Assembly: GCA_964019135.1 (NCBI GenBank)
Contig: OZ025256.1
Coordinates: 14,701,911-14,765,910 of the forward strand
Direction of reading: 5' to 3'
Origin: Arenicola marina
Taxonomy: Eukaryota; Annelida; Polychaeta; Arenicolidae
Length of the DNA stretch: 64,000 bases
In this document: one piece after another, positions 1 to 64,000 of the stretch
Layout: every line of letters starts with the position of its first letter
How positions within the stretch are numbered: position 1 is the first letter of the stretch
Translations under genes and position numbers: made by a program
Notes under the pieces: model-generated
What the model saw: the letters and a program-made list of their open reading frames with translations, nothing else
Database searches by the model: none
Told to the model about the DNA's origin: nothing

Positions 1-94
1 CACTGGCGTACACTTCTTTACGCTGACATACACTGTCTGGTGTAGACTGAAGTACACTGGACTACGCTGGGCTACGCTAACACATGTACAATGG

Positions 95-613
95 CACACG
101 CAGCCGCGCACTGACATACACTGGCATACGGTGACGTACACGGACATACACTGACGGACACTGACATTCAATGACGTACACTGACATTCAATGACGTACA
201 CTAACATACAATGACGTACACTGACATACAATGACGTACACTGACATACAATGACGTACAGTGACACACAATGACGTACACTGACATACACTGACGTATA
301 CTGACATACAATGACGTACAGTGACATACAATAACGTACACTGACATACAATGACGTACAGTGACACACAATGACGTATACTGACATACAATGACGTACA
401 GTGACGTACAATGACGGACACTGACATTCAATGCCGTACACTGACATACAATGACGTACAGTGACGTACAATGACGTACAGTGACGTACAATGACGGACA
501 CTGACATTCAATGCCGTACACTGACATACAATGACGTACAGTGACGTACAATGACGTACACTGATATACAATGCCGTACACCATCATACAACGCCGTACA
601 CTGTCGTACACTC
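95..613. repeat. Minisatellite, 10/20-bp unit
   Basis: Tandem units of the type GACGTACACTGACATACAAT fill the intron upstream of DCDC2 exon a and decay towards its acceptor. Long ORFs here are artefacts of the repeat. Confidence 0.9.
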
Positions 614-626
614 CCTGTCGTTGCAG

Positions 627-758
627 TGTGTACGCCAACGGCAAGGAGCTGGAGCCGGCCCGCCGGGTGACCTTGACCCGCTCCATGCTGCGCAGCTGGG
701 AATCGATCCTCGGACAAATCACGGAGAAGGTTAACCTGACCTCTGGCGCCGCCAGGCG
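627..758 (+). CDS. DCDC2: DCDC2 exon a: first half of the second doublecortin domain
   Basis: The exon lies between acceptor TTGCAG (ending at 626) and donor GCG|GTAAGT. It begins with the last base of a split codon and ends with two bases of one. It encodes VYANGKELEPARRVTLTRS followed by a Trp-containing helix (SWESILGQITEKV), the typical start of a doublecortin fold. A 20-bp-type tandem array runs to within about 15 bp of the acceptor. Confidence 0.85.
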
Positions 759-3700
759 GTAAGTTGAAAGCGGCGTGTCCCTCGTGGTCTTCTGTGCTTC
801 ATGTGCAGCCTGAAGGCTGAGTTTAGGGGCCTCCTTGGTGTAGTGGTTAGCGTACTAGATCCTCGGGCCTCCCTGGTGTAGTGGTTAGCGCACTAGACCG
901 CAGATCAATAGGTCCTGGGGGCCTCCCTGTTGTAGTGGTTAGCGCACTAGATCCTCGGGCCTCCCTGTTGTAGTGGTTAGCGTACTAGATCCTCGGGCCT
1001 CCTTGGTGTAGTGGTTAGCGCACTAGACCGCAGATCAATAGGTCCTGGGGGCCTCCCTGTTGTAGTGGTTAGCGTACTAGATCCTCGGGCCTCCTTGGTG
1101 TAGTGGTTAGCGTACTAGACCGCAGATCAATAGGTCCTGGGGGCCTCCCTGGTGTAGTGGTTAGCGCACTTGACCGTACATCAATAGGTCCTGGTGGCCT
1201 CCCTGGTGTAGTGGTTAGCGCACTAGACCGCAGATCAAGCCTCCCATCATTTATCGTCCGCCGCGATTCCTTCGCCCAGCTTATAATATAGCCCTGAAGT
1301 AGTGCACAAGTGCGACCTAAACACCCAACTCCTTTCATGTCGAAGCATTGATTTGGTACATACTGACAACCAATGTGATATGACGGTGGTTCCTTGTGCA
1401 AAAGTTGCCTTAAACACCATTTCTTGGCACACACAACTATGGCGTAAACCCGGAGCATGCCTTCGTGTCCTTGCAGGCTGTACACAGTGGAGGGACATCT
1501 GGTGGCCGACCCCAGCCTGCTCAAGACCAGTGACCACTACGTGGCGGTCGGGGCCGACGTAGGGGGCTTCAAGCGACTCGAGTATGGCGTCCAGAAACCG
1601 GCCTTCAACAGCTCACCCAAGCAACCGCGCAGGTAAGAGGGCAATCACCATGGCAACCGCGCAGGTAAGAGCGCAATCACCCCTGGCAACCGCGCAGGTA
1701 AGAGCGCAATCACCCATGGCAACCGCGCAGGTAAGAGCGCAATCACCCCTGGCAACCGCGCAGGTAAGAGCGCAATCACCCATGGCAACCACGCAGGTAA
1801 GAGCGCAATCACCCATGGCAACCACGCAGGTAAGAGCGCAATCACCCATGGCAACCACGCAGGTAAGAGCGCAATCACCCATGGCAACCGCGCAGGTAAG
1901 AGCGCAATCACCGCTAGCAACCGCACTAATAAGCACGGCACTGCACAGCAACCGGCTTTGATGCAAAACAGATTCCAGTTCCCTGTCTGCGTGTGTGAGT
2001 TGAACATCACATATCCGGAAATATCTTTTTCCCCACCCAATGAAGCCTTTCGACAGCTTGTATCTGAGTAGCTCTATGTCGTCGCTGATACAATGCCACC
2101 TTGGTACCTTGGGCATTTATAAATTGTCTGACGTTTATGATCAATACGTCACATGTTCAAAGATATGTATTATAAGGTCTTGTTTCCACAGGTTTAAATC
2201 TTTATTTTTTTGGTTCCAATGATTTATAACATGTGTAATCTAGCTTTTAAAATATTTAGCTCTCAATGTTACATGTAACATTAGTACTTTCTACTGTTTA
2301 CTGTTTACATCACCCTAAGCAATGTGTGGTCGTTGCAACTGTACCGGCGGAGTAGAATGCATATCATAAAACGCTGTTTGTACTCACTATTAACAACACA
2401 CTAGCATGTGGCACACTAATAACATGACATAGGCTCATTAATGTGGCTTTTTTTTGCCTTATTTCATGCCTTAAACAGCACAGTTTATAACCTGAGTTAT
2501 TGTAAGCACATCGTGATAAAGGCACCAATATGTGACTGACATTTCATGGTGACGTTCCATGAAAAGCTGCAATGCTGGTCCGGCATTTTAGATTTTCCTT
2601 TCCGATATTTTTCAATCGATCGAGACTTTCCGCCAGAATATTTTTATCCGCTTTGTTGTTTTGTTACTACATGTATGTTCTCGATGCTAAGAAAGTTCGT
2701 GTGTTTACGCAGCTATTCTTGGCGTTCTTGGAGCTCTTGGACCCCAAGGTAATTTTTTTGATCATGGTCAAATCATTTTTGTTTCCCTGTCGTCTTGTTT
2801 TTGCTGTTCTATGTCAGGGTAGACCAAGTAGGTATTGTGTCGGGAGACACGTCACGAGATGTTGGGTGTTTGTGCGCTGCAATTAGACTCCGAATGCCGC
2901 GCGCGTCGCTCACGTAGAACTAATTCACATTATTCTTAATGTCCTAACGCTCTTAATGGAGATTACACCCTTTTTAATAGCGATTCTAGCAACTGATCGG
3001 AGAGGTAATTGTTACATCTCTGGGTGTACCAAGTGTACCTGATCTTTTTTAAGTGCCAACCCGAGCAGTCGACCTTTTTTTCTTTTTCTCCGATAACTGC
3101 ACACTAGAGTAATCTAACGTCTTACGTGGCCGCTAGATGTCGCACGAGCGGTGGATGTCGCTTGTCGGCTTCGTATCGCGTCTGATTCCGTTCGATTGTT
3201 GAATTGACCCTGTTTACTCGGCACGTAACGTACATAATGCCAACGGTCGCTTGTATTCCATAGATCGCGTGCTCCGCTAGGCCTTCCAGCCTAAGCGATC
3301 GGTGTGTGGTTCGAATCGAACCCATGGAAATATTGGCAAATGTTTGTGAAGGCTAAGGATCCCAGGTCTTATTTTGCCAAAAATAGGGGCTGCTCCCGGA
3401 AGGAAAATCTTTCAATGCAAACAAATTGAACGTGTATAGCTTCACAGTTGATCCTGTGTAGCTGCAGCCTGTGTATGACCCCCATTGAGAATGACAATCC
3501 GCCTGTGATTCGGTCGACCGCACAACAGCTCCCCATCCGCACCAAAGATAAAGTGCGTCGAAATAACCTACCAACGACCATAGACTAGATTAGACTGGAG
3601 TACACACAAACCTATAACATAGCTTCCAGATTGCTCTCTCAAAAGATTTTCGCTATATCTATGGTGTCCATCTGATTGCGAATTATGTTTAAATAATAAT

Positions 3701-6020
3701 CAAATTGAAGAAATTAGCGAGAAAGCTCCGTATGAGCGGCTTCAATAAAGCTTCAGCCGCAGATCATTATTTAGTACATCTGGGAATGAAATATACTTGC
3801 GATCGGTATTGTGGAATTTTTGTCGTTGGCAATTACTCATTACTACAGTAAATTATGGGGAAAGGGGTAAACGCGGGAATCCGCACCGTACACCGACCCA
3901 GAGTGCGTTGACGTCATCACGTGACGCCATCACGTGACGTCATCACGTGACGTCATCACGTAACGTCATCAAATGCCAATGACACGCACATGTCCAAAGT
4001 TTTCTCCAGAAGTCATGCTTTCCAAAGGGTTTGTAGGTGACATCTCACGAAGATCTCTTTCGATGTTTCGTTTCTTGAGTCTGCCATGTTATGTAAACAC
4101 ACTTGGCAGTTCATGAATCATGTAAGACCCCGTTACAGGAGAGCCTTTTGTTTTGTTTTTCGTCCCCCTCCCACTTTTCCATCACGTAATCCGTCACGTC
4201 CCCTCCCCCCCCCCTACCCATTCCCCTCCCCTCCCCTCCTCTTCGTCCCCACACTCCGGACTTACCCCCCGCTCCCCTCCCGCAGTTCCCGCCCTCCCCT
4301 CGCCTCACTCCCCGCTCCCCCCCCCCCTCCCACATTCCCCACGGTCCCATTCCCTCACTACCCACTAACCCATTCCCTCACTACCCACTAACCCCTCCCC
4401 TCCTCATCCACCCCGCCTCTCGCACAGTCCCCCCCCCCCGCCCCCCAACCTCCTCCACTCTCGCCCACCGCTCCCTTTCCACACTCTCCCGTCTCCGTGG
4501 CGGTGCACTGCTGACACGCAACCGGTGACGCCGGGTTTTATCGTTTTCAAACCCCCGTGTTTTGATCTTGTTTGTCGGACACTCATAGAAATGTCTCGGT
4601 CGGTGTTTTTATTGTGTGTTTTTTGTGTTGTTTGTTATGCAGCAAGCCAGCCAGCCTGTTGTGTGTTTGAGCCTTGGCGCTCAGCCACAAGCGCTGCTTA
4701 TGACATGGCGGCCAATGGGGACCCTGGTCTCCCCACTCCCATTATCCCCGCCTCCCCAGGTGCTAGGCCGTCGCCGTGGTCGCCTGGTAGCTGGCTGGCT
4801 ATAGCTAGCATACTCCACTGCAAACCAACAGGCCTGGGGCCGTTCCATCCTTTCGTTCCATCGCCCCAGGGGTTTCCGCAGCATGGTGAGCCCGCGTGTG
4901 CACGAAACATCTAGCCTACCGGGAAGTTGCGGATGGTGAGGTCTAGGGATGGGGAGAACGAGACCAGAAGCCTTGAATCAAAGACAATGAGATTGTCAAA
5001 TGTTATTGTTCTTCGCAGTCGTATATTTGCTTATTACCGCTATAACCGAAAACGAGACATGACACATGAAGCAAACTGTCCATGCAGGTAAAGGCACAGT
5101 TGCTCTGACCTATATATATATATATATATATATACTAGCCGCCCCGTCTAGCGTTCGTAGTAATAAGCGAAAGAAATGACAGTATTTTGTTTTATACGTC
5201 AAATAGTAGCAGGCAGAAGGTAGACATTGGGCAGAAATAATATCGATAATCATATTGACATAAATTGAGACCGTGAGCTACGGAATAACGGGACATATAT
5301 GTTAAGGATATTTAAACCCTGTGCAATTATTGTGCATCCAGTACAGAATACTCAAATTGCGGCTAAAGCACGATATAAACGAATATCAGTCCAGTAAAAC
5401 TAAGGCCCAAGCTCATACATTGATTGAGTAAGAAAAAGGGGTTGATTGAGTTAAAAAAAGGGGCTGTTTCCCGTCCGTTGTTCGTCATTTAACGTATTAC
5501 TACTACCTTCAGTGGATAAAATCTGCCTGACGTCCTGGTTGGTCTATAGAATTGACGTGTAGACCGCTTAACTATACTGTAATATTGGATCAAAGATCAA
5601 AAAGATCAAATAAATTCAAATAGGCAAGGTTCCCCGGGCAGAGTTCGTTCTCTTGCTACTAATGGGAGCTTGTGGACGCGAGACATTACGGGATTTGTTT
5701 GTTTTGATGACGGTTCGGGCGATAAGGCGTTGGGAGAAATATTATTACTGTTGGCACCAAGCCAGGTAGCCCGCCGCAGGCATGGTCACCATGCTCGATA
5801 AGCACCCGAAAGCGATATTATGCCGCGGGATAAGGTGATAAGCACCCAGCGATTGTGTTAACACATGCGATAGCTTTGACACATCTAAGAGCGACGGCTG
5901 GATATTAATAGGTTCAAGGCGGCTGCTGATTGCCAATGGGTTCTTGCATGCCGCGGCATAGTGGGACAGACAGCTTCATTTTATTAGTATAGGTATATAT
6001 ATAAGGCACAGTTGCTCTGA

Positions 6021-6075
<55 letters not shown>

Positions 6076-9000
6076 CACAGTTGCTCTGACCTATATATAT
6101 ATATATATAAGGTACAGTTGCTCTGACCTATATATATATATATAAGGGCAGAAATTTAGAATTATTTGAGATTGGAATTATTTTGTTACAGACCTGCATA
6201 GACTTAGATAATGATAATAACAGAAATTCGCCTCATGGTGTAAACCATCTGTAGACCATCTGCAGACCATCTGTAGACCATCTGCAGACCATCTGCAGAC
6301 CATCTGTAGACTGTATGGCGTACTTATGACCACTTTACCCTCTTCAGTAGTCGACTCGATGTCTTCAGTGCTCTCTGGAATGTCCATTTAGATTTAGCTT
6401 ATATTTGCCAAATCCACGTGTATTTCTATATTTTGCCAATGCATGTTTGTTTGTGTATCAGCTTGAAGACGTTCCAACAACTAATGTGTGTGTGTATGTT
6501 GCTGATTGTACCTGCTTGAAGCTTTGTCGTCATGCTAGAATTAACTTCCCGATATATACTAATAATGGATATCACTAATATGGTAGCTGCTTTGTTGATT
6601 AAACTGAACACTTCTACATAACCTTCACCAAGATTATTGCGCAATTTTGTTGTCGCATTTTTATCATCCTATTACGCACATTTTACCGAAATTTGACCCG
6701 AAACGTATTTGTTGAAGATGACGGCACGTATGTTCAAACATATTATTGTCCAATCAGGAGGCTGGAACCGCTACCACATCCGCCCGTGCGACGCGGCCGG
6801 AAGTTGCGCACGGGAACCGATACAACGATAGAAAGCTCTCTCACGTCGACGGGATCATCAGAGAAGAGTCAGAGGTCAGAAAGGTCAAACCAAGGCAGAC
6901 ATGCGGAGCGAGTCCGACCTGCGTGAGTCAGCTGTTCTGATTGGGTAGCACGAAATAGTGATAAAACAAACCATTTACATGTTTTTTGTATTGACCGCGT
7001 TCCTCTCGAACGATTTGGATTGATGGAATATGGTTACTGGTGACAAAAATAATTGCGCCCCTGTTTCTCAAATATGTAAACACTGATACAAGTGTTGCAT
7101 TTGGCTTTCGTCAATTTGCGTCAATTTAAATAACTGTCAAGAACTTCATCTAGGTTCTCGTCTTGACCTCAATTTATCTGTCATATAAATAAGTGCCTTT
7201 TTTTTTAGTAACATAGTTCATCTGGGTTCTCACCCTGGCCTCGTCTGTTTATTTTACAAATAAAAAGTTAAATGATTCCTCCATGTACACATCATCAAAC
7301 TCCTGTCAAACCCCATGCGAAGAGCCTATGCAATGCGACTGTGTTTTTTTGTCATGACAGTTTAAACCGCTGTGTTATTTATGTGATTTCCTGTTATTTC
7401 AGACCTCGTAAGAAGGAGGCGGACGTGTTCCACGCCCGTCCCATCAAGCACAAGCGGAGCTCGGAGAAGAAGCCCGTTGACTATGACAGAGGTATGTACA
7501 AGGCGATACAGAACAACGTGTATTGCCGCACAATCGTCTCCAATAAGTCTCCAAAGTCAAAGTTTCATTAATTTCTCTGAAGGAATAAGGTGATGATAAC
7601 AAGCGAATAGTATTTGGTGAAGAAGAGAGGGAGAACGTTCAGAAAGGTTAACCCGGATTAGGACAGGTCACTGACATCCGGGTTACCTGACATCCGGGTT
7701 ACCTGGCATCCGGGTTACCTGACATCCGGGTTACCTGGCATCCGGGTTACCTGGCATCCGGGCTACCTGACATCCAGGTTACCTGGCATCCAGGTTACCT
7801 GACATCCGGGTTACCTGACAGCCGGGTTACCTGACATCCGGGTTACCTGACATCCGGGTTACCTGACATCCGGGTTACCTGGCATCCAGGTTACCTGGCA
7901 TCCAGGTTACCTGGCATCCGGGTTACCTGACATCCGGGTTACCTGACATCCGGGTTACTTGACATCTGGGTTACCTGGCATCCGGGTTACCTGACATCCG
8001 GGTTACCTGACATCCGGGTTACCTGACATTCGGGTTACCTAACATCCGGGTTACCTGCATGACATTGAAACTAGTTATTGATGATATGGCGGCATCCATC
8101 GGGCTACGCTGCAATATATGAACGAGGGACCCGTATTACTCGACAATCTAGCTATAATAATGATGCCAAGTCATGTACACATGTATACATCCAGTCAGCC
8201 TGGCTAGGCTTTAGGTGATGCTGCAAGATATTCTCGATATCGAAGATGGACCTGCAAGGTAGTTAGTCTAGGGTTGTATATATAAGTATTCTCTGGTCTC
8301 CGGCGTACAAGTGCGTTCACTATGTACCAGGCCCCACCCACCGGGTGTTTGGAATGTCCCTTTGTGTCATTCTCACAGAGGCTGGTTTAACACAGAAAGG
8401 TGGCCTAAGGCATTAACACATACCGGGGAGCCTCCCTGGCTCGGTTGGTATGCGGGCTGAGCAGTAGGTCGTGGGTTCGCGCCCTTTAGCCCGGTTCTGC
8501 GGCGTCTGTGGTCCCAACCCCATTTCCTTGTCTCCTTGGCCAGGTTCTCCCACTGTAGTCCAGTTTCATGGTCTCAAGTGTGGCCTAAAGCCGCAACATT
8601 TCATGCCCAAGTCGGGACCTTCCCGGAAGCGGCCTAAAAACACCTACAGTTAATGGCATTTCGTTCTAAATGCATCCCTTGGTCGAGGACTGACAGAGAA
8701 CCTACACTTTACCTATATCCACCCTTTGCGATGTCCCCAGACGATGGCGGTATCTTCAAGGCCAAGGACAAACAGCGCGAGACGCTGGGGGCGCGCGAGG
8801 TGGAGGAGACGGGGGACACCCAAGTGGATCTACCCATCGATCAGGTCGAGGCCGAGGAGGTCAAGGTCAGTCAATCAAAGGTCAAGGTCAAAGCCGAGGG
8901 CACGTGAGAGGTGAAGGTGAATGTGCGCGTAGGGTCTGCTCACTTTGTTGTTTGACCAAATGTTGTCAATTGTAAATGTGGCACACGGCGTCCTTCCGTA

Positions 9001-10205
9001 AGTAGGTCAAGGTCAGATTTTGGTGACCATTCCTTTTTATTCCTTGTCATCAAGTAAATTGAGGACGATTGAAGATTGCTTGGAGACACATATACCACAC
9101 ATGACAAAATGTATCTAATATAATTATATCGAACTCTCCTAACTGAATAATCCTGAATGTCTCCCAATCCGTCCGCTTGCTAACATAAATCGCTTTCGCC
9201 TGTCACTCCATCAAAACCAAAGCTTCTGTGTCGAGAACGCGAATTATACCAACACATATATTACATGTAATGGTACATGGTAAAGGTGGAGTTGTTCTTT
9301 TTGTCTTTGAGAAAGGGAAAGACGTGTTCTCGCATATGGCACTCCCTGCTAGGTTCAGTCTCGTCTTCCCTGTGTAAATATCGTGTAAATAGCGTTCGTA
9401 CACCCACAAGAAACACTTGTCCTTTACACATGGTCGCGATGAGGCATCCAAGTGGTCCTTACAACATTCTATTATAATCCCCCGGGGCCGTCCTGGGCCC
9501 GTAAGTTCGAACGGCGGGGGCCAAATATTTCGCCCCGCTCCACGCTAATGTTCTATTCTAGGGCGAAATATTTTGCCTGTGGCGTTTCGAACTTACGGGC
9601 CCTGGTAGCTCAGTGGGTTAGAGCGCTCGCATTGAGTGCTCTGGCCACCTGAGAGCCTAACGGCACTTGGATCGGTGGTTCGAGCCCTGCTGTGGCCATA
9701 TCTGTGTGGTCGCAGGATAAAACTCCCATGTCCTTCCTCGCAAAGAGTATGGGGTTACCCCCCGGGGACATGGCTCCGCTCTCCCTTCCTTCTCCTGACG
9801 CGATATGACCAAAAGTGGTTACAGCATCCTGAATAAGCCACCTAATACAACCCCTATAACCAACCCGTTGTGCCGATTCTTCGGAGCGCGTTCTTCCTCG
9901 GGCCGACTCACCCCGACGTCCTTTAACTGTGACGTCACACGTAGGACGAAGAGCTGCCCGAGGAGGAGACCGGAAGTGCATACGTACCGAGTGACAAGGA
10001 TCTGACGAAGCGTCCGTCGGATCCGGACGACGCAGTGGAGTCACCGGATGTGACGTCAGACCCCGGCCTCCACGTGACTAGCGACCGAGACCTGATGACG
10101 CGACCGTACGACATGGACGACTCCAGGGGGCGCGACCTTCACCGGACGGTCTCGCTGGAGTGTGATGACATCATCCTGACGGCCTCTTTCCATTCCGGGT
10201 GCTAA
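627..10205 (+). CDS. DCDC2: DCDC2-like doublecortin-domain protein, 3' part of gene (six exons, span)
   Basis: Partial gene; the 5' exons lie left of the window. Exons: 627-758, 1477-1632, 6758-6922, 7403-7491, 8741-8865, 9945-10205. Every intron is GT-AG and all phases agree (2,2,2,1,0), giving about 308 residues. The first two exons form one complete doublecortin (ubiquitin-like, tubulin-binding) domain, judged to be the second of the family's usual pair. A basic Ser-rich linker follows, then the acidic tail with the block GAREVEETGDTQVDLPIDQ, which resembles the conserved tail of vertebrate DCDC2. Known family role: microtubule binding, with DCDC2 located at the ciliary axoneme. The N-terminal doublecortin domain is not visible. 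The stop is TAA at 10203-10205. Another DCDC2 paralogue is possible; the family call is firm. Confidence 0.86.
829..1240 (+). repeat. Tandem array of SINE tRNA-like heads
   Basis: About nine copies of a head beginning GGCCTCCCTGGTGTAGTGG and TTAGCGCACTAGA, with an A-box-like core. They come in a long form that runs to AATAGGTCCTGG, where the B box would start, and a short form ending GATCCTCGG. The B box and SINE body are missing from every copy. Confidence 0.8.
1477..1632 (+). CDS. DCDC2: DCDC2 exon b: second half of the doublecortin domain
   Basis: Acceptor TTGCAG, donor CAG|GTAAGAG, phase 2 at both ends. It encodes LYTVEGHLVADPSLLKTSDH, then YVAVGADVGGFKRLEY, the 'LYT..G..v.d...L..g..YVA.G...FK.L.Y' signature that closes a doublecortin domain. 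The last 12 nt of the exon and its donor are tandemly repeated downstream (1620-1918). Reading past the true donor meets an in-frame TAA at once, so only the first donor preserves this frame. Confidence 0.86.
1620..1918 (+). repeat. 33-bp minisatellite across the 5' splice site of DCDC2 exon b
   Basis: Nine copies, including the genuine junction. Each unit contains the exon end GCAACCGCGCAG (or GCAACCACGCAG) followed by the donor GTAAGAG and then GCAATCACCC. The first spacing is 32 bp and the rest 33 bp. Confidence 0.93.
3268..3418 (+). mobile_element. SINE family B, partial copy
   Basis: A B-box-like GTGTGTGGTTCGAATC is followed by the family B tail (GATCCCAGGTCTTATTTTGC, then AATAGGGGCTGCTCCCGG). 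The 5' head is degraded. Confidence 0.6.
3908..3970. promoter_or_regulatory. Cluster of CRE and E-box palindromes in a 13-bp tandem repeat
   Basis: Five units of GACGTCATCACGT. Successive junctions create CACGTG (E-box/USF type) and TGACGTCA (full CRE) palindromes. It lies within a DCDC2 intron. Binding is inferred, and it may be only a short minisatellite. Confidence 0.45.
5089..6146. repeat. (TA)n blocks with repeated AAGGCACAGTTGCTCTGACC flank, enclosing a dispersed element
   Basis: The 20-bp flank occurs four times, each time followed by (TA)n. Between the first block and the others lies about 0.85 kb starting ACTAGCCGCCCCGTCTAG and ending TTTTATTAGTATAGG. This resembles retroposons that insert into TA repeats, but the family is not identified. 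Confidence 0.5.
6239..6311. repeat. 11-bp minisatellite
   Basis: About six copies of GACCATCTGCA or GACCATCTGTA. Confidence 0.85.
6758..6922 (+). CDS. DCDC2: DCDC2 exon c: basic, Ser/Thr-rich linker
   Basis: Acceptor CCAATCAG, donor TGC|GTGAGT. Phase 2 at both ends matches its neighbours exactly. It encodes a low-complexity linker with RRGRKLRTGTDTTIESS and a run of Ser/Glu/Arg. There is no recognisable domain; the support is splice-site quality, phase agreement and position between the domain and the tail. Confidence 0.7.
7403..7491 (+). CDS. DCDC2: DCDC2 exon d: Lys-rich linker
   Basis: Acceptor TTATTTCAG, donor GAG|GTATGT. It enters in phase 2 and leaves in phase 1. It encodes a basic stretch including KKEADVFHARPIKHKR and ends at DYDR, joining directly to the DDGGIFKAK start of the next exon. 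A 16-bp minisatellite starts about 180 bp into the following intron. Confidence 0.8.
7669..8058. repeat. 16-bp minisatellite in DCDC2 intron
   Basis: About 24 copies of GACATCCGGGTTACCT with A/G and C/A variants. Confidence 0.93.
8300..8415 (+). mobile_element. SINE family A, 5'-truncated tail
   Basis: It ends with AAGGTGGCCTAAGGCATTAA, matching the tails of the other family A copies, and has no tRNA-like head. A complete copy follows directly. Confidence 0.45.
8427..8612 (+). mobile_element. SINE family A
   Basis: tRNA-like head with A box (GGCTCGGTTGGTATGC) and B box (GTCGTGGGTTCGCGCC). The body carries GGCCAGGTTCTCCC and the tail GTGTGGCCTAAAGCCGCAAC. It sits about 130 bp before DCDC2 exon e. 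Confidence 0.75.
8741..8865 (+). CDS. DCDC2: DCDC2 exon e: conserved C-terminal tail block
   Basis: Acceptor TGTCCCCAG. It encodes DDGGIFKAKDKQRETLG and then GAREVEETGDTQVDLPIDQ, the best family match outside the doublecortin domain. The donor is taken as AAG|GTCAGT at 8866, because phase 0 is what the last exon needs. A stronger-looking GTGAGA at about 8906 would put the last exon out of frame. Confidence 0.82.
9495..9602. repeat. Long hairpin: 41-bp inverted repeat, 25-bp loop
   Basis: The left arm starts GGGCCCGTAAGTTCGAA and ends AATATTTCGCCC; the right arm (9561-9602) is its near-perfect reverse complement. The arms differ only around the GGCGGGGG/GTGGCG middle. The right arm abuts the start of a SINE. 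Confidence 0.85.
9600..9845 (+). mobile_element. SINE family B, near full length
   Basis: Head GGTAGCTCAGTGGGTTAGAG (A box) and GGTGGTTCGAGCC (B box), body CTTCCTCGCAAAGAGTATGG, tail GACGCGATATGACCAAAAGT and GGTTACAGCATCCTGAATAA. It lies in the last DCDC2 intron. Confidence 0.82.
9945..10205 (+). CDS. DCDC2: DCDC2 last exon: acidic C terminus and stop
   Basis: Acceptor CACACGTAG; the exon opens in phase 0 with DEELPEEETGSAYVPSD and stays open for 86 codons to TAA at 10203. The sequence is rich in Asp/Glu and has no known fold. G/C-rich third positions match the upstream exons. A SINE and a hairpin lie just upstream in the intron. Confidence 0.78.
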   Translation, partial: DEELPEEETGSAYVPSDKDLTKRPSDPDDAVESPDVTSDPGLHVTSDRDLMTRPYDMDDSRGRDLHRTVSLECDDIILTASFHSGC

Positions 10206-10471
10206 ACGGCGTCACCGACCAGATGACCACATTGAGACATGACACTGCAAGAGCAACCTTAATTAACCCTTGATGACCCTATTATATGACAGAGCTCAGT
10301 CGCCCCTAAGTCTGTGACGCGGTCCTATACTGGGCTATACAGAGCTGACACTTCATTGATTTCACCTTTAAAAAATTTCTTCAGTACTAAAAAAAACTTT
10401 AATCAGATTATTGATATTGTAAAAAAAATCAGATTGATCTTGTTAGACATATTATAAACTCTTTTTTGACA

Positions 10472-10477
10472 AATAAA
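10472..10477 (+). promoter_or_regulatory. Poly(A) signal for the DCDC2-like gene
   Basis: AATAAA 267 bp after the stop codon, in an A/T-rich stretch just before the 32-bp satellite begins. It implies a 3' UTR of roughly 290 nt. Confidence 0.55.
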
Positions 10478-10529
10478 ATTGGGTTTCAGTTTCCTTCATT
10501 TTAAAGCTTTCATCTGGTGAAATATACAG

Positions 10530-13500
10530 ACGATAGGATGTCTCAGTGACTAAACGGGTGACATAGGATATTTCCGTGACTAAACTGATGTGACATATGA
10601 TGTCTGGGTGACTAAACTGATGTGACACAGGATGTCTCGGTGACTAAACTGATGTGACATATGATGTCTCGGTGACTAAACTGATGTGACATAGGATGTC
10701 TCAATGACTAAACTGATGTGACATAGGATGCCTCACTGCCTCAACTGATGTGACATAGGATGTCTCAGTGACTAAACTGGCGTGACAGGATGTCTCAGTG
10801 ACTAAACTGGCGTGACATAGGATGTCTCGGTGACTAAACTGATGTGACACAGGATGTCTCGGTGACTAAACTGATGTGACATATGATGTCTCGGTGACTA
10901 AACTGATGTGACATAGGATGTCTCAGTGACTAAACTGATGTGACATAGGATGTCTCGGTGACTAAACTGGCGTGACAGGATGTCTCAGTGACTAAACTGG
11001 CGTGACATAGGATGTCTCGGTGACTAAACTGATGTGACACAGGATGTCTCGGTGACTAAACTGATGTGACATATGATGTCTCGGTGACTAAACTGATGTG
11101 ACATAGGATGTCTCAATGACTAAACTGATGTGACATAGGATGCCTCACTGCCTCAACTGATGTGACATAGGATGTCTCAGTGACTAAACTGGCGTGACAG
11201 GATGTCTCAGTGACTAAACTGGCGTGACATAGGATGTCTCGGTGACTAAACTGATGTGACACAGGATGTCTCGGTGACTAAACTGATGTGACATATGATG
11301 TCTCGGTGACTAAACTGATGTGACATAGGATGTCTCAGTGACTAAACTGATGTGACATAGGATGTCTCGGTGACTAAACTGGCGTGACAGGATGTCTCGG
11401 TGACTAAACTGGCGTGACATAGGATGTCTCGGTGACTAAACTGATGTGACATAGGATGTCTCGGTGACTAAACTGATGTGACATAGGATGTCTCAATGAC
11501 TAAACTGGCGTGACATAGGATGTCTCGGTGACTAAACTGATGTGACACAGGATGTCTCGGTGACTAAACTGATGTGACATATGATGTCTCGGTGACTAAA
11601 CTGATGTGACATAGGATGTCTCAGTGACTAAACTGGCGTGACATAGGATGTCTCGGTGACTAAACTGATGTGACACAGGATGTCTCGGTGACTAAACTGA
11701 TGTGACATATGATGTCTCGGTGACTAAACTGATGTGACATAGGATGTCTCAATGACTAAACTGATGTGACATAGGATGCCTCAGTGACTAAACTGGCGTG
11801 ACATAGGATGTCTCAGTGACTAAACTGGCGTGACAGGATGTCTCAGTGACTAAACTGGCGTGACATAGGATGTCTCGGTGACTAAACTGATGTGACCTTG
11901 GATGTCTCAATGACTAAACTGATGTGACATAGGATGCCTCACTGCCTCAACTGATGTGACATAGGATGTCTCACTGACTAAACTGATGTGACATAGGATG
12001 TCTCAGTGACTAAACTGGCGTGACATAGGATGTCTCGGTGACTAAACTGATGTGACATAGGATGTCTCGGTGACTGAACAGGCGTGACATAGGATGTGTC
12101 GGTGACTAAACTGATGTTACATCGGATGTCTCAATGACTAAACTGATGTGACATAGGATGTCTCAGTGACTAAACTGGCGTGACATAGGATATCTCGGTG
12201 ACTAAACTGATGTGACATAGGATGTCTCGGTGACTAAACTGATGTGACATAGGATGTCTCAATGACTAAACTGGCGTGACATAGGATGTCTCGGTGACTA
12301 AACTGATGTGACACAGGATGTCTCGGTGACTAAACTGATGTGACATATGATGTCTCGGTGACTAAACTGATGTGACATAGAATGTCTCAGTGACTAAACT
12401 GATGTGACATAGGATATCTCGGTGACGAAACTGATGTGACCTAGGATGTCTCAATGACTAAAATTATGTGACATAGGATGCCTCACTGCCTCAACTGATG
12501 TGACATGGGATGTCTCACTGACTAAATTGATGTGACATAGGATGTCTCAGTGACTAAACTGATGTGACATAGGATGTCTCAGTGACTAAACTGGCGTGAC
12601 ATAGGATGTCTCAGTGACTAAACTGATGTGACATAGGATGTCTCGGTGACTAAACTGATGTGACATAAGATGTCTCGGTGACTAAACTGATGTGACATAG
12701 GATGTCTCGGTGACTAAACTGATGTGACCTAGGATGTCTCAATGACTAAATTTATGTGACATTATGTGACATATAAACTGGCGTGACATAGGATGTCTCA
12801 GTGACTAAACTGATGTGACATAGGATGTCTCTGACTAAACTGGCGTGACATGGGATGCCTCACTGCCTCAACTGATGTGACATGGGATGTCTCACTGACT
12901 AAACTGGCGTGACATAGGATGTCTCAGTGACTAAACTGATGTGACATAGGATGTCTCTGACTAAACTGGCGTGACATAGGATGTCTCAGTGACTAAACTG
13001 ATGTGACATAGGATGTCTCGGTGACTAAACTGATGTGACCTTGGATGTCTCAATGACTAAACTGATGTGACATAGGATGCCTCACTGCCTCAACTGATGT
13101 GACATAGGATGTCTCAGTGACTAAACTGGCGTGACATAGGATGTCTCGGTGACTAAACTGATGTGACATAAGATGTCTCGGTGACTAAACTGATGTGACA
13201 TAGGATGCCTCAGTGACTAAACTGGCGTGACATAGGATGTCTCAGTGACTAAACTGGCGTGACATGGGATGTCTCGGTGACTAAACTGATGTGACATAGG
13301 ATGTCTCAGTGACTAAACTGGCGTGACATAGGATGTCTCAGTGACTAAACTGATGTGACATAGGATGTCTCAGTGACTAAACTGGCGTGACATGGGATGT
13401 CTCGGTGACTAAACTGATGTGACATAGGATGTCTCAGTGACTAAACTGGCGTGACATAGGATGTCTCAGTGACTAAACTGGCGTGACATGGGATGTCTCG

Positions 13501-16500
13501 GTGACTAAACTGATGTGACATATGATGTCTCGGTGACTAAACTGATGTGACCTAGGATGTCTCAATGACTAAACTTATGTGACATAGGATGCCTCACTGC
13601 CTCAACTGATGTGACATAGGATGTCTCACTGACTAAACTGATGTGACATAGGATGTCTCACTGACTAAACTGATGTGACATAGGATGTCTCAGTGACTAA
13701 ACTGATGTGACATAGGATGTCTCAGTGACTAAACTGGCGTGACATAGGATGTCTCGGTGACTAAACTGATGTGACATAGGATGTCTCAGTGACTAAACTG
13801 GCGTGACATAGGATGTCTCAGTGACTAAACTGGCGTGACATAGGGTGTCTCAGTGACTAAACTGATGTGACATAAGATGTCTCGGTGACTAAACTGATGT
13901 GACATAGGATGTCTCGGTGACTAAACTGATGTGCACTAGGATGTCTCAATGACTAAACTTATGTGACATAGGATGCCTCACTGCCTCAACTGATGTGACA
14001 TGGGATGTCTCGGTGACTAAACTGGATGTCTCAGTGACTAAACTGGCGTGACATGGGATGTCTCAGTGACTAAACTGGCGTGACATGGGATGTCTCGGTG
14101 ACTAAACTGATGTGACATAGGATGTCTCAGTGACTAAACTGGATGTCTCAGTGACTAAACTGGCGTGACATGGGATGTCTCGGTGACTAAACTGGCGTGA
14201 CATAGGATGTCTCGGTGACTAAACTGATGTGACATAGGATGTCTCAGTGACTAAACTGGATGTCTCAGTGACTAAACTGGCGTGACATGGGATGTCTCGG
14301 TGACTAAACTGGCGTGACATAGGATGTCTCGGTGACTAAACTGATGTGACATAGGATGTCTCGGTGACTAAACTGGCGTGACATAGGATGTCTCGGTGAC
14401 TAAACTGATGTGACATAGGATGTCTCGGTGACTAAACTGATGTGACATAGGATGTCTCGGTGACTAAACTGGCGTGACATAGGATGTCTCGGTGACTAAA
14501 CTGGCGTGACATGGGATGTCTCGGTGACTAAACTGATGTGACATAGGATGTCTCGGTGACTAAACTGGCGTGACATAGGATGTCTCGGTGACTAAACTGA
14601 TGTGATATAGGATGTCTCAGTGACTAAACTGATGTGACATAGGATGTGTCGGTGACTAAACTGGCGTGACATAGGATGTCTCGGTGACTAAACTGATGTG
14701 ACATAGGGTGTCTCGGTGACTAAACTGGCGTGACATAGGATGTCTCGGTGACTAAACTGGCGTGACATAGGATGTCTCAGTGACTAAACTGATGTGACAT
14801 AGGATGTCTCAGTGACTAAACTGATGCGACATAAGATGTCTCAGTGACTAAACTGATGCGACATAAGATGTCTCAGTGACTAAACTGATGTGACATAGAA
14901 TGTCTCAGTGACTAAACTGATGCGACATAAGATGTCTCGGTGACTAAACTGATGCGACATAAGATGTCTCAGTGACTAAACTGATGTGACATAGAATGTC
15001 TCAGTGACTAAACTGATGTGACATAGGATGTCTCAGTGACTAAACTGGCGTGACATAGGATGTCTCGGTGACTAAACTGATGTGACATAGGATGTCTCGG
15101 TGACTAAACTGATGTGACATAGGATGTCTCGGTGACTAAACTGATGTGACATAGGATGTCTCGGTGACTAAACTGGCGTGACATAGGATGTCTCGGTGAC
15201 TAAACTGGCGTGACATAGGATGTCTCGGTGACTAAACTGATGTGACATAGGATGTCTCAGTGACTAAACTGATGTGCACTAGGATGTCTCGGTGACTAAA
15301 CTGATGTGACATAGGATGTCTCGGTGACTAAACTGGCGTGACATAGGATGTCTCGGTGACTAAACTGGCGTGACATAGGATGTCTCGGTGACTAAACTGA
15401 TGTGACATAGAATGTCTCAGTGACTAAACTGATGTGACATAGGATGTCTCAGTGACTAAACTGATGCGACATAAGATGTCTCAGTGACTAAACTGATGCG
15501 ACATAAGATGTCTCAGTGACTAAACTGATGTGACATAGAATGACTCAGTGACTAAACTGATGTGACATAGAATGTCTCAGTGACTAAACTGATGCGACAT
15601 AAGATGTCTCAGTGACTAAACTGATGCGACATAAGATGTCTCAGTGACTAAACTGATGTGACATAGAATGTCTCAGTGACTAAACTGATGTGACATAGAA
15701 TGTCTCAGTGACTAAACTGATGTGACATAGAATGTCTCAGTGACTAAACTGATGCGACATAAGATGTCTTAGTGACTAAACTGATGCGACATAGGATGTC
15801 TCACTGACTAAACTGATGTGACACAGGATGTCTCAGTGACTAAACTGATGCGACATAAGATGTCTCAGTGACTAAACTGATGTGACATAGAATGTCTCAG
15901 TGATTAAACTAATGTGGCAGGATGTCTCAGTGACTAAACTGATGTGACATAGAATGTCTCAGTGACTAAACTGATGCGACATAAGATGTCTGTGACTAAA
16001 CTGATGCGACATAGGATGTCTCAGTGACTAAACTGATGCGACATAAGATGTCTCGGTGACTAAACTGATGCGACATAGGATGTCTCAGTGACTAAACTGA
16101 TGCGACATAAGATGTCTCGGTGACTAAACTGATGCGACATAAGATGTCTCAGTGACTAAACTGATGCGACATAAGATGTCTCAGTGACTAAACTGATGTG
16201 ACATAGAATGTCTCAGTGATTAAACTAATGTGGCAGGATGTCTCAGTGACTAAACTGATGTGACATAGAATGTCTCAGTGACTAAACTGATGCGACATAA
16301 GATGTCTCAGTGACTAAACTGATGCGACATAAGATGTCTCGGTGACTAAACTGATGCGACATAGGATGTCTCAGTGACTAAACTGATGCGACATAAGATG
16401 TCTCGGTGACTGAACAGGCGTGACATAGGATGTCTCGGTGACCAAACTGGCGTGACATAGGATGTCTCGGTGACTAAACTGATGCGACATAAGATGTCTC

Positions 16501-16708
16501 AGTGACTAAACTGATGCGACATAGGATGTCTCAGTGACTAAACTGATGCGACATAAGATGTCTCGGTGACTAAACTGATGCGACATAAGATGTCTCAGTG
16601 ACTAAACTGATGCGACATAAGATGTCTCAGTGACTAAACTGATGTGACATAGAATGTCTCAGTGATTAAACTAATGTGGCAGGATGTCTCAGCGACTAAA
16701 CTGATGCG
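10530..16708. repeat. 32-bp satellite, block 1
   Basis: About 190 units of the type GATGTCTCGGTGACTAAACT followed by GATGTGACATAG. Variants (GGCGTGACATAG, GATGCGACATAA, GCCTCACTGCCTCA) recur in order, so there is higher-order structure. It begins about 60 bp past the DCDC2 poly(A) signal. Confidence 0.95.
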
Positions 16709-16711
16709 ACA

Positions 16712-17169
16712 TAGGAAGACCCTTGGTGTGGTTTGATATTGGACTTTCACCAGCGACGCAGGCGGACGGTTACACTGATCTAACTAGACGTAGTGCGTCA
16801 GTGGCGAGGAATTAAGGTAGGAATGGCGGTAACAACGTTATACCAGCCGACAGGTAGCTATAATTAAGGGACGGCGATAGAATAGTGCATCCGCGGGGCT
16901 AAGATAAGTTTTATGACCAAATTATTTAAGCTGCTAAGCTCTCGCCATATTAACACCCAGGGTTGGGGGTTGGGGGGTGATGCTGATACTGTGGAAGGGG
17001 TGTCAATATTAGGGGTATCATCTGTTAGAACCCACGCAATGGATTGTTGCATTGGCAGTAAATGACAGGCGTGAGTCATGTGTGAGCTATATTCAAACAA
17101 TTATTCGCCCTAAGGTTATAGGAATTTCGGAGATTCTGTGTCCCAGTGGCAGATGTCCGAAATAAGGGT
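16712..17169. repeat. 0.46-kb unique segment, copy 1, within the satellite
   Basis: It starts GACCCTTGGTGTGGTTTGAT and ends CAGATGTCCGAAATAAGGGTT. It is about 97-98% identical by eye to 19143-19608. No terminal inverted repeats or coding potential are seen. Confidence 0.9.
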
Positions 17170-19140
17170 TATGTGACATAGAATGTCTCAGTGACTAAAC
17201 TGATGTGACATAGAATGTCTCAGTGACTAAACTTATGCGACATAAGATGTCTCAGTGACTAAACTGATGCGACATAAGATGTCTCAGTGACTAAACTGAT
17301 GTGACATAGAATGTCTCAGTGACTAAACTGATGTGACAGAATGTCTCAGTGACTAAACTGATGTGACATAGAATGTCTCAGTGACTAAACTGATGTGACA
17401 TAGAATGTCTCAGTGACTAAACTTATGCGACATAGAATGTCTCAGTGACTAAACTGATGTGACATAGGATGTCTCAGTGATTAAACTAATGTGGCAGGAT
17501 GTCTCAGTGACTAAACTGATGTGACATAGAATGTCTCAGTGACTAAACTGATGTGACATAGGATGTCTCAGTGATTAAACTGATGTGACATAGAATGTCT
17601 CAGTGACTAAACTGATGTGACATAGAATGTCTCAGTGACTAAACTTATGCGACATAAGATGTCTCAGTGACTAAACTGATGCGACATAAGATGTCTCAGT
17701 GACTAAACTGATGCGACATAAAATGTCTCAGTGACTAAACTGATGTGACACAGGATGTCTCAGTGACTAAACTGATGCGACATAAGATGTCTCAGTGACT
17801 AAACTGATGTGACATAGAATGACTCAGTGACTAAACTGATGCGACATAAGATGTCTCAGTGACTAAACTGATGTGACATAGAATGTCTCAGTGACTAAAC
17901 TGATGTGACAGAATGTCTCAGTGACTAAACTGATGTGACATAGAATGTCTCAGTGACTAAACTGATGTGACATAGAATGTCTCAGTGACTAAACTTATGC
18001 GACATAGAATGTCTCAGTGACTAAACTGATGTGACATAGGATGTCTCAGTGATTAAACTAATGTGGCAGGATGTCTCAGTGACTAAACTGATGTGACATA
18101 GAATGTCTCAGTGACTAAACTGATGTGACATAGGATGTCTCAGTGATTAAACTGATGTGACATAGAATGTCTCAGTGACTAAACTGATGTGACATAGAAT
18201 GTCTCAGTGACTAAACTTATGCGACATAAGATGTCTCAGTGACTAAACTGATGCGACATAAAATGTCTCAGTGACTAAACTGATGCGACATAAAATGTCT
18301 CAGTGACTAAACTGATGTGACACAGGATGTCTCAGTGACTAAACTGATGCGACATAAGATGTCTCAGTGACTAAACTGATGTGACATAGAATGACTCAGT
18401 GACTAAACTGATGCGACATAAGATGTCTCAGTGACTAAACTGATGTGACATAGAATGTCTCAGTGACTAAACTGATGTGACAGAATGTCTCAGTGACTAA
18501 ACTGATGCGACATAAGATGTCTCAGTGACTAAACTGATGCGACATAAGATGTCTCAGTGACTAAACTGATGTGACATAGAATGTCTCAGTGACTAAACTG
18601 ATGTGACATAGAATGTCTCAGTGACTAAACTGATGTGACATAGAATGTCTCAGTGACTAAACTTATGCGACATAAGATGTCTCAGTGACTAAACTGATGC
18701 GACATAAGATGTCTCAGTGACTAAACTGATGCGACATAAAATGTCTCAGTGACTAAACTGATGTGACACAGGATGTCTCAGTGACTAAACTGATGCGACA
18801 TAAGATGTCTCAGTGACTAAACTGATGTGACATAGAATGACTCAGTGACTAAACTGATGCGACATAAGATGTCTCAGTGACTAAACTGATGTGACATAGA
18901 ATGTCTCAGTGACTAAACTGATGTGACAGAATGTCTCAGTGACTAAACTGATGCGACATAAGATGTCTCAGTGACTAAACTGATGCGACATAAGATGTCT
19001 CAGTGACTAAACTGATGTGACATAGAATGTCTCAGTGACTAAACTGATGTGACATAGGATGTCTCAGTGATTAAACTAATGTGGCAGGATGTCTCAGCGA
19101 CTAAACTGATGCGACATGTCTCAGTGACTAAACTGATGCG
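17170..19140. repeat. 32-bp satellite, block 2
   Basis: About 60 units, dominated by the GATGTGACATAGAATGTCTC and GATGCGACATAAGATGTC variants. A marker variant with a shortened unit (GATGTGACAGAATG) recurs at 17330, 17902 and 18474, a 572-bp higher-order period. Confidence 0.93.
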
Positions 19141-19142
19141 AC

Positions 19143-19608
19143 ATAGGAAGACCCGTGGTGTGGTTTGATATTGGACTGTGACTTTCACCAGCGACGCAGG
19201 CGGACGGTTACACTGATCTAACTAGACGTAGTGCGTCAGTGGCGAGGAATTAAGGTAGGAATGGCGGTAACAACGTTATACCAGCCGACAGGTAGCTATA
19301 ATTAAGGGACGGCGATAGAATAGTGCATCCGCGGGGCTAAGACAAGTTTTATGAACAAGTTATTTAAGCTGTTAAGCTCTCGCCATATTAACACCCAGGG
19401 TTGGGGGTTGGGGGGTGATGCTGATACTGTGGAAGGGGTGTCAATATTAGGGGTATCTCCTGTTAGAACCCACGCAATGGATTGTTGCATTGGCAGTAAA
19501 TGACAGGCGTAAGTCATGTGTGAGCTATATTCAAACAATTATTCGCCCTAAGGTTATAGGAATTTCGGAGATTCTGTGTCCCAGTGGCAGATGTCCGAAA
19601 TAAGGGTT
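19143..19608. repeat. 0.46-kb unique segment, copy 2
   Basis: Second copy of 16712-17169 with a six-base insertion near 19176 and a handful of substitutions. It ends the satellite block. Confidence 0.9.
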
Positions 19609-19838
19609 TTGTACTATTCAGTCAAAATGACCGTTCCCATGCAATTTGATCCAATATCCAATATTGGACCAGAGAGCTTGACTGCATGCTTGGTGCCACC
19701 ATACTTGTATTGACGGCGACTGGACGGTGAAGTCAAAGGATCAACACTGCATTAATATTTAATTCCGATTTAACCTTGTTATGAAGGTACGCTAATAAGA
19801 TGCATGTACATAGACTTAGTGCTTCTCTTAGTCTTAGA

Positions 19839-20690
19839 TCAATGGGTATAAGGTCCTCACATCAATGGGTATAAGGTCCTCACATCAATGGGTATAAGGT
19901 CCTCACATCAATGGGTATAAGGTCCTCACATCAATGGGTATAAGGTCCTCACATCAATGGGTATAAGGTCCTCACATCAATGGGTATAAGGTCCTCACAT
20001 CAATGGGTATAAGGTCCTCACATCAATGGGTATAAGGTCCTCACATTAATGGGTATAAGGTCCTCACATCAATGGGTATAAGGTCCTCACATCAATGGGT
20101 ATAAGGTCCTCACATCAATGGATATAAGGTCCTCACATCAATGGGTATAAGGTCCTCACATCAATGGGTATAAGGTCCTCACATCAATGGGTATAAGGTC
20201 CTCACATCAATGGGTATAAGGTCCTCACATCAATGGGTATAAGGTCCTCACATCAATGGATATAAGGTCCTCACATCAATGGATATAAGGTCCTCACATC
20301 AATGGGTATAAGGTCCTCACATCAATGGATATAAGGTCCTCACATCAATGGGTATAAGGTCCTCACATCAATGGGTATAAGGTCCTCACATCAATGGGTA
20401 TAAGGTCCTCACATCAATGGATATAAGGTCCTCACATCAATGGGTATAAGGTCCTCACATCAATGGATATAAGGTCCTCACATCAATGGGTATAAGGTCC
20501 TCACGTCAATGGGTATAAGGTCCTCACATCAATGGGTATAAGGTCCTCATATCAATGGGTATAAGGTCCTCACATCAATGGGTATAAGGTCCTCAATTCA
20601 ATGGGTATAAGGTCCTCACATCAATGGGTATAAGGTCCTCACATCAATGGGTATAAGGTCCTCACATCATTGGGTATAAGGTCCCCACAT
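19839..20690. repeat. 23-bp minisatellite
   Basis: About 37 very uniform copies of ATCAATGGGTATAAGGTCCT followed by CAC. Confidence 0.95.
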
Positions 20691-20924
20691 TAATTAATTA
20701 ACCTAACTTTTCGTGCCATGTTTTGAAAGTTATTACTCTACATTTTGGGATATATTAATTAGTTTACTGCATTAATTAAGACATCTAGGGTCAGACCATA
20801 CTCAGTATTTAGGTCAACGTTTGGGTTTGGATTCAGCCACCTTTTCATCCAGTGATTTATCATCCATACGAGATACAGCTGAGGTCATGTTCTGATGTGA
20901 ACCACACGTCCGCCTCGTTGGGCG

Positions 20925-21060
20925 TGTCGGCGAGCTAGGGCTCGCGCTTCCCCATTATAGAGGCCTCCGTCATCGAGGCAAGGCTCACGAGTCCCTATTA
21001 TAGAGGCCTCCGTCACCGAGCCAGGGCTCACGTTTCCCTATTATAGAGGCCTCCCTAGGA
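20925..21060. repeat. 43-bp tandem triplication
   Basis: Three copies with the core CCCTATTATAGAGGCCTCC and GTCACCGAG. Confidence 0.8.
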
Positions 21061-22015
21061 CCCCCTGCGATGCCTTCAAGGGGGTGGGGGGAGGTCTAGT
21101 GGCGCCCCACGCCGGCCTTGATTGATGTCTGTCGTGCACTCAGGCTCTCTCACAGAGGGCGGCCGGCCGACTAGCTGTGTGGTCCTCTATGGCAGCGGGG
21201 TGACCTCGTCGCTGGAGGCTTGAGGAACAGACAGACTGAGTGGGTGTGGCCAGGGGATCGTTTCATCGGGAGTGAACAGTTCGTAGCTCTATCTTTCACA
21301 ACGTGGTCTAACGACTGATCCACCGAAGCAACCGAAATAAGCGTTACTCAGAGATTAGTGGGGTGCAGCCATTGCAGCGTGTAAGTTATATTTCTGCCAA
21401 TAGTATTCAAAATTATATATGAAAATATATTTATAAGGTAAATTAACTTTTCGTTCGTTGTCGGCCGACAATACAATTGTTGAATTTGCGAGCGAAAGTA
21501 CGAGATTAGACGCCGGGGTTTGTGGGAAAACACCTCATTGTGTTGACACATGTTGGAAAATACCACATTATTTTCACATATTTATATTTAATATAAAGGT
21601 GTCTGTATAACGGTACTCCTATAACATGCAATGTGTCGACCACGGGTCAATCTAAAAGCCCCAATCATGATCAATTTCAAATCCTATTGGGATACAATGC
21701 ATTAAACTATTGACAAAAAGTGTGAGTAACTTTTTCGAATCTAATATCAGATACTAGAATATTTATTGATTGACTCTCTTATGCGCCAAATTTCCTTTAT
21801 TAAGCGCTACCAGTCTCAATTAGACTGATTTAGTCATGCGCAAATGTCGCTTAATGAGTCTGAATAATTAAATTTGACCGAAATAAGCTGCGAATACATC
21901 TTCTTATGAAGATGGATGACAACCATTATTTTATTCTATTTCGCATTATTGTTATGGTCACCATGCTTATAGTGTTCATTCAATTTATAGTAATTCAATG
22001 GAGAATACAATATTG
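21061..22015. other. Unique spacer upstream of the IQ gene exons
   Basis: A G/C-rich first part (21060-21330) and an A/T-rich second part. The 5' exons of the IQ gene could lie here, but no exon or promoter can be supported. Confidence 0.4.
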
Positions 22016-22016
22016 A

Positions 22017-22178
22017 GATTCTTGAGTACAATACTGAGATAATTGGAAACAAAATACTGAGATAATTGGAAACAAAATACTGAGATAATTGGAAACAAAA
22101 TACTGAGATAATTGGAAACAAAATACTGAGATAATTGGAAACAAAATACTGAGATAATTGGATACAAAATACTGATAT
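22017..22178. repeat. 23-bp minisatellite before the Pro-rich exon
   Basis: Six to seven copies of GATAATTGGAAACAAAATAC followed by TGA, about 100 bp upstream of the acceptor at 22279. Confidence 0.9.
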
Positions 22179-22279
22179 TCTTATGTACATTGATATTCTT
22201 GAGTAGCTTACTGAGAGAACCATTCTGAGATTGTTGGGTACAATACTGAGACGATTATGTTCTTTACTTGCACGTGCAG

Positions 22280-22664
22280 GATGAGGACATTGTGCACGAT
22301 TCTGACCCAACCACGGAGATTAACGGCGAGGGCAGAACGGCAACCCCCGCCCAGGAAAACCACCGTTCCCCTACCCCTACCCAACGATCCCCCACCCCCA
22401 CCCAAGAGACCAAGCGGTCCCCCACCCCCGCCCAACGGTCCCCCACCCCCGCCCAGCGGTCCCCCACCCCCGCCCAGCGGTCCCCCACCCCCCGCCCAGC
22501 GGTCCCCCACCCCCGCCCAGCGGTCCCCCACCCCCGCCCAGGCGACCCAACAATCTCGCACTCCGTCGCGTCAATCCTCCAGGGCAGCGACACCTAGGGA
22601 GGAGAATGGTCGAAGTTCTTCAAAGGGCTGACGTCGATGAAACCAAGGACGACGAAAAGCAAAG
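22280..22664 (+). CDS. IQ-protein exon with RSPTPAQ repeats (frameshifted)
   Basis: Acceptor CACGTGCAG, candidate donor AAAG|GTACGC. It opens as DEDIVHDSDPTTEINGEG and then a 21-bp repeat coding RSPTPAQ about eight times. In the sixth unit the CCC ACC CCC run has one extra C (near 22491). This shifts the frame to a stop at 22595-22597, while the repeat register continues in the +1 frame as RSPTPAQ, then SRTPSRQSSRAATPREENG. A second shift near 22625 would be needed to reach the acidic end DVDETKDDEKQ. Confidence 0.5.
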
Positions 22665-25600
22665 GTACGCTTACCATCGCATGAGTTTCGTACTAGAATT
22701 AATATACTGACAAAAAGTGATTTAAATGTATGCAGCAAGAAGAAAAATTAGTACCTAAAGTAAAACTAATTATGTGGTAATGGAATAAATATATTTGTTA
22801 TTCATTTATATATAAATAGCGCGGATTGTACTTGTAGATGACGTTAATTATATTACTTAAAAGACGAAGAGAAAATTATAAGTACATATAAAGTCACTGG
22901 TGATTGATTGTGCATCTTGGCGCTGTGATCCAGGAGATGGCTGCAAGCAAGATTCAGGCCGGACTTCGTGGTTACAAGACTCGTCAGACAGCTGCAGGTA
23001 GGGATTAAGGGATCAGGGGTAGGGATGGTTGCCGGCTCAGTGGACGCCACTCACTCAGAGGTCCAGTACGCTTTGCTGCCAATGAAAAAAAAAACGGTCT
23101 GATAATTGTAGACTTGCTCGTTTTGTTTTACTTTAGTGCTTCATATTAACTTCCCCTCTGCACTATCGCACATACGTCATAATGGTCTCCATGGCGACCT
23201 AGTCGCTCATAAAGATACGGTTGCACTCAAGCATTTTGTTTTTTTCTTCAATTAATACAATTTTTACTTTACCAAAACCAGTGTGATTTGCTTTACGTTA
23301 TTATAATTAAAGGATGTTCTGTTGCAAACTTAGTTGGCTTAACATCCTCTTTTCCACTGATCACGCTTTCGTTACTATGGTGATTGCTAATTCACCGGCT
23401 AGGGTGAAGCTTTTGCTTTTAACGCTTTCATTCTTATGTGTGTGCTTTAATTTATGCATTTGCTATCTTTTGTCGCACACACACATTAGTAACCTTCAGG
23501 CGTGTTTTAACTCCCCCCTCCCCCCCCCCCCGTCTCCGTGGTAACAGGGTGCGGTGTCCAATCAGGAGCTATCCAGCCCAGTTCAAAGTTCACAGCCCGT
23601 TAGTACGGATATCAGCAGGGAGCAGGAGGTTCAGGACTCCACGCCCGGTGGTAGAGCGGAAAGAGTTAAATCCGCGGATGGTGAATCTGTCCCGTTGGGA
23701 AGTGGTGAAGTTCTAGCAAATGACCAATCCGAAGGAGAAGTTCAAGGGAAAGATCAGTCAAAAGGAGAAGTCCAAGAGAATGCCCAATCAGAAGCTGAGG
23801 TGCAAGCGGACGGCCAATCAGAGGGTGACGTACAAGCGGATGGCCAATCAGAAGCTGAGGTGCAAGCGGACGGCCAATCAGAGGGTGACGTACAAGCGGA
23901 TGGCCAATCAGAAGCTGAGGTGCAAGCGGACGGCCAATCAGAGGGTGACGTACAAGCGGATGGCCAATCAGAAGCTGAGGTGCAAGCGGACGGCCAATCA
24001 GAGGGTGACGAGGCTGTAAATGTTGACCAATCCGGAACCGCGACGAGCGATAATGATACTCCTGAAAACTTGGAGAAAGGTGACCTTGAGCAAGGTCATG
24101 TGCCGGAGACGGATGACTTAGAGAGAGATGATGTGAGGATAGATGATGTGAAGAAAGATGACGTGAAGCAAGACATCGTTGAGAAAAATGACGCGACCGA
24201 AAATGAAATGAAGGCAAGTGACGTAGAGGAGGATGATATTCGAGACGATGAGATAGACTATTCCAGCTCTGATAGCGTATTCTCTCGTGGTGGTGGTGGT
24301 GGTGGTGGTGGTGACTGGTCCCTCCTCGCCACTGATAGCAACGACAATGAGGAGGTAAAAATGTGTTCATGTACTAATCCTTACAACGCGACTAACACTA
24401 TTACTCCCAACCGGCAAGACCCTTTATGGGGAGGCTGTGGTTGGGGACGGATATGTAGCTACGGCTGAAGAAATTGTCTGCTTCAGGTGATCTTCCCGCA
24501 AACTCACTAGTCGCCACAGAATTATCTTACAATAACAGCAAGCATATGTGGTACAGTTTTATGACAATGACCTGAAGTAACCGAACTCAATTGTTCATCG
24601 TGGAGGTCTTATTCCCATGGCTAATATTGAGCAAGGCTGCAAAAGTCACCCTTGCAAAATGACGGAAGTGAATTTGCCAGTTGATCATTTGATGCGTGAC
24701 AGTTCCGCTATTAACCTAACGAGATTTGTGACATATAATATATCTAACAACTAACAGTATTAACCTTCCCATGGTACCGTCGCTTCTGACGCCTACAAGA
24801 CTCAATGTTACATGCCACTAAGGGCGTATATTACTATAACATTGTGTCCCGGCTAATGTACCGTCTGGACACTGTCTCTGGTGACGTGTGTCTCTGGTGA
24901 CGTGGCGAGGTTACGCACAATACATAGCTTTTTAGAATGGTTCTTTATATGGATCTGTTTGATTGGTAAGGTTTTTACTACAATAATGACACATACAAGT
25001 CACAATAGGATTAGTTATATGGTGCAAGTTGTTCTGTCAGGTGGCGCGGACCGTTGTCTCCGCATAGATCACTTATTACTCAGGGGATCACCCCGTGCCC
25101 TAGTTGGTTGTCGATTTTGATCCGCTAGGTCAGCCCAAGCGGCCGGTGCGTGGTCCGATCCCCGCCTGTGCAATGTCTATGTCTGTGCAGTATAAACGGT
25201 CCTGGTCTTTCTTCGCAAAGAGTAGGGGTTGCTCCCGGAGGCATGGCTCCTAGCTCTCCACCTTAATTTACCCTTCCCATTGTCGAGATATGACCCACAG
25301 AGGGTAAAGCATCCTACTTAAGCCAACCAACCAACGTAGTAGTTACCACGGTAACCACAGCGGCGGAGACTTGGTCTTGATGGCAGTGGCTGTGATCCAT
25401 GGCAAACCATTTATATCATGGTTCAAGTTAAAGTTCAAATATTCCTTATTATAGTGACATGCCAACATATATACATGATATGCAAACCATAAGAAATATC
25501 AGGTTGGCCCAGCCCTACATAATATCGGGGAACGGAATTTCTAGGGCTCAAGTGCTGCGAAGTTTCTAGCGTTTTAGCCATATATTCAGCGATAAAGTGA

Positions 25601-27834
25601 AAACAAAGTGAGCAGAGTTTTAAAAGTAATATGACACAAGCGGGTTGCCATAAGCATTCAAGTCTACAACCAAGATAGATAACGTACGTAGACACTATAA
25701 TGGCTACATATCTACGAAAACTTCAATCTTCTGTCAATGTGTGCGGTAAATATGGGGATGATCTTCATCAGTTCAGGGCGAGAATGGTTTTCATTTTCAG
25801 TCTCTACACTTTCTGACACAGTTCCAGTACGATACTAGGAGAATTTCCGCGTTCAGTTACTACGACGCCGTTGTATGTATGCCACACCGACACCGCGCTA
25901 AATAATTCCTGGATCCTGATTGGCTGTTTCCCTTGTGATTGACACGTCCGTGGCACGCCCCTTTCTCCTCCGCCTTGCGCACGTGGAGCACCCCGACGGG
26001 TCGAATCTGTAGGCTGTATACCCAAGTCGGTGCGGAGAATCTGGTTCGATTCCCCGTAGAAATATTCGGCCCCGGCCATTTCCCATACGGGCCCTGGGGA
26101 CTTAATATGGTGCAGGTTTCATCCGGGCACCTTCATCATTCCGGAGGGGTCCCTGCTCTAGCTTAACCCTCGTGTTCACAAAATCGGCCTAAGACACTAA
26201 TTCACTCATTCCCACACCGAACCACCCTCACCCCCGGGGTCTTACCCCGACCCCCTCCCCGGGGTCTTACACCGACCCACCCCACCCTCAAGCGCTTTGT
26301 CCGTTTGTCAGTCTGTCATACCCGACATCCCTTCGTGTTATGTAGGATCAGTCGTCGCGGCGTCTATGCCTGTTGCCTCGGACCTCTGGCTGTATTGTGG
26401 GCGATCTTACATGTCAATGTTAATTCAACAATATTTACAGATCATTATTATATAAGTTATATCAGTAACACCTGTTACAGAACGTGACTGGAAGGTTTGG
26501 AAAATGAGCATGTTGCTGAAAGCAATTTCTCGTAATTTTTATTTAGCACAAACTGGACTCATTTCTCATTTCAAGAAGGCACAAAATGGACTCATTTCTC
26601 ATTTCAAGAAAGCACAAAATGGACTCATTTCTCATTTCAAGAAAGCACAAAATGGACTCATTTCTCATTTCAGAAAGCACTTCAAAAAATGGACTCATTT
26701 CTCATTTCAAGAAAGTATTCACAAGTGTTATATCTTCATTTTATGCACATGAAACTACTACCTTTGTTTTGATGCTCAGTTAACTAGTAATGTATTGTTA
26801 CTTAATCGTCATTATATTATGTGTATACTTTATCAGTGTGGGTGCATTTACAATTCTATCGCTCCTCCACCCCCCCCCCCCTTGTAGCCCATGCTTGTGA
26901 TATCCGCTCTTCTTTGTTTGTGGTTTGCGGTGATTGTTCTGTATGAAGCATGCACCACACCCCAGAACCGAGGTAGATCGCATAAATTTGAAACAACAAT
27001 TTTATGTTAATTTATTTATTGACTTTATGATTTACAATCAGTTGTTACTAATCCAATATTGTCATTATCGATAGTAGGTTGCCTAATTGGTAACTTTCAA
27101 TGGCATACTCCTGGTATCATTATGGTTTAACATCTCAGTATCGTGTCCACCGATATCCTGTTAAACTTGCCGATATGATAAAACATTGATCCCCATCAGC
27201 AATGCCCATGACTTATGGCGCTCGAGTAGATTTGATATGTTGTGTTTGTATTGTGATGACTACTAAGGCGAAATGTTTTGTTCTCAAGTTAGAATTCGAC
27301 CTCTAGTGTAGTTGATTGTATCACTGCGAAAAGAGTCTGATGCCCTAGCATTATGGATATCAACGCGCGTTATCTATTCCGCTAACACTTGGTTTTCTGA
27401 CAGTATGATCTGTGTCCCATAATTATGTATATCCTATTAGTATATCATATATAACAACTGAAGTTAGGACACGCGGATCAGTTTGTGTCGATTTGTCCAA
27501 TCACAAAGCAAACGGTCGATTCGGGTTATTTCGTGTTTGACATGACGTGATTCTCGCCTCTTACATTGCGAGTGTGTAAAAAACGGAACGCTAACGTCTA
27601 ACCATTTCTTAATTCGTCCAATTTCTTATACAACACATGTTGCAAAGAAGAACAAAACTATAGCGAAACCTAGAATTCGCATCAATACTAACGATAGAAG
27701 GAATAAGAACTGGTGATGATTGCCTCATATGGAGTTGACGGAGCCATTATACGAGGGATAAGTTAGCGAACCCTTCATCTTATTCTTATTCTATACTTCA
27801 GGAGAAGCAGCACGACCCACAACAGACAAGTTGA
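22280..27834 (+). CDS. Acidic repeat protein with one IQ (calmodulin-binding) motif, 3' part; frame broken
   Basis: Four candidate exons lie on the plus strand: 22280-22664 (Pro/Ser/Gln repeats), 22934-22998 (IQ motif), 23548-24354 (acidic repeats) and 27802-27834 (terminal). The IQ core is IQAGLRGYKTR, a good calmodulin-binding signature preceded by Ala/Lys. Family resemblance is only general: neuromodulin/igloo-like and several sperm-tail proteins pair one IQ motif with an acidic low-complexity tail. The last two exons join cleanly in phase 0. The first exon carries a one-base insertion in a C run, and the junction between 22998 and 23548 is out of phase by one. This is either an assembly or polymorphism frameshift, a missing small exon, or a decaying gene. 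The start of the gene is not identified. Confidence 0.5.
22370..22545 (+). repeat. 21-bp coding minisatellite (RSPTPAQ)
   Basis: About eight copies of CGGTCCCCCACCCCCGCCCA plus G. One unit has an additional C. Confidence 0.9.
22934..22998 (+). CDS. IQ-motif exon
   Basis: Acceptor GTGATCCAG, donor GCAG|GTAGGG. It encodes EMAASKIQAGLRGYKTRQTA, a single IQ motif (IQxxxRGxxxR) expected to bind calmodulin or a light chain. It leaves in phase 1. The next exon as best defined starts in phase 0, so one junction is misread or one element is missing. Confidence 0.65.
23548..24354 (+). CDS. IQ-protein exon: acidic 20-residue repeats and poly-Gly
   Basis: A long C-rich tract and GTAACAG precede the exon; the donor is GAG|GTAAAA. 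It is open for 269 codons and very acidic. It holds a 60-bp in-frame tandem repeat (23790-24009, about four copies) coding EAEVQADGQSEGDVQADGQS, then short D/E/K repeats of the type RDDVRIDDVKKDDVK, then a (GGT)n run giving eight glycines, then DWSLLATDSNDNEE. It is probably disordered and no domain is recognised. An alternative acceptor at 23578 (CAGCCCAG) would restore phase with the IQ exon but has a poorer pyrimidine tract. Confidence 0.62.
23790..24009 (+). repeat. 60-bp coding minisatellite
   Basis: Nearly four identical copies, in frame, alternating EAEVQADGQS and EGDVQADGQS. The length is a multiple of three, and no stops occur in the coding frame. Confidence 0.93.
25089..25334 (+). 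mobile_element. SINE family B, diverged copy
   Basis: tRNA-like head with B box GCGTGGTCCGATCCC, body TTTCTTCGCAAAGAGTAGGG, tail CGAGATATGACCCACAGAGG and AAGCCAACCAACCA. It lies in the last intron of the IQ gene. Confidence 0.72.
25990..26205 (+). mobile_element. SINE family A, diverged copy
   Basis: B-box-like CTGGTTCGATTCCCCG; tail GTGTTCACAAAATCGGCCTA and AGACACTAATTCA. The A box is poorly preserved. Confidence 0.6.
26549..26715. repeat. 33-bp minisatellite
   Basis: Five copies of AATGGACTCATTTCTCATTT followed by CAAGAAAGCACAA, the last ones irregular. Apparent ORFs come from the repeat. Confidence 0.88.
27802..27834 (+). CDS. IQ-protein putative terminal exon
   Basis: Acceptor CTATACTTCAG and phase 0 match the donor at 24354. 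It encodes EKQHDPQQTS followed by TGA. Support is the clean splice site, matching phase and short tail; there is no homology. No AATAAA is seen in the next few hundred bases. Confidence 0.4.
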   Translation, partial: EKQHDPQQTS

Positions 27835-30700
27835 AGAGCCCCTGAGACCAGGCTGTTGAAGAAGGGACTCCGAGAACGACGCAACCTCTCCGGCTGAATA
27901 GGGTCTCCAATCTGATGCCTGCCTCAGATACTAAAGATACTAAAAGGAGGAAGTGCTATGCTGCACCATCCATGGCTTATAGAATGCTTCGGGCACGACA
28001 AAAAGCCAGATTATAGAGACACATAGCATCATATCGTTTACGACGAAACAACGCGATCTGCTATTATCGTATAACTATCTTTGTCGAGTGTCTTGCCGAC
28101 CTAAGTATTTATAACACAATATATTAACTCTATTATATTCTTAAAATATCCTGAGTTTTACGTATAGCGCAAAATTTGATATGATTTTTTGTGTTATTAT
28201 TGCATATCGAACTTTGTTGATTGACTTGTCCAAATAAGTACTTATTTAACGATGCATATGTATATAATTGATCAAAATATACTCGACCTTTTACGACGTT
28301 TTAATTGTGGGGCTGCAACGATTGAGTTACTGGTGGATAAACCTTCGGATTTGAATTACCGATCTTGCAAGTATTTATTGCTTGGTTGGTGCGTTTATCT
28401 TTGCATGTAACGATTAGTTTCTCAGCGATGTTTGCTCAGAGTTTCTCGACTCTTCAGAAATATTGAGCATAGAAATGTTGATTTTAGTTATGCCTCGCTT
28501 AGCTTTAATTTAGTCAGTGTCAATTATCTGATATTAACGAAATTACCTTTGAGCAATATATGACTGTGTGAAGTGTCTGTAACTGTTTAAATATTGTATA
28601 GTAAAAGGGGGTTAATTATCTGTTATGCTATATTGAGAGGGAGCGGTCTATTTGCCATACATGTTTTAGTCCACGAATTTAATAATTGTAGAAAATGCAA
28701 GGCGGGGGCTCTGTGTATATGTTGCGGTGGCCTAGATCAGATATTCCATCCATCCAATGATGACTGTCGTACGTCGGTCGAGGATTAAGATGTACCTTTC
28801 TTCGCAGAGATGGATTTTGCGGAAAACTCTCAGCTCAACCGTTTCTGCTTGTGTTAAATGTTTTAATTGGTGGGACTGTGTTATTTTACAGTTATGTTTT
28901 AACACCGCAGTTTGGCCTGTCATACCGTACCTCGTGCAGTTCAACTTGTGCCAAATCTGCTCTCTCGCCCACAGCGTACTGCAGTCCAGTAATTAATATC
29001 GTATTTATCTCATTCGTCCTCGTCGTTAACCCCTATCTGTATTTATTGAGTTCATCCCTCTCACGACGTCCCCTTCTGTACACTGCAGGCCATTAATTAC
29101 TATCGTATATATATATCCTTCCTGAAAGTCTTGTCGTATTTATCTGGATCCTGACAATTATGGATAATAATTGTTAACCGATAAATAATTGTCGTTTTCC
29201 GAGGGCGTTAACTTATGTAAAATTCACGTCTTTATGACTAAAACCCACTGCATTACAGAAAAAAAATGTCGTGAGAGAACAATAGAGTGACGTCACCAGT
29301 GGGTAGTTTTTCGAGGGTCGGGGTTGAATATGTACACTGGATTTGTCGTCGTTAAAGAAAGAAGTGATGTTTATATGTACATATCACGGCCAGTAATATT
29401 AATGTATTGTCAACATAAGGCGGGTTAATGATAGTGTGCCTGAAAATAAACTACAATTTGTATTTTTATTTTAACGGTTTAATTTTTATCATACGAGTAA
29501 ATCAGGTGGGTTTATTTTTCCAAGGTTCGACCCGAAACATGTGCATTAATTCCTGGTATATGATAGATTTAGTATTTCTGAAGTACCACTAAAGTACAAA
29601 CGCATGTGTTGTGTAACCTTCAGAATACACATTCCACGAAGCCATTGTGTGACCTGGCATATATTATTAAACCTATACCATGTAAACCTGCTGTATGTCG
29701 TGAATACAATGATTTCGGACGTATTTTGTAGGCATGTGCTGTATAGCGTGGCGCGAGTGACGTACTGGCGTCTGTAGGAACACACGAGACGTTGTACAAG
29801 TATTCGAAGGTGACTGGGTTTAGATCTCGCTCGCCCCACTATAAACTACACCTAGCGGGGCGTCACAACGTACCCCCCCCGCCCCCCCCCCCCCCACCTC
29901 CCGCCTACCTTCTTCACCGGCCCCCATCGTGTCAGCCATGCCCGGTGTTAGACCGGTGCACGACCGTGCGTGTATATAAACAACACTATTGCGGCCTTGC
30001 ACACCTAGATCTAGGCGTAGTATAGATACGTCATGAGGAGGTATAGTGTGACGGAGATTTTGTAATCTGTCACACTAAAAGCTGGCATCGCTTTCTTTTG
30101 CAACTGGCTGTACGGCGGATCGATGTGGTTTAATTCTACGGAATTGGGCACCGAGATGAACATTGTGATCATCCGTTGTCGTTTCCCTCCACTTCTTGCC
30201 ACATGCAGAGTTTCTATCGCATCATGTTATCATGCAGCTCTTGCCGGTAGTTTAAATGTTTGCTTGTAAAACAGTTGATCTGTACAGTGCACTGCAGTAC
30301 GTCTGCCAACCGTCTACCTGTACCTTGAAGGAGTCTTTGAAGGAGCAACCATCTGGTGTGACAGTTACAGTAAATGGAACCTGTTGGAGGAATGGTTCTG
30401 GGGTCAAAGGCTCAAGCGGCCATTTTAACTGGGTTCATTCGGATCTGAGGCTGGCCACGTGACTTCCGTGTGGCTGTTATATGGACAGTTGAGGACGCTA
30501 AGTGACGCTGAGTCAGCTCTCTTACATTCCGGGATTTGTAGATGTCCAGTGTCCGCGATGATGGTCACTATGGGAATATTATGCATTTGTTTTTCTCTAC
30601 TCCATTGACCTAAAATAAAGCGGTTGTCAGGAACAAATAGTGTGTTTGCAAAATATGTATTCATAATAAAAACTTGAATGCTGCGCGCGTAAGTCAATGT
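27835..30700. other. Spacer between convergent IQ gene and EXT1, part 1
   Basis: Mostly unique A/T-rich sequence with a C-run at 29875-29895. Short ORFs near 28590-29100 lack homology and codon bias. Nothing further can be supported. Confidence 0.5.
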
Positions 30701-30710
30701 GGTGTAGTAC

Positions 30711-30892
30711 GGGCACCGGTGTCACATTCGGAAATGCCCCCCCCCCTATGCGAAGATGCCCCCCCCCACCCCTCATATAAACTACGTGATATTGTGACCC
30801 TCTCCGCTCCATGTGTTTGTACGGTGCCATTATGATAGACACAGGGGAGGCATCTCCGCTTTGGGGGCATTTTCGCATGGGACACCGGCACC
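30711..30892. mobile_element. Small foldback element with ~30-bp inverted ends
   Basis: The left end GGGCACCGGTGTCACATTCG continues into GAAATGCCCCC. The right end (30863-30892) is its imperfect reverse complement, and internal GCGAAGATGCCCCC / GGGGAGGCATCTCCGC also pair. It is non-coding, probably a MITE; the family is unknown. Confidence 0.5.
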
Positions 30893-30899
30893 TGCAAAT

Positions 30900-33880
30900 G
30901 AGGGCACGTTTCCTTCAAACCCATTCACCCGGGAACTTTCTAGACCCACCTTAGCCTTGATGCACACACAACAGTGGCGTAAGACATTAGCGGATTCGCA
31001 TGGAAATGCATTCGATCAATTGTTTGATGTAATTTACTTCTTTATATGATCCGTTTCAGATACTACACGCATGTAATTAAAAAAAAAGGGGGAGACTGAA
31101 TGAAAGACGACATCAGTACACGCTGGAGCTTAGTTGTTCAATTCATTTATTCTTTATAAAAATATTCATATGATATCAAGTTACAATTGGATGATGACCG
31201 CATGTTGCTTGTTTAATACAATACACGTAATTTAATAATATCCAGATCATTATTGGGGTTAAATTCCCTCTATCAAATGGACCGCAGTGGTTCACCATCG
31301 AGCACTTATCAGCGGAACAAAGAGAATAAGATGCCCTCTTTCAAAAAGAATACTTGTAATAACTGAAGTGCCGTAAGTAAGTTTTGTGAAATCTCGACTC
31401 CTGTGACCTGTGGCGATCTATAAGCATGTACCTCGTGCTCGTCAAGTTCGGCATCGAAGGTTCGGCAAAATGAACATTAAGCTGACCTTTGGCACCACAA
31501 TTGAAAACGCTGATCCATTGTGCAGTTCCTTAATATTTTCAGGCTAGAATTATTGTATAATCTTAATATGACTATATTTATTGTATAATTTCAAGACCTT
31601 GGTAAGTATATATATAGCCATTTAAAAGAACTCCTCAATATAAATATTAATAGTTTTTTTCCACAATCTCACACGAACTCTCTGGGCATATCGGTCAGAC
31701 TATGACAAAAAGAGTGTTCTAAGACTTGCTATCGATGAAGCAAATCTGTAAAATTATCCGCCCCCAAATCGTAAAAATATAAAATGGCAGAACGACATTG
31801 CACAGCTATTCAACGCTATTTTGCCAACGATATTTTGGACCCTAACCCTATTATTATACATAAAACTTAATACAAGTGCTGGTCTGTGTGGACGATACAT
31901 TGTATAAGCGATGCATAAATCTTCAACACATCCTGTGACACTGACCCAGGGTATCAGAGCTCCCTATTGGCCACTAAGACAGACCCCCCCCCCACCACCC
32001 ACACACACACCTTATCTCACAAGGTGACCTATCAACCCTCACTCAAGCAGCAGATGACGAGCAGTGGTTACGAAACCCATTTTACCCATTTTTTTATCGT
32101 AACCCAGACGAGAGACCACAGCATGCGTTTTTGTTTGTGCCGATTGATATTTTCCCGGTCACAGATCAGCTTCTTCTTTGCAGTAGAGAACGTGTCACCA
32201 TGCGCTCTTCGCAGCTTTATATCCCATTCGGTCGAAAACGGCACGAACAATATGGGATATCTGTCCCCACGTTAAGTACTTCAGCCGACAAACTCTCGCC
32301 ACGTTGATTGATTGAGAGGCATAATCGCAATGTATCACCGCCACTTCTTGTCACACTAATATGGTCAGTAACAGCTTTTCAGTAAACAGAGAAACAAACA
32401 TTTTAATGTTAGCGTCACGGTAGCGTCACTCCTACCTACCACGCCAATGACGCCGACCGCTGATGAGCTGATGACACTCGCGACAGGACACAGATACGAT
32501 GGGTGTTTACCGTCGCGACGTCAATTGGTGACAGGTACCTATCGACGTCGACACAACCCAGATGAGCTCTTGGCAAACGCCAGTCATCGACAGTGACGTC
32601 ACACTCGTCTACCAAGACTACCATAAATACCCCACAGTGATACTGCCTGGAGACTTCAACGCATCTCCTCTCCTCACATATATATATATATACACACACA
32701 GACACACCCCACGTTAAACGTATAGTACTTTAATACATTACTATGGGTCATATCGTATAGATAGATCTACTCAGACGTCTGTTGTCTATTTCCCCAATAA
32801 AAGGCGGTAATATTTAAAACAAGTCGGTTGAATAATGTATTACCGGCGCTACATCCACCCAGCGTCTGCCCTCCCAGCGTCCCGCTCGACAAGTGACGTG
32901 TCTTTTCAAAAGCCTTACAAGTGCATTGAGCATATAATGTCGGCGGCGTTCCATCACAAGTACGCTATGTACAGATTATACAGTGTTAGCGGCCACACGC
33001 AGCTCAGGACCCAGATCTCACATCGCACGGACATATCACAGGAGTCCACACTTTAACCTGGTCATCTAACTGCTCTCAGCGTGACCTGTGACCTGTAGCT
33101 TCCCCCCCCCCCCCCACCCCCCACAAGCGCTAGTCGGCACACACGGGTGTCTGTCGTTCACCTTTACGCCCGCCAGTCGCCACCAGTCCATCACGTATAG
33201 ATTCAGTTTGATACAACGCCCCCTCACGGGCGAGATTGCTTACCTACTACCGCTCCCAAGAATCACTCTCCTGTTATACTAATAATAGCATCATGGTGGC
33301 GCCACCTATAGTAACCCGAACACGTCGCGCCACATTCATACACAATCATATCAAATGCAAAAAAAAAAAAGCCCAGAATGCTCCACTTTTCAAGTTGTTC
33401 CTATTTACATCTCACGAGAAACCTCGCGACTTAGTCAGAAGCACACACACACACACATGCAGGCATGAACGTAAACCAACCAATGAGCATGATCTCACTG
33501 CCTGCACATCTACACGCGCTCTACCGTCTACATCTAAGGGTATAAAAACAATGTTGCTACCAGCGACGAAAGCTACATAAAAATTGAAAGACCGATGGAG
33601 GCACTTCGAACCGCTCGTTGGCATGACTTAATGAACACATGGTACGTAATGTCACTGGCACATAACAGGTATGGTACCAGTGCGACATGGTACATGTCAT
33701 TCTAGCTGTAGTAGCTACAATATAAGGAGAGCCCGCCATTGTTTTCCCCTTCACAATGATCTATCACGTTATCGTTATAATTCGCTTTCGGCACGCCAAT
33801 CAGGGCTAAGGTTGCGCAATGGTTTTGCCAGCTAATGACAGGCTGCATAATTACAGTTCAGATCGTGTGGTCAGTTTGTC
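30900..33880. other. Spacer between convergent genes, part 2
   Basis: Unique A/T-rich DNA with a few homopolymers and a short (TA)n at 32680. No gene or RNA supported. Confidence 0.5.
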
Positions 33881-33886
33881 ACGTGT

Positions 33887-34372
33887 ACCAGGTCAGCTGT
33901 CGCATAAGCCAGGCCAGTTGTCACGTAAACTAATTCAGTTGTCACATAAGCCAGTTTAGTTGTCACGTAAACCAGGTCAGTTGCCACGTAGGCTGAGTTA
34001 CTGGTCACATAGACCCGTTCATTCTCAAATAAACCAGTTCAGTTGTCACGTAAACCAGTTCAGCTCTCATGTAAAGCAGTTCAGTTGTCACGTAAAGCAG
34101 TACAGTTGTGACGTAAACCAGGTCAGTGGTCACGTACACCAGGTCAGTGGTCACGTACACCAGGCCAGTGGTCACGTACACCAGGTTAGTGGTCACGTAC
34201 ACCAGGCCAGTGGTCACGTACACCAGGCCAGTGGTCACGTACACCAGGCCAGTGGTCATGTACACCAGGTTAGTGGTCACGTACACCAGGTCAGCTGTCA
34301 CGTACACCATGTCAGTGGTCACGTACACCAGGTCAGCTGTCACGTACACCATGTCAGTGGTCACGCACACCC
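33887..34372. repeat. 21-bp minisatellite downstream of EXT1
   Basis: About 22 copies of GGTCACGTACACCAGGTCAG plus T. They contain repeated CACGTA/CACGTG-like cores and degenerate towards the left. Confidence 0.92.
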
Positions 34373-34503
34373 GGACACCAGGTCAGACACCGATACCCGG
34401 ACCAGGTCACTGACACAGTTAGATCTTACCACCGTGACTTACAAAGACAAAATTCGACATCACGTGTGCCATATTTCCCCAAAACGTCTCTCACTCGTAG
34501 ACC

Positions 34504-34509
34504 TTTATT
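34504..34509 (-). promoter_or_regulatory. Poly(A) signal for EXT1
   Basis: AATAAA on the minus strand about 130 bp past the EXT1 stop, implying a short 3' UTR. It falls shortly before the 21-bp minisatellite at 33887-34372. Confidence 0.55.
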
Positions 34510-34637
34510 TAGCCACCAGACCAGGAACAGGGTCAGTGCGTGATGCGTGACGCGCATGCGCGACGGAAACCAGGGGGACGCCGTGTAACGCCCCCACCCC
34601 CACACTTTCTGGAGACCCGACCTTAATTATTAACCCC

Positions 34638-35031
34638 TCACGGCTCCATCTGGCGGTACTTCTTGCGCGTGCGCGACACGCGATCCCGGAAGAGGAGCGG
34701 ATCCAGGCGGAGGCCGGTCCGGAGCAGCGGCAGGTACCCGAAGTGGTTGGCGAACAGCCCCACGCAGTGCTGCCGGTCAACGAAGTGTTCGGGGGTCTGC
34801 CAGGGCGAGCGGCCCGGCTCGGCCACCGGGTCGTCGATGGGGACACCCCCGAGGACCGGCGGCGGGGGCGGGGGCGGCGGCACTCCCCGGCGCTGACCCA
34901 GCTTGAGCGGCGGCTGGCGACTCACGTGGCTCACGAGGAAGTTCATGAGGATGTCCTCGCAGTTGTCGGCGCGGGACACGACCTGCCGGAGGGCCGGGCT
35001 GAGCCAGTGGCTGAACAGGTAGCCGTAATAT
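34638..35031 (-). CDS. EXT1: EXT1 last exon (10+11 fused): GT64 core and C terminus
   Basis: Acceptor GTGTCCCACAG; it ends at TGA (34638-34640). It encodes [20 protein letters not shown], then [20 protein letters not shown] with the catalytic-site NCED, an eight-proline run not known to me in vertebrate EXT1, then [13 protein letters not shown] and [20 protein letters not shown]. Human EXT1 has an intron within this stretch; here there is none. The exon is about 36 bp longer than the human pair, which I place around the Pro/Gly insert. Confidence 0.92.
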
Positions 35032-38000
35032 CTGTGGGACACAGGGGGACAGAAATGTTATACTAACAATGCAGGATCAAGTGGTAGAGAAACCTTAATG
35101 TAATCTACCTGTGTACACATAATTATGTTGACACCTTTTAAGGAAATCAAAGATGAAAATGACCACGCCGAGAGCTGACAATATATTTCAAAGTGCAATC
35201 ATTACGTCACCATGTAATGTGCCTTGGCCGCCCGTATCAAAGCAGCCAGTCATTGGTGATCATAACGTCACCGAGCCAGCATGGCCACTGAGTCCCCGAT
35301 AACAAGCTGTTAGAGGCAGCCTCAATAATGGCAGCGGATTCAGATCCATCAATCTGAAGCTCAGTGCGCTACCTACTGAGCCAGAGAGCCGTGAGTGATC
35401 TGTGATTGGCGGATTCGGTTGTGTCTTCGGGAAGGCTGTATCGGCCACCGTTGAGAACACATGCATTAGCTGCGACTGTCCTATTACACAAGGCGGATGG
35501 GGCAATCGTTTGCTCGTTGAACATAAATAAAGTAGCGATTATTGTCATTCATCATCATTATTGGGTTTTTATGACGCCAAATCCGTGAGACCGTTCAAAG
35601 ACGCTGTACGTAGTTGCTCGTGTCCACAAACTGACTGACCTATAACCGCTCTTCCATCAGGGCCCAGCGCTTTGGGCCACCCTCATGCACACATAGTGAC
35701 GCTATGCTAGTGACTGACCTGTGGTAGAAGGCGTATGGGTTAGTCAGTCGCTCGTGTCCACAAACTGACTGACCTATAACCGCTCTTCCATCAGGGTCCA
35801 GCGCTTTGGGCCACCCTCATGCACACATAGTGACGCTATGCTGGTGACTGACCTGTGGTAGAAGGCGGATGGGTTAGTCAGTCGCTCGTGTCCACAAACT
35901 GACTGACCTATAACCGCTCTTCCATCAGGGCCCAGCGCTTTGGGCCACCCTCATGCACACATAGTGACGCTATGCTAGTGACTGACCTGTGGTAGAAGGC
36001 GGATGGGTTAGTCAGTCGCTCGTGTCCACAAACTGACTGACCTATAACCGCTCTTCCATCAGGGCCCAGCGCTTTGGGCCACCCTCATGCACACATAGTG
36101 ACGCTATGCTAGTGACTGACCTGTGGTAGAAGGCGGATGGGTTAGTCAGTCGCTCGTGTCCACAAACTGACTGACCTATAACCGCTCTTCCATCAGGGCC
36201 CAGCGCTTTGGGCCACCCTCATGCACACATAGTGACGCTATGCTGGTGACTGACCTGTGGTAGAAGGCGGATGGGTTAGTCAGTCGCTCGTGTCCACAAA
36301 CTGACTGACCTATAACCGCTCTTCCATCAGGGCCCAGCGCTTTGGGCCACCCTCATGCACACATAGTGACGCTATGCTAGTGACTGACCTGTGGTAGAAG
36401 GCGGATGGGTTAGTGAGTCGCTTGTGTCCACAAACTGACTGACCTATAACCGCTCTTCCATCAGGGCCCAGCGCTTTGGGCCACCCTCATGCACACATAT
36501 TGACGCTATGCTAGTGACTGACCTGTGGTAGAAGGCGGATGGGTTAGTCAGTCGCTCGTGTCCACAAACTGACTGACCTATAACCGCTCTTCCATCAGGG
36601 CCCAGCGCTTTGGGCCACCCTCATGCACACATAGTGACGCTATGCTAGTGACTGACCTGTGGTAGAAGGCGGATGGGTTAGTCAGTCGCTCGTGTCCACA
36701 AACTGACTGACCTATAACCGCTCTTCCATCAGGGCCCAGCGCTTTGGGCCACCCTCATGCACACATAGTGACGCTATGCTGGTGACTGACCTGTGGTAGA
36801 AGGCGGATGGGTTAGTGAGTCGCTTGTGTCCACAAGCTGACTGACCTATAACCGCTCTTCCATCAGGGCCCAGCGCTTTGGGCCACCCTCATGCACACAT
36901 AGTGACGCTATGCTAGTGACTGACCTGTGGTAGAAGGCGGATGGGTTAGTCAGTCGCTCGTGTCCACAAACTGACTGACCTATAACCGCTCTTCCATCAG
37001 GGCCCAGCGCTTTGGGCCACCCTCATGCACACATAGTGACGCTATGCTAGTGACTGACCTGTGGTAGAAGGCGGATGGGTTAGTCAGTCGCTCGTGTCCA
37101 CAAACTGACTGACCTATAACCGCTCTTCCATCAGGGCCCAGCGCTTTGGGCCACCCTCATGCACACATAGTGACGCTATGCTAGTGACTGACCTGTGGTA
37201 GAAGGCGGATGGGTTAGTCAGTCGCTCGTGTCCACAAACTGACTGACCTATAACCGCTCTTCCACCAGGACCCAGCGCTTTGGGCCACCCTCATGCACAC
37301 ATAGTGACGCTATGCTGGTGACTGACCTGTGGTAGAAGGCGGATGGGTTAGTCAGTCGCTCGTGTCCACAAACTGACTGACCTATAACCGCTCTTCCATC
37401 AGGGCCCAGCGCTTTGGGCCACCCTCATGCACACATAGTGACGCTATGCTGGTGACTGACCTGTGGTAGAAGGCGGATGGGTTAGTCAGTCGCTCGTGTC
37501 CACAAACTGACTGACCTATAACCGCTCTTCCATCAGGGCCCAGCGCTTTGGGCCACCCTCATGCACACATAGTGACGCTATGCTGGTGACTGACCTGTGG
37601 TAGAAGGCGGATGGGTTAGTCAGTCGCTCGTGTCCACAAACTGACTGACCTATAACCGCTCTTCCATCAGGGCCCAGCGCTTTGGGCGACCCTCATGCAC
37701 ACATAGTGACGCTATGCTAGTGACTGACCTGTGGTAGAAGGCGTATGGGTTAGTCAGTTGCTCGTGTCCACAAACTGACTGACCTATAACCGCTCTTCCA
37801 TCAGGGCCCAGCGCTTTGGGCCACCCTCATGCACACATAGTGACGCTATGCTGGTGACTGACCTGTGGTAGAAGGCGGATGGGTTAGTCAGTCGCTCGTG
37901 TCCACAAACTGACTGACCTATAACCGCTCTTCCATCAGGGCCCAGCGCTTTGGGCCACCCTCATGCACATATAGTGACGCTATGCTAGTGGCTGACCTGT

Positions 38001-41000
38001 GGTAGAAGGCGGATGGGTTAGTCAGTCGCTCGTGTCCACAAACTGACTGACCTATAACCGCTCTTCCATCAGGGCCCAGCGCTTTGGGCCACCCTCATGC
38101 ACACATAGTGACGCTATGCTAGTGGCTGACCTGTGGTAGAAGGCGGATGGGTTAGTCAGTTGCTCGTGTCCACAAACTGACTGACCTATAACCGCTCTTC
38201 CATCAGGGCCCAGCGCTTTGGGCCACCCTCATGCACACATAGTGACGCTATGCTGGTGACTGACCTGTGGTAGAAGGCGGATGGGTTAGTCAGTCGCTCG
38301 TGTCCACAAACTGACTGACCTATAACCGCTCTTCCATCAGGGCCCAGCGCTTTGGGCCACCCTCATGCACACATAGTGACGCTATGCTAGTGACTGACCT
38401 GTGGTAGAAGGCGGATGGGTTAGTCAGTTGCTCGTGTCCACAAACTGACTGACCTATAACCGCTCTTCCATCAGGGCCCAGCGCTTTGGGCCACCCTCAT
38501 GCACACATAGTGACGCTATGCTGGTGACTGACCTGTGGTAGAAGGCGGATGGGTCAGTCAGTTGCTCGTGTCCACAAACTGACTGACCTATAACCGCTCT
38601 TCCATCAGGGCCCAGCGCTTTGGGCCACCCTCATGCACACATAGTGACGCTATGCTAGTGACTGACCTGTGGTAGAAGGCGTATGGGTTAGTCAGTCGCT
38701 TGTGTCCACAAATTGACTGACCAATAACCGCTCTTCCATCAGGGCCCAGCGCTTTGGGCCACCCTCATGCACACATAGTGACGCTATGCTAATGACTGAC
38801 CTGTGGTAGAAGGCGGATGGGTTAGTCAGTCGCTCGTGTCCACAAACTGACTGACCTATAACCGCTCTTCCATCAGGGCCCAGCGCTTTGGGCGACCCTC
38901 ATGCACACATAGTGACGCTATGCTAGTGACTGACCTGTGGTAGAAGGCGTATGGGTTAGTCAGTTGCTCGTGTCCACAAACTGACTGACCTATAACCGCT
39001 CTTCCATCAGGGCCCAGCGCTTTGGGCCACCCTCATGCACACATAGTGACGCTATGCTGGTGACTGACCTGTGGTAGAAGGCGGATGGGTCAGTCAGTTG
39101 CTCGTGTCCACAAACTGACTGACCTATAACCGCTCTTCCATCAGGGCCCAGCGCTTTGGGCCACCCTCATGCACACATAGTGACGCTATGCTAGTGACTG
39201 ACCTGTGGTAGAAGGCGTATGGGTTAGTCAGTCGCTTGTGTCCACAAACGGACTGACCTATAACCGCTCTTCCATCAGGGCCCAGCGCTTTGGGCCACCC
39301 TCATGCACACATAGTGACGCTATGCTGGTGACTGACCTGTGGTAGAAGGCGGATGAGGTGAGCACCATGGAGTAGTCGTTGGTCCACCGGGAGGAGTAGA
39401 GCCAGCGCCCGGCGCCGTCGTCCCAGTAGTGACTCCGGGCCTCGTACCCGATCAGCCGCTCCGGGAAGTTGCACCACACGTGGAAGGCAAAGTCCACCTG
39501 CGACGGGACACACAAAGAAATGGGTCAGGTCAACGGTCAAAGGTCAAAAGGCGGAAGCTGAAGTCCTCCTGCAACAAGGCATATATAAACAAATTGGTCA
39601 GGTCAAAGGTCAAACGTGGAAGGTAAAGTCCTCCTGTAACAGATCCAGGGTCAGGTCCAAGGTCAAACACAAAGTGGGTCAGTGGTGGACATAGAACTGA
39701 GCGCCCAGCCACAGAGGGGTCAAGATCACATATGGAAGAAAACATTTACCAACAGTGGGGCACACACATCGGTCAGGCCGAAGGTCATACGCCAATGGCT
39801 AAAGGTAATTGGCCATTCAGATATATGTAAGCTATTAAGGTCATACGTTTAAGTCAATATTGGTTATAATAATATCGCTGAATAAAATCTGTCTGTCTAA
39901 TGCTTGTTTAACATATGACCAGATAGACTTTGCGCCGGGACATTCATACAGAAGATGCTCGAAGTCGTGCTCTTCGTTACATTCTTCGCACTGTGCGTCT
40001 TGAGATAGTTTCCATTTATACAGTTTGGGTTTACAAGCCAATGTATGGTGCAGAGTTTTGTAGTTAAACTCGGCTATTTTCTTGTCGAACTTTGTTCTAT
40101 CTTTTTGACTTGTAATTACATGTATATATCTACATTTTCATGTCAAATAAAACATTTAATTAAACATAATACGTTTAAGTCAAAGCCCACCTGCAACCGA
40201 ACACACAAGTCAAGTCAACGGTCTAACATGAAGGACCAAGTCCACCGGTAACTTGACACACCGTCAGTGAGGTCATATAATGGAGGTCAAGGTCGTAGGT
40301 TACAACACGAACACGACACGCAACCCACAGTCACTGGACTTGTGTTACAAAAATTGTAACAGATCTACAGCTACTAAATCATGGCATTGATTAAAGTTAC
40401 TATTACAACAAAAAGTAAACATTCATTGTGATCCAAATCTGGCGGAGAAAAAACGTGTGTACAGTGACGTTGATGTGCTGGTGACGTAACACGCAAGAAG
40501 TAATCTCCGCCAGGGCGAGCGCCAACGACTAACGTTCGTTATTGGCCAGGATTCGCGACTGGCAGCGCCTCCTTAAGGCAGAGTGTTATACAGTGTTTAC
40601 AGCTGTTCCAACAGCCGCGGCGCCTCACGTGATCTGACGGAACACCCCCGCCGCAAAATTTGTTGAAATAGTAACTTTAATTATAATAGATAAGCCATGT
40701 AATATGATGGGAGGTGCTGGGGAGCGGGGTGGGTGTAGGATGGAAGGGGGCGGCTGAGGGGGGGGGGGACCTTGGCAGTGGACCTGCGGTCAGATCGAGA
40801 ACTTAATCCACACTGGTTCCGGGAACGGCACACCGCGACCCCCCACAATCACAGACCGGATGCGACCCTGACACGGCGACTTGGATGGATCCAGAAGGCT
40901 CCCCGGAGCCTGATACTGACCTCGTCCGTGAGCAGCACTTGATCCTGGTCGACGCTGAGCACTGCGTCCGTCCTGATCTCTGGATACGGGAGGAAGCGGG

Positions 41001-44000
41001 CGTCGATCGACTGCAAGGAGACACCACAAGAATGGGTTATTGGTTGGTTGGTTGGTTATTCAGGAAGTTTTAACCACTTTTGGTCATATCGCGTCCATGG
41101 GAGAAGGAAAGGAGAGTGGAGCCATATTTCCGCGGGGTAACCCCTTACTCTTTGCGAAGAAGGACATGGGATCTTTATCTTGCGACCACACAGACATGGC
41201 CACAACAGGGCTCGAACCACTGATCCACGTGCCGTTATAGGCTCTCAGGTGGCCAGAGCACTCAATGCGAGCGCTCTAAGCCACTGAGCTATCGGGGGCG
41301 GCCCCGAATGGGCTCTTGGATCATACCGCAGCCAACAGTGTCAGTCGCCAACATCCGGTCACTGTCGGCCAGCATTGCCCGCCTGTTATATAACATCCGA
41401 TCACCGCCGCGCAGCATTGCTTGCCTGTTATACAACATCCGGTCAAGGTCGCGCTGCATTGCCTGCCTGTTATATAACATTCGTTTTTATTTCGTGGCTT
41501 TTACGGAATATCACGTCCCGATTGATCAACTAATTGAAAACGGGGGCGCGTTTCCATGGCCATCTAGCGAACGGAGAACAGCGCATGCGCAAAGCGCTAA
41601 TACGCAGGCGCAGTACAGCTCGGACAATATCTCATGGCGGACGCGTTTCCATACGGTACCAGACCGACAGATAAAGCCTCTCATCTTACTGCGGGGACAA
41701 TGTGACTCTTCACACAAAATAGAGAATTTACGGTAGATAGAGTTCAAGAGGTAGATTCCAGTTAATTCCACACCCAAGTAGCACTGGAATCACGCAAACG
41801 CCCGTTACACAACTTGACGGCGACAGAATCCAAGCCCCCCTTCCCGTCCCACCTCCAGAAACCTCGAATTCAGGAGCCACGTGGCATGGACTTGACTATT
41901 AGATAACGGACGGCAAAACGAAAGTTGGCGATGCACAAAAAAACGTTCCTGCGTGTACAGTATTGTACTTTGCTCCTCAATAGTAAAAACTATACTGTAA
42001 GGCTGGAGAGCAAAGTTTCCTAGTTTAGTTAGTTCAGTTAAACGATCCTTTCGCATCACTATTGTTTGCCACCACTTCAAAATGAACGGGTTACACACTA
42101 CCATCCTATGAAAGTACCTACCCTCCCCCCACCCCACCGCACATACAATCGCTTTTGTGTGCAAGAAAGCTATAATGGGGTTGGGTGAAACTTGCCCTAG
42201 GTGCAGCATTCACGCGAATCCATGACCTGTTGGTTAATCTGAGCTAGGTGTGTGGGGCAGGGGATGAGGAGGGTCCCTACAATACTTGGGGCCTGGACAA
42301 CCCTGACCGCTACGCACCCACGACCTACATTAGATATTATATTTAGGGTAGCGCGAGTGGAGTGTGTGAGCAAGAGGAACACTAATCATAAAAAGAAATC
42401 ATAAACAGGACCGTTCAGCTCACGGTAAATCCCCCCCCCCCACCATTCTGGCGGGCAGCCCTTCCAGCATCCCTGCGGCGGTACTCACACACACACGGCG
42501 CTGCACTCACTCACACCGTCTACGCCACCCTCCTGGATCCCCCCCCCCCCACCACCTGCCCCCTATCCCCCCCACCAGGGTGTCTGGAGCCGCCACAAAA
42601 CTGACCGCCACGTGACAGGCAGACGGCGCGTCCAGCACGTGCGACGTGACACGTCAGCAGAGTGACGGGACGCGGGTGTTGAGGGGTTGGGGGGGGGGGG
42701 GGGTGGAATCACAGCCTCAGTCAGACCTATCAAGTCTTTCGTCAACGTTCTTTCACTGCCTCCCTCCTCTTCCTCCTCCCTCGATCCTTTTAGCGGCTCC
42801 AACGTTTTAGGACCCTAACAAAGAGGCCAAGCCAGTTACGGAAGTCAATCTTTCTACACCCCCCTTCCACCCTCAAACGTCTCCACCCCTCATCCTCCAT
42901 CCCAATCCCCCACCCTCTCGTCCCAGTTCCCCATAACAACCGCCAGGCCCCTCTCCGGGACAGAGGTGATGGGGGGTGGGGATTGGGTGTTGCCGGTCCA
43001 CATCAGTTGAAAAACTCCTCCCCCCCCCATCCCCCTCCTCTTCAACCTCCCCCTCTCTCGTCTCAAGCGGCAATACGGATCGGCTAGCGTCCCACATATT
43101 TATCACACACATATATACCCTCCACCCCCCGCGCCCCGCACCCCCTCGCGCGTTTTCCCTAATTACATCGGTAACCATTGCAAGCGTTGCGCAATCCAAA
43201 CACACACACACACACTAAAAAAACAGGGAGAGAGAGCAAAAGTTGAACTCGCCGCAGTTTGTGTTACACACCAGCAATCAACAGAGCTGAGCGCGTTCTG
43301 GCCGTGACTGGCCGTCCCCGCAGGGTGCGTCTCACCACCTCTCACCTGCCCGGGGAAGGCTGCTCGAGTTACTAACCGACGGCCCGCAGCCAGCGCTAAC
43401 GGGCTACCACCACTGGCCCGTTAACCTGCTAACGGGGACAGCAGTAAAAGTCATGGGAAATTGCCGACGAATTTTTTGGGGGATTTTCGGTTGGCGTCCG
43501 ACCTCGCACCTGTTCACTAGATGGCGCCACTCTAATTGAAGGCGGCGTTTACGATGCAGAGGCGGCGTGTTTGTAGCGTTGTTCTGGGTGCGGATTTACA
43601 GGAACAGCGAATTCCCGGGGAGGAATGCATGGGGGTGGGGGGGGGGGGGGTCACAGACTGGTACCCGGCACATTTGGATGTTGATATGTATCAGAATTGT
43701 ACATACCTCAGAGACGGTATATCACAGTAAAGTACCTAGTTCTATCTTAACTTGTATGTAGACATTGTAAGAATGCGGTTTATTGCAGTGCTAGCCCTGT
43801 GCGTATCGTGGGGATAACGTATAACGCAACGGACGTATAACGGATGGGGCGTATAACGGACGGGGTGTATAACGGAGTCGGCCGTATAACGCAACGGGGT
43901 GTATAACGGACGGGGCGTAGAACGGACGGGGGTCGGCCTTATAACGGAGTCGGCCGTATAACGGGGTGTCTCGATCGTATACTGGAGGGCGTCGTATAAC

Positions 44001-46140
44001 GAAGGGGTGGTATAACGAATTGTTCGTATAACGGAAGGGATCGTTTAACGGAGTGTGTCGTATAATACAGGGGCAGTATAACGGAAGGGTCGTACGAATG
44101 ACCTGTCATGATTTTGCACGGTATTTCGTCAGTAAAATGTACATATTATAACGAGTATATTATATATACTGCATTCATTGCATCCTAGAATTAGCATGCA
44201 CATTTCGCACATGTGGTACCTTCCACATCACAGAGACGGCACCGTACATGTGGAATAAACACGCTGCAGATGAAGTAAGTTACGGCTAGACAGTACACAC
44301 TAGCACAGTTAGAGCACAGCCACGAGGCGGCTGACTCCAGGTTGGTTGTATATTCAGGACGCTTTAACCAGTTTTAGTGGCTCTAGGTCTTACCGTGATG
44401 TGTTTGTTCACGATGGGGAGTGTACTCGGCACGGGCCACCGGATGTCAGTGGGTATCGGGGAGTCGGTGTGCCACAGCAACAAGACCTGAAAGGACACAG
44501 CCAGGTAAGTACGTTAAGGGTAAGTACGTAAGGGTAAGGACGTAAGGGTAAGTACGCATGGGGCGGGGTTCTGGACCATCTTTGTACACACATAGGCCCC
44601 AATAAAGTGGGCCAAGGGAATATCATTTAGGATAACGACACGGCGGTTCTCGGCACATGTCGGTGGGAGATTCGAACCCGCGACCCGTAAATCTGCATGC
44701 AGTCGAGCACGTTACCTCTCGACTCTTTAACTGATTAACACATGACATAAACATTAAAATAATTACATTTTATTAATTGCATTCCGTCACGAGGGTATGG
44801 TCCATATTGCAATATCATTAAAGTAAATTTACCCGTTATTTCACTGAATATTAAAATGTGGAGCCGGTATCACTGCCACGTTACGACAGCCCACGAACTG
44901 TACTTGCATCAAATGCTTGGCGGGAGTAATACGTAAGCTATGCTGAATCAAAAAACCGCTCACCCAAGTCTATAAGAAGCATTGTATGACTCACACATGT
45001 AATCCCTCCTTGGGCTGGCGTATCACTCACCTAATACATTTGTATATATATATTACATGTGCGATACACCAGGACCGTCGTCATGGTGTGGCTGAGTTCC
45101 CGAACGGGGCTCAGTCGGCTATAGTTACCATGTAAACGAAGGGCGATTTTAGCCGACATAGCCCCGAAGCTGCCTATAACTATGCACGAAACCCCCCCCC
45201 CCCTCCCCACTCCCTCCCCATCCCTGACAGTCGCACCCACCTTATCGAGAGCCTTGGACTTGGTCAGGCTCTTCATCAGCCGGTACAGCGGCGAGGACAA
45301 CATGACATTGGGATTCGTGACGTAGACCACGGCCGTGAAGCGGGTTCCGGGCTCCGTCCCCAGGTGGCGGTAGAAGTAGGGGAAGTCCAGCAGGCTGTCC
45401 GAGAACTCGGGTCGGACAGCCAGCGCCCCCGGCGGCGTGTTCCACACGAAGGCAGTCCGCACGAGGTGTTTGTCAACCCGGTCCTTCATGATCTGTGGGA
45501 GTGGGGGTTAGGGGGGGGGGAGTAGGTAAAGGGTCATCATCACTGTAATGGTGGTAGGTTGGTAAGCAGCTAGATTTAATCAGCATTATTATTACTGGAT
45601 AAGGCTCAGGGTACAGGCAGGCAGGAAGGCTCAGGGTGTACACGACTTGGTGTTACTCACCTCTAGTGTGGTGTGGACCATCTTACCCACCTCTAGTGTG
45701 GTGTGGACCATCTTACTCACCTCTAGTGGGGTGTGGACCATCTTACTCCCCTGTAGTGTGGTGTGGACCATCTTACCCACCTCTAGTGTGGTGTGGACCA
45801 TCTTACTCACCTCTAGTGGGGTGTGGACCATCTTACTCCCCTGTAGTGTGGTGTGGACCATCTTACTCACCTCTAGTGGGGTGTGGACCATCTTACTCAC
45901 CTCTAGTGGGGTGTGGACCATCTTACTCACCTCTAGTGTGGTGTGGACCATCTTATCCACCGCTAGCGTGGTGTGGACGATCTTACCCATTGCTAGTGTG
46001 GTGTGGACCATCTTACTCACCTCTAGTGTGGTGTGGACCATCTTCTCGATGGAGGAGAAGTAGGTCTCCCACAGGAACTGAGTCTGCTGCCTCAGTGCCA
46101 GGATGTCGGCGTGGCTCAGCGAGCGAACCACGGACGGGAT
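34638..46140 (-). CDS. EXT1: EXT1 exostosin glycosyltransferase, 3' part (six exons, span)
   Basis: Partial gene on the minus strand. In transcript order the exons are 46140-46021, 45492-45241, 44486-44394, 41010-40921, 39497-39337 and 35031-34638. The phases agree and give 369 residues plus a stop. It covers the end of the GT47 region and the whole GT64 domain of a type II Golgi protein. EXT1 works with EXT2 to polymerise heparan sulfate by alternating GlcA and GlcNAc transfer. Visible signatures: [16 protein letters not shown], the DxD metal motif in [40 protein letters not shown] and the terminal [12 protein letters not shown]. The C-terminal pattern fits EXT1 rather than EXT2 or EXTL proteins. 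Exon lengths 120, 93, 90 and 161 bp are close or equal to human exons 4, 7, 8 and 9 as I remember them. Exons 1-3 are not found in the window. Confidence 0.92.
35252..35395 (-). mobile_element. tRNA-like SINE fragment in the last EXT1 intron
   Basis: On the minus strand, CTCTGGCTCAGTAGGTAGCG is an A-box head; the B box is weak. Only a fragment. Confidence 0.4.
35617..39340 (-). repeat. 134-bp x 28 array across the 5' splice site of EXT1 exon 9
   Basis: 28 highly uniform copies at an exact 134-bp period. On the minus strand each unit contains CATCCGCCTTCTACCACAG (the last 19 nt of the exon) followed by the donor GTCAGTCACC. The first copy is the real exon end at 39337. The array fills nearly all of the intron. 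Confidence 0.96.
39337..39497 (-). CDS. EXT1: EXT1 exon 9 equivalent
   Basis: 161 bp, phase 0 to phase 2; acceptor CCGTCGCAG, donor CACAG|GTCAGT. It encodes [20 protein letters not shown] and [20 protein letters not shown], ending SSAFYH. The length matches the human exon. The last 19 nt plus the donor recur in each of 28 copies of a 134-bp array downstream. Confidence 0.93.
39841..40183 (-). mobile_element. Non-LTR retrotransposon fragment, C-terminal Cys/His region, with 15-bp target duplication
   Basis: On the minus strand an open frame of about 95 codons includes [20 protein letters not shown] and [20 protein letters not shown]. This is the zinc-knuckle-like end of LINE reverse transcriptase ORFs. 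It is flanked by the direct repeat ATACGTTTAAGTCAA (39843-39857 and 40169-40183). It is 5'-truncated and inactive. Confidence 0.75.
40921..41010 (-). CDS. EXT1: EXT1 exon 8 equivalent with DxD motif
   Basis: 90 bp, phase 0; acceptor CTCCTTGCAG, donor GAG|GTCAGT. It encodes [20 protein letters not shown]. The Asp-Gln-Asp sits where GT64 enzymes have the DxD that holds Mn2+ and the UDP-sugar, so the metal site looks intact. Confidence 0.92.
41036..41297 (-). mobile_element. SINE family B, near full length
   Basis: The reverse complement of the copy at 9600: tail GGTTGGTTGGTTATTCAGGA, body TACTCTTTGCGAAGAAGG, B box GGGCTCGAACCACTG, head TAAGCCACTGAGCTATCG. It lies 25 bp upstream of the EXT1 exon 8 acceptor. 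Confidence 0.82.
41341..41483. repeat. 42-bp tandem triplication
   Basis: Three diverged copies with the core GCATTGCCCGCCTGTTATAT and AACATCCGGTCA. Confidence 0.85.
41500..43800. other. EXT1 intron, C/G-run-rich unique sequence
   Basis: Intron between the exon 7 and exon 8 equivalents. It has many poly-C and poly-G runs (42430, 42540, 42690, 43020, 43640). No exon or element can be supported. Confidence 0.5.
43808..44095. repeat. ~17-bp irregular minisatellite
   Basis: Variants of CGTATAACGGACGGGGT; 16 or more copies with length variation. Confidence 0.85.
44341..44385 (-). mobile_element. SINE family B tail fragment
   Basis: GGTTGGTTGTATATTCAGGA and GCTTTAACCAGTTTTAG match the 3' tail of family B. 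It abuts the EXT1 exon 7 donor by 10 bp. Confidence 0.5.
44394..44486 (-). CDS. EXT1: EXT1 exon 7 equivalent
   Basis: 93 bp, phase 0; acceptor TCCTTTCAG, donor ACG|GTAAGA. It encodes [20 protein letters not shown] and ends VNKHIT. It corresponds to the 'vLWn.d.plP...RWP' segment at the start of GT64 and is one codon shorter than the human exon. Confidence 0.9.
44643..44733 (-). mobile_element. tRNA-derived SINE head, third type
   Basis: On the minus strand an A-box-like GAGAGGTAACGTGCTCGAC and B box GGGTTCGAATCTCCC lie at tRNA-like spacing. There is no acceptor-stem pairing good enough to call a functional tRNA. Confidence 0.5.
45241..45492 (-). CDS. EXT1: EXT1 exon 5+6 equivalent (fused)
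   Basis: 252 bp; acceptor CCCACAG, donor AAG|GTGGGT, phase 0 at both ends. It encodes [20 protein letters not shown] through [21 protein letters not shown] to [10 protein letters not shown]. The length equals the sum of human exons 5 and 6 (133+119 by memory), so the human intron between them is absent here. Confidence 0.92.
45661..46050 (-). repeat. 30-bp x 13 array across the 5' splice site of EXT1 exon 4
   Basis: Each 30-bp unit is the last 24 nt of the exon (coding KMVHTTLE) plus the first 6 nt of the intron (GTGAGT). There are twelve copies beyond the real junction. The frame [10 protein letters not shown] is open across all copies. Some copies have lost the GT (CAGGGGAGT, GCAATGGGT), others keep GTGAGT or GTGGGT. 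Confidence 0.95.
46021..46140 (-). CDS. EXT1: EXT1 exon 4 equivalent
   Basis: 120 bp, phase 0 at both ends; acceptor GGGTTTTAG, donor GAG|GTGAGT. It encodes [20 protein letters not shown] and then [20 protein letters not shown]. Both edges of this exon are duplicated into the flanking introns: a 30-bp array at the donor side and a ~110-130-bp degenerate array at the acceptor side. Confidence 0.92.
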
Positions 46141-46510
46141 CTAAAACCCGAAATCACGAGGCTAGTTAAGTACATACATATTTAAAATATGGTGTCAGAA
46201 AGAGCGTCTGGTCACAGTTAACCAGTTGCAACGAGTACACTACGGACAGATCTAAAACACGGAATCCCGTTTAATTGCGGTAACAGAAGTAGCGTTTGGC
46301 TACTAATCACTTACAACGTGAAAACACTGCAACGGTATAACGAGCGAACCACGGGCTGCATCTAAAACACGGAAGCACTAGCCTCGTGAAATACGCTTAA
46401 AAGTATGGTGTCATAAGTAGCGTTTGGGAAATAACTAATCAGTTGTAACGTGAAGACATTGCAACAGTTCAGCGTGCGAACCACGGCCTGCATCTAAAAC
46501 ACGGATTCTT
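46120..46510 (-). repeat. Degenerate ~110-130-bp repeat across the 3' splice site of EXT1 exon 4
   Basis: On the minus strand the acceptor TTTTAG and the first ~20 nt of the exon (with CCGTGGTTCGC) recur at about 46240, 46350 and 46480. Copies read GTTTTAGATGCAG and CCCGTGGTTCGC; intervening sequence is also partly repeated. Confidence 0.8.
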
Positions 46511-46520
46511 CTTCCACCCA

Positions 46521-46945
46521 TAAAGTGCTGCGCCAGAAATAGCGTTCGGGAATAATAATCAGCGACACGCAGAAAAGTTATCACGGATCAGCAAGACAAC
46601 CGCGAACGCAATTAATTGTGTTTGCCCCCACCATTTCGACCTCAGGCCCATAGTTCAATCCAAAACGAATATAGTAAGCGTGGCAGCTCAATGGAATGTG
46701 GTTATGGAACTTCACACACCAAGACAGGAGTCTACGCACACTTAAATGTGGTTTGTAGAACTTGCAAGCGGTAACTCCGACGAAGATACTGTGAGGCATA
46801 GGTAAAGCAAAGACGCATGGGACTTATTTCGTGTTCTGCGATATTGCCGTACGCTTGATGACGCCCCGTTATAGGGCTCAACGCAGGAGACAATTGTTTC
46901 TGATTAGAATGGTAAAATGTTGGCAAAGAATAAACCCCCACTAAG
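46521..46945. other. Unique sequence in upstream EXT1 intron
   Basis: No repeat, exon or element recognised. Confidence 0.5.
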
Positions 46946-46949
46946 AGTG

Positions 46950-47205
46950 TTAGAGGGTGGAGGGCGGCGGAATGGAGGGTGGGGGGCGACGGGTGGAGGG
47001 TGGCGATATGGAGGGTGGCGGCTGGCGGGTGGAGGGAGCGTGGAGGGTGGCGGGTGAAGGGTGGCGATATGGAGGGTGGCGGCTGGCGGGTGGAGGGAGC
47101 GTGGAGGGTGGCGGGTGAAGGGTGGCGATATGGAGGGTAGCAGCTGGCGGGTGGAGGGAGGGTGGAGGGTGACTGTTGGGTGGAGGCTCGCGGGTGACGG
47201 GGGGC
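46950..47205. repeat. G-rich minisatellite, ~60-bp unit
   Basis: About four copies built from GGAGGGTGGCGGGTGAAGGG and TGGCGATATGGAGGG. Long ORFs on both strands are artefacts. Confidence 0.85.
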
Positions 47206-48000
47206 GGGGTAAAGAGGATGATGGTCAAGAAATCTACGAGACCCATCATTTCCACATTTCACCATAACGACGAAAGTGGGACGAACCGGCCTCCCTTCCT
47301 GCTCCTCATACCCCCCCCCCCCCACCCAGATGGCAATTCGCCCCGACAGCCGATGACGGACGACGGGACACCGTACCCTACAGGGTGACTGTCGGCGGGG
47401 GAGTCCTAACTCAGGTATCCCGACCACTGGGTCGTTAAGTCAATCCCACCAGAGTTATGGTGAAGACGGGGGGGGGGGGCTCTCACCCCTTTAGGCAGCC
47501 CACCTCCCACCCATATCCCCCTTGGGTTATGATTTGCACAGAGACATCAACTCCAGCCCCCCCCCCCTCCACCTCTCGGGTTATCGTACGGCGCACCGTG
47601 CTGAGCCATATATAGACAGACAGACAGGCCGTCGGCCGGTCGCTAAGCTTCCCGGGTCCCGGACTTACACTTTGAGGGGTGGGCTGGCAGATTGACCATT
47701 GACTGCCCGCAGGTGTGTGTGTGTGTGTGGGGGGGGTTAATCAGGGAGGAGACGGGGATAGGCAGGGGGGAAGGGGGGGGGGGTGGGGGTGCAGGGTAGG
47801 GGGTGTTGCTGTCTGTTCCTCAGCCTGTCTTCCATCATGTCAGAAACTTGTTCGTGACAGCTGTAAATCCGGAAACGCGTAACGGTGAGCGGGCTACTTG
47901 AATGCCAAATGAGGGCGGGCGGGCGGGGGGGGGGGGGGAGTGGATGGCCGGGTTGGTTGGTCGGGGGGGGGTGGGGGTGGGGGTGATTTAACCTCCTGCT

Positions 48001-48200
48001 GATGGGTCATATCGCGTCAATGGACAAAAGCTTAAGGCAGAGAGGAGCCATGTCTCCTGGAGTACCCTACTACTGTTTGCGAAGGAAAACAGGGAATCTT
48101 TACAAACATTTGCACATATGGGCTTCGAACCACACACCGGCCACTTTGGGTGGCTCGAGAGTAGCCGAACACGCTACCCACTGAGCCACGGGGTGACCCC
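48001..48200 (-). mobile_element. SINE family B, shortened copy
   Basis: Tail GGTCATATCGCGTCAATGG, body GTTTGCGAAGGAAAACAGGG, B box GGGCTTCGAACCACAC, head CTACCCACTGAGCCACGGGG, all in reverse orientation. Confidence 0.72.
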
Positions 48201-48440
48201 TGGATGGGTGAGTTGATTGGGTGAGTGGAGGGGACCGGAGTGAGGGTAGGGTGTGTGGTGAGCATGGGGGGAGGGGTAGGGTGTGTGGTGTAGATGGGAG
48301 TGAGGGTAGGGTGTGGAGGTAGTGACACAAGGGGGGTAGGAGGGGGTGGGCATAGGCGGGTGGTTCAAATAGCCTTTTGGAGGCAAGGGAGTCCATGAGG
48401 CTTGCCCCATAGAGTAAATTCATACATGTATGTATTTCAG

Positions 48441-48560
48441 AAACACGCAGGGGGCATTGTCCACGGCGAAGAAAAGCCGCTCACTATGAATAATGCCCGC
48501 ATAGAGGCGCCACTGACTACCAGTATGACGCACGAAGGACAGAGGATGCTCTCTCCCCAG
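48441..48560 (+). other. Candidate exon on the strand opposite EXT1
   Basis: 120 bp between TGTATTTCAG and CCCCAG|GTAATT, open in one frame for 40 codons in phase 0 (KHAGGIVHGEEKPLTMNNAR at the start). No family is recognised, and chance is a serious alternative. Confidence 0.2.
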
Positions 48561-48663
48561 GTAATTTGCTTTTAAAAAAAGAGGGCATATCTATCTGGCA
48601 GCCCTGGGCGCCTCACACCGGGTCACCGGCTCCCAGGATGGGGGGGGGGGAGACAACCCGGCT

Positions 48664-49735
48664 CAGATATCCAACAATCACCACCAGTCACTGAGCAATC
48701 ACCCAACAATCACTGAGCAATCACTGAGCAATCACCCAACAATCACTGAGTAGTCACTGAGCAATCACCCAACAATCACTGAGTAGTCACTGAGCAATCA
48801 CCCAACAATCACTGAGTAGTCACTGAGCAATCACCCAACAATCACCAAACAATCACTAAGTAGTCACTGAGCAATCACCCAACAATCACTGAGTAGTCAC
48901 TGAGCAATCACCCAACAATCACTGAGTAATCACTGAGCAATCACCCAACAATCACCAAACAATCACCCAATAATCACTGAGCTATCACCCAACAGTCACC
49001 GAGAAATCACCGAACAGTTACTGAGCCACCCCCAACAATCACTTAGCAACCACCCAGCAATCACCCAACAATCACCCAACAGTCCTTGAGCAATCACCCA
49101 ACAGTCACTGAGCAATCACCCAACAATCACCTAACAACCACCCAACAATCACTCAGCAATCACCCAACAATCACCCGACAATCACTGAGCAATCACCCGA
49201 CAACCACGCAACAACCACCCAACAATGACTGAGCAATCACCCAACAATCACACAGCAATCAGCCAACAGTCACCCAACAACCACTCAACAGTCACTGAGA
49301 AATCACCCAACAGTCATTGAGCAATCACCTAACAATCACTGAGCAACACCCACTCAACAGTCATTGAACAATCACCCGACAATCACTGAGCAATCACCCG
49401 ACAACCACGCAACAATCACCCAACAATCACTGAGCAATCGCCCAACAATTACACAGCAATCAGCCAACAGTCACCCAACAACCACTCAACAGTCACTGAG
49501 AAATCACCCAACAGTCATTGAACAATCACCCAACAGTCACTGAGCAATCACCCAACAACCACCCAACAGTCACCCAACAATCACTGAGCAATCGCCCAAC
49601 AATTACTCAACAATCACTGAGCAATCGCCCAACAGTCACTGAGCAATCACAACAATCAGCCAACAATCACCCAACAACCACCCAGTGATCACCCAACAGT
49701 CACTGAGCAATCACCCAACAGTCACCCAACAACCA
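48664..49735. repeat. ~11/22-bp minisatellite
   Basis: Irregular units of CACTGAGCAATCACCCAACA plus AT, more than 40 copies, merging into a related AGCCACCGAGTAGCCACAAA repeat at 49740-49935. Confidence 0.92.
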
Positions 49736-49935
49736 TTGTGCAACCACCCACCAACAAGCCACAGGAGACCAACAACGGGCACCGAGCAGGCACCGAGTAG
49801 CCACAGAAAGGGCCACCAGCCACGGAAGAGCCACCAGCCACATAAGAGCCAGCGAGTAGCCACCAAATAGCCACAAAAGAACCACCGAGTAGCCACCGAG
49901 TAGCCACCGAAAAGCCACAGAACAGCCACCGAGGA

Positions 49936-50934
49936 GCCACTAAAGGCCTTCCCATGTACAGAGAGGAGTGGCGGAGAAGTCGTCGGGCGGTCGCGGAATC
50001 ATTGGCGGCCCGTGAATAATTAATGGCCGACCAGCTTGGAGACCGCCTCCGATGGAATGTCGTCTTGGTTTAGGAGCCGTGGGACCGGGGTGCTGGGTTA
50101 GGGGGGGGGGGGGCAAGGCGACCCACGTGGATGGGTGGGTGGGCGGAGGGAAGGCGCCCTCACGTGGGTGGGTGGGTGGGGGGGATGGGGGGGGGGCACG
50201 ACGGTGGTGGTTGCAAGGGCCCCACATCGGCGGCACGAAGGGGGGAAAGGAGGTGGGCTCCCACGTGTTGGGGTGGTAGAGATGCATGACGCGTGGTTGG
50301 GGGTGGGGGTGGGAGGTGGGGGCAGGCGCTGGGGGGTACTTTAGATTAAAGAGAAAACCACAGGCTACTGCAGCGCGACACTACCGTCATGTTGTTGGAC
50401 GTATTCTGACGTAGATGTACAGGGGTGGAGGGTGGGGGTGGAGGATGGGTGTGGAGGGTGGGTGTGGACGACAGGGGTAAAGGATGGGGTGAAGGATGGG
50501 GGTAGAGGATAAGGTTGGAAAATGTGGGTAGAGGATGTGGATAGAGGATGGGGTGGAGGACGGGGGTGGATGATGGGGATGGAGGATAAGAGTGGATGAT
50601 GTGGGTAGAGGATGGGGTGGAGAACGGGGGTGGATGATGGGGGTGGAGGATAAGAGTGGATGATGTGGGTAGAGGATGGGGTGGAGGACGGGGTGGAGGA
50701 TAAGAGTGGATGATGTGGGTAGAGGATGGGGGTGGAGGATGGAGTCCAGCAGTATTGCGGAGGGGGGGGGGGGTGAGGGGCTGAGGATACGGCGGGCACG
50801 TGAGGATGGGGTGGGGGGTGGGGGTGGGGTTAGATATTGAGCGGGGTGGTTAGATCAGATTAGTATCGGGGTAATTAGTACGGACCCTCACACATGGGCC
50901 AGGTTAAGATGGCATAACAGTTACTAGCACATTA
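49936..50934. other. G-rich low-complexity intron sequence
   Basis: Poly-G runs with GGGTGGGTGGGC motifs and, at 50415-50745, an irregular repeat of GGATGGGGGTGGAGGATAAG. No coding sequence supported. Confidence 0.6.
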
Positions 50935-51242
50935 AATATCTTCTTTTCTTCGGGTCCGACAGACGTGAAATCCAGAAACACATGAACGACAGCGTTGACA
51001 ACATTTCTCGGGAAAACGAACACAACCTCAACACGTACAGAGCACGCGCAGAAAGATACGTCATCCGAACACTGACGAACCCTACCATAATTGTCCGTGA
51101 CCTGGGCGCTCAGACGGATGGGCGCTGTTACAGAAAACACCGGTAATATAGGCACAGTTCACCAGGTGACTACGCAATGGCTCACCAGAGGGTGACACTG
51201 AAAGTGTGCTGGTTGTGGCGTCCATTTCTCGAAATGTAACTA

Positions 51243-51599
51243 CAGTAAAACCTCTCTAAGTCGACCGACGACTGGACTGCCGCTCATCGATCGACTTAGG
51301 GAGGTGGTCGGGTTACAGAATATCAACACAACAAGTCCCCTCGCTATAAACACGGGTCCGAATGCGCCCGTGACTCGGTTCTGCTTTAGCCTCGTATGCC
51401 ATATAATGTAATCAGCTTTACGTTTCGGTCGGGTTATAGAATACTGTTGCAATACTAAGACATAGGCCGACCGTCGGGACTGGAAAACATCGAACGAGTG
51501 AGTCAGGCGATCGAATTAGTGAGGCGATCGAGTTAGTGAGGCGATCGGGTTAGGGAGGTGTTCGGGTTAGGAAGGTGGTCGGGCAGGGAGGTTTTACTG
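51243..51599. mobile_element. MITE of the Tc1/mariner-pogo (Tigger-like) type
   Basis: 357 bp bounded by TA target duplications, with terminal inverted repeats beginning CAGTAAAACCTC at both ends. Diverged internal repeats of GCGATCGGGTTAGGGAGGTG lie near the right end. There is no transposase, so it would need an enzyme from elsewhere. Confidence 0.8.
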
Positions 51600-52163
51600 T
51601 ATTAGAGGCAGACGGCAATGTACAGGCACTTCGATGGGCCCCCCGAGCCAGACTATACACCCCCTCCGATACACCCCAACAGCATACTAACTGCGGCCGT
51701 GGATAGCCTCAATGATTATATTTACAGGGTACAATACGAAGCAAATGTGTCCATAACTCTAGGATGGCGAGATGTTCTGAACCCCAAACACGGGGGCTGG
51801 ACTGTTGTAACATATCTGGGCTAATGAGATGTCTCATAATACAGTGCCCTGAGAGTGGGGGGAGAGGGGGGTCAGGGGTGGGAGGGGCATGTAGTCACCC
51901 CCCCGCCCCACCGCTGGCTCCCGCCATCGTCACACTAATTATGCTGACCTTACCCCGTCTCCTGTCTCCTGAACAGGTATTGAATAAATTCCGGGGGATT
52001 GTCTTGATATATCCACATACTACAAGTGCCCCCCCCCACCCCTCCCTCCATATTATCTCTCCTTGGCCCTACCCCTCATTGCCCGCCTCAGCCACCCCCT
52101 CCCCCTCCCTCCTCCCTATCCCCAGCCTCATATCTCTTATCACCCTGCTCCATACACCCACCC

Positions 52164-52342
52164 AGCCTCCCTGGCCCAGTTGGTAAGGCAGGGTGAGATG
52201 CAGATCATTAGGTCGTGGGTTCGAACCCAGGCAGCTACATCTTCACCCAAGTCCATTTCATTGTCCCGGGAAGCTTCTTGGCCCAATTTAGCCTTCGCGT
52301 ACACAAAAGTGGCCTGAAACATCAATATTTCATTTCATCCTC
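52164..52342 (+). mobile_element. SINE family A, full length
   Basis: Head AGCCTCCCTGGCCCAGTTGG (A box), B box GTCGTGGGTTCGAACCC, body CATTTCATTGTCCCGGGAAG, tail CGTACACAAAAGTGGCCTGA and AACATCAATATTTCATTTC. Best representative of the family. Confidence 0.82.
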
Positions 52343-52807
52343 GCCATCTTTTAGCTGAATCGCCCACCTCATATTTACCTCATTTATTTATCACATCACC
52401 CCTCCCCATACCCCGCCTCATATTTACCCTCCGCGCCATCCCCACTTCATATCCCCTCACATCATCCCTACCCACCCCCCACATTATCCACCCCCCCCCC
52501 CAACCCCCATCTCTCCCCAAATCCACGAGAGAGGCTATGAGGCTCAGGACAAAATAAGTACGTACCGACCAAGACAGAGAGAGAGAGAGTCTTATCTAAA
52601 ATATTCAATACTTGAAATTGGCTTGTTACATTTCTATGAATAAGAAGCCATCCATTATCGCTGGCAGCGCCACTTCTGAGGCGACAAGTGCGAGTAACAA
52701 CGGACAGCCTAATCGTCCCCTGTGCCACTCTCCGTCAGAGCGCAGGGCGAAGGGAGCGCCACCGCGCGGGGGAACTTGATGGCGGACTGACGGCAAAGTT
52801 GGAGAAA

Positions 52808-53075
52808 GAGAGAGAGAGTGTCGGATGGGGGTGGGGGTGGAGGGGAGGGGAGGGGCGGGAGGGGAAGGGAGGGGAGGGGCGGGAGGGGAGGGGAGGAGCG
52901 GGAGGGGAGGAGCGGAGAGTGGAGTGGAGGGGAGGGGAGGGGAGGGGAGAGGAGGGGCGGGAGGGGAGGAGAGGGGAGGGGCGGAGAGTGGAGTGGAGTG
53001 GAGTGGAGGGGAGGGGAGGGAAGGGGAGGGGAGGAGGGGAGGGGTGTGGGAGGGGTGTGGAGGGGCGGGTCGAGG
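52808..53075. repeat. 270-bp polypurine tract
   Basis: Almost pure G/A on the plus strand, built of GGGGAGGGGAGGGGCGGGAG variants. Many G runs could form quadruplex or triplex DNA. Confidence 0.9.
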
Positions 53076-53394
53076 ACGATGGATGGTTGATGAGCATCCC
53101 CTGCCGGCGCTCTTGCTATTGTTGCTACCGCCAGTCGGCGCTACAGTTCCATTGTGACGTATTCCACTCTGGGATACTCAGCGGTCCCCCTAGCGGGAAG
53201 TCAGCGAAGCGAGGGGGTATCATCGATTCTTGTTGTCGCCTCGCTCCTACCACTCTATTTCCCAACTGGCTCCCCCGTCTTCGGTCGTCCATGTTTTTAT
53301 TCCACGTTTTGGAGCCCCCGGTGTTATTCGACCCCGCACCGGTTTTATTCGCCCTCCCCCCACTACCGGTTTTATTCGCCCCTCACCCCCTCGG

Positions 53395-54905
53395 TCGTAT
53401 TCGCCCCCCCCCTCTTAGTCGCCCGGTCTTATTCGCCCCCGGCCTTATTCGCCCCGGGCTTATTCGCCCCGGCCTTATTCGCCCCGGCCTTATTCGCCCC
53501 GGTCTTATTCGCCCCGGTCTTATTCGGCCCCGGTCTTATTCGCCCCCGGCCTTATTCGCCCCGGTCTTATTCGCCCCGGTCTTATTCGCCCCCGGCCTTA
53601 TTCGCCCCGGCCTTATTCGCCCCGGCCTTATTCGCCCCGGCCTTATTCGCCCCGGTCTTATTCGCCCCGGTCTTATTCGCCCCCGGTCTTATTCGCCCCG
53701 TTCTTATTCGCCCCGGTCTTATTCGCCCCGGTCTTATTCGCCCCGGTCTTATTCGCCCCCGGGCTTATTCGCCCCGGTCTTATTCGCCCCGGTCTTATTC
53801 GCCCCGGTCTTATTCGGCCCGGTCTTATTCGCCCCCAGTCCTATTCGGCCCGGTCTTATTCGCCCCCGGTCTTATTCGCCCCGGTCTTATTCGCCCCCGG
53901 TCTTATTCGCCCCGGTATTATTCGCCCCCGGTCTTATTCGCCCCGGTTTTATTCGCCCCCATACTTATTCGCCCCGGTCTTATTCGCCCCCGGCCTTATT
54001 CGCCCCCCGGTTTTATTCGCCCCCATACTTATTCGGCCCGGTCTTATTCGCCCCGGTCTTATTCGCCCCGGTCTTATTCGCCCCGGTCTTATTCGCCCCC
54101 GGCCTTATTCGCCCCGGTTTTATTCGCCCCCGGTCTTATTCGCCCCGGTCTTATTCGCCCCCGGTCTTATTCGCCCCCCGGTTTTATTCGCCCCCATACT
54201 TATTCGGCCCGGTCTTATTCGCCCCGGTCTTATTCGCCCCCGGTCTTATTCGCCCCGGTCTTATTTGCCCCGGTCTTATTCGTCCCGGTCTTATTCGCCC
54301 CCGGTCTTATTCGCCCCCGGTCTTATTCGCCCCCGGTCTTATTCGCCCCGGTCTTATTTGCCCCGGTCTTATTCGCCCCCATACTTATTCGGCCCGGTCT
54401 TATTCGCCCCGGTCTTATTCGGCCCCGGTCTTATTCGCCCCCGGTCTTATTTGCCCCGGTCTTATTCGCCCCGGTCTTATTCGCCCCCGGCCTTATTCGC
54501 CCCGGTTTTATTCGCCCCCGGTCGTATTCGCCCCGGTCTTATTCGCCCCTGGTCTTATTCGCCCCCCGGTTTTNNNNNNNNNNNNNNNNNNNNNNNNNNN
54601 NNNNNNNNNNNNNNNNNNNNNNNNNNNNNNNNNNNNNNNNNNNNNNNNNNNNNNNNNNNNNNNNNNNNNNNNNNNNNNNNNNNNNNNNNNNNNNNNNNNN
54701 NNNNNNNNNNNNNNNNNNNNNNNNNNNNNNNNNNNNNNNNNNNNNNNNNNNNNNNNNNNNNNNNNNNNNNNNNATTCGCCCCCCCGGTCTTATTCGCCCC
54801 GGTCTTATTTGCCCCGGTCTTATTCGCCCCCCCCCCTGGTCTTATTCGCCCCCTCCCGGTCTTATAAGCCCTGGTTTCATTCCCAACCGGTCTTATTCCC
54901 CCCCG
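53395..54905. repeat. 16-bp minisatellite with assembly gap
   Basis: Units of GGTCTTATTCGCCCC(C), with variants in the base after GGT and in the C-run length. It is interrupted by the N gap, so the true copy number is unknown. ORFs of 600-770 codons here are repeat artefacts. Confidence 0.95.
54574..54773. other. Assembly gap, 200 N
   Basis: Exactly 200 N inside the 16-bp array. The round number suggests a placeholder rather than a measured distance. Confidence 0.98.
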
Positions 54906-55379
54906 GTTTTATTTGCCCTCGATTTTATACCCCCACCCCCCTCGGTCCGCCAGATCCAACCCCAGCCCCACCAACGTCCACTTACCCCCGTCCCACCTAG
55001 GTTATACCTTATATATGCTCAGCGCCTGCCCAAACTTGACTTCCCATTGATGTGGCAGTTGGCAAGAGGCTCTACTGGCCCAAGGAAGAGGGGTGCGGGG
55101 GGGTGGGGTGCGGGGGGTGGAGGCGTTGACCCCTAAAACCGGCAATGAACCCCTCAGGCGGAGGTTGACGACAGAGGCGGGAGGGGTGGGGGTGTGACAA
55201 AAGTGCGGAGCAGTGAGGGGTGATGTGGGGGTGTGGCCGTGGGGATGCGAGTCGTGATCGGGAGAGCCATGAGCCATGAGTCAGGACGTCCAGAAAACTA
55301 AATCTCTGAAGGGAAATTGCCAGTATTTGCAGACGGGAAATCAGGGTGCCGGTTTTTGCCTTGCTGGGCAGGGGCGGTC

Positions 55380-56455
55380 CGGAATAGAGCCTCCATCTCG
55401 GCCCGCCGTCAGATCGGCCCCGGGATAAAGCCTCCAGCTCGGCCCGCCGTGAAGTCGGCCCCGTGATACAGCCTCCATCTCGGCCCGCCGTGAAGTCGGC
55501 CCCGGGATGGAGTCTCCATCTCGGCCCGCCGCCAAGTCGGCCCCGGGATACAGCAACCGTCTCGGCCCGCCGCCAAGTCGGCCCCGCGATGGAGCCTCCA
55601 TCTCGGCCCGCCGCCAAGTCGGCACCGGGATGGAGCCTCCATCTCGGCCCGTTGCCAAGTCGGCACCGGGATGGAGCCTCCATCTCGGCCCGCCGCCAAG
55701 TCGGCCCCGGGATGGAGCCTCCATCTCGGCCCGCCGCCAAGTCGGCCTAGGGACAGAGCCTCTATCTCGGCCCGCCGTCAAGTCGGCCCCGGGATAGAGC
55801 CTCCATCTCGGCCCGCCGCCAAGTCGGCACCGGGATGGAGCCTCCATCTCGGCCCGCCGCCAAGTCGGCCCCGGGATGGAGCCTCCATCTCGGCCCGCCG
55901 TCAAGTCGGCCCTGGGATAGAGCCTCCATCTCGGCCCGCCGTCAAGTCGGCCCCGGGATAGAGCCTCCATCTCGGTCCGCCGTCAAGTCGGCCCCGGGAT
56001 AGAGCCTCCATCTCGGCCCGCCGTCAGATCGGCCCCGGGATACAGCTTCCATCTCGGCCCGCAGTCAGATCGGCTCCGGGATAGAGCCTTAATCTCGGCC
56101 CGCCGTCAAGTCGGCCCAGGGACAGAGCCTCTATCTCGGCCCGCCGCCAAGTCGGCCCTGGGATAGAGCCTCCATCTCGGCCCGCCGCCAAGTCGGCCCC
56201 GGGATAGAGCCTCCATCTCGGCCCGCCGTCAAGTCGGCCCCGGGATAGAGCCTCCATCTCAGCCCGCCGTCAAGTCGGCCCCGGGATAGAGCCTTAATCT
56301 CGGCCCGCCGTCAAGTCGGCCAAAGGACAGAGCCTCTATCTCGGCCCGCCGTCATATCGGCCCTGGGACAGAGCCTCTATCTCGGCCCGCCGTGAAGTCG
56401 GCCCCAGGACAGAGCCCCCGTCTCGGCCCGCCGTGAAGTCGGCCCCGGGTCGGCA
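55380..56455. repeat. 41-bp minisatellite
   Basis: About 26 copies with the core CGGCCCGCCGTCAAGTCGGC and CCCGGGATAGAGCCTCCATCT. Because 41 is not a multiple of three, all frames of a strand are read in turn. Confidence 0.95.
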
Positions 56456-56789
56456 TCACGTCTTCCCGTGGACAGAGGATAATTTTTTCATATCGTTCCA
56501 AAACCAAAACGGCCCTGGCGTCCCCAAACCCTACCCTACCCCGTCCTTCCTGTCCCTTCCCCCCGCCCCTCACCCCAGCACCCCCGTGACGTGGCTAGCT
56601 AGTTACCCACACACACGTGGTGCTTTCAATTTCAGGCCCTCTTATTGCTTCCCATGACAGGCATTCCCCGTGAGAAGCCGATATTGTCTGCGCCCCCCCC
56701 CACCCGCCCCCCACCCCACCCCTCTCCCCACCCAGCGCCACCCAACAGCCCTGCCGCTTCAGCAGTCTCTAGGTTTTGCCTATCGCGGC

Positions 56790-57765
56790 GCCTAGCCTAT
56801 CCATGGGGCACCTAGCCATGGGACGCCTAGTCATGCTACGCCTAGCCATGGGGCACCTAGCCAAGGGACACTTAGCCATGGGGCACCTAGCCATGGGACA
56901 CTTAGCCATGGGGCACCTAGCCATGGGACACTTAGCCATGGGGCACCTAGCCATGGGACGCCTAGTCATGATACGCCTAGCCATGGGGTACCTAGTCATG
57001 ATACGCCTAGCCATGGGGTACCTAGCTAAGGGACACTTAGCCATGGGGCACCTAGCCATGGGACGCCTAGTCATGATATGCCTAGCCATGGGGCACCTAG
57101 CCATAGAAGACTTAGCCATGGGGCACCTAGCCATGGGGCACCTAGCCATGGGGCACCTAGCCATGGGGCACCTAGCCATGGGACACTTAGCCATAGGGCA
57201 CCTAGCCATGGGGCACCTAGCCATGGAACGCCTAGCCATGGGGCACCTAGCCAAGGGACACTTAGCCATGGGGCACCTAGCCATGGGACACTTAGCCATG
57301 GGTCACCTAGTCACCGGAAGCCTAGCCATGGGGCACCTAGCCATGGGGCACCTAGCCATGGGACACTTAGCCATAGGGCACCTAGCCATGGGACGCCTAG
57401 CCATGGGGCACCTAGCCATGGGACGCCTAGCCATGGGGCACCTAGCCATGGGACGCCTAGCCATGGGGCACCTAGCCATGGGACACTTAGCCATGGGGCA
57501 CCTAGCCATGGGACGCCTAGCCATGGGGCACCTAGCCATGGGACACTTAGCCATGGGGCACCTAGCCATGGGACGCCTAGTCATGATACGCCTAGCCATG
57601 GGGCACCTAGCCATGGGACGCCTAGCCATGGGGCACCTAGCCATGGGACACTTAGCCATAGGGCACCTAGTCACCGGAAGCCTAGCCATGGGGCACCTAG
57701 CCATGGGACGCCTAGCCATTGGAAGCCTAGCCATTGGAAGCCTAGCCATGGGGCACCTCATGGGG
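56790..57765. repeat. 15-bp minisatellite
   Basis: About 65 copies of CCTAGCCATGGGGCA with GGACGCCTAG and GGACACTTAG variants. It is rich in CCATGG (NcoI) and CCTAG. Confidence 0.95.
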
Positions 57766-57897
57766 TGCCCTATGTGGCACATTGCCCCATGTGGCACATC
57801 ACCCCATGTGGCACATCACCCCATGTGGCACCATGTTCATTGTGACACATCGCTGCTCATGGAACAATACAGATACGCCTCATGGCTCCACGTCGCC

Positions 57898-58255
57898 TCA
57901 TAGGGCTCGATATCGCCCCACCTGGCTCGATATCGCCCCACCTGGCTCGATATCGCCCCACCTGGCTCGATATCGCCCCACCTGGCTCGATATCGCCCCA
58001 CCTGGGTCGATATCGCCCCACCTGGGTCGATATCGCCCCACCTGGGTCGATATCGCCCCACCTGGGTCGATATCGCCCCACCTGGCTCGATATCGCCCCA
58101 CCTGGCTCGATATCGCCCCACCTGGCTCGATATCGCCCCATCTGGCTCGATATCGCCCCACCTGGCTCGATATCGCCCCACCTGGCTCGATATCGCCCCA
58201 TCTGGCTCCACATCGCCCCACCTGGGTCCACATCGCCCCACCTGGGTCCAGATCG
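57898..58255. repeat. 20-bp minisatellite
   Basis: About 18 copies of CTCGATATCGCCCCACCTGG, nearly uniform until the last three. Confidence 0.95.
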
Positions 58256-58317
58256 CCCCGTCTGTCTCGTAACATACGCTTCATACAGTTCCACAGTTCC
58301 ATGCGACATCCTCAGCA

Positions 58318-58615
58318 CTTCACCACCACCCACCATAACCCACCACCACTCACCACCACCCACCACCACCCACCACCACCACCCACCACCGCTCACCACC
58401 ACTCACCACCACCACTCACCGCCACCCACCGCCACCCACCACCACTCACCACCACTCACCACCACCACTCACCACCACCACCCACCACCACCCACCACCA
58501 CTCACCGCCACCCACCGCCACCCACCACCACTCACCCCCACTCACCACCACCCACCACCACCCACCACCATCCACCGCCACCCACCGCCACCCACCGCCA
58601 CTCGCCGCCACCATC
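58318..58615. repeat. CAC-rich microsatellite/minisatellite
   Basis: Irregular CACCACCACCCACC and CACCGCCACC units. Confidence 0.9.
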
Positions 58616-58619
58616 AATG

Positions 58620-60540
58620 TCCCAAACTCGCAAAGCCGGCCCTATTATTCCTCATGGTCCTGGGCCTATACCTGGGGAATGGTCCATTTAGAACCCTGGC
58701 ACCTGTGTCCCCACATAGAGCCTCATCCCAGGCGACATGGAGGCCCCGCATGACACCGTGCTCCATGTGACACTCACCCTCCTCTCCTCCTCTGTCCGTC
58801 AGACCCCGCTAACTTACGTCATAACGCGGCACTCCGGCCTCGACCCTCACCCCTCCACACCCCGCAAGGAACCCAATCCAACCCCATCCCACGCCACCGG
58901 CATCACTCCCTACGACACCCCTAACGCGGTACCCCCCCCCCCCCCTCCCTTCGAGCGCATCCCCCACCTCTCACACCCGACATCCCCGGCGGAATTCCGG
59001 TAAACGAGGTAAGTGGTGGCACGAACTTATCTCCTCGGCTGACCCGCCTACCACTTACCCTACCACCCCCACCCTCCTTAATGCCCAGCCTAGAAATAAA
59101 CCCTTATATTCTCATAGCACCCCCACCCCCCTACCACCCCGTTCTGGTAAATAATCCCCTCCGACATGCGAACGCGACCCGGCCATCACGACATGTCAAG
59201 GTGACCTTGAAGATCCAACAACCCCCGCTCACCTCCATCCCCAACACACAGTTTCGCCGGTGACAGCAGACGGCTACACCGCTCGCGGCACCCCTCGGCA
59301 TTAGGATGGGACTCCCCGCCAATGAAAGGAAGGGTATAAATCCGCCACAACCTTGTAGGGTCGACCCCCCAGGGTGGGGGTGGGGGTGTGGGTGTCATCG
59401 TGGAAGGTTGGGAAGGGGTGGGGTGGGGGTGGGGGGGGCTGGGTCACGCTCCTCAGCATATATATATGACAGAGTCCTCAAGCCTCAAGGTCATCCAGGT
59501 TATGAAGGTCATCCATTTGCATAGATCTGCTTATATATAAGAACCAATTTCCCGAGCGGGTTATGTGGTACCGAAAGCGCGTCACCATGGTAAACATAAA
59601 ATATAGAGCACTGGTTTTTTAGCCGATTTTGTGCACACGAAAGAAAAATGACAAATTTAGAGTTGCCCCAGACAGGGGCCCCAGGTTCGAACTCACGACC
59701 TACTCAGCCTGATAACCAGCTGAGCTAAGGAGGCACCCCCTTGTGGTGAACTATATAGTTTGACACTTTGTCATAATAAGTCTAGTATGGACGGCGCGCG
59801 AAGTCGTACAAGCCAACTGCGACCAGTCATCCTGACAGATACAGACGAGGCACTGGTGGGTGGGCCATGCCGTGAGTGGACGGGATGGGTGGTTTAAGCC
59901 ACTTTTGGGAACATATGGATCAAGGCACATATTGGCATAATGATATCACGATAAAAACAACCCCCAGAATAACATGTCCGGCGGAGGGGACGGGAGGGGG
60001 GGGGGGTGGGAGGGGGGAGGGGGCAGGAGAATGAGAGGGGACCACAGGTGGCCATGGTAAAGGCACCAAACGAGTAATGTAACAAAAGAAAGGACAAAAA
60101 AAAAAGAAGACCGTCTGAGTCTGGGGCTAATTCCCCACTTACAACATCCTCACACGGGAGGAAAATGGAAACAGAAGTAGAAGCTTTGGCTGAGCAGCTT
60201 TCTGCAGATGTCGCGGCGTCTTTAGTACATCGTTAGCAGGTCTCAACTGTAAGTCGCCGACACCACGAAAGCACCCACAGAAATCACATTGACCACGTGA
60301 CACGAGACCGTGGTTTGCAGGGATTTCCCTCGATAAGTACGCCTACGTCGAAAAAACAGATTTAATCCTCCGTGAAAAGAGTAGCATCCACATTTATTGC
60401 ATATACAAACAAAAATAACATGAGCATTCAATTTGAATTTTAAGTCAATTTAATTTAAAGCGCGGCCACATTTCTGTTTGATTCATGGCAAATGTTGGAG
60501 ATGTTCGCATAGATTATCGCAGGGGTAGGCGTGAGTCCCA
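58620..60540. other. Unique sequence between arrays
   Basis: C-rich and G-rich stretches with a SINE at 59620. No exon, RNA or promoter can be supported. Confidence 0.5.
59620..59741 (-). mobile_element. SINE family A, minus strand
   Basis: Tail AGCCGATTTTGTGCACACGA, B box CCAGGTTCGAACTCACGACC, head CAGCTGAGCTAAGGAGGCACC, all in reverse. Confidence 0.7.
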
Positions 60541-60559
60541 CGTGAGCTATGCCGAAGCA

Positions 60560-63358
60560 ATGACTCGGAACAGTGACACGGAGGATCGACTCGCGAATCT
60601 AGGTACAAATCACACGGGCGTCAACCAGCTCGGAACAATGACACGGAGGATCGACTCGCGAATCTAGGTACAAATCACACGGGCGTCAACCAGCTCGGAA
60701 CAATGACACGGAGGATCGACTCGCGAATCTAGGTACAAATCACACGGGCGTCAACCAGCTCGGAACAGTGACACGGAGGATCGACTCGCGAATCTAGGTA
60801 CAAATCACACGGGCGTCAACCAGCTCGGAACAATGACACGGAGGATCGACTCGCGAATCTAGGTACAAATCACACGGGCGTCAACCAGCTCGGAACAATG
60901 ACACGGAGGATCGACTCGCGAATCTAGGTACAAATCACACGGGCGTCAACCAGCTCGGAACAATGACACGGAGGATCGACTCGCGAATCTAGGTACAAAT
61001 CACACGGGCGTCAACCAGCTCGGAACAATGACACGGAGGATCGACTCGCGAATCTAGGTACAAATCACACGGGCGTCAACCAGCTCGGAACAATGACACG
61101 GAGGATCGACTCGCGAATCTAGGTACAAATCACACGGGCGTCAACCAGCTCGGAACAATGACACGGAGGATCGACTCGCGAATCTAGGTACAAATCACAC
61201 GGGCGTCAACCAGCTCGGAACAGTGACACGGAGGATCGACTCGCGAATCTAGGTACAAATCACACGGGCGTCAACCAGCTCGGAACAATGACACGGAGGA
61301 TCGACTCGCGAATCTAGGTACAAATCACACGGGCGTCAACCAGCTCGGAACAATGACACGGAGGATCGACTCGCGAATCTAGGTACAAATCACACGGGCG
61401 TCAACCAGCTCGGAACAATGACACGGAGGATCGACTCGCGAATCTAGGTACAAATCACACGGGCGTCAACCAGCTCGGAACAATGACACGGAGGATCGAC
61501 TCGCGAATCTAGGTACAAATCACACGGGCGTCAACCAGCTCGGAACAGTGACACGGAGGATCGACTCGCGAATCTAGGTACAAATCACACGGGCGTCAAC
61601 CAGCTCGGAACAATGACACGGAGGATCGACTCGCGAATCTAGGTACAAATCACACGGGCGTCAACCAGCTCGGAACAATGACACGGAGGATCGACTCGCG
61701 AATCTAGGTACAAATCACACGGGCGTCAACCAGCTCGGAACAATGACACGGAGGATCGACTCGCGAATCTAGGTACAAATCACACGGGCGTCAACCAGCT
61801 CGGAACAATGACACGGAGGATCGACTCGCGAATCTAGGTACAAATCACACGGGCGTCAACCAGCTCGGAACAATGACACGGAGGATCGACTCGCGAATCT
61901 AGGTACAAATCACACGGGCGTCAACCAGCTCGGAACAATGACACGGAGGATCGACTCGCGAATCTAGGTACAAATCACATGGGCGTCAACCAGCTCGGAA
62001 CAATGACACGGAGGATCGACTCGCGAATCTAGGTACAAATCACACGGGCGTCAACCAGCTCGGAACAATGACACGGAGGATCGACTCGCGAATCTAGGTA
62101 CAAATCACACGGGCGTCAACCAGCTCGGAACAATGACACGGAGGATCGACTCGCGAATCTAGGTACAAATCACACGGGCGTCAACCAGCTCGGAACAATG
62201 ACACGGAGGATCGACTCGCGAATCTAGGTACAAATCACACGGGCGTCAACCAGCTCGGAACAATGACACGGAGGATCGACTCGCGAATCTAGGTACAAAT
62301 CACACGGGCGTCATCCAGCTCGGAACAATGACACGGAGGATCGACTCGCGAATCTAGGTACAAATCACACGGGCGTCAACCAGCTCGGAACAATGACACG
62401 GAGGATCGACTCGCGAATCTAGGTACAAATCACAGGGGCGTCAACCAGCTCGGAACAATGACACGGAGGATCGACTCGCGAATCTAGGTACAAATCACAC
62501 GGGCGTCAACCAGCTCGGAACAATGACACGGAGGATCGACTCGCGAATCTAGGTACAAATCACACGGGCGTCAACCAGCTCGGAACAATGACACGGAGGA
62601 TCGACTCGCGAATCTAGGTACAAATCACAGGGGCGTCAACCAGCTCGGAACAATGACACGGAGGATCGACTCGCGAATCTAGGTACAAATCACACGGGCG
62701 TCAACCAGCTCGGAACAATGACACGGAGGATCGACTCGCGAATCTAGGTACAAATCACACGGGCGTCAACCAGCTCGGAACAATGACACGGAGGATCGAC
62801 TCGCGAATCTAGGTACAAATCACACGGGCGTCAACCAGCTCGGAACAATGACACGGAGGATCGACTCGCGAATCTAGGTACAAATCACACGGGCGTCAAC
62901 CAGCTCGGAACAATGACACGGAGGATCGACTCGCGAATCTAGGTACAAATCACACGGGCGTCAACCAGCTCGGAACAATGACACGGAGGATCGACTCGCG
63001 AATCTAGGTACAAATCACACGGGCGTCAACCAGCTCGGAACAATGACACGGAGGATCGACTCGCGAATCTAGGAACAAATCACACGGGCGTCAACCAGCT
63101 CGGAACAATGACACGGAGGATCGACTCGCGAATCTAGGTACAAATCACATGGGCGTCAACCAGCTCGGAACAATGACACGGAGGATCGACTCGCGAATCT
63201 AGGAACAAATCACACGGGCGTCAACCAGCTCGGAACAATGACACGGAGGATCGACTCGCGAATCTAGGTACAAATCACACGGGCGTCAACCAGCTCGGAA
63301 CAATGACACGGAGGATCGACTCGCGAATCTAGGTACAAATCACACGGGCGTCAACCAG
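60560..63358. repeat. 65-bp x 43 minisatellite
   Basis: Exactly periodic, nearly identical copies with the core AATCTAGGTACAAATCACAC and GGGCGTCAACCAGCTCGGAA. There are only a few point variants (CAGTGACACG, CACATGGGCG, AGGAACAAAT), indicating recent expansion or strong homogenisation. Confidence 0.96.
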
Positions 63359-63411
63359 CAAACATCGGCGAAGTCTTCTGAAGCAGTTGCTTGGTGGGAA
63401 GCAGTTGCTTG

Positions 63412-63560
63412 GTGGGTTTAACCACATAAGGTGCTTTAATTTGTGTACGCCATATCGCGACAAATGGCAGCACCAAGGTAGTGGGGAGCCATAACTCCAG
63501 GAGTGACCCCTTACTCTTTGCGAAAACAGAAAAGGGATCATTATGCTACACACAGACACA
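63412..63560 (-). mobile_element. SINE family B, partial
   Basis: GTTTAACCACATAAGGTGCT, CATATCGCGACAAATGG and TACTCTTTGCGAAAACAG match the family B 3' half in reverse. The tRNA-like head is lost. Confidence 0.6.
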
Positions 63561-63832
63561 TATAGGGGGCTACTGGGCCCAGTTTATTCTACATGTCCAC
63601 TCCAGACACGGCATGAAGACACTGCCACAATCAGTCATGATCAGTCATCAAGTTGAGATCACGCGGGCAGCTCCATTGCCCACGCCATGTATACATACCA
63701 AACACTGAGGCGAAAGAAGACCAGCTCGGATATATAACAAAAACAGGTCAGGAAGCAAGAAATCCATTCTCTAAAAATCTCAAAACTAAATTTGAACAAA
63801 AATGAGGCTAACGGAACGATATTGAACCTTAC

Positions 63833-64000
63833 ATAGACTGGCAGCTTTCAATTGTGAAGGCTCAATCAAATCAAAACAGCAGACTGCCAACTGTTCTTTC
63901 ATCCGAGGGAGTTCATCTGAAAACTGACGAGTGCCAACAGTTGAGCCCGGCGCGATCTTTGTATCTGCCGTCCGACAGGGCACCACGGCAGCTTTAGTAC
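63833..64000 (-). other. Candidate exon at the right edge, minus strand
   Basis: Open on the minus strand from the window edge, including TVGTRQFSDELPRMKEQLAV and FDLIEPSQLKAASL, to a possible donor CTAT|GTAAGG. It does not resemble EXT1. It could be an exon of another gene, a transposon remnant or chance. Confidence 0.25.

Follow-up and report, generated by a model that had tools for sequence, protein, structure and literature searches.

Tandem repeats whose units span an exon–intron boundary have been described in amphioxus, where they were named 'mirages' and occur at Adh3 and at the globin genes BflGb6 and BflGb9, and where they have been proposed to contribute to the gain of introns (PMC3087553). 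Their units, of 10 to ~160 bp, extend across either donors or acceptors, and many of the copies carry splice signals; an earlier, sequence-only reading of the DNA considered here had mentioned junction-spanning minisatellites at an amphioxus gene, and this was correct (PMC3087553). The arrays described below, in a 64-kb stretch of DNA (the window) and in a sample of the genome from which it comes, share the form of mirages, in that the unit crosses the exon–intron boundary and the AG or GT signal is present in many, not all, of the copies. As a class, mirages are also marked by correct mRNA splicing, length polymorphism, and somatic instability, whereas the arrays here are represented by the DNA of a single assembly. 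They differ from the amphioxus mirages in their annelid host, in a donor excess that was measured against background, and in a hot zone of ~160 bp.

Two further systems bear comparison. In ATP2A1 and in the 24 bp AGGT repeats of fission yeast the duplicated segment likewise carries a splice site, but there the copies create an intron (PMC4974935), whereas in two introns of the EXTL3-like gene described below the acceptor lies outside the array; these arrays end at 45653 and 35612, the acceptors are at 45492 and 35031, and the best copies of the 24-mer at the acceptors match at only 11/24 and 15/24 positions. Large tandem arrays are also found inside annelid introns in the earthworm metallothionein genes, but they lie within intron 1 and no junction-spanning unit appears in the passages describing them (PMC12783039). 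Our literature search, which for the most part did not extend to subscription papers, found neither a donor-wide excess nor a junction-spanning annelid case. Arrays of this kind were thus known before from a few amphioxus genes, and the donor hotspot measured here is one for which we found no report.

The reported mirages are from cephalochordates, and the mitochondrial gene order found here is annelid-like. The order is nad3-trnS-nad2-cox1-trnN-cox2-trnD-atp8-trnY-trnG-cox3, with cox1 identified by Pfam, the tRNAs by ARAGORN, and the names of the remaining genes putative. Set beside the usual annelid order, this arrangement fits an annelid and not an amphioxus. A sipunculan has the order cox1-trnN-cox2-trnD-atp8-trnY-trnE-trnG-cox3, annelids have nad3 between nad1 and nad2, and molluscs and brachiopods show a different pattern (PMC2639372).

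The window occupies positions 14701911–14765910 of its contig, and the features of two of its genes are listed in Table 1. The first is a DCX-like gene on the plus strand, in which the joined translation of both exons matches PF03607 with an E value of 6.8e-16. The second is an EXTL3-like exostosin gene on the minus strand, whose exons were placed by tblastn with a presumed fragment of human EXTL3 (to which the exon end at 46021..46092 aligns with 72% over 25 aa), and whose glycosyltransferase 64 domain matches PF09258 with an E value of 8.8e-52. A search of the 64-kb window against Rfam gave no match at the gathering score.

Table 1. Exons and junction-associated repeats in the window.
Feature	Position	Strand	Remarks
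DCX exon	627..758	+	Doublecortin domain PF03607; donor 759
Second DCX exon	1477..1632	+	PF03607; donor 1633
33-bp array	1613..1924	+	9.5 copies; spans donor 1633
Last EXTL3-like exon	34638..35031	-	PF09258; stop codon; acceptor 35031
134-bp array	35612..39355	-	~28 copies; spans donor 39336
EXTL3-like exon	39337..39497	-	Repeat copies at acceptor 39497 and at donor 39336
Acceptor-spanning degenerate copies	39470..39660 (limits approximate)	-	Upstream of acceptor 39497
EXTL3-like exon	40921..41010	-	EXTL3 homology; junctions without spanning copy
EXTL3-like exon	44394..44486	-	EXTL3 homology; junctions without spanning copy
EXTL3-like exon	45241..45492	-	EXTL3 homology; acceptor 45492; junctions without spanning copy
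30-bp array	45653..46044	-	13 copies; spans donor 46020
EXTL3-like exon end	46021..46092	-	Human EXTL3 alignment; donor 46020; upstream limit not placed

The sequence-only reading had reported arrays spanning three donors and one acceptor. All four are present, at donors 1633, 46020, and 39336 and at acceptor 39497, and the periods of 33, 30, and 134 bp that it gave for the donors match the measured arrays. The acceptor period of ~110–130 bp turned out to be about two units, the real unit being 65–71 nt, and a count of about 13 donors was not reproduced; protein support places seven donors and seven acceptors, of which three and one, respectively, have spanning copies. Donor 759 of the DCX gene has no junction-spanning copy, its best match being 12/24. 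The units look unrelated and their lengths differ, which fits the independent origin that had been proposed for them.

The 33 bp unit comprises the 17–20 terminal exonic nucleotides, the donor GTAAGAG, and intron; the 30 bp unit comprises 24 exonic nucleotides, the donor, and intron, with GT present in 9 of the 12 intronic copies; and the 134 bp unit includes ~19 exonic nucleotides and the donor GTCAGTC. Across every copy of the 30 bp array the frame stays open, and downstream donors would therefore merely lengthen the protein. Where the frame continues beyond the first donor a stop is encountered immediately in the 33 bp array and is also met in the 134 bp array, such that the first donor alone avoids a stop in two of the three. 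Upstream of acceptor 39497 lie two degenerate copies, spaced by 71 and 65 nt as judged by eye, each carrying an AG and ~20 exon-like nucleotides; the better copy matches at 19/24 positions and is 136 nt away, and the one closer to the acceptor, at 71 nt, was identified by visual inspection.

Arrays recognized by Tandem Repeats Finder (TRF) make up 42% of the window, and the share of window points expected to lie within a founder unit is 3.1%. The corresponding chance of three or more spanned donors is 0.001 for seven donors and 0.007 for 13, both being post hoc P values; the real test is an independent sample of the genome.

We then scanned the 867-Mb assembly (762 contigs; the sampled contigs, numbered 1–20, are 33–77 Mb where stated) for exon matches of four Pfam families, kinesin, chaperonin (TCP1), myosin, and dynein, all of them conserved genes. 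Of the 288 listed family matches 275 entered the sample, including all 77 for myosin; those omitted were 8 of 133 for kinesin (five on small contigs and three others), 3 of 49 for chaperonin, and 2 of 29 for dynein. Stretches were picked blind to repeats, either by number of matches or as adjacent exon pairs in listing order. Splice sites were predicted from homology, a generic splice-site position matrix, and reading frame, with agreement of phase where both exons were in hand, and junctions were skipped where the fetched flank was too short or the splice site unacceptable. This yielded 114 donors, from which three at a profile end were removed to leave 111. A junction was scored as lying in a first copy if the 24-mer across it (16 exonic and 8 intronic nucleotides) had a further copy matching at 18 or more positions in the intron direction but no such copy in the exon direction, the search range being 350 nt in background tests, 450 nt at junction placement, and 800 nt for the first 37 introns. 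The background consisted of points at +120 to +400 in the same introns, with 20,000 random draws of one point per donor.

At the junctions where coding exons give way to introns, short repeats are about five-fold more frequent than expected. Thirteen of the 111 donors (12%) lie within the first copy of a tandem repeat compared with 2.41 expected (5.4-fold), and none of the 20,000 draws reaches 13, the maximum being 10. There are several aspects to this excess. First, it is not a consequence of exon GC content, as the GC-matched expectation is 2.56. Second, the count remains 13 when at least 22/24 identities are required (2.17 expected), and six donor cases with at least 22/24 matches occur among the first 37 introns. 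Third, it is seen in donors resolved as exon pairs (6/42 vs 0.75) and in single-exon donors (7/69 vs 1.61), and in both the first batch (9/73 vs 1.39) and the second (4/38 vs 0.97, P 0.009). Fourth, kinesin (6/45) and myosin (5/36) donors are each significant alone, while TCP1 chaperonin (1/22) and dynein (1/8) are not. Finally, an independent null based on TRF across 20 loci is 2.7%. Set against a background raised 2.4-fold (a two-fold visibility factor, considered below, times 1.2 for array length) the excess has a P value of 0.005, not 1e-6. The genome-wide comparison of donors with intron points suggested by the sequence-only reading, run here in sampled form, thus gave the enrichment that it had anticipated, and many genes consequently carry rows of copied splice sites.

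The excess is part of a zone centered on the donor. The rate of first copies is 0–2% at more than 48 nt inside exons, 12–14% at 0 to +24, and ~2% on average at +120 to +400. Left edges of arrays, of which one array may yield more than one (runs being merged over 12 nt in this profile), number 2.1–2.5 per kb from −60 to +100 of donors and 0.7–1.0 beyond, a difference of about three-fold. Among the 95 donors that no array spans (runs merged over 40 nt) there are 2.0 edges per kb at −8 to +50, 1.5 at +50 to +100, and 0.4–0.74 farther away. The junction-spanning arrays therefore look like the exonic side of this zone. The donor motif alone does not account for the zone, because strong intronic GT sites are at background in both the sense (5/166) and antisense (2/69) orientations; other classes of intronic GT, the weak and negative ones thinned to one quarter, range from 1.0% (sense, middle score, 2/201) to 5.0% (antisense, middle score, 7/139).

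At acceptors the first-copy count is 7 of 113, compared with 4.05 expected (P 0.09), about 1.7-fold and not significant. The first 79 gave 7 vs 3.06 (P 0.023; GC-matched expectation 4.6), and a further 34 gave none vs 1.0 expected. The run-based comparison of donors with acceptors (16/111 vs 8/113) has a Fisher P value of 0.087, so that the difference is not significant and the contrast between the two is suggestive only. Our claim of an excess is confined to donors; of the general proposal that minisatellites nucleate at exon–intron junctions, the donor part held (13/111 vs 2.4) and the acceptor part was not established (7/113 vs 4.1).

Fourteen sampled donor repeats are available for inspection, namely the 13 counted and one further donor (L035, at 3553) that has copies on both sides and was kept out of the 13. 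Their best-match periods range from 37 to 128 nt, with basic units as short as 32 nt on visual inspection, and they have from about one to twenty copies. The exon share varies from 16 to 79 nt, and the constant exonic part of ~20 nt to which the window pointed does not hold in general. Neither are in-frame units the rule, as only 2 of the 14 best-match periods are divisible by three. GT is retained in 12 of the 14 best-matching donor copies, a choice that favors intact copies. The array donors first appeared to be G-rich, as might be expected of an R-loop-like signature, but when one unit of each is counted there is no strand bias: GGGG is present in 4/14 (1.1 expected, P 0.02) and CCCC in 4/14 (1.2 expected), and both runs are about two-fold over-represented in first copies located within introns (GGGG 5/31, CCCC 8/31). 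No strand-biased G-run signature was found in the array donors.

The reading that best accounts for these observations, to which we assign a probability of about 0.57, is a donor-proximal hot zone for tandem duplication that generates mirage-type minisatellites. The DNA from about −60 to +100 of 5′ splice sites would be the zone in which duplications are born, by local tandem duplication of a unit composed of the exon end and the first part of the intron that follows. A donor copied into the intron would leave one intact exon end and could be tolerated provided that splicing continues from the first donor, as it probably does; the array might then expand within the intron, presumably by slippage or unequal exchange, to as many as ~28 copies. 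The excess would on this account reflect a higher rate of birth rather than retention, two possibilities that are indistinguishable from one genome. As to the physical cause, R-loops, transcription-linked breaks or nicks, end-joining repair, and chromatin at exon ends are all guesses.

The best rival, which we think unlikely, is that births are elevated at either edge of an exon and that selection removes the arrays spanning acceptors and tolerates those spanning donors, since a spliceosome taking the first AG would add letters to the mRNA. Right edges of arrays number 2.0 per kb within 50 nt of acceptors and 0.95–1.2 beyond, which is mildly in its favor, and AG is lost from the acceptor copies in two short-period cases; but AG is retained in five of the seven listed acceptor copies, and nothing observed speaks directly for removal.

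Rather less likely is that selection keeps donor arrays because spare donors aid or regulate splicing. The mean splice-site score is 5.7 for the array donors (n = 14) and 4.6 for others (n = 97), and GT is intact in 96 of the 99 intronic copies of nine multi-copy arrays (three from the window and six sampled). This is, however, close to the expectation from divergence per letter, which relative to the consensus in the nine arrays is 1.8% in donor letters, 1.8% in exon-derived letters, and 3.8% in the remainder, the last being inflated by register shifts. Counted by variable columns, donor positions (9/81) do not differ from exon-derived ones (13/130) in the nine arrays; but the 30 bp array supplies 13 of the 16 donor changes, and without it donor columns vary least (2/72, compared with 11/118 exon-derived, P 0.14, and 15/137 near-intron, P 0.06). 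Also against this explanation are the scarcity of periods that are multiples of three, the stops that downstream donors would introduce in two of the window's three arrays, and the presence in the hot zone of arrays that leave the donor out. With evidence this mixed, the selection for extra donors raised in the sequence-only reading is not demonstrated.

It seems quite improbable that the junctions are bystanders, struck by chance in a genome rich in minisatellites. The very high density of arrays in the window and the near-background count at acceptors are as this predicts, but donors stand at about five times the empirical background in both batches, and the explanation is disfavored for them. 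Least probable of all is an effect of visibility, whereby the conserved exonic half of the first copy keeps junction arrays recognizable for longer, for although this would be expected on general grounds and at both junctions (acceptors being ~1.7-fold, not significant), it should by our reasoning contribute at most about two-fold, against 5.4-fold at donors, and the excess persists when at least 22/24 identities are required.

Returning to the donor-proximal hot zone, we tentatively suggest, as a possibility somewhat short of even odds, that the 5′ splice sites of this lineage are mutational hotspots at which a transcription- or splicing-linked process repeatedly duplicates DNA. About one donor in eight would have been multiplied, which would continually furnish copied splice sites, lengthen introns, and provide raw material for new exons and introns. 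An approximately five-fold donor excess across unrelated genes, and in another phylum, lifts what had been a curiosity to the rank of a pattern that can be measured, whether mutational or selective. The origin of introns and of alternative splice sites is thereby tied to a process open to observation in populations, and gene predictors may face many duplicated donors in such genomes.

The nested array at 827-1238 has a unit that, judged by eye, looks tRNA-derived; Rfam and ARAGORN gave no match for this unit. With window positions 627-1200 as the query, the genome holds at least 168 matches (the query's own locus counted), many of which adjoin one another. Elsewhere in the window, the 32-bp array has 21- and 53-bp rows nested within it, the 65-bp array is apparently very young, and the run of N may be either an assembly gap or a withheld stretch.

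The open frame contains a 20-residue repeat (a 60-bp array), which may belong to an exon or be an intronic array whose frame happens to stay open; a Pfam search of the frame found no family above the cut-off.

Features of the window and of contig C4 of the assembly
Location	Strand	Feature	Details
Window 827-1238		Nested array	38/54/92/130-bp periods; unit includes ..TTGTAGTGGTTAGCGCACTAGACC..
Window 10533-19148		32-bp array	~270 copies, 8.6 kb
Window 23545-24468	+	Open frame	307 codons
Window 54574-54773		N run	200 N in a row, closing a 15-bp array
Window 60564-63359		65-bp array	43 copies, 99% match
G000:C4:367768-384767		Myosin head gene	Parts in sample stretches L020 and L029

Some kinesin matches run over long stretches on the small contigs C390, C536 and C504 (L009, L010, L012 and L013), and these possibly derive from another organism. 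In the myosin head gene similar exon matches are clustered, with profile positions ~110-154 and ~590-640 each matched several times, and these clusters look like sets of mutually exclusive exons.
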